This document shows, in pieces, positions 1-34,734 of a DNA stretch of 34,734 bases; within the stretch, counting starts at the first letter, position 1, and every line of letters begins with the position of its first letter. This DNA comes from Cytauxzoon felis. Its lineage: Eukaryota > Apicomplexa > Aconoidasida > Piroplasmida > Theileriidae. The notes beneath the pieces were generated by a model, which did not search any database, was not told the origin of the DNA, and saw only the letters and a list, made by a program, of their open reading frames with translations. The stretch spans positions 1 to 34,734 of the forward strand of contig JAIQCW010000139.1 of NCBI GenBank assembly GCA_020283715.1, read 5' to 3'. Position numbers and translations under genes: made by a program.

Positions 1-331
1 TTATTTTTTTAATTATTATTATATAATTTAGGCGTTGTACGGCAGTGAATGTAAAGGGATCGCAATTCCAATCGCGTTTACCATTCCCAGAGCGTCTTCG
101 AGGTTGGTTTAATATTTCAGTAATGAATATTCTATAGGGCTTCGTGATGAAGATCTACAGAGTGCTGCAGGTATACCAGATCTTATATTCATACACTCTT
201 CTGGGTTTACATCTGCTGGTACTACCAAGGTAATTTAAATGTACATAATATATACATCATATCAGGAATCAATGCTGAAACTTGTCACTCTTACCTTAAA
301 TGAAGCTAACACAAAAGATTCTAATGACTAA
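1..331 (+). CDS. MYG1: MYG1-family protein (UPF0160), C-terminal part only
   Basis: Three exons give a C-terminus of the MYG1 family: a first piece with [11 protein letters not shown], a second beginning [20 protein letters not shown] and a last piece ending [10 protein letters not shown] before TAA at 329-331. Introns start near 113 and 233 and have GT..AG ends. The run [15 protein letters not shown] followed by a GIP..IFIH..GF segment is the conserved end of MYG1, a DHH-like 3'-5' exonuclease family found in nucleus and mitochondria of eukaryotes. The rest of the gene lies to the left of the window, so start, length and targeting cannot be judged. A repeat cluster begins only 10 bases after the stop. 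The family call rests on the C-terminal motif alone but that motif is distinctive. Confidence 0.8.
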
Positions 332-340
332 AGTGTTTAT

Positions 341-690
341 TCACCTGAGGTTACCTCCAACTCTTCTTCCACTCGCCGTTCCACCTGAGGTTACAATCCA
401 CCTTTCCTTCGTCTTGCAGACAGCTCTTCCAATTACCTATCTCTAAAGAGTAGAGCCACTCCCGGAGATCGTGGCAGAAGTGTAGTGGATTGGACATCAA
501 GTGGAACCTGCAGCTGATCTATGGAAGCGGAGGGTAAGGTAAATAAGTGAGCCGCCACGGCGAGTGGAAAAGAGAGTAGTATTGGACCTCAAGTGGACTA
601 CCCGTAGCTGATCTCAGGGAAGCGGAGGGGGAACTAAATAAGGAAGCCTCCACGGCAGTGGGAACAGAGTTGGATTGGACCTCATGTGGA
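341..690. repeat. GC-rich modular repeat cluster 1
   Basis: A mosaic of boundary words (ccacctgaggttac near 380, ttggacctcaagtgg near 580, attggacctcatgtgg near 673) and hairpin modules: GTCTTGCAGAC at 411-421, CTCTAAAGAG near 443, CCACGGCGAGTGG near 556 and CTGATCTCAG near 610. Modules occur in both orientations. It fills the space between the convergent 3' ends of the MYG1-like gene and the next minus-strand gene. It stands out by GC content from the AT-rich surroundings. No convincing protein was recognised here. Confidence 0.85.
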
Positions 691-859
691 ACACATACTG
701 CAATGACCTATGGCGTTACAGCAAGTCTAAAAATGGACTTCAACTGTGCTGTATAAGATTAATATATTAAATTTAATTATTTGACATTAAATTAAAAGTG
801 ATTAAAACCCGACAATATGAAGTGGGGTCATTTAAATAATTAATTTATATTATAAATTT

Positions 860-2169
860 TTATCCTTCTGTATCTACGAGTGGGAATACATAATAATAGA
901 CATGTATTTCATCTGATGTTGATCCGGACATGTATGTTTTGATTAGTAGAGCCCCATTATCTTTAATCATAATTTTGATCTTTCTTGAAAATTTGAGTCC
1001 ATTTGCTACACATTGTAAACATTTAGTACCATATTTATGTAATCTTGGTTTCGTGACATGATATTCATCAAAGATGTTCCTATTGAAACAGAAATCCCAT
1101 TTTACTGAAATTGTTGAATTTTCACGTGCCTGATAAATATAATGAGAAAATGATGGGGTAAAATATACAAACCATTCCTAATACATAATTAGAATCATCA
1201 ACTGCAGGTAATACTTCCATTATTAGTTTACTACATGTTGAATCCATTGTAATATCAGCAATGCATGGATATAAAAGTTTAGGCTGAAGAGATGGGGTTG
1301 AAAATTCATATTCAACATACTGCGATTGTAAAGTAATCAAAATTACTATTATTATTGAAATCCCAATCTTCAAATGGAATTTGTAGCTTTAATAAGGTCA
1401 TGAAAAAAAATTGTTAACCCAATTAAACTTACAGGTGACATTTGTATAGTCTTCAATTTGCAGTATAAATATTGTTCAACCTCAGATGAATGTTTATACT
1501 TATCATAATTTGTACATTTCCCTTTTAAAACAATATGTCTATCACTAGAATTATAAGATAATGTGATCTCATTCTAATTTAATGTTATATAAATAATTAT
1601 ATCTCAACTAACATTTGGTGAATACATATTAATACAAATCAATAAAGCTTGTAATGATACTACAACATCAGCATATCTACTCCCTTGAAATTCATCATCA
1701 TATGTAAATGTATATTTATTGAATAAATTCTTAGATATACTAACACAACTATACATTGATTGCCCACTCATCATCGATTGTATCATTAAATCTATATATT
1801 CATAGATGATGTAACACTCTCCTTCAACATACATTGTGGTTTGAATACAAAATGTATATAAAATAAGTTCCTCATCCTCATACCATGATGATAATCTCCA
1901 GCAGATGCCTTGACCAATGAAAAATTACGTCCTATAAAATATATATTATATCCTTCAATAAACTCACCACTCAATGATGGATTTATAGATAACAATAGTT
2001 GTTTCATAAATCCAGCAGCATGTAAAGCACATTCTACAGTTATCTCATTTATCGATCTCAAAGTCCTATCATCCGGTTCATTATCCCAAAATTCACCAAT
2101 CGGTGATTGCTGAGAATCTATAGTCTGAGAACAAAGAATTTTACTCCTAGAAATGTACAACTGAGACAT
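860..2169 (-). CDS. cysteine-bearing protein of unknown function, five exons
   Basis: On the minus strand, ATG at 2169 opens an exon (MSQLYISRSKILCSQ...) that continues through introns near 1821-1880, 1569-1609, 1327-1432 and 1132-1175 to TAA at 860-862. The product is about 350 residues and carries scattered cysteines (VLKGKCTNYDKY, LYPCIADITMDSTCSKL, KWDFCFN, GTKCLQCVANG), suggesting disulfides and an exported or surface protein. No signal peptide or membrane span is visible in these exons. An in-frame TAA lies upstream of the ATG, but an AG acceptor sits there too, so a further leader-encoding exon is possible. I do not recognise the family. The 3' end faces the MYG1-like gene across repeat cluster 1. 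Confidence 0.55.
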
Positions 2170-2403
2170 TTTTCTATGTCTAATGCTCAATTATCGAAAA
2201 ATCAGTACAACATCCTCCTCATAAAATTAGACGAGAGGTAATTACAATATCAAAAGATAATACCTCAGTCTTGGAAATATAATTACAACATCGTAATATA
2301 ATACTTTGATTTCGAAGTTAAACTCCACTTCAATTTGGAAAATGATACTTTACCTCCACCTTCAACACACCACATGAGTCCAAATTAATACATCAACAAT
2401 GAA

Positions 2404-5174
2404 ATGCGCATTTTTGTATACTTAAAATGTATAGTATCTCTTGTAATTAGTAATGTCAATGTACTTTTCTTAAACTCTATAGGATTTAAATACGACAACC
2501 ATTCGAATCAAAGCCAGAGGCTTTGTAGGAATCCTATAGGTATTGTCTACAGCAATGGCTTTATAAATTTAAAACCTTCTAATGGCTTAATAAACTCCAA
2601 TAGGAGCGAATTTTATCGGCAAAAATGTAATTCTTTACCGTTGAACTATTCAGACTATGTAAATGAGAAAAAGACACCAAGAGTTTCAACAACTAAGACT
2701 GTCTATAACATTTTGGCTATAGAAACTAGTTTTGATGACACATGTGCAGCTATAGTTAATAGGTACTTAAAATTACATTATAAAATTATAAAAATATAGT
2801 AACGGCAATGTACTTGCTGAAGAAAGAGTGTCTCAAGGCCTCTTTAATCAGAAGTTTGGTGGTATGAACCCTAGTGAATCAGTTAAAGTACATAAAGAGA
2901 AGATATATACTGTTATTGATTCAGTATTAAAGTCAGCTGGTATGTTAAATTCACTGAACACATATATTTATTATTAGGACTATCTATCGAAGATGTAAAT
3001 CAAATTGTAGTAACAAAAGGACCAGGTGTTGAAATATGTTTAAGAGTTGGATACAATGTTGCATTGGAATTATCTGAGAAGTATAATATAGAATTGATGG
3101 CTGAGAACCATATAGCAGCACATTGTATATCACCTATGATAAAAAATAATCAATTTCGATTTACACCCAAGTTCAAATCGCAATCAACTAATGTATATTC
3201 ATTTTTCTATCAAATTTATATAATTTTAGGCGTTGAGATATCCATACCTTTGTTTATTATTGTCTGGTGGTCATTCTCAGATTTATGTCGTTGAGAATCC
3301 CATAAAATTCCATCTAATTTCAGATACTATGGATCAATATGTTGGTAATGTACTTGATAAATGTGCAAGGTTAATTATAGATTTAAATCTTTATATTATT
3401 TTTTTTTAGAGAATTGAATTTATCTCTACTTACTGGTGGTGCTCCAGAATTAGAAGCTGCTGCTTCAAATTGTAAAGAATCACCTTATAAATTTACTATA
3501 CCTTGTAGAAATAATCCATTCTCTCAATTCTGGTATGTATACCATTCCATGTTCTATAGGTCAATATTCTTTTAGTTTCTCTGGAATTATAACACAATTA
3601 GTTGATGAAGTAAATAGAGCCCTGAATGATCATAACATAAAAAATATTGAAGATTTACCATCAAATATTATCAATCAATTAGCATTTTCAGTACAAGATG
3701 GTTTGATGAATTCATATATAATCACATCAATCATACTTCAGTCGTATTTCAACAAGTCTTAATCCAATTAGATAAAGCCATGGATATCTCCGAATGCCTC
3801 TTTGGTATCAATAAACTAGTCTTCGTCGGTGGTTTGTTGATTCACTAACATGAAATTACAACCCTCCACCTGAGGTCGTCCTGCCGTCTCCACTTGAGGT
3901 CCTTCCATCTTTCCCATTGCATGGAGCTTCTCTATTTATTTCCCCCTCAAACTCCCGTAGATCGTTTTCGGGTATTCCACTTGTGGTCCAATCACAAATT
4001 TCACTACTTCATTTTTACCCCCAAAATTTGACGAAAATCCTTAATTTCTGGGGAAACTCATGAAGATTGTGGAATGATTATTGGATGTATTTCTAATGTT
4101 AATACTTCATTGTAAAGGACTTTGATGATTGTATTTGATTTACTGAACCTTACTTCATTCCATTTTATTTTCATTGAGATATCTTCACAAACATAGATTC
4201 CATGACTTTAGTCGTATCTCATCGAGATTAGGTTTATAACCTCAGGTGGAACCCGTAGCTGATCTCAGGGAAGCGGAGGGGGAAGTAAATAGAAGAAGCT
4301 GTCTGCAAGACCAACCTCAGGTGGAGAGTAGGATTGGACCTCGAGTGGATTATACATCGGGTGGAATAAGTTCATTTGGATGTAATAAATATTGAAATAT
4401 AGGTGTTGCATGTAATAATAGATTGAAGGAGTTGATATTATTATTATTTGAATATCGTAATAAGAATAGGATAAATAGATATAGAATATTTTATAAGAAG
4501 ATGATATTATATATGAAGAAATATATGATAATGGGTGGTTTATATAATAAATGTATAGATAATGATAGAATAATTAAGATTAAAGAATATGCTAATAAGA
4601 ATTATACAATAGATGATTTAATTGAATCATTATGGGATTCACAATCAACATTACAATTTTTAAATGATGATAATAGTTTTCGTATTAGTAATATATCAAA
4701 AATTGAATTATTTAGATCATTACATGATTTATATTTTAATTCAATAAATACAGTACAATTTCTTAAATTAAATAATAATATTAAAGATGCATTAGATAAT
4801 GATATTATTATTAAACCATCAATTGATATTTTAAATAAAATTAAATATTTAGAAAAACCAAATTCATTACTTATTTCTAATCATATTAAAAATTATTATA
4901 ATAATAATAATAAATGGGAATTATATACTACTAGTAATAAATATTCTACTGATAATGCAGTTATGATCTCATTTAGTCTATTAGAAAAACATAAGTATAT
5001 TTTATATATCATCTATAATCATTAATCATTTATAGAATTGGTATCAATGGTATCATTAATGAATCTAAAATCAATGGTAAAGATGTATTACCCAAATGGA
5101 ATCTAGCTCATCGAAAACATTGGGAATTATTACAACATATCTGTAAACTACACTCTTTTATAACTAATGAATAA
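2404..5174 (+). CDS. KAE1: Kae1/TsaD/Qri7-family tRNA t6A transferase, probably apicoplast-targeted
   Basis: Nine exons (2404-2762, 2800-2939, 2978-3192, 3230-3369, 3410-3532, 3576-3700, 3742-3831, 4403-4994, 5036-5174) join in frame to 640 codons. Family landmarks in order: [27 protein letters not shown], the metal-binding H-x-x-x-H in [53 protein letters not shown] and STDNAVMIS with the final metal-binding Asp. The family transfers threonylcarbamoyl to A37 of ANN-decoding tRNAs. About 100 residues precede the domain, starting with a hydrophobic leader ([15 protein letters not shown]) and a basic Asn/Ser-rich stretch, as in apicoplast bipartite leaders; targeting is inference. An Asn/Lys/Ile-rich insertion of roughly 150 residues separates [11 protein letters not shown] from the DNA motif, which family members normally have close together. 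Intron 7 is 571 bp and holds a repeat element. Confidence 0.88.
3866..4370. mobile_element. composite inverted-repeat element inside KAE1 intron 7
   Basis: GC-rich modules at 3866-3996 (including CCATTGCATGG at 3914-3924 and a CTCCCGTAGATCG word) and at 4240-4370 (CCCGTAGCTGATCTCAGGG, GTCTGCAAGAC) lie in opposite orientation around an AT-richer core at about 4012-4233. The core is clearly related to the one at 10432-10662: both share TTTCTGGGGAAACT (4045 and 10468), GAAGATTGTGGAATGA and ATCTCRTCGAGATTAGG. Other introns of the host gene are 35-41 bp, this one 571 bp, so the element explains the excess. No transposase is encoded. The mobile label is inferred from two copies at unrelated loci. 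Confidence 0.65.
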
Positions 5175-5216
5175 TTATTATATATAATATCGAAAATACT
5201 CTAGACAATATTACTT

Positions 5217-5460
5217 CCACTTGAATCCACTATTTCCAGTCGATGTCCAATCATACTCTTCGTTCCACCTTTCTTCGTCCTGCCGTCAGCTTTCTCTATT
5301 TACTTCCCCCTCCGCTTCCCTGAGATCAGCTACGGGTTCCACTCGAGGTCCAGAACTATTATTCATTCCACTTGAGGTTACATCCAACATATCCTTAGCA
5401 CCATCTTCCATCATTCCCATGATGGATGATCCATCACTACACTTCATCACTACCTTCACT
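5217..5460. repeat. GC-rich modular repeat cluster 3
   Basis: Contains CTGCCGTCAG near 5280, the CCCTGAGATCAGCTACGGG hairpin near 5318, boundary words ccactcgaggtcc and ccacttgaggttacatcc, and a longer hairpin CCATCAT-TCCC-ATGATGG at 5408-5425 that recurs at 25533-25550 with the same flanks. It begins about 40 bases after the KAE1 stop and runs straight into the open frame of the next gene, so it marks that gene's 5' breakpoint. Confidence 0.85.
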
Positions 5461-7745
5461 TCCGGAAATCGCTTTACCGTTTACGGGGTGGTAATGCTCA
5501 TCCATATTATAAGAGAGGGAACTCATGGACGACTGTAAATATAACTAAAGGTCCTGAGGTATCAGGAGTCGACAGTGAACTTCAAACTGAATTTGGTAAA
5601 ATCATCGATAAATACGAAGTTAAGCTTGAACAGGAGGCTAATGCCACTGGTTACAAGGCACGTCCTGACAATACGCAAATTAATGTTACATCATTTACTG
5701 ATACTGCTCAAACATATAAAGGTTTTAAACATACCCTTCCTGGTTCTAGCACTAAAAAGATAAATCGCATAACAATACACGGTCACGCAATAAAAGGAAT
5801 ACAAGATTTAGATAGTACTCCTTATACTATTTCTGATAAACAATTCGTATTTGTATATTTTAAAAACGATGATGGCGATCTTAAAAAACCCCTATTGATA
5901 TGTTTATCGAAGGATGGTAACGCAGGGGGTAGCGATAAGAATACATGGTATAAACGTGAGAGGAAAAATAATGAATATATATGGAAAGATGTTTCTGCTG
6001 AAGATGGTTATGATACTATAAATCCAGGTGGATCAGACGGCTAATCAATTGATTCTACACTTGTGCCTAAACTCAAAGGAATTAAAGATAAACTCGGTGA
6101 TGAAGATAAAGGTTATATTAAACCAGATCTTGTTGTAAAATTGGATTACGCTGCCAAGGGTACAACGCCAATTACATATCGGACCGGTGATAAACAAGTT
6201 ATCGTTACACCAGTAACTCAGCAAGCTGGTGTAGAATACAGGGGTTTTAAACATGACGTTGGTTCTGGAACTATAGATAAAGTTAAAATACATGGAAATG
6301 AGACAAATATTAATGGAGCTGCTCTACAAAATAAACGATATGTATATGTATATTTTCATAACACGGATGATCCTAAACTTGAAAGACCATATTTAATATG
6401 CTTACAAGAAAGTAGTAGTGGTACTAAAACGTGGTATAAACGCGAGAATAAACAGGGTGGTGGTGGATATACATGGAATACAACAAACGATTTTAGTACT
6501 AAAGATCCAGATCAAATCTCCACATTTGCAACTAACCTCGATGAAATTAAACAAGCACTTGAATCTTCTGGTAATGATACAGGTTATACTCCATTAGTCT
6601 CTGTTGAAATTGATATAAGTCAAGCACCGAACGATGCAACTGGTACGGATGGAGGTAAATATATGTCGGGAGGTATAACAATTGAAGTGACGAAACAAGA
6701 TGTTGGAACATGGAAGCGTTATAAACATTCTAACTCTGCTAGTACTTCCGGATTTACACTCGGAAAGATAACCCACAGCGATAAGGATATGACTGGAACT
6801 GGACAAAACGAATTGACTGCTGATATGTCTACACAAATTCAACCTCAGGGTGCTATATATGTTTATTATTCTGATAATGGAAATAATTTACATCAACCTA
6901 AAGTAATATGTATATCTACTGGTGATCCTTCACAAACTTCTAAGAACAAGTGGTATAAGGCAGGTGATAATGAGAGTAGTTGGACTAAATTAACAAATAG
7001 CGATACTATAACAACTAAAAATCCAAATGCCACTAGCGGAGGAACTGAAGTTACTGCAGAAGACCTTACTAACGCTGGTGCTGAAACTATTAGTATTGAC
7101 ATTAGTAAAGTCACTCCTACAATTAAATTAGATAAGAGGCCGAAGGAGAAGGGTCCTACTAAAAAGATTAAATATAGAACTAAAGGTATAGATGTTGAAG
7201 TTGAGAAGAAGACTAATGCAACTGATTCTAATAATGTACCTGAAGGATATGTGGCATATACTCATTCTGGTAATGTAACGGGTAGAGTCAAATTTAAGCA
7301 TATGGGTAATGAACTTAAGGGATTACCTGGAAGTGTGAGTATTAGTAATACAAATAAATTATGGGTATATTATAAGGAGAAGGATAGTCAGCCGAAAATC
7401 GAGAGACCATTATTAATATATGTTAAGCAGACTACTAATGATACATGTTATCATAGGGGTCTTGAATGGAAAACTAGTTCTGTTACAGGAAATCCAAATG
7501 ATAGTGGTTCTACTGGTATTAGCATCCAAGCTAAAAACTTGTTTACAGGTAAATTAGTTAGACAGGGTAAATTCTTAGAAATAGTATGTCCTGATGATAT
7601 GTATTCAAACTCTAATTATTGGAATATCTATTTCATCATTCAACAACACACTTTCCAATATTTCCCCACAACTACATTAAAAGTTATGGGGTATACTAAT
7701 ATAAATATTATTATTATATTGACAATAGATAATGATACAGTTTAA
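5430..7745 (+). pseudogene. lineage-specific family of repeated ~150-residue units, 5'-truncated with an internal stop
   Basis: One frame is open from about 5430 to TAA at 6042-6044 and then from 6045 to TAA at 7743-7745. It encodes four related units of about 150 residues, each with the pattern Y.GFKH or YKH/YTH, then V.VYF/VYY, P.LICL/LIYV and WYKR/W, for example GFKHTLPGSS, YRGFKHDVGSG, RYKHSNSAS and YVAYTHSGN. This looks like a secreted or surface antigen family of equine-type Theileria; the link is from memory of such families, not a match. There is no signal peptide: upstream the frame dissolves into repeat cluster 3. The stop lies between units 1 and 2 in otherwise well-kept coding sequence. 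The last part (after LFTGKLVRQGKFLEI) loses the unit pattern. It is probably a recent pseudogene; a sequencing error at the stop would still leave no start. Confidence 0.7.
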
Positions 7746-8387
7746 TATATCTTATATTGATCTAAATGGTGCAGATGATCAATTATTCACATAGTTTCAC
7801 TTAAAATATAATAATAATAAAAAGACATGTGAAGATTGTGGAACCAATACTAATTTAATACATAAAAATATTATACAAATTGTAATTGTAAAAATGGTGA
7901 TACTACAATTGACGAATATACTGAGACATTAGAATATTGCGGCTTTATAATAACAATGGATATAATAGACATACATATTGTTTACTGTATTATATGCTAA
8001 TATATCGAATGTATAATGACCAGGATATAAGGTAACATCCTACCAATTGTAGAGCAATTTTCACTTTTATTTGAGCTCCAACATATTGCTTCGTTCGAGA
8101 AAAACATAGTTTCACCCCACTTTATTATTTTACCCCATTTTGCAAATTCTTTGAATATTGATTCATTATTGCTATTGTTTAAACATGTTGTATTGTAGAT
8201 GATCAGTTATTTTTGTAGTAACAAATATTGTAGATTGTATATAGTTGTTGTACATTAGTTACATGTGTATTGTGTATTATGTATTTTTGTATTATTATTG
8301 GCCCCATTGTTTGTAAATTGAGGCACAATTTGCTGCATTTTGTAATTTAACATTAATATCTCAACCTCAAATAAGCTTAATTCATTG
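7746..8387. other. AT-rich stretch with possible gene relic
   Basis: No intact gene was seen. Around 7760-7900 a broken plus-strand frame reads like a decayed C-terminus (YIDLNGADDQLF, then after a stop KKTCEDCGTNTNLIH), possibly the eroded end of the preceding family gene. From about 8050 the sequence has no coding character and presumably holds the 5' flank of the FAINT-like gene. Confidence 0.4.
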
Positions 8388-9659
8388 ATGTATCGTATTT
8401 GTAAGAGAATGTATATCCTTCCATTCATTATCATCGCATTGTGTAAATACACATCTATAGCAGGTTGTTGCGGAGATGACAAGGTTGTAGACTTGGATAT
8501 CAATATTAAAGTTGGCACTAATAAATTTAAAGTTACTTCTAAGGAAGTTGATGGTATGGTTGTATACAAAATTAAACTCAAAAAAGGATACAAAGTACGC
8601 CTAATTACAGATGGGAACAAAATTGTCTATGAACCAATGAAAGATGAGAAGTTCAAGTACTTGGAAGCTAAGTATTCAAACCTTAATGATAATGAAGTTA
8701 TATTGGCAACATTACACTTCTCACTTGGATTGTGTCGCGGTAACTACGGCGTAAATTATTTCTTGCTCCCTGAGGGATGGAACAAGATGGGTAATGGATT
8801 TTGTAAGTATATCATTAATAAAATCAAGAACGGTGAATATATCAATAGGGAACGTGTGGTAAAGGAATATTATGATATGTTGGAACATGCTAAAAGGAAG
8901 ATTGATATTGATGTATCTAAAGGGAGTCCCATTTCACATGATGTTACTGTAGAAAAACATACAGAAGGTTGTATACATACAAACCTTTATAAAGTCAATG
9001 ACAATGTTGTAATTGGTAGAGTTAAAGCTGGAAATAACCCAATTTGGAATTTGAAGAGGGAAGAGGGATTTTTCGGATGCTATGCAATGAGAGTTTATTA
9101 TTTGGAAGACACGCCGGAGTTGTTAATTTTAACTATAAAGGATTCTAGAGGTTCATTTGAATTGTATTATAATAGAGATGATAACAATAGATATTCATCG
9201 ATTAAAAAGAGCGAATTTGTTGATAGATTAAATGAATTGAATGAGAGATCAATGAGGATGAAAGAGCTCTTGAAAAAGAAAGTTGAAGTTGATGTAACAT
9301 ATAATCTAATTGTCGTAGACGCTAATAAGACCACCCGTGGACAAGGTAAAGTAAGGGACTTGGATGGCATGAGTACACGTATAATCAATGCATCGTATGA
9401 TTCAATAATATACAAAGTTACTGATGGACAGCGTCTTGTTTGGAAAAGAGATGGTGAAGGTATTTATGGATGTTATAGCGTCAAGGTGTACTATCTGAAT
9501 AAATCACCAGAGCTCCTAGTTTTGAACGTTAATACATCTGAAGGCTTTAAAGATTTGTACTTGAAAAAAGATGGAAATAAATTCTCGGAGGTTTCTACAG
9601 ACGACTTTTACAATAGATTAAAGGAATTAGATGATAGTACTAATCAGAAAAGGCAATGA
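8388..9659 (+). CDS. secreted FAINT (DUF529)-like repeat protein
   Basis: Single exon of 423 codons from ATG at 8388; a second ATG at 8409 sits directly before the hydrophobic leader MYILPFIIIALC, and either start gives a signal peptide ending near the Cys-Cys of AGCCGDD. Three related units follow. The first has NKFKV..., YKIKLKKGYKVRLITDGNKIVYE, typical of FAINT domains. The second (IWNLKREEGFFGCYAMRVYY, then PELLILTIKD) and third (VWKRDGEGIYGCYSVKVYY, then PELLVLNVNT) are clear duplicates. FAINT domains occur on secreted and surface proteins of Theileria and T. equi merozoite antigens; here there is no GPI or membrane tail, so release into vacuole or host cell is plausible. The C-terminus is basic (NQKRQ). 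Repeat cluster 5 starts 50 bases after the stop. Confidence 0.75.
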   Translation: MYRICKRMYILPFIIIALCKYTSIAGCCGDDKVVDLDINIKVGTNKFKVTSKEVDGMVVYKIKLKKGYKVRLITDGNKIVYEPMKDEKFKYLEAKYSNLNDNEVILATLHFSLGLCRGNYGVNYFLLPEGWNKMGNGFCKYIINKIKNGEYINRERVVKEYYDMLEHAKRKIDIDVSKGSPISHDVTVEKHTEGCIHTNLYKVNDNVVIGRVKAGNNPIWNLKREEGFFGCYAMRVYYLEDTPELLILTIKDSRGSFELYYNRDDNNRYSSIKKSEFVDRLNELNERSMRMKELLKKKVEVDVTYNLIVVDANKTTRGQGKVRDLDGMSTRIINASYDSIIYKVTDGQRLVWKRDGEGIYGCYSVKVYYLNKSPELLVLNVNTSEGFKDLYLKKDGNKFSEVSTDDFYNRLKELDDSTNQKRQ

Positions 9660-9708
9660 AAAAGAGAGATTCTACCACTAGTATATAACCATATTTTCCA
9701 TTACACTC

Positions 9709-9950
9709 TCCACCTGAAGTTACAACCTTATCTTCGTCCTGCCGTCAGCTCTTCTATTTACCTCCCCTCGGATTCCCTGAGATCATCCTCGGTATGATGT
9801 CTACCCCGAAGAACGAAGATGTTCAACCCGGAGGAACAGAACTCGGGTATGTAGATTGGACCTCATGTGGACTACCCGTAGCTGATCTCAGGGAAGCGGA
9901 GGGGGAGGTAAATAGAGGAGCCTCCACGGCAGTGGAATGAAAGCATATCC
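9709..9950. repeat. GC-rich modular repeat cluster 5
   Basis: Starts with ccacctgaagttac, then CTGCCGTCAG, a variant of the third module in which the hairpin is replaced by ATCAT-CCTCGGT-ATGAT (near 9783-9799), an inserted stretch to 9850, then the inverted words attggacctcatgtgg, CTGATCTCAGGG and CCTCCACGGCAGTGG. Lies downstream of the FAINT-like gene. Confidence 0.8.
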
Positions 9951-10305
9951 ACTTCCAGGTTGTTCTACTCAATATATCCTAACAACTTTATACTCTGAAA
10001 AATGCAGTAGGATTCATTTCTTAAATGTATAGTAGTGATATTAAATTATTAATATGAATAACGTAATGTATCGATTAAAGTATTGTAAATTGTAGTTTAT
10101 TATTCTTGTCAAATGTACCATAGGATTTTAAAATAATAAAGTCTTGTTTCAACTTTGTAAAATAGTGTTTAATTGTAATTAAATGGGAATGAAATGTCTC
10201 CAATAATTTGGTGATGTAATATCACTTAAATACATGTAAATATAATGTAGTATATTTATATTATACATATTAAACTATTGAACAGTTCCTATATCGATGA
10301 CATTA
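9951..10305. other. AT-rich intergenic stretch, nothing recognised
   Basis: About 350 bases of low-GC sequence between two repeat clusters. No open frame of note, RNA gene or clear signal was seen on either strand. Confidence 0.6.
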
Positions 10306-10756
10306 CACTCGAAGTCCAATCCTACTCTCTTCGTCTTGCAGACAGCTTCCTCTATTTACTTCCCCCTCCAGCTCCCGTAGATCGCTTCCAGGTTCAATTT
10401 TAGGGCTCCACTTGAGGTCCAATCATTATCTTCATTTTTAACTCGAAAATTTGAAGGAAATTCATCATTTCTGGGGAAACTACTGAAGATTGTGGAATGA
10501 ATATTGAATGAAATTCTAATCTCAATATTTCATTGAAAAGGAACTTGATGATTCTATTGAGTTTATGAAACCTCATTTAATTCCAAGTTATATTCATTGA
10601 AATATCTAGACAAACATGAATATCGTCACTTTATCCTTATCTCGTCGAGATTAGGTTATAACTTCAAGTGGAACCTGGAAGCGATCCACGGGAGCTGGAA
10701 GGGGAAGTAAAAGGAAGAGGCCTCCACGGCAGTGGGAACAGAGTTGGACATTGGGT
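10306..10756. mobile_element. composite inverted-repeat element, paralogue of the KAE1 intron element
   Basis: GC-rich modules at 10306-10430 (GTCTTGCAGAC near 10341, CTCCCGTAGATCGCTTCCAGG) and 10663-10756 (CTGGAAGCGATCC...GGGAGCTGG, CTCCACGGCAGTGG) are inverted relative to one another around a core at 10432-10662. The core matches 4012-4233 over its whole length with scattered changes. It lies between the FAINT-like gene and the 3' end of the uS10 gene. No protein is encoded. Two copies at unrelated places and the inverted ends suggest a MITE-like, non-autonomous element. Confidence 0.62.
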
Positions 10757-10767
10757 GTTTTGGTAAT

Positions 10768-11074
10768 TTATTTCATTCTATCATCGCTTTTTTCGATTTC
10801 GTGTTCGATATTGACGTTATCAAGTTCTGAGATATCTTCATCGTACATTCTATCATTTTTATTGGGTATAAATCTGATATCACCGAAATCATGATAGATT
10901 GGTGTTTGTATATTATAAAATTTTCTAGCATTATCTTCAGCTTTTCTAATAGTAATAAAATTTAATATTTTTTTTAATTCTCCTAATTGTAATGAATAGA
11001 AATCAAGTTTATGTCGTTTCCATTTGAGTGGTATTTCATTAATAAATTCTGGTGATGTTAATTTATCGATTATA
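10768..11074 (-). other. open continuation of the uS10 gene after a one-base frame shift
   Basis: Directly after the uS10 stop the next frame is open for about 100 codons (NIIDKLTSPEFINEIPLKWKR...IEKSDDRMK) to TAA at 10768-10770. The composition and charge match the upstream protein. If the run of eight A on the coding strand (11078-11085) were seven, both parts would read as one protein. This is either a homopolymer error or a decayed tail. Confidence 0.5.
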
Positions 11075-11977
11075 TTATTTTTTTTCTATACGATTTTTAC
11101 GATTAAGATAATATTTAGATATCCAAATTTTTTTATTATTAAATGATTGATGTATTAATTTATTACGTATAGGTTTATTAGATTCTTCAAACCAATAATC
11201 AAATCCTACTAAATTTGGTAATGGTATCATTAATAATCCTTTAAAATTTGATTCATTTATATATTTATCTTTATCTATAGGGAATATATCTATTATTCTT
11301 ACATGTTCTTGTATCTCTACTAAATCTTTAGATCTTTTATCTATATGAGGTGATGATAAATAACACCATCTCTTTTTTTTCATTGGTATTGCCATTGCAT
11401 TTCTAATTTCTAAATTACTATTCTTCTTTATACCAATCTTTATACGTGTTATAGCTAATCCTAATAAATTCTTATAATATGATGCTAATCTTATCCTTAA
11501 AAAACAATTCTTTGGCCATTTATCAAATGATATATTCATTTCAGAATTAGGTAACATATATGGCATATCTAAATCATCACCAGGTTTCCAACCAGCTTTT
11601 GATTTTATTATCATTCTATCATTATCTTTCCATTGTATATTACGAAATTGAGGATATCTACGTTCATATGATGTATGTCCTCTTGAATTCGTATTCCAAT
11701 TATTAGATATTGTACCTTTCCTAATTACATCGTCCTGAATATTATACCTCGTCCTACTTCTTGGTCTATGGTCACGAAAGTGTCTAAAATTCATAAAACT
11801 TGAATATAAAGGATAATTATATGATTCTTTATATATAAATATAGATTTAATAAATGCTGGATAGTTGAAATGATGCTTAATATATAAATGTTGATCATTA
11901 ATAGACCCTGTACAACATATATGACTAGACATTTGGATTACAACAAAAATAACAACTATCCAAGACAATGATATCAT
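11075..11977 (-). CDS. organellar ribosomal protein uS10 (S10), probably apicoplast
   Basis: A single exon of 300 codons from ATG at 11977 to TAA at 11075-11077. Residues of about 165-245 match uS10: LRIRLASYYKNLLGLAITRI, NAMAIPMKKKRWCYLSSPH and VEIQEHVRIIDIFP correspond to the family's LRIRLKAFD...., PLPTRKE..T.L.SPH and YEIR.H.RL.DI. uS10 sits in the head of the small subunit. The protein starts with a strong hydrophobic leader (MISLSWIVVIFVVIQ) followed by a basic, Asn-rich stretch, the pattern of apicoplast import; mitochondrial use cannot be excluded. It is far longer than bacterial S10 (about 100 residues), with extensions on both sides. The stop follows a run of eight A, and the frame reopens just beyond it. 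Confidence 0.8.
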   Translation of the reverse strand: MISLSWIVVIFVVIQMSSHICCTGSINDQHLYIKHHFNYPAFIKSIFIYKESYNYPLYSSFMNFRHFRDHRPRSRTRYNIQDDVIRKGTISNNWNTNSRGHTSYERRYPQFRNIQWKDNDRMIIKSKAGWKPGDDLDMPYMLPNSEMNISFDKWPKNCFLRIRLASYYKNLLGLAITRIKIGIKKNSNLEIRNAMAIPMKKKRWCYLSSPHIDKRSKDLVEIQEHVRIIDIFPIDKDKYINESNFKGLLMIPLPNLVGFDYWFEESNKPIRNKLIHQSFNNKKIWISKYYLNRKNRIEKK

Positions 11978-12089
11978 TTCTAGCGCAAAATGCGCGAAAA
12001 AATATATAAATATATATAATTATTACATTAATAATCACATTTGTCTAAAGACGACATGTTGGGAAAGGTAAGGGTGTATAAGCTAAGGA

Positions 12090-14510
12090 TCAATCCATTG
12101 TAAAATATAAATCAGCAGCTTTTTGTTCTTTATCCTTAACAGAATCTAATTTATTAATTCGAGGTCTGAAATTAGTAGGATCTCTTCTAAAAGTTACATC
12201 CAATGATTTCAAGAATCGATTAAAGCCAACAAATAAAGGCTCTGGTGCTAAAGCAGTAGCCTCAATACTATAAAAAGAATGATGAAGAATAATTTTTTTA
12301 TAAAAAAATACCCAGGTTTGCCTTCAAAGACAATGACTCTATTAGCTAAATAAGTAGCCATTATGAAGTCATGTTCCACTACGAATGTCGTTTTTTTATG
12401 GAAAAATGTAAATCTTTTTATAATTTTACTAGCTAAAATACGTTGTTCAGAATCTAAATATGCTGAAGGCTCATCTATAAGATATATATCAGCAGGTTTT
12501 CCTAACACTAAAATCAATGCTACACGCTGTAATTCACCACCAGATAGATTCTTAACCTGATTATCTAATAATCCTTCAACTTGTAAAGGCTTTACTACAT
12601 CTGTCTGAAATGATGGATTAGCAAATGATTCCCTTATCTTTGTTAAAAATAATTGCCTCAATGTACCATCAAATTTTGCTGTAATAGTTTGTGGCTTGTA
12701 ACTGACCGATAATTTAGGCATATCATTTTCAGCACCCGAATTACTAGGCTCCATTACACCAGCAAGCATCCTAAAATACAATTAATCAACACCATATATT
12801 AAACCCACTTTATAAATGTCGTTTTACCCGTACCATTCTCACCAAGCAATACTATAATCTCAGAATCACAAAAATCACCAGGCATAACCTTCAATGTAAA
12901 TGAACCCAATTCCTTAGTCAACATAGGATATTTATACGAATGTAAACGCTGAAAATATATTATATATATAAGTAAGTCATAAACAAATGTTGACATTACA
13001 CGAGGCATAAGTTTTTGTTCCACCTTAGGTCCAATCCACCTCTCCTTCTCTTGCAGAGAGCTCTTCCAATTACCTATCTCTAAAGAGTAGAGCCACTCCC
13101 GGAGATCGTGGCGAAGGTAGTGATGAAAGTATAGTTGAGGATGTAACCTCAAGTGGAACCCGTAGCTGATCTATGGGAAGCGGAGGGGGAAGTAAATAGA
13201 AGAGCTGTCTGCAAGACGAAGAAAGGTGGATTGGACTTCAGGTGGAGCAAACAACAGATTTTCCACTTCATTTACTGTAAACAAACCTCGACTTCTTCCA
13301 TATCGATATCGGCGGCGACTTTGAAGCAGAGTGATTCGTCTCTGAATCTGAGATTTTCGGTTGGTATGAAGCCTAAGAATTCATGGATTTATATGGAGCA
13401 AACTTACCATCTAGGAATATATTTATCCCTTCCTTAACGGTAAAGGGTGAGGTGACTACACCATAGACAGAGGGTTTACCCCAAAGACAACAAACATAAT
13501 CCGATAGATAATCCAAGACAGATAAATCATGTTCTACTACAATTATATAACGCTCATGTTGTATACATTGACGTATAGTTCTGGCAGCTATGATCCTCTG
13601 CCTAATGTCCAAATAACTACTGGGTTCATCAAACATTAACACGTCAGTATCGCATAAAATCGCGACACAAATAGCAAATCTCTGCAATTCTCCACCTGAT
13701 AATTCAGAAACTTTGCGCGACATTAAATGAGATAATTCTAAAGTCACTACTAAATCATCAGCCATTCCTCTCTTATCTTTAGATTCTATGATCTCACCAA
13801 CAGTCCCAGAGACCTGAAAAAGTATGGGATGAAACATTATAAGTTCCAACCTGTTTAGCAATATTATCCACATATTGAGGCTTGACAGCCGTCTTTAAAT
13901 TGTCCGCTTGCATCCTCGTAAAGTAACCTTGAAGTTCTGATCCACGAAAGTATTGCAAAATCTCAGGCCAATCAGGTGGATCGTTATACCTCCCCAAATT
14001 TGGCTTCTGTTTCCCAGCTAAAATCTTCAAGGCCGTAGACTTCCCAATACCATTGGTACCAACAAGTCCAAGGATCTACAAGTAAAAATGATATATAATA
14101 ACTCTAACATACTTGGCCAGGCCTGGGAACAGGTAATCTATGAAGCTTAAAAGTATTAGGTCCAAAGCGATGAGTCGTATCCTTTCCTAGATCTCTAGGC
14201 AAGTTAATGATATTTATAGCCTCAAATGGACATTTTTTAACACAAATACCACATCCAATACATAAATGCTCCGATATAAATGCGATTTTACTGGTAGGCT
14301 CTACTACAATACACTGTTTTCCTATAGATAATATATAAAGGAGGTATATTACGGTCATAAAGTCAAACCTGTCTTAGTTACAGGGCAATTACGCCTACAT
14401 TCCTGTCTACATTTTTTTGGTTTACATTTATCAGTAGAAACTATAGCTATACGCAATTTACTATCAGTAAATCCAGAATCTGAATCTTTATTCCTATCTT
14501 GCCTACGCAT
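12090..14510 (-). CDS. ABCE1: ABCE1/Rli1, iron-sulfur ABC ATPase of ribosome recycling
   Basis: Eight exons on the minus strand (14369-14510, 14113-14321, 13851-14075, 13408-13813, 13287-13372, 12809-12948, 12312-12770, 12090-12267) join in frame to 614 codons, the usual family length. The N-terminus has the two iron-sulfur motifs ([16 protein letters not shown] and [16 protein letters not shown]), then the first Walker A (GTNGIGKST), signature LSGGELQR and Walker [14 protein letters not shown], then a second set: [23 protein letters not shown] and [16 protein letters not shown]1 splits 80S ribosomes after termination and aids initiation; it acts in the cytosol. All residues needed for ATP binding and hydrolysis appear intact. 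Introns are 35-50 bp except intron 5 (12949-13286, 338 bp), which contains a repeat cluster. One donor reads GTGGGT. Confidence 0.95.
13019..13246. mobile_element. inverted-repeat element inside ABCE1 intron 5
   Basis: The two ends form near-perfect inverted repeats of about 48 bp: the left starts ccaccttaggtccaatcc and carries CTCTTGCAGAG (13048-13058); the right, read on the other strand, starts ccacctgaagtccaatcc and carries GTCTTGCAGAC. The hairpin stem differs at its outer pair (C-G against G-C) while the loop is the same. Inside are CTCTAAAGAG, CCACTCCCGGAGATCGTGG and CCCGTAGCTGATC modules. The host intron is some 300 bp longer than its neighbours. Confidence 0.7.
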
Positions 14511-14963
14511 TTTAATGAAGATATTACATTGCAACTAAACTCGGGGTCAAATATGGTGATGCTCCAACCTCTACTACAAGTCGACCCAAGCTTACATCAA
14601 TAGATAAAAATAATGACAGATATCATCAAAATTAAATTAAATAATAATTTGTAAACATCTTATGGTATATTATTCCAGATTTTCGTCAGTTTTTCGATGG
14701 AATCGTCAATTACCATATCTTCCTTTGACTCCAAGGCTTAAACATATTTAATTTAATTCATTATGCCATCATCTACAACTTTTATAAATATGCATTTAAT
14801 ATTATACATCACTTTTTCAACTTTGGATAAATGCATAGGTTGAACATTACAGAACTTGGACTCTGCCTCCGCTACGATCTGCAAGCCTAATTTTCTAATG
14901 TTAACCGACAATATCCCTCTTGCAGACACATTTTGGAGATAAAAGGACTTTTAGTACTAAAAA
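14511..14963. promoter_or_regulatory. divergent intergenic region between ABCE1 and RRP36
   Basis: About 450 bases separate two divergent start codons, so both promoters should lie here. The sequence is AT-rich with one less AT-rich patch near 14860-14930. No named promoter motif was identified. Confidence 0.4.
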
Positions 14964-15636
14964 ATGAGTAAGAACAAGGCACCTGTTGAACTACCAAACG
15001 ATGCTGAAGTGAATCCCTACGCCAAGACCAGTCTTGGAAAAAAGCCAGGCGGGAGATTAATATCCAGAGATCCTAGATTCAGTGACTTATCAGGTATAGA
15101 AATGTTTATTTTGATGATTTATTAGCTCGATAGGGAAATTGGATCTTGACATGTTCAAAAAGTCGTATGGATTCTTAAATGACATGCGCAAGGCTGAATT
15201 TCTAAAGATTAAAGAGGCGGTTAAGATTTACGAGAGGTTTGGTCCAACAAGTACTAAAGGAACGGAAGCATTGGATGAATTATCGCATTTTAACATCACA
15301 AATATCGATGAAGCTAAACGAGCGCTCAATAAATACGAGACTGAGAGATTACAACTTGAGCAGATGAATGAACTAAAGACGTTAAAGAAGGAATTGATTG
15401 AGAAGGAGAAGGCCAAAATTATTAGTACTGGGAAGAAGCCCTACTTTTATGCCGATAAAAAGATCAAGAAGTTATATAAAGAAATACAAAATGAAAAGAT
15501 TAAAGAGGCATTATCTTCAAATTCAATAAATACTAGCTCTGTACGAACAATTCATAAGAAACTCGCTTCTAAGAGTAGGAGGAAACTTCCAAAGGAGCGT
15601 AAATACAACTATATACCCAAGGCAAGGGATAATTAA
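14964..15636 (+). CDS. RRP36: RRP36-like rRNA processing protein
   Basis: Two exons (14964-15093 and 15134-15636) joined by a 40-bp intron give 210 codons. The join restores the family's landmark DPRFSDLSGKLDLDMFKKSYGFL, equivalent to DPRF..L.G......F...Y.FL at the start of the RRP36 (DUF947) domain. The rest is a lysine/glutamate-rich helical stretch with K..L..E...... repeats and a basic tail (SKSRRKLPKERKYNYIP), also typical. RRP36 acts in the nucleolus in early cleavage of pre-rRNA for the small subunit. The family is normally 200-350 residues, so the gene looks complete. It diverges from ABCE1. Confidence 0.85.
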
Positions 15637-15723
15637 TATACTATCTTAATTTAATATATGATTTCACCTACAAATGTCTATTTTCCTTGACCCCATTGGG
15701 CCTTGGTGTTCACTTTATATAAA

Positions 15724-16056
15724 ATGTCAATTAAAGACGTTGTACAACGTCTAGAAAAATGGAATCGCTTATTCACTACTACTAAATGGGCACCATTGGG
15801 TAATGAAGTCGCTGAAGGACCAAATAGCAAGTATACAAACTTCTCACTACAACATGTTATGGACAAATTTAATTTTTTGCCATCAATGCTATTACAAAAA
15901 GAGTTTTTAATGCCTTTATGTTTTAAAAATCCTGAGATTGTAGAAGACGCGTTCCTGAAGCATCATAAGTTCAACTACTATGTGGAGACGGATGTCGCGG
16001 TACCGACAAATGATAGCGAAAGCTCACAAGACACTGTGAATAAGCAACACAAATAA
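15724..16056 (+). CDS. small conserved-looking protein of unknown function
   Basis: A single exon of 110 codons from ATG at 15724 to TAA at 16054-16056, following RRP36 by about 90 bases on the same strand. The product begins MSIKDVVQRLEKWNRLFTTT and has a central FNFLPSMLLQKEFLMPLCF stretch that is hydrophobic but not a clear membrane span, then an acidic, Ser-rich tail. Codon use resembles neighbouring genes. I do not recognise a family; small size and position next to organelle-related genes are no proof of function. Confidence 0.6.
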   Translation: MSIKDVVQRLEKWNRLFTTTKWAPLGNEVAEGPNSKYTNFSLQHVMDKFNFLPSMLLQKEFLMPLCFKNPEIVEDAFLKHHKFNYYVETDVAVPTNDSESSQDTVNKQHK

Positions 16057-16070
16057 TTAAATTTAATATT

Positions 16071-16796
16071 TTAAGCTTCAGTTGTTTGTGATTTACTTTG
16101 TTCCTTGATTGTATTCACCACGTCATTATGCTGACTCTTTAACGCCATCATTCTCTTGTTGTAAAATGCCTCATCTTCTGGGTCTAACCACTCTGTAGGC
16201 TCTTCCTTTAACTTGGCCCTCATGTATTCTTCCCTCTCTCTTCCCCCTCTTAGACGACGCCATTCGAAAAATGGAACGTGAAGGACCTTGTAACCCATTT
16301 TCGTAAGAAGTCTATGTTTAAGCTTAGTATATGCCGTATATTTTGTACTATTTGAATAAAAATGCGATGGACCATCGACTTCTATAGCTATTGGCCTATC
16401 ATCACCAACAGGTACATTTCCATTTTCATCAGCCAGCGGTCCACTGAGTTTGCGCGTCAATTCTCGTATCAATTCCTCCTTTTGTAACTGCTGCTCAGGT
16501 GATAATTGCTCAGGATCCGCATCAAAATAGTATTTACTATGAGGGCCATCCTTGTTATGCTTATGATGTTGACCATTTGACGCTTTAGTCATCCACTTGG
16601 AGTCTTGCTTACTAGATTGACCATTATCCGCATTAGAATCATCACTATCGATCTTTTCTTGTACATCTGTACTACTAGAATGAAAGTAACGCGACGTTTT
16701 ATAGGAGGGTGGACCAATGACGTGAAGACCATACTTTCCATAAGAAAAGTTACGGTTTAAATTATTTAAAATTAAAGAATATATTTTTAAAGACAT
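16071..16796 (-). CDS. small RAP-domain protein, probably mitochondrial
   Basis: A single exon of 241 codons from ATG at 16796. The C-terminal third is a RAP domain: [17 protein letters not shown], then [20 protein letters not shown] and [12 protein letters not shown] match the domain's DGPSHF, T..K.R.L...GY.V..VP..EW order. RAP proteins bind RNA in organelles, chiefly mitochondrial rRNA fragments and transcripts in apicomplexans. The N-terminus ([20 protein letters not shown]...RYFHSSS) has basic and hydroxylated residues without acids, as in mitochondrial presequences. Unlike most family members there are no recognisable helical repeats before the domain, only a Ser/Asp/His/Lys-rich linker. 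The 5' end lies 98 bases from an inverted-repeat element. Confidence 0.85.
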
Positions 16797-16893
16797 TATT
16801 TATAATTTAATTTATTTTATTTTATAATGATTACAATATTCATAGGGACATATCTTCTCCTCAGTTGAGGCCCGAACCTCTACACCCCGTCTT

Positions 16894-17072
16894 CCACCTA
16901 AGGTCGTCCTGCCGTCAGCTCTTCCTTTTATCTTCCCCTCAAGCTCCCGTAGATCGCTCTCGGGTTCCACTCGAGGTCCAGTACTATTCTCCATCTCCAC
17001 GATCTCTGGGAGTGGCTTTACTCTTTAGAGATAGGTAATTGGAAGAGCTGACGGCAGGACGACCTTAGGTGG
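16894..17072. mobile_element. 179-bp element with perfect 32-bp terminal inverted repeats
   Basis: 16894-16925 (starts ccacctaaggtcgtcctgcc) is the exact reverse complement of 17041-17072 (ends ggcaggacgaccttaggtgg). Between them lie a CTCCCGTAGATCG module, the boundary word ccactcgaggtcc and the pair CCACGATCTCTGGGAGTGG and CTCTTTAGAG (17021-17030). It sits between two divergent genes, where promoters would be expected. Perfect identity over 32 bp suggests a recent origin or selection on the hairpin. Confidence 0.75.
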
Positions 17073-17305
17073 AACATCAAGTAGAAGACAATTCTTACTC
17101 GAGTAGATAGTATTTATACATCAAGTTTAGTCTGTACTATTCTTCTATGCTCAATATTCTTACCTATGCACTATGCATCTCATCAAGGAAAAAATTTCTC
17201 TTCATATCATCTTTCACATATCACTCTACTTTTCTTATAATAAATCTCACTTATAATGTTATTTACATCTCAAATAATCTCATCTCCTTGCTGTAATGTG
17301 TAGAA

Positions 17306-18670
17306 ATGACGTTTGATTTGGATGAGGATTATTCGTATGACAGTGGTACCTCTAGATTTAAGAATCATACGTATGGCCTAAAAGGTCATGAATATGAGCC
17401 ATCAATAAAGAGTAATTCTGAGAAGAGTAACACTTCAACTACATTTTCATTGAGAAGTATTGAGGTTTATTAGGAAAATTTCATTAAATCTACAGGTTAC
17501 TTATCGCAGATTAAGACGAAATACAATAAGGATATGGCAATTGTCCCTTTAAAATTTGAGAAGGAGTATGTAAATGTGCCTAAAAATACTGGAAATACTA
17601 TACCAGAGGATAAAAATGTAAGTGGAACTTGATGGGAATATTGAAATTATAGGAGCGCATGTCAAAATTAGAAAAGAGTTTAACTGGTATACAATCAAAT
17701 ATTGAGCTGAAAAGGGGTACAATTTTAGAGGTAAAGTTGATGAGCTTTAAAATGAACGTCTAACACAATGTATAGAACATCTATCAGAAAATAAATCAAT
17801 TGGAGGGTAAAATAACAGAAGGGGAATCGACATCAAATTATAAACTCTCTCAATTAACCCAAAAGGTAAAGCATATTATAAATGTCCAACATGTAGTCAT
17901 CTCCAGATCGATTCTATAGAGAAGTCAATAGAAGCTATTAATAAGAAGCACGAGGTGATCTTGAAGGAGAAGACAAGTACTATAGACATCATATGTAACA
18001 AGTATGACTAATTGCCGCTACATAATTATTTCTCAGGTTCGCAGAGACTATAACATCAGAGCAAGACAAATGGAAACAAATGGAAAGAGAAACGATTGCC
18101 TCTGTCAATGAGCAGATTAATGCAGTAACGTTTATATATAAATGTCCTCTATAAACATCGACTGATAGTAGGGATATAAGTGATATGCAAAATGCCAAAT
18201 CTGGAATCGTCTCAAATTTGAAAACCTATATTGACATTGAGATACCACAACTTAAGGTCAAACTGGACAAGTTGAATGATGACATTTACCACATGGAGGA
18301 TATGTTAGTTGAAGCCCTTTATCATCTGAAAATCCATCAACACATTCATCATGTTACAATTTCCAGAATAATCAACAAGACATCGGAGGATTTAATAATG
18401 TTAGCTGATTACATAAAGCAGGAAGATGATCAAATGTAAGTTTGAGGGATGATGTTACTTATAGTACAACAGATACGACGTGAGAAATAATATTTTGTCC
18501 GAAGTTCATAAAGAGTTGGGCAATATAAAATCGCAAATCAGCCAAGTATATAATTTATGAATCATTAACCTTGATTAAACATCCAGGAATGTGAAGAACG
18601 AGAGGCAACTCAGATTAAATTGACAGCGTTGATGGAGGAGACGATCAGAAGATTGGGGTCACCATTATAA
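17306..18670 (+). CDS. SF-assemblin/beta-giardin-like coiled-coil protein
   Basis: ATG at 17306 opens a gene of about nine exons with 30-45 bp introns, ending TAA at 18668-18670. The joined product, roughly 330 residues, has a short Ser-rich head followed by long heptad-rich helix: LEKSLTGIQSNIELKRGTIL, IDSIEKSIEAINKKHEVIL, IPQLKVKLDKLNDDIYHMED, and an end of ECEEREATQIKLTALMEETI. A non-helical head, an unbroken rod of this size and an EREE.T...L...MEE end fit striated-fiber assemblins, which in apicomplexans form the fibre that links the centrosome to the daughter apical complex. The call rests on overall form and the C-terminal motif; another coiled-coil protein is possible. Confidence 0.6.
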
Positions 18671-18824
18671 ATGAATTTCCATTTTGAATAATTCATTAAA
18701 CAATAAAATAAATATAATTAATTGATTTTATTTATATATATATCAATTATAACATTGGAAAGACGTCAAGCTATGTACGAAGTTTATGGTGACTTAGGCA
18801 GATGTATATTGCCAATATAGTAGA

Positions 18825-20819
18825 ATGGCCAATACTGAGGATTCTATAAGATTATATTTTCCAGGTTTGTTTTATGACTTTTTTTGCATATTATTACCTA
18901 GTTTTGGATTATGTAAATGATATTCGCTATAAACATGGGATAAAGTTGGAGGAATATGGTCGTTATCGCAAATATTGTTCAAAGAAGTTGCATATTATAC
19001 GAAGGAAGCTGAGAACGACCAATATAAAACCGGGAAAGTATATTCATGAAGAATTTCCTGTTGTTATTAATGATACAAGGTAATTTATATTAATATTATA
19101 TACTTGATATATAGATATTTCGAGATTCTGACTATACGAGTAGAAAGATCATGGACTTATGCTATGGAATTAAAGTCGAAGATTGAGGCAACTTCATCAG
19201 TTGGTATCATTATTTTATTAATATTATTTTCTATAGAGAAACAAGGGTAGACATCATTATATGAGGAGATTAGGTAAAGCATATCGCATATCTATAAAGT
19301 TGGAGGATTTATCATTAGAATTTGGTGACAATACTACTGTAAATAATTCCAAGGTTTATTTATTGACATTTATAGATGTAATATTATAGATATATCGGAA
19401 ATATATTGAGGGTGTTTTAAAGTTTGAATTGGAACAATTTGAAGATGCTCATTCATTACTTACAGCTTATTCTACAGTATTAGATCAAAAGATTCGTTCT
19501 ACACAAGGATTAATTTCTGAAGGTTATTCATTACAATTAAATCATGTTAATTCTATGTTGAAATTATGTACATTTCATATGAGAGTGATTGGTAAAAGTA
19601 TAACTACTAGAACTATTAATTATGAAGAAGATTATGATGCAGAATTAATATCAATACGTACATTAGATAATGGTGATGTTAATGTATATTGTAGGGGTAC
19701 TGAAATACCTATTACATCAAAGATGTTATTAGAAAAGATAATAGAGACATTAAATTCAATAGATTTATTAATAATATCAGATGTTACAATTACAAATTTA
19801 TCTAATTCAAATGATATTATACAAGAATTATATAATAAGATTATAATTAAAATATCAAAACAAGATTTATTAAATAATTATGAGGATATAATGATACAAT
19901 TTGGTGATTGTGTTAATATGATTTATTCAGAAGTAATGGTAAGTGTATTTGATATATATATATAATTATTTAATTTAATAGATGGATATTAATCAACAAA
20001 GTTCATTACAAAAATTAGAGAGTATGTTATAATAAACCCCATAATATTATTATTATTCAGTCTTTATATTATTAATGAAATCATTAATTGAAGTTGAAAA
20101 ACATGTAATACTTGAAATATTATCTATATATGATATATTAAATCAATATGGTAATATAAAATATATTTTATATTATTATAATCTTTATAGATTCTAATAC
20201 TTTACCTAATTGTAATGAAGGATTACGTTATACAAATTTATTAAAACAACAAATTACATTATTTATGGATGATTCTAATTTTGGTTCTATTTTTTTTAGC
20301 ACCAAATGAAATCATTCGTACTGTTAATGCATTTTTATTTGGTATATATAATTTTCATCAAGATAAACTTAATGAAGGTATGGCATTAATACAATGGGCT
20401 AATAAAAGACGTAATATAACATGTACTATACCAACAAATTTACAAACACGTTTATTATCTAGATGTTTATATTGTTTTATAATACTTTCGGTTAGTTTTA
20501 TTATATTATAAATAATTTATATATAGAATATTACATCTATTGCATCCGATCGCTTCTATAAACGTACATTCGCTATATTCGCAAGAAAAAAATTAATTAA
20601 TGAACAAGATTTATATAATAATAATACAAATATACTCAAATTATATGATATCGAAAAGAAATTATTACCATGTAAACCATTATTATTCGATCTAGCATTC
20701 ATACACTATAACCCACCAAATCTACAATCAATCACCAAATTCACCAAAGGTAAATAAAAATTTATATAAAATAACAATATTCAGGAGTTAGAAATATACT
20801 CGCATCACTCTGGAATTAA
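18825..20819 (+). CDS. SRP68: signal recognition particle subunit SRP68
   Basis: A multi-exon gene from ATG at 18825 (MANTEDSIRLYF) to TAA at 20817-20819, about 560 residues. The N-terminal RNA-binding part is recognisable: GIKLEEYGRYRKYCSKKLHI, RVERSWTYAMELKS and YMRRLGKAYR correspond to SRP68's H.DY..YR.YC..R..RLRK, ERAWSYAM.LK and R..SRLRKAVK. A helical tetratricopeptide-like stretch follows (RKYIEGVLKFELEQFEDAHS). SRP68 with SRP72 holds the S domain of SRP RNA for co-translational export. The frame is kept across introns except at 20290-20297, where a run of eight T puts NFGSIF and APNEIIRT in different frames; seven T would join them. A 16-base GTTCTA..TTTTAG intron would also repair it but is very short. 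Confidence 0.85.
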
Positions 20820-20888
20820 CATCACACATATAAATATAATCTTATATTATATTCATATATACATAAAATATTACAACTTGTTATCACT

Positions 20889-20994
20889 CCACCGAGGTCC
20901 AATCCAACTCTCTTCGTCCTGCCGTCAGCTTCTCTATTTACCTCCCCCTACGCTTCCCTGAGATCAGCTACGGGTTCCACCTGAGGTTACATCC
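20889..20994. repeat. single-unit GC-rich repeat
   Basis: The cleanest unit in the window: boundary word ccaccgaggtccaatcc, CTGCCGTCAG hairpin, ttctctatttacctccccct, CCCTGAGATCAGCTACGGG hairpin and closing word ccacctgaggttacatcc. It begins 70 bases after the SRP68 stop. Confidence 0.85.
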
Positions 20995-21364
20995 TCTAAT
21001 AATATATAAATTAATTGAATTACAATTATTATAATTAATATATAATATCGTTTACAACTGAAGTATAGGTTTGTATTAATTTTATAAAAGTGTAGTTATT
21101 TATATATATCTATATATATCTTATATAAGTAGTATACTACAATTCATGTTAGTAGATATATAGTATATATATTATTATAATTATTTATATTAATACTTAT
21201 ATAGCTTCATATAACTATACATCATCCTTCAATTGTATTATTATAAAAGTATATGTTATATTTAAAGAGAAATCTTCAATAGACATTAATATTATAGGGT
21301 AAATAGTGTTTATTATCCCGACACTTCTGGGGTATCAAAGTATCTATTTATTGTGCTTATACTT
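20995..21364. repeat. AT-rich segment duplicated at 33223-33550
   Basis: About 370 bases without a gene. Stretches such as catgttagtag, aattatttatattartactta and catccttcaattrtatta recur in the same order at 33223-33550. Both copies lie between two GC-rich clusters and between convergent genes, so they look like copies of one larger intergenic unit. Confidence 0.6.
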
Positions 21365-21500
21365 CTGCCACGATCTCTGGGAGTGGCTCTACTCTTTAGA
21401 GATAGGTAATTGGAAGAGCTGACGGCAGGACGACCTCAGGTGGAGAGGCTCCACGCCGAGTGGAAGAGAGTAGAATTGGACCTCGGTTGGAGAGCCTTCG
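21365..21500. repeat. GC-rich modular repeat cluster 10
   Basis: CCACGATCTCTGGGAGTGG, CTCTTTAGAG (21392-21401), CTGACGGCAG, the boundary word gacctcaggtgg, CTCCACGCCGAGTGG and a closing attggacctcggttgg followed by ccttcggtgtata. That last tail also follows the cluster that ends at 26785. It lies 65 bases from the NAC alpha stop. Confidence 0.8.
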
Positions 21501-21564
21501 GTGTATAATTTATTATTAGTGAAGTTGTAATGTGTATAATATGATATATGATATTGAATTGATG

Positions 21565-22167
21565 TTATGTTGATAGTTGCATTATGCTTTCGACGATGTT
21601 TCCTTTATTTTTGACGAGTGATTGTATGGCTTGTTCTCTTGAGCATCCGACTTGTTTGATGACTAGATCTACATCGCTTGCTGGTGGTACAAATTCTTCA
21701 TCGGTGGTGACATCTTTGGATTCGGTGACATCATTTGTGATTGCATCAGCTGTATCTTTATGTGTAGATAGGCCAGAGGCTACTTGACTTAGGCGTTGTG
21801 CGGCTTCGGATTGAGATGCAGCGCTTAGGTCTTCAACTTTAGCTTCACCAAAGATAACAAATGTATCAGAATTTGGTAGTTTGAAAACATCTGGTTTATT
21901 AACGACGAAAAACATATGTTTTGATTTCTTAATATAGATCTTGGTTATACCTTCTACGGGTTTAAGCCCTAATTTACTTAATGATTTTCTGGCTTTACGT
22001 TCGCCTTTATTTAATTTATTTTTTTGAGTACTACCATATATACCATCTAACTTTCCATCATCTCTATCTTCACCATCGGTATCTGCAATGGATGATGCAT
22101 CATCTAGGCTTTCTTCCTCTAATAACTTGGAAGATGGACTTCTACTCTTAGATTTAAGTTTAGTCAT
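21565..22167 (-). CDS. NACA: nascent polypeptide-associated complex alpha subunit
   Basis: A single exon of 200 codons from ATG at 22167. The NAC domain is clear: KLNKGERKARKSLSKLGLKP with the basic ribosome-contact stretch, then GITKIYIKKSKHMFFVVNKP and DVFKLPNSDTFVIFGEAKVE. The last 40 residues form a UBA domain (DVDLVIKQVGCSREQAIQSL...NIVESIMQLS). NAC alpha pairs with the beta subunit at the ribosomal exit tunnel and shields nascent chains. The acidic Ser/Asp-rich N-terminus and overall length are normal for the family. No introns interrupt it. It converges with SRP68 across a repeat-bearing spacer. Confidence 0.95.
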   Translation of the reverse strand: MTKLKSKSRSPSSKLLEEESLDDASSIADTDGEDRDDGKLDGIYGSTQKNKLNKGERKARKSLSKLGLKPVEGITKIYIKKSKHMFFVVNKPDVFKLPNSDTFVIFGEAKVEDLSAASQSEAAQRLSQVASGLSTHKDTADAITNDVTESKDVTTDEEFVPPASDVDLVIKQVGCSREQAIQSLVKNKGNIVESIMQLST

Positions 22168-22411
22168 GTTTAATTTTCCTTGTTAAATAATAATACTTTT
22201 AAAAACCGTGGCTCATAACTGAATGAGACATTAATAATTAATAACGATCCCCTATAAATGGGGTATGGAAATGATATTAATCTAGAGGTTGATAAATGAT
22301 GATATAGTAAAACACATTATAGTGTTTATTATTAGTTATATCATTTTATGGTGAATTGTGTAAGATGATAGAAAAAAAACACCATAAATAATTATAGATT
22401 ATAAAATATGA

Positions 22412-23041
22412 TTAATTATTTGGATTCTTAATTATAGGTTGTAATAAACCACATGCTGTTAATCTACGATCACTAGGTATCATAAGTATATTCTCTTCTT
22501 CTAATTCTTCTGCTAGATCTCGTTTCCTTTGAGCTTCAGCTTCCGCTTGACTTTTCTTTCTAGCTTCCATTTCTATTTTACATTCTCTAGATAACTTTTG
22601 TAAGAACATAATCTTCCTTAAATGCCTTAATACTTCTAGATTATTCCTCTCTTCACGTTGTTCTTCTTGTATTTCTTGTAATTGTTTATACTCCAACTCT
22701 GGATCATGGTTAAATTGTGATGATGCATATTCCATTAGACACTGAAGAGTTTCTAGAGCAAATTTAAGTTCAGTCTTGATTGCGATTTGTTTATTTATAG
22801 AAATTGCTCTGGCATTATTTTCATCTGATGTTTGAGGTGGTATGAAATTTTGTTCAATCTTTGATATAGAATCGAATAATTGTCGTCTTGCATCACGTCG
22901 CCATTCATTATCCTTATATAATTGATTTCTAATCTCCTTTACATGTAATCTAACCCTTTCTGCTACTACAGGATACAAGGCTGAATGGGATATTGGATCA
23001 AATTGATGTTTGCGATTAGCTTTTTTTTTCTGAGTAAACAT
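22412..23041 (-). CDS. charged coiled-coil protein of unknown function
   Basis: A single exon of 209 codons from ATG at 23041. The first residues are basic (MFTQKKKANRKHQFDP), then follow helical stretches rich in Arg, Glu and Gln, notably LQEIQEEQREERNNLEVLRH and EARKKSQAEAEAQRKRDLAE, which should form a coiled coil, and a short C-terminal end (LMIPSDRRLTACGLLQP). There is no signal peptide or membrane span. I do not recognise a family. It is divergent from the gene starting at 23263 and in line with NAC alpha, 245 bases upstream of it. Confidence 0.7.
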   Translation of the reverse strand: MFTQKKKANRKHQFDPISHSALYPVVAERVRLHVKEIRNQLYKDNEWRRDARRQLFDSISKIEQNFIPPQTSDENNARAISINKQIAIKTELKFALETLQCLMEYASSQFNHDPELEYKQLQEIQEEQREERNNLEVLRHLRKIMFLQKLSRECKIEMEARKKSQAEAEAQRKRDLAEELEEENILMIPSDRRLTACGLLQPIIKNPNN

Positions 23042-23182
23042 TAGATGACGATAAAGTCAGTGGTGATAAAAAAAATTTTGCGATATAAACATTGAAATAT
23101 ATATATATTATAAAATAGAATAAAGTGAAGTGATATTCAAAGTGAGGTAACCAAGGGGGTAGTGAGGATGATTATGATGAGA

Positions 23183-23206
23183 GGTGTAGGTGTAGGTGTA
23201 GGTGTA
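23183..23206 (+). repeat. GGTGTA hexamer microsatellite
   Basis: Four direct copies of GGTGTA (the last followed by TGTGT) sit in the 220-base divergent spacer between 23041 and 23263. The unit differs from the piroplasm telomere repeat. Confidence 0.6.
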
Positions 23207-23262
23207 TGTGTAAAAAAAAATTTCATTATATAATTGGTAATAATTAATTTATATTAATAGAC

Positions 23263-24433
23263 ATGGAAGAGGGTCCAAGAAAGCCTAGGAATGCTACCAA
23301 GATAATATTGGATATGGACTTTGAGAAGTCTAAGCGTAATCCAAGACCAGTAAAGAGGAATAAGAGGAAGATATATGGTAGACCTACTAAAGCAATGCAA
23401 GAAGCTAGAAATAGAGCTAGAGGATCATTTTTTAATTATAATACACAATCACAATTTACTCCTAAACATGATGATTCTTCTATACAAGATAATACATTTA
23501 ATCATAATAAAGATTCAGATGGTAAATCATCATGTAGTGATGGATCTATTGATGATGATTTTGAATTTGAAAATGATATTACAGAATTTACACCTTCATT
23601 ACTTAAATTACTTAAAGAGAATGAAATAAAACATATGGATTCATTATTAAAATTAATTGAGAATAAATATGATAATAACAGTATAAATCTTAATGATTTA
23701 TGGCCAAATAATACTATTAATCATTTTACTCATGATCAACAATATGTTTATCCATGGATTGATTTAATTGTACCTGGATATTCTCAACCTTATTGTATTG
23801 ATATAAATTTATTATCGCAAAAGGATACTAATCATAAAGAGGGTTGTTTATTTTCTTATTTAATATCTGTATGTTTACATGTCTATCTACTTGTTTATTT
23901 CAATATATATAGAAGGATCATACATCTAATATCAAGTTATTATATCTTACTACTATGCAAATGTATCTTATCATTGATAATATAACTAGTCAGGTAAGGA
24001 TGATAAAGTTATTGTTTATAATCTATTAGATTTTACGAGTACCGGATGAATCACCTATTGTAATTGACTGGATAGAGGTATGAATTCATGTCTATTTTAT
24101 AAATCTTCAGGTTTCACGAGCTAGTAAAGTATCAGAGAATGTTTGTAAGGAATTTTGGTGGTCATTTGATAGTAGTCATATAAGAGGTATGAAGTCTTAT
24201 TAGAACCATCAACAACCTTTAGATGATTGTGATGGATGTATCTTCTCAGTGGACTTTGGACATTATCACAAGATAGATGATGCTTACTATACAGATTTAA
24301 AGGTATAAACATCTTTATATCATTAACATTACTCTAGAGTCGGGTACGTCAGTTGTTACATCTTACAAAGGAGTCGAGGGATGAGCAAGAGAAGATAATA
24401 TCATCTTATAAGAAAAATCAGAATAAAATATAA
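23263..24433 (+). CDS. multi-exon protein of unknown function
   Basis: ATG at 23263 opens a long first exon with a basic head (KPRNATKIILDMDFEKSKRN, PVKRNKRKIYGRPTKAMQEA), an acidic Ser/Asp-rich middle and a more ordered part (YPWIDLIVPGYSQPYCIDIN). The frame is then carried by smaller exons separated by short introns (about 23879-23922, 24000-24036, 24081-24113, 24303-24338) with pieces such as IKLLYLTTMQMYLIIDNITS, ILRVPDESPIVIDWIE and DGCIFSVDFGHYHKIDDAYY, to TAA at 24431-24433. A TAG in frame near 24196 must lie in an intron; a 63-base GTTTGTAAG..TTATTAG intron would remove it. The basic head suggests nucleic-acid contact or nuclear location; no family was recognised. Confidence 0.5.
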
Positions 24434-24453
24434 AATTTTAATATATATATGAT

Positions 24454-25322
24454 ATGAATTTAATATTATTTGAGTCGTCAGATATTATAAAAAATGATGC
24501 TGGACTTTTTGTAAATGTAACCGACAAGTCTATCATTAAGCACCTGTTAAATGTATTAAAGGTGGAGGTAGGTAAGTCATTAAAGGTTGGAATATTGAAT
24601 ATAATGTATGATTATGGTACTGTAATATCTATAAATAATGATGTTATAAAGTTACAATTATCAAATAACTTTAATTTGTATGTTGATTTTAATATTAATT
24701 TCTAATTATTATTAGACCACCTCCTATATTAGATCGACCATTAATAGATTTAATTGTAGGGATTCCACGGCCAAAATCTTTAGATAAATTATTACAGGTA
24801 TCTTTATCCATATACAATACCATTCTTCATCTATAGTACTCGGCTAGTATAGGTGTAGGTAAAATCAATTTGGTATGTTCATCAAGGGTTGAAAGATCAT
24901 ACCTTTCATCGCATAAGTTAGAAGCTAATAGTATGGAACGTTCAATAAAATTAGGTTTAGAACAAGGTGTAGATGTGATGGTCCCAAGTGTTGAAATATA
25001 TAAAACAATGGGTGAATATGAAAGAAGTGGTGATTATAATGAAGCTGTTATTAAATTAATAGCACATCCAAATTCAAATGATACACTTGGATCATTAAAA
25101 TTAAATCAACATATGAAAGGATCGATCTTAGTGGCCATTGGCCCTGAAGGTGGATGGTTAGATCATGAAGTTGATTTTTATGAAAGGATAGGATTCAAAT
25201 CATTCTCTATAAGCAGTAAAATACTTCGAACCGAAGTTGCCGCTGTAGCAATATTATCGCAATTAACACTACTACTCAATGATACAACAATAAGAAATGG
25301 CCTACCACCCGCAGTAAGATGA
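24454..25322 (+). CDS. rsmE: RsmE-family 16S rRNA m3U methyltransferase
   Basis: Three exons (breaks near 24676-24713 and 24797-24837) give about 260 residues ending TGA at 25320-25322. The N-terminus has the PUA-like fold of RsmE (IIKHLLNVLKVEVGKSLKVG), followed by the SPOUT domain: DLIVGIPRPKSLDKLLQ, ASIGVGKINLVCSSRVERS, RSIKLGLEQGVDVMVP, the S-adenosylmethionine knot VAIGPEGGWLDHEVDFY and ISSKILRTEVAAVAIL. RsmE methylates N3 of U1498 of bacterial-type 16S rRNA, so an organellar ribosome is the likely target. No clear targeting leader precedes the domain; the start at 24454 could be preceded by an unseen exon. The next repeat cluster starts about 60 bases after the stop. Confidence 0.9.
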
Positions 25323-25379
25323 AAAGTAAATTTATTACACATTATATTTACGAAATTTGACATCTAATCCATTTTTACT

Positions 25380-25662
25380 CCACTCGAGGCCCAATCCTGC
25401 CGTCAGCTCTCCACTTGAGGTCTTTCCACTCGCCGTGGTGGCCTTCCTTATTTACCTCCCCCTCAAACTCCCGTAGATCGTTCTCGGGTAGTCCACTCGA
25501 GGTTGCATCCAACACATCCTTAGCACCATCTTCCATCATTCCCATGATGGATGATCCATCACTACCTTCACCACGATCTCCGGGAGTGGCCTCACCCTTT
25601 AGGGATAGGTAAATAGAGAAGGCGCCACGCCTAGTGGAAGACAAGGTTGTAACCTCAGGTGG
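25380..25662. repeat. GC-rich modular repeat cluster 11
   Basis: Contains CTGCCGTCAG, CCACTCGCCGTGG, CTCCCGTAGATCGTTCTCGGG, the long hairpin CCATCAT-TCCC-ATGATGG at 25533-25550, CTCC-GGGAG, and CCCT-TT-AGGG at 25595-25604, which replaces the CTCT-TT-AGAG found elsewhere. The minus strand is open through the whole cluster and would read [20 protein letters not shown], the same peptide seen inside the HPR-RAP gene. Confidence 0.85.
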
Positions 25663-25775
25663 ATATACTTCAGGTGAATGAATGAAGAGTATATTGATTG
25701 ATAGATGTGATGAATGAGTAAATTATGATTAAATTAATTAATGTATGGAATAAATGGTTCCCAGCTTATAGGATG

Positions 25776-26258
25776 TCAATGCCATCTACCATTACCACCA
25801 ATGTTCCAATTTCCAGTTGGAGGAAGAGCTTTATTAGGAGTTGCATAATTACCTATAGTACTATGAGCATCTTGACTACTATCTGTATAGTTTCTTATCT
25901 CATCAATAGCGTTCTTGGCTGTTTGATTAGAAGGATCATCCTTACCTTGAGTGGGAGGAGTTTCAGTACCAATTTTGTCAATATTCGTATCCCAGTAGTC
26001 AACAACCTGTTTTATTTGACCATTAGTGCTACTTAGAGCATCTTTCAGCGCTTGCGCAGTTGTTACAACAGAAGCGCTTGGTACAGTGGGATCAACCTTC
26101 TTTCTAGCGTTGTTAACTTTTTCTCCGAATTTAACATCAGTAGCAGTATAAGTAATAGTACCACTACCACCATTTTCAGTATAATTTTTACTGGTCATGT
26201 GGTCATTTAGTTTCATTAATGCGGCACAAACTGCAACCTTCACATTCCTTCCAATCAA
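25776..26258 (-). pseudogene. gene fragment between repeat clusters, unknown family
   Basis: The minus strand is open for about 160 codons (VKVAVCAALMKLNDHM, ATDVKFGEKVNNARKKVDPT, DALSSTNGQIKQVVDYWDTN, GNWNIGGNGRW). It has the Thr/Asn/Asp-rich character of piroplasm surface families and differs in codon use from the AT-rich genes around it. The frame starts without an ATG; the first internal ATG encodes MKLNDHM. Upstream it meets a repeat cluster with a separate open frame (GDKKPHNDKRHHDDPHN). It may be an exon of a larger gene or a remnant carried between clusters. I do not recognise a domain. Confidence 0.45.
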
Positions 26259-26263
26259 GCTTG

Positions 26264-26785
26264 TTATTCCATATTCGAATTATGAGGATCATCATGGTGT
26301 CTTTTATCATTATGAGGTTTTTTATCCCCAGAAATCCCCACATTTTTATCTTCTCCACTCGAGGTTACATCCCTATTAATCCTACTACCTTCACCTTCTA
26401 GTACAACCTTTCCTTCGTCTTGCAGACAGCCTCCTCTATTTAGTTCCCCTTCCAGCTCCCGTAGATCGCTTCCAGGTGTCCACTTCCACTTGAGGTCCAT
26501 TAACTACATTCGAAGTATGTTCTTCCGGGTTAACATCTTTTGTTCCACTAGGCGTGATGCCCCTTCTATTTAGTTATCCCTTCGCTTCCCAGAGATCAGC
26601 TACGGGTTCCACTTGAGGTTACATCCTCACTACCTTCATCATCGCCACGATCTCTGGGAGTGGTTTTACTCTTTAGAGATAGGTAATTGGAAGAGGCCAC
26701 CACGGCGAGTGGCAAAGAGTCTGATTGGACCTACGGTGGAGGCGTGTGGAAGATGAGGTGGAGGTAACCTTCGGTGTATATGTTT
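26264..26785. repeat. GC-rich modular repeat cluster 12 with a GDKKPHN-encoding word
   Basis: Begins with tatgaggttttttatcccca at 26311-26330, identical to 28123-28142. Then GTCTTGCAGAC, CTCCCGTAGATCGCTTCCAGG, CCACTAGGCGTGATGCC, CAGAGATCAGCTACGGG, CCACGATCTCTGGGAGTGG, CTCTTTAGAG and CCACCACGGCGAGTGG, with boundary words in both orientations. It ends in ccttcggtgtata, right on the stop codon of the HPR-RAP gene. Confidence 0.8.
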
Positions 26786-29700
26786 AAATAAAGGAGGTAT
26801 ATTTTTTGGCGTTATCATTGAAGTTAGCGATGGTATTAGCGATGAGATTTTTAAGATTATTATTATTGATGGCTTGTTGTAGATCGGAGTGTTTAATTTG
26901 TTGTAATCCATAACCTAATAATTGTAATTGTCTTTGTCTTAATAATGTTGATGATCTTAATCTACCATTAGGTGTTAATATATCCTATATGATATATATT
27001 ATATTATATTATATATATATATACATACTGTGGGATTAATTATATCTAATAATTGATTTTCATATGGAAATGATATACTAATACGATATACATTTTCAAT
27101 AATTTGAACTTTTTTATGGGGTATATTCATCTATAAAAAATTATAAAAATGTGGGGTAAAGAGAAAAAAATAAAAACAAACATTAATTAATATTTCTGAT
27201 ATCGATGAATCATAATCTATATTTAATAATGATGATTTATTAAATTTTTGTATTAATAAATCATCTCTTTGATAATCTAACCATTCTTGTAATATTAAAT
27301 AAATAGAATTATTATTAATAAATTGTTTAAAATTTATACATTTAATTAAATGTAATGATATTTGTTGGGCAGAAAATATATCAATTGGTAATATATTTTT
27401 AAATTTAATTAAATGATTATTAATAAATTTTATTAATATATCATCTTCACCAAGTATAATACAAGACCATATAAATCTAATATAACCATCAAAATCATTA
27501 ATATTAATCTTATCATTATATATTATAGATATTAATTTTAATTTCTCTTTAACCCATGATATATTTTTATTACATTCTGTTAATAACCATATCAATTTTG
27601 TAATCTTATCCCAATTATATATTCTAGATTCATAGTGTAAATCAATAATATCATCACATAAATCAATTATATAATCATTATATATACCAATCCTAATACA
27701 ATCATAAACTAAATCTATCTTATCATAATCTATCATATTATCAGATATTAAATCAATATCATCCCTATTCAATATATTCATACCAGACATTATACCTGAA
27801 GTCCTATCCTTGTCTTGCAGACGGCTTTCTCTATTTACTTCCCCCTCAAACTCCCGTAGATCGTTCTCGGGTAGGCCACTCGAGGTTACATCTCTATGTT
27901 CTTCACTCAACGTTACTTTCCCATTGCATGGAGCTCTTCTATTTAGTTGTCCCTCCGCTTCCCGTAGATCGTTCTCGGGTAGGCCACTCGAGGTCATGTA
28001 CTCATCATCACGTTCTTCCTGGATGATATTAGTTGTACCAGTTGATAAATTATGGGGAGAATTATAGGGTAATTTTATATTATGGTGTTTTTTATCTATA
28101 TCATGGGGTTTATTATCATTATTATGAGGTTTTTTATCCCCATAACCCTCTTTTACCACATTTTTTCCACTCGAGGTCCTGTACTCATAACCTTCACCTT
28201 CTAGTACAACCTCTCTTCCCACTGCCGTGGTGCCTCCTCTATTTACCTCACCCTTCGCTTCCCTGTGATCAGCTGCGGGTTTTCCACTTGAGGTTACATC
28301 ACTACCTTCTTTATTGCCACGATCTCCGGGAGTGGCATCACCCTTTAGGGATAGGTAAATAGAAGGGCTGTCTGCAAGACGACTTACGGTGGAGGTAACC
28401 TCAGGTAGATAGGCTCCACGCCGAGTGGGATCAGACGCGGATTGGACTTCGTGTACATCACGATTGAATTTGATGCTATTGATAGCTTTATTAAATGAGT
28501 TATATAGTTGTGTATTATGATATAGATGATATTGTATGATATTCCTTTGTGAATGTGTAAGATTACTGGTAGCATTAATGAATTTAACAAGTGTCTTTGA
28601 TTTATCATTGTTATTTAAATTAGATTTAATTAATTTATTTATAATTGATGGTAATTGTTTTAGTATTGTATTGATTATAGAATTATGATTAGTAGATTTA
28701 ATACATTTAAATAAAATTATTATATGATTTATATTAAAACAATACCATTTAGATATTCTTTGTTGTATAAGTTCAATTAATATATAAAATAATTTATTAA
28801 ATTGTTGTAATAAATTTAATTTATATAAAATTTGTATTAATAATAATAAATCTTCTGCATATAATTTATTAATAAATTTATTTAAATAATTTATTAATTT
28901 TATAAAAAATTTTATTATTTATTATATTTACATTTATATAACTTAATATTATATCTATTATATTATATGGTTTTATTAAATATAATTTATTTATTATTAT
29001 ATTCATTAATTTATTATAAAAATATTCATCATATATATTAGAATATCCTATTGTTAATTTTACTAATTGTAATGGGGTAAATTCATTTAATAATAATAAT
29101 GTTTTTTTTTTAATAATTTATATAATAATAAATTATTATTATAATTTATATTATATATTGTTATTATACATGATGTTATATCATATATTGTCATTTCATT
29201 TATCTTATATTGTAATATTATAAATAATTCATTAAATAATTCATAATCTATTATATTCGAATTATTCAATGACCATAATATTATCGATATATCCTTACAA
29301 CTCATATTCATTATCTCATACCTTATCATCGATGATATACTATACGAATAATACTCATAATCCAACTCACCCAATCGAGATAATGACCATAGGATGTTGA
29401 CTGCAGAATGATGATCCATCATACGGTCCCTCATACGAAGGTCATTGACCGAAGTGTGATGGAATGAAGTGTGATGATCATTGACTAAAGGGTGATGATC
29501 ATTATTCTTTATCATATCCATCTTGATATCAAGCGAAGAATTTTCTTCCCTAGTAGAATTTTCTCTTCTTCTCTCTTTTATTTCCCTCTTCGAGGAATTT
29601 TCTTCACTCACTTCAATCGTAGAATTTTCTCTTCTTCTTCCTTTTATTTCCCTCTTCGAGGAATATTCTTCTTTCGTCGTAGAATTTTCCATCATGATAT

Positions 29701-31838
29701 CAAGCGAAGAATTTTCCTCGTACCCCACATCAATCGAAGAAAATTCCTTCCTCGTAGAAAATTCCATCATCCCCACACCATTCATCAGCAGCATCTCATG
29801 TTTTGTCGAAGAAAATTCTTCCTTCGAAGAAAATTCCTCGTTCCTCGAAGAATTTTCCTTCCTCATCACATTCGGAGAAATTTCCTTCCTCGCTACGCTC
29901 TTCAGGTCCTCCTCCTTCGTCGTCGTCACTTCCCTCCTCGTTTCACTCGTCGGAAGATCGCTCAAAAGTCCCTTCAATCCCTTAATCAATCTATAATCTC
30001 TAAAACCCAACTTCGCTAATGACCATAAGATACTACTAACATCATTAATATCCAATTCATATAATCTATTCAATAATACACTACCAATCTTACTAAATAT
30101 AATAGGATTCCTAACATTCAATCTAGCTAATGATGTTGATATACAAATTAAATCCTTAATATTAATATAATCAATCATCTTATCCTGTATAATATTAATT
30201 AATTTAAAGCGTAATTCAATACACGAGTCCAATTTATTATTAATTCTAGACAAACAATATAAACAATTAGCAATCTCATTAAATTTCAATTCCATACTAT
30301 ATACATTTATATAATTTATTAAATCATCCAACCAATTAGGTGTCAATCTTAATTTTACAAGTGACCATAATATATTACTCAAACCTTGACCATCAAATTT
30401 TTCAATACAATCACCAATCATATCAATCAATCTCTTAAACCCCTCATTATTACATATAATAAAACGCTTATATGAATTCGAATATCTAGCCAATCTATAT
30501 AAAGCAGTAGACATATTCACATTATTAAATTCATTCAAACTATTACCAATCTCTAGCAAAATTTGTGATTCATTCCTAGTCTTCATCAAATTCTGCTGTA
30601 TAATTATATGATTCGGATTCATATTCAACCATGTCTCAGGCTCCAATTTAGTCTCGGATTCAATTACAGCAGCAGGTGTAGTCGCATCTATAACAGAAGG
30701 TGAATCACCGAATATAGATTCAATGAGGGAAGCTTGTTCCGACGGAGGAGGATCTGAAGAGCGTAGCGATGAAGGTTGCTCTGAACGAAGTGAAGGAGGT
30801 AACTTCGACGAACAGAGTGAGGAGGGAGGAAGATCTGAGCGAAGCGAGGATGGTGGAGGGAGTGTAGATTTAGTGGATGATGGAAGTTCCGAGTGAAGCG
30901 AGGATGGAAGATGAGAGGATGGAGAACATCCCGAGTATCTGGAATCTCTCGATATAGTCGAATGATTGCAGGACTTCATCGAACTTCCATCATCCACTAA
31001 ATCTACACTCCCTCCTTCCTTCTGTCCTCCCTTCAATTTTGATATAAATCTAATGGGATTAATTTCTAATATAGAATCATCAACCCTAGTATCAGACTCA
31101 TTCAATAATGTCCTCATATAATAAGCATCACCCCTCAAATTTAAATCATTAACTAAATTATCAGATTCATCCACAATATTCCTATTAATCATAGGTAACT
31201 TCTCACGATTAACCTCACGTATATAACCTAATCCATCACCATCAGAAGCTAAACCACGGAAATTATCCAAGTCAACCAATTTAGAACTATTCTCAAGCTC
31301 ACCCAATGATTCTATAGATTGCTTAGCCTAAAATTAATATAATTTAATCAATCAATATAATACTCACCTTCGAAATCTGACGCTGAGAACGAATTCTAGA
31401 TTTATGCCTAAATTTCATCTTCCAAGCACTCTCAATCTCATTCAACTGCTGCCATACAGGCTTACCAGAATATAAATCATCCTCTGATAATGAATTGCGA
31501 TTAAAACGATTATTTGAACTATTAATAACCTCCTTTGTATCAACCTGCTTTATCGAAGACTGATAATTTGCAGTAAGACCAGATTCCTTAATACCAGGAG
31601 TAAAATGATTCAAAAAATCCCTATGCTCATCCAAATTCGATTGACTTGAGAAATTTCTACGACATACAGTACCCAAAACACACTTACATGCCGTACATAA
31701 AGAAGTCGTAAAACGAATAGATGAACCACAAATAAAATGAATTCCACTAAAATTCATAAAGTAAACATCTCTAGAATAAGAGAATTGATTAAGAGTAGAA
31801 TTCAATACTACCACGTGACCCCTCCTTCGTATAATCAT
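26784..31838 (-). CDS. very long HPR-RAP organellar RNA-binding protein with a repeat-derived insertion
   Basis: On the minus strand from ATG at 31838 (or 31757, which opens a better mitochondrial presequence, MNFSGIHFICGSSIRFTTS) to TAA at 26784-26786, about 1,640 residues. Exon 1 joins exon 2 by an intron near 31334-31377. Helical repeats of the apicomplexan HPR/FAST type recur: LSNILWSLVKLRLTP, DVSSILWSLAKLGFRD, AVNILWSLSRLGELDY, DISIILWSLNNSNIID. Low-complexity segments interrupt them (PSSLRSEQPSSLRS and EENSSKREIK repeats). The last exons, joined by introns near 27116-27185 and 26994-27030, hold a RAP domain (LLDIINPTDILTPNGRLRSS, LLRQRQLQLLGYGL). Such proteins handle mitochondrial rRNA fragments or mRNAs. 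About 200 residues at 27794-28455 derive from GC-rich repeats. The frame slips at two homopolymers (29102-29111 and 28904-28909). Confidence 0.75.
27794..28455. repeat. GC-rich modular repeats read in frame inside the HPR-RAP gene
   Basis: Modules seen elsewhere only in non-coding DNA are here translated without a stop on the minus strand: [19 protein letters not shown] and TSSGLPENDLREAEGQLNR in near-tandem, GDKKPHNNDNKPHDIDKKHH, and YLSLKGDATPGDRGNKEG from the CCCT-TT-AGGG and CTCC-GGGAG modules (28341-28350 and nearby). Hairpins CCATTGCATGG, CCACTGCCGTGG, GTCTTGCAGAC and CCACGCCGAGTGG are all present. I followed the frame codon by codon from 28222 to about 28560 and found no stop. Confidence 0.8.
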
Positions 31839-32347
31839 TTTTTAAGCGGTAATCTCCTCCTCAAATCATCAATTTTCTGCTCTAATTTAACATCATAAGG
31901 GAATTTAGGATAATTATCACCATACAACTTCCTCATCAAAAGCCATTTAGTAAAATCTTCAATTTCATGAGCTTTCATAGCCTCTACATCAATACCACGA
32001 GCAGTTAACTCATTAAACATATCACTACGAGGCTTATACTCAGGAACCTGACCCCTTACATATAAAGACCACCAACTATGACTATCACCTACAATCGAAT
32101 CACAAAAAGACTCAATCTTCTCATCAAAAGCTTCGTCCAAGCTCTCTTGACTTTCAGACGAGAATTTCACAACAAACGTCTTAATCGAAGAAATATAAAC
32201 CGAATTACTCAAATGTGCAATACTTTCATACCTGTCTATAAACAAATTCCGCTTACATGAAGCAAAGTTACATGTCTGATGTAAACATGTACGTATTTTT
32301 GACGGAATTACAGCGATTCTTGAATAATTAAAACAACAAATAACCAT
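31835..32347 (-). CDS. protein of unknown function with presequence-like head
   Basis: A single exon of 170 codons from ATG at 32347 to TGA at 31835-31837. The first 60 residues are basic and Ser/Cys-rich without many acids (SRIAVIPSKIRTCLHQTCNF), then comes a compact domain with DSHSWWSLYVRGQVPEYKPR, FNELTARGIDVEAMKAHEIE and FTKWLLMRKLYGDNYPKFPY, and a basic end (DDLRRRLPLKK). The layout suggests an imported mitochondrial protein, perhaps a lineage-specific complex or ribosome subunit; this is inference. Its TGA overlaps the ATG of the next gene downstream by four bases (ATGA). No family was recognised. Confidence 0.65.
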   Translation of the reverse strand: MVICCFNYSRIAVIPSKIRTCLHQTCNFASCKRNLFIDRYESIAHLSNSVYISSIKTFVVKFSSESQESLDEAFDEKIESFCDSIVGDSHSWWSLYVRGQVPEYKPRSDMFNELTARGIDVEAMKAHEIEDFTKWLLMRKLYGDNYPKFPYDVKLEQKIDDLRRRLPLKK

Positions 32348-32536
32348 GAGATTTTAGTTGTATTCACATTTTAAATTATTTATTCTCTTCTATAGACTCA
32401 AGTTTAGATGTTGGAGTGCAAGACAATCAACACTAGTCACAAAGTAAATGAAGAGCTAATAAGCTCTGTATTACTTTCTATATATTTTCATACATTGTAT
32501 GAAATTTCATGTATAATATTATGGAATTTATGAAAG

Positions 32537-33058
32537 ATGACCATGGATAATGTTGTAACAACTCCAGCAAATCCATTAAAGCCTTCCGAGACGAAGCTGG
32601 TTGAATTGCACAAAATGCTGACGGAAAATTGGCGTCAAAATTCCTTATGTAAAGGTCCATTGATATCGAAAATACCTCTTGCTTGTAATGATTTTTTAAG
32701 TACAAATGCTTTAAGGTCAAGAGAAGATTCGGATTTAGACTCAGAATTTGGGAAATTACTCCAAGATGGCGATGTTGATTTATTCCCTCTTGAATTACTA
32801 CAAAATAATAATATGGAATCTACAAGCTCAGATATGAAAATACAAAAGGGCAAGAATCAAAGACTACACGCCAAGCTCAAGACTATAGAAATGAAAGAAC
32901 AACATGACCAAGAACAAAATTCAGATATTGATAGCGCTCGTAAAAAAGATCGTATGGAACTAGATCATCATCTATTCAACGATAATGATGATGCACTCGT
33001 CGGAGACTACTGCTACACTTTCTGCGAAGAAGAACAAGAAATTGAAGATGAACAATAA
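32537..33058 (+). CDS. acidic protein of unknown function
   Basis: A single exon of 173 codons from ATG at 32537 (a second ATG lies two codons on) to TAA at 33056-33058. The N-terminal part has some order (KLVELHKMLTENWRQNSLCK, GPLISKIPLACNDFLS), the rest is highly charged and rich in Asp, Glu, Gln and Asn, ending in an acidic tail (FCEEEQEIEDEQ). No signal peptide, membrane span or known motif is visible. It diverges from the gene ending at 32347 across about 190 bases. Low-complexity content makes family assignment unsafe. Confidence 0.6.
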   Translation: MTMDNVVTTPANPLKPSETKLVELHKMLTENWRQNSLCKGPLISKIPLACNDFLSTNALRSREDSDLDSEFGKLLQDGDVDLFPLELLQNNNMESTSSDMKIQKGKNQRLHAKLKTIEMKEQHDQEQNSDIDSARKKDRMELDHHLFNDNDDALVGDYCYTFCEEEQEIEDEQ

Positions 33059-33111
33059 ACACAAGGAATGAAGAAACTACTACATTTGAAGAAATCACTA
33101 TCATCACTGTT

Positions 33112-33222
33112 CCACTCGCCGTGGTGGCCTTTCCACCTGAGGTTACATTCCTGCCGTCAGCTTCTCTATTTACCTCCCCCTACGCCTACCGTTAGTCGGC
33201 TACGGGTTCCACTCGAGGTCCA
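33112..33222. repeat. GC-rich modular repeat cluster 13
   Basis: CCACTCGCCGTGG, boundary word ccacctgaggttacatt, CTGCCGTCAG, then a variant of the usual CTGA-GA-TCAG hairpin that reads CCG-TTAGT-CGG before CTACGGG, and a closing ccactcgaggtcc. The variant keeps a stem although its bases differ. Confidence 0.8.
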
Positions 33223-33550
33223 AAACTATAATATTCTATTAATTTAATTATAATCGCATAATTAATTTCATTCAATCATTTATAACTCATGTTTAATATT
33301 ATAATAATTTTATAGAAGTTAGTTAAGTTAGTATTATTATTAGTATAATATAGTTAGTATAATACTTCACATCATGTTAGTAGTTATATACTATATATAT
33401 TATATTAATTATTTATATTAGTACTTATATATCATCATACAACTATATCTCATCCTTCAATTATATTAATATAGTAGTATATATTATAGAAATTATAAAA
33501 TGTTTAAAAGATATTAATACTGTGGGAATTATAGTGTTTTTATCCCTACA
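33223..33550. repeat. AT-rich segment duplicated at 20995-21364
   Basis: No gene seen. It shares ordered blocks with 20995-21364 (catgttagtag, aattatttatattagtactta, catccttcaattatatta, agtgttt..atccc) and, like it, is framed by GC-rich clusters between convergent genes. Confidence 0.6.
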
Positions 33551-33862
33551 TTTATAGTGCACCCGAGGTCTTCCCACTAGGCGTGATGCCTTCTCTATTA
33601 CCTCCCCCTTCGCTTCCCTGAGATCAGCTACGGGTTCCACTGAGGTCCAGTACTAACTCCACTTTCCATTCCACTCGCCGTGGTGGCCTCTCTATTTACC
33701 TCACCTCGACTCCCATAGATCGTCTCGGATTCCACTCGAGGTCTAATCCATACCTTCTCATCGCCACGATCTCTGGGAGTGGCTATACTCTTTAGAGATA
33801 GGTAATTAGAAGAGCTCCATGCAATGGGAAAGAGAGTTGGATTGGACCTCGGTCGTCGGATG
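33551..33862. repeat. GC-rich modular repeat cluster 14
   Basis: CCACTAGGCGTGATGCC, CCCTGAGATCAGCTACGGG, CCACTCGCCGTGG, CTCCCATAGATCG, CCACGATCTCTGGGAGTGG, CTCTTTAGAG and CTCCATGCAATGGG with boundary words ccactgaggtcc, ccactcgaggtc and, inverted, attggacctcgg. Ends shortly before the stop of the next gene. Confidence 0.8.
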
Positions 33863-33885
33863 TACTTCGATTGTAGTATTTATCA

Positions 33886-34734
33886 TTACAGGAGTATATT
33901 CTTCAATTCATTTACGACTTGTTGTGTGATATTGATATCTTGTGTATCGAATGATTGATTAGAGATGATATTCATGGCAATTTCGGCATTTTTATTATCG
34001 ATATCTGTTAGTATAATTAAAAGTATTGATGATGCATAATTTCTTAATGTAGGGTATGGATGTGTAAGGAACCATAATAAAGTATTAATAATATCATTTG
34101 ATATATAAATTGAAGAATAATTATAAAATATTTGAAAGCATTTAATAATACTTTTTAAATATGCATAATTTGTAGCAAATTTTGATTGTATTAACATTAA
34201 TTTTATAATTTTATCCCATTTATAATTTAATAAATTATAAGATGATAATATTTTTATAGTATTTGATATTTTATATAAATTTTTATAATCTTTTAAATTA
34301 ATTAATAATTTATAATATATAAAAATATTTTCTATAAATATATCTTCAAATAATTGTTTATTATTATTATATAATATAATTTTATATTTATTATTATTAA
34401 TAAAATTTATAAATACTTTTTCTAATATTATATTATTATATCCTATATCATTATTTATATTACCACCTATTATTAAACATATACGACTTGTAACTATAAA
34501 TGTATACTCTGGTATCAATATTATCCATAATAAATATTCAAATATTAATGATGTATAAGACCAACCAGGTATACGCAATGATACATTCATACGCTCAACC
34601 CTCATACGTAAATTACAACATATACCATCCTCTATACATTCACCCACATTGTAATCCATCTCATCTTCACTCTCATCATCTCCACTTGAGGTTACAACCT
34701 TGTCTTCCTCTTGCAGAGAGCCTTCCTTATTTAC
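33886..34734 (-). CDS. TBCD: probable tubulin-specific chaperone D (cofactor D), C-terminal part
   Basis: The minus strand is open from the window edge to the stop at 33886-33888. The last 150 residues are helical and include SFAT-type repeats ending in LLWFLTHPYPTLRNYASSIL and LIILTD, which correspond to the cofactor D end [20 protein letters not shown] and LLTY. Cofactor D binds beta-tubulin and helps form the alpha-beta dimer in the cytosol. Earlier parts are Asn/Ile/Lys-rich and diverged, so the call leans on this one motif and on HEAT-like form. The first codons in the window (VNKEGSLQEEDKVVTSSGDD) come from a GC-rich repeat read in frame, followed by an acidic stretch; either the repeat lies inside the coding sequence or an acceptor site there removes it. 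Confidence 0.55.
   Translation of the reverse strand, partial: VNKEGSLQEEDKVVTSSGDDESEDEMDYNVGECIEDGICCNLRMRVERMNVSLRIPGWSYTSLIFEYLLWIILIPEYTFIVTSRICLIIGGNINNDIGYNNIILEKVFINFINNNKYKIILYNNNKQLFEDIFIENIFIYYKLLINLKDYKNLYKISNTIKILSSYNLLNYKWDKIIKLMLIQSKFATNYAYLKSIIKCFQIFYNYSSIYISNDIINTLLWFLTHPYPTLRNYASSILLIILTDIDNKNAEIAMNIISNQSFDTQDINITQQVVNELKNILL
34682..34734. repeat. GC-rich repeat at the window edge, in frame with the gene
   Basis: Boundary word ccacttgaggttacaacc, the CTCTTGCAGAG hairpin (34709-34719) and the start of a tccttatttac tail. Cut by the window end. Confidence 0.75.

Follow-up and report, generated by a model that had tools for sequence, protein, structure and literature searches.

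We have found a family of short modular palindromes in a piroplasm nuclear genome, in a window of 34,734 nt (the whole stretch of DNA analysed) and in a sample of 284,734 bases. Probably this is a high-copy, non-autonomous, foldback-type family of short elements, resembling Rickettsia palindromic elements in behaviour, whose modules are reshuffled among the copies. GC-rich clusters (205 of them) make up 12.5% of the sample, at a density of about one per 1.4 kb. Two words of 16–17 bases have 2,472 (1,264 + 1,208) and 1,261 (624 + 637) exact copies genome-wide; the reversed control of each has none. A sequence-only reading of the window had described the repeat family as about 15 clusters. The family is real, and the count is right for the window, where 19 groups of at least three modules pair into ∼14–15 elements, but it is only local and the family is larger than first stated. 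Elements are present on every sampled contig and in genes of housekeeping type (ABCE1-like, GCL, NOG1-like, YJU2B-like and CAF1B-like), and the suggestion that they serve as a recombination substrate for antigen genes is not supported.

The boundary words, short hairpins, TTACYTCCCCCTC linker and second hairpin reported earlier were all found again in the window; a second core and the dyad symmetry of the elements had been missed. The modules are a boundary word B (CCACYYGAGGT), short swappable hairpin tags (T), the linker, a core C1 (the earlier ‘second hairpin’, with three variants ending in CTACGGG, CTTCCAGG or TCTCGGG) and the second core, C2 (AAAGAGTAAAGCCACTCCCGGAGATCGTGGC). C1 and C2 have 184 and 118 matches in the 284,734 bases, with none for either reversed pattern; B is less specific (746 matches at ≤2 mismatches versus 83 for its reversed form). 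The order of the words had been called varied. Tag and C1-variant identity do vary freely. Order and orientation, by contrast, follow a grammar in 100 of the 171 groups, with either a pair of C1 arms flanking an AT-rich interior or the pattern [>B >T]n >C1 >B ... <C2 [<T <B]n. The 171 groups comprise 83 C1/C2 dyads, every one pairing a C1 variant with C2, 17 composites around a ∼240-nt AT-rich interior and 71 others, some of them half elements, some arrays and some with other interiors. Arms carry 0 to 4 B modules and are inverted in the 83 full and 17 composite groups. The 110 loops are either shorter than 60 nt (93) or about 240–255 nt (17), and all 19 aligned copies of the ∼240-nt interior are flanked on both sides by inverted C1 arms; a second family of AT-rich interiors is about 340 nt long. 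Listed dyads measure 191–349 nt and composites 450–542 nt, and no arm exceeds about 190 nt. A complete element is an inverted repeat in which outer B words alternate with swappable T hairpins and the central cores face each other: C1 opposite C2, separated by a loop some tens of bases long, or C1 opposite C1 over the ∼240-nt interior. The elements of the window are given in Table 1; the interior at 10430–10657 is 80% identical to that at 4007–4234.

Table 1. Elements of the modular repeat family in the window
Positions	Strand	Composition	Basis
341..689		full dyad >B>B>B>T2>C2 <B<T3<B<C1<T7<B	module grouping
3866..4364		composite, 499 nt; left arm B-B-T5-C1c-B 3866-3987, AT-rich interior about 3988-4238, right arm B-C1-T2-B 4239-4364	
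5236..5378	+	half element B-T1-C1-B-B	
9710..9935		two inverted C1 half elements 9710-9793 and 9860-9935, short interior	
10305..10735		composite; arms 10305-10418 and 10661-10735, ∼240-nt AT-rich interior of the same family as in 3866..4364	
13020..13245		full dyad >B>T6>C2<B<C1<T2<B, intronic in ABCE1-like gene	
16894..17084		full dyad >B>T1>C1c>B<C2<T1<B<B, long near-perfect hairpin	fold z-score −12.4
20918..21490		C1 half 20918-20987, second AT-rich interior family 20996-21333, C2 half 21367-21490	
25380..25677		C1c half element, then inverted C2 half element	
26355..26739		array >C1b, >C1, <C2 with own tags and boundaries	
27812..27994	+	two C1c half elements, in frame (antisense) in open frame 27134-28918 (minus)	
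28167..28428		full dyad, in frame in open frame 27134-28918 (minus)	
33112..33219	+	half element, degenerate C1; left of second AT-rich interior family 33246-33550	
33559..33827		array >C1 ... <C2, tags T4, T3, T5	
34679..34721	+	B and tag T6, element cut by window end	

Folds of two window elements gave z-scores of −8.3 and −12.4. Perfect hairpins with 4 bp or more occupy 201 of 301 tag slots (mean of 55 in shuffles), and tag stems vary around one loop (GTCT-TGC-AGAC, CTCT-TGC-AGAG, CCAT-TGC-ATGG). Left cores of the three variants (3, 4 and 12 copies) are 94–99% identical, the interiors of the same 19 copies 78%; the best 24-nt window of the interior reaches 90%. Modules so much more conserved than their neighbours, and a hairpin slot kept with different stems, would suit functional structured sites in DNA or RNA (terminators, origins, nucleosome or protein binding) selected site by site. 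We regard this explanation as very unlikely: the elements occur in both orientations, between genes and in introns and exons alike, the modules are interchangeable, and an element's own arms are overall no better matched than arms swapped among elements (all swaps, KS p = 0.076). Own arms rank at ≤0.05 in seven of 82 elements (p = 0.12) and beat every swap in four; structure maintenance element by element is therefore not shown. A first co-variation test with 20 swaps, which had placed 17 of 82 at rank ≤0.05, was superseded by the all-swap test with its non-significant seven.

The modules assort nearly independently, and to this extent the earlier term ‘combinatorial code’ was apt; nothing shows any encoding. 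The C1 variant is independent of the neighbouring tag (MI 0.071, null 0.064, p = 0.32), and the two inner tags of an element give an MI p-value of 0.52. The independence is not complete, since the type of core (C2 or one of the C1 kinds) is associated with the tag beside it (p = 0.008). Tags of left and right arms are equal in 25 of 79 cases (17.5 expected, p = 0.027), a result on which, given the p-value of 0.52 for the inner tags, we base no claim. The two halves of C1 are tightly linked, with 161 of 184 copies concordant, eight recombinant and 15 in neither class.

We suggest that elements arrive by insertion, through an activity that may act on hairpins or on inverted ends. Their modules could afterwards be exchanged or overwritten among copies via ectopic gene conversion or hairpin template switching; in genes, only intronic or frame-preserving insertions would persist. 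Five pairs of element stretches of at least 100 nt reach ≥95% identity. Among them are a 106-nt tandem copy (C4 63924) and a 315-nt tract within one gene. This tract runs from a tag to the vicinity of the C1 linker and the following tag, and the outer arms are not alike. Mobility of the elements is what we infer from their copy number and inverted arms and from their occurrence as discrete units in short introns and in exons. Of the three earlier readings (REP/BIME-like repeat, antigen recombination substrate, non-autonomous mobile element) the last is the best supported, though target-site duplications, empty sites and a known enzyme did not emerge. Flank sharing exceeded the 99th percentile of the control (permuted pairs) in one of 99 elements, as chance gives, and among the same 99 no foldback-type duplication of 8–10 bp was detected; many outer ends are degenerate, which may have erased old duplications. 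Paralogs in the 284,734-base sample yielded no candidate empty site.

The search for a mobilising enzyme covered five families (Y1, MULE, DDE_3, tyrosine recombinase and Helitron, the Helitron control giving no match). The genome had no match to DDE_3 or tyrosine recombinase, to the Y1 (RAYT) transposase (PF01797; control positive in five of 14 genomes) or to Mutator (MULE; control positive in three of 14 genomes). The sole reverse transcriptase (RVT_1) gene found is telomerase, and ARAGORN with the bacterial code called no tRNA in the window. Exact words were absent from viral contigs and GTDB genomes (viruses, bacteria and archaea; one pattern each). Rfam (E up to 1) matched nothing but MIR7533, on the inverted repeat 10355–10711; the scores were 44.6 and 29.2 bits versus a gathering score of 230, and we rejected the match, since it reflects the likeness of a long hairpin.

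Arguably, the same elements might have arisen with no transposition at all, as quasi-palindromes grown and spread by host replication and repair (template switching and ectopic gene conversion). GC clusters of some mitochondrial genomes are an analogy for such repair-spread quasi-palindromes. This account needs neither target-site duplications nor an enzyme, and it agrees with conserved cores next to diverged interiors, with near-free module assortment and with the tandem copy. It also agrees with the few elements whose two flanks repeat one another in inverted orientation (4/99 above the 99th percentile of the control with 25-nt flanks, 3/99 with 60-nt flanks; C8 52987 and C4 101241 rank highest), a small signal given the ∼1/99 expected. 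We nevertheless think it unlikely, because introns that are otherwise short contain discrete elements (226 and 499 nt) and extra stretches holding elements break conserved folds, which looks like integration of defined units.

The elements were said to lie between genes, in introns and in exons, and this holds. In a Kae1/Gcp-like gene, the composite 3866..4364 (499 nt) lies within the GT-AG intron 3832–4402; in the ABCE1-like gene (minus strand), the dyad 13020..13245 (226 nt) lies within the GT-AG intron 12949–13286. Without the element these introns would measure 72 and 112 nt. In both introns examined, the GT-AG ends are outside the element, by 34/38 and 71/41 nt respectively, and the element thus does not supply the splice sites. 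In long open frames, element-bearing extra stretches were seen in relatives of GCL (153 aa versus 27 in the solved structure), YJU2B (92 versus 4), CAF1B (374 versus 42) and a NOG1-type GTPase (305 versus 4, between P-loop and switch I). The last stretch would be hard to tolerate in a protein, and one could suppose that genic elements are introner-like and excised from RNA, perhaps with the aid of hairpins as in Amoebophrya, so that the peptides are never made; introners with inverted repeats do exist in that other alveolate, according to the available text of PMC7789003. We find this decidedly unlikely in view of the ordinary GT-AG ends 34 to 71 bases beyond the element in the two introns, and of the 52 of 56 cores in long ORFs that read in one frame, which would be needless if the elements were excised; the long-ORF criterion itself picks open copies.

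The dominant frame gives one 17-residue peptide word for C2 and one 15-residue word for C1. Such dominance would be expected of a protein repeat domain, with elements being exonic gene modules and the remaining copies decayed, and C2 copies in ORFs do lean to third-position differences (23/65 versus 44/189, p = 0.07, not significant). C1 copies in ORFs show the opposite (7/48 versus 71/228, p = 0.02), and the pooled cores show no difference (30/113 versus 115/417, p = 0.91). Moreover, ORFs of at least 250 codons hold 20.7% of cluster bases versus 36.8% of other bases, and exonic copies are not a subfamily by spacer (2/14, 2.24 expected), a candidate we rejected. We therefore hold a protein-domain origin to be extremely improbable; what is conserved seems to be DNA words rather than a peptide. 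The exonic frame is also the one most often stop-free outside exons (25/69 versus 11/69). Exonic spacers are longer (median 51 versus 35, p = 0.0009). The element-bearing frame 27131–28222 had no protein homologs at E 0.001, and the peptide words were absent from the 21 best-ranked proteins of the RAP and NAC ortholog searches. Separately, CT replaces the GT of GTAAAT in 10 of 32 ORF copies of C1 versus 10 of 91 in frames of <60 codons, which is suggestive of splice-donor avoidance in ORF copies.

By protein searches, the genome falls among Theileria-clade piroplasms (NAC-alpha is 60% identical to those of T. equi and T. orientalis). A 14-row tree places it outside a group made of T. equi with one further row and T. 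orientalis with T. annulata, with support of only 81/82. The Cytauxzoon felis assembly has a G+C content of 31.8% and 9.11 Mb in 361 contigs, as the available text of PMC3748084 gives it. The available text of a survey of 64 apicomplexan genomes reports no Class II transposons, no transposable elements in C. felis, Theileria parva, T. annulata or T. orientalis, LINE-like elements in T. equi, and MITE candidates that were dropped as likely false positives (PMC9141347). A Theileria-clade piroplasm whose sampled DNA consists to about one-eighth of modular palindromes would change this nearly element-free picture, and the repeats would offer a striking parallel in a eukaryote to protein-coding palindromes. 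They make testable both the tolerance of extra peptides in conserved enzymes and the copying and shuffling of short hairpin modules with no obvious enzyme. More tentatively, and with less likelihood than the foldback-type reading, this may be a transposase-free hairpin system in which small GC-rich modules, not whole elements, replicate and move, having colonised about an eighth of the nuclear genome, conserved enzymes included. It would then be the counterpart, in a nucleus, of both Rickettsia palindromic elements and the mosaic repeats of bacteria.

Compared with known systems, the family differs from SINEs and LINEs in that no tRNA was called in the window and the only reverse transcriptase gene found is that of telomerase. 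MITEs are short, non-autonomous, high-copy elements with inverted repeats; the present elements share shortness, lack of autonomy, inverted repeats and copy number, but their arms are modular and neither a target-site duplication nor, among the families searched, a transposase was found. Bacterial REP/BIME mosaics are built of short GC-rich hairpins that alternate in orientation and whose motifs can be interchanged. The hairpin mosaic in both orientations fits the earlier REP/BIME comparison; the eukaryotic host, the occupation of exons and introns as well as extragenic DNA, and the failure to find a Y1 transposase do not. The introners of Amoebophrya, as described in the available text of PMC7789003, likewise combine an alveolate host, inverted repeats and invasion of genes, but here element ends are not splice sites in the two introns examined and many copies lie outside long ORFs. 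Foldback elements (FB, Galileo and Tetris) have inverted arms with a variable number of internal repeats, a variable middle domain and non-autonomous copies (available text of PMC4079207). Our elements share the variable-length arms of internal repeats, a middle domain that is absent or variable and the non-autonomous character; they differ in arm length (at most about 190 nt versus up to 1,735 bp in Tetris, PMC4079207) and in having no detected 8–10 bp duplication. Of the foldback-type transposases (Mutator or P), the one searched, MULE, had no match in the genome. Rickettsia palindromic elements are short, occur between genes and in frame within conserved enzymes, keep an open frame and have an uncertain target-site duplication (available texts of PMC10969869 and PMC2229807). 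In behaviour, the only aspect compared, our elements are alike: short palindromic repeats that are both intergenic and in frame within genes, similar in kind to palindromes of about 100–150 nt although mostly longer than 150 nt. What sets them apart is a eukaryotic nucleus with introns, interchangeable modules and thousands of copies, amounting to about 12% of the sampled DNA.

The GC-rich repeat family that the sequence-only reading had described in the window is genuine; its copies are numerous and their build is highly ordered. The genome comprises 8,623,106 b in 181 contigs; our sample, the window (34,734 b, contig C80) and pieces of four further contigs, covers 284,734 b (3.3%). G+C is 31.5% in the first 234,734 b, and FAINT and RAP domains and NAC-alpha homologs indicate a piroplasm of the Theileria clade. 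By a k-mer definition, 205 clusters occupy 35,734 of the 284,734 b, only 731 of these bases lying >40 nt from any recognised module; the resulting 12.5% is a sample value, from which a whole-genome share would be extrapolated. A first-pass count over 234,734 b had given 171 clusters (10.8%, mean G+C 52%). The core modules C1 and C2 have 184 and 118 matches in the sample (reversed patterns, 0 and 0). Genome-wide, exact copies number 1,264+1,208 for GATCTCNGGGAGTGGC, 624+637 for CTGAGATCAGCTACGGG and 125+148 for the interior word ATTTCTGGGGAAACT; each reversed control gave 0.

The modules are a boundary word B (CCACYYGAGGT; 0 to 4 per arm), small hairpin tags T1-T8, C1 in three variants and C2; the linkers between them are rich in pyrimidines (TCTATTTACTTCCCCCT or AATTACCTATCTCT, for example). 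The 171 module groups comprise 83 dyads (a C1 arm facing a C2 arm across a short loop), 17 composites (two inverted C1 arms around an AT-rich interior of ~240 nt) and 71 others, among them truncated forms, arrays, half elements and groups with a longer interior. In every one of the 83 dyads a C1 variant faces a C2 of opposite orientation. In composites the C1-C1 pairing is by construction, since two opposed C1 arms define the class; the interior was recovered independently of that definition by masked self-comparison (19 copies), and C1 arms flank it on both sides in 19/19 aligned rows. Two window elements fold much more stably than their shuffles (z -8.3 and -12.4). Further repeats and sites are collected in the table.

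Coordinates of introns, repeats and element-bearing sites
Contig	Positions	Feature	Remarks
Window	3832-4402	GT-AG intron, Kae1/Gcp-like gene	571 nt = 72 nt + 499-nt composite
Window	12949-13286	GT-AG intron, ABCE1-like gene	338 nt = 112 nt + 226-nt dyad
Window	20996-21333; 33246-33550	Second AT-rich interior family	~340 nt, G+C ~0.17; others on C4, C8, C9; often, not always, adjoins C1 or C2 half elements
Window	26520-26545	Extra GC word TTCTTCCGGGT (example)	27 sample places, 14/27 within element-bearing ORFs, there encoding NPEEQ-type repeats
Window	29490-30020	Imperfect GAAGAATTTTCTTC-type repeat	Inside FAST/RAP-like gene; not made of B/T/C modules; both strands open over 150 codons
C4	22099-22433; 48797-49131	335-nt pair, inverted orientation	99.1% identical; probably a recent gene-family duplication
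C4	63924	Tandem copy, 106 nt	Among the element pairs at >=95% identity
C4	108749-112486	One 1246-codon open frame (L019, L020)	ABC1 kinase-like + beta-lactamase-fold domains; two full elements within
C8	52987-53486; 27272-27487	Elements with mutually inverted flanks	Small gaps; >20 bases from the element's edge outward

With a stem of at least 4 bp and at least 2 G or C in a stem required, a perfect hairpin was found in 201/301 slots adjoining a core; five shuffles averaged 55. One loop, TGC, occurs with differing stems (GTCT, CTCT or CCAT), which suggests that the slot keeps a hairpin rather than one fixed sequence, perhaps through selection or perhaps because several such modules were present ancestrally.

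When C1 is split at its central GATC, the halves are concordant in 161/184 copies (8 recombinant, 15 unassigned), whereas the C1 variant is independent of the adjacent tag (176 pairs, MI 0.071, null 0.064, p 0.32) and of the far tag (n=82, p 0.38). Independence was likewise seen between the two inner tags (n=78, p 0.52) and between the two C1 arms of composites (n=17, p 1.0); core type, with C2 included, shows some bias with tag (n=290, p 0.008). Because C1 halves stay linked while C1 variants and tags assort independently, exchange appears to act on modules rather more than on entire elements.

Among the 19 composites, left cores are 94-99% identical within a variant, linkers 84-85% and inner B words 82-89%, while interiors average 78% pairwise (best 24-nt window, 90%). 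In a genome search with the window interior, only 40 of 392 candidates were scored; leaving the window aside, the other 39 are 83-86% identical. The composite burst therefore looks old and star-like, with cores kept uniform by conversion, replacement or constraint. Stretch pairs at >=90% identity number 2,270, and six reach >=95% over >=100 nt: five inside elements (two of them joining separate contigs) and one that is a coreless gene-family duplication. A 114-nt pair at >=95% identity lies in neighbouring element-bearing ORFs on contig C8; on contig C9, a single gene contains a 315-nt pair, 97.1% identical overall, that is identical from left tag to C1 linker and differs beyond the tags.

The words had also been placed in introns and exons, and this held: two GT-AG introns and 22 stop-to-stop ORFs of >=250 codons carry cores. 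The intron-bearing genes, which we take by our own inspection of their motifs to be Kae1/Gcp-like and ABCE1-like, are predicted from genomic sequence to read through conserved motifs once the exons are joined. In the ORFs, 52/56 cores share a single reading (C2 sense, C1 antisense). An element lies in a 153-aa stretch of glutamate-cysteine ligase (GCL), where the yeast structure has 27 aa, and in a 92-aa stretch of a YJU2B relative (4 aa in the solved structure), the latter match running a few residues into the element before ending. The stretch is 374 aa in a CAF1B relative, against 42 in solved CAF1B, one flank being weak alone (i-Evalue 0.018), and 305 aa in a NOG1-type GTPase, against 4 in the structure of the archaeal NOG1-type GTPase PH1320, both flanks being weak alone (0.099, 0.0056; whole sequence 5e-8). 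A Pfam scan of the GTPase is concordant (GTP_EFTU 74-106, 20.6 bits, below cut-off; MMR_HSR1 396-443, 34.4 bits, above cut-off). Part of the extra stretch lies outside the element in GCL, CAF1B and the GTPase. Of cluster bases, 20.7% lie in ORFs of >=250 codons, versus 36.8% of other bases, a depletion to be expected if many insertions were removed.

Evidence for selection on the encoded peptide points both ways and is negative on balance. Of the differences from consensus, the share at third codon positions is 7/48 in ORF copies versus 71/228 elsewhere for C1 (p 0.02), 23/65 versus 44/189 for C2 (p 0.07) and 30/113 versus 115/417 pooled (p 0.91). Outside exons, too, the preferred frame is open more often than any other (25/69 versus 11/69). 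The C2-C1 spacing is a multiple of 3 in 14/14 ORF copies, as the ORF criterion forces; elsewhere, classes 0, 2 and 1 hold 32, 23 and 14 of 69. Since the codon-position test is overall negative and the preferred frame is open outside exons too, exonic copies look tolerated.

The likeliest reading, to which we give a fair degree of credence, is that these repeats are elements, and their transposition is inferred. For the proposal of a non-autonomous mobile element, copy number, discreteness and presence in introns and exons stand in favour; against it, no target-site duplication was detected at element flanks in the sample, no empty site was found in the 284,734 b, and a genome search for Y1, MULE, DDE_3 and tyrosine recombinase genes, with prokaryotic genomes as controls, found none. 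A Helitron search of the genome gave no match, yet its control was also silent; the sole reverse transcriptase gene found in the genome is telomerase. Template switching in the hairpin is no more than hinted at: in 4/99 cases the 25-nt flanks are mutually inverted to a degree that exceeds the 99th percentile of the control (about 1 expected), and in 4/82 dyads the two arms are a closer match than any swapped pairing; over all 82 dyads, arm matching did not differ from that of swapped arms.

Membership in a known family (foldback, MITE, REP/BIME or introner) was not shown. The REP/BIME-like class put forward earlier fails on location, some copies lying within genes, and on Y1 absence; mosaic hairpins are shared with BIMEs. 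Foldback and MITE membership fail on the absence of target-site duplications, and introner membership on the splice sites of the two introns. Judged by title and abstract, none of the matches listed from the open-licence literature deals with repeats of this kind in a piroplasm. In a survey of apicomplexan mobilomes, Class II elements are reported as absent, and four Theileria-group species as having no elements at all (PMC9141347). In arms and middle, the repeats resemble foldback elements (PMC4079207); in behaviour, through in-frame entry into genes, they resemble the Rickettsia palindromic elements (PMC10969869, PMC2229807).
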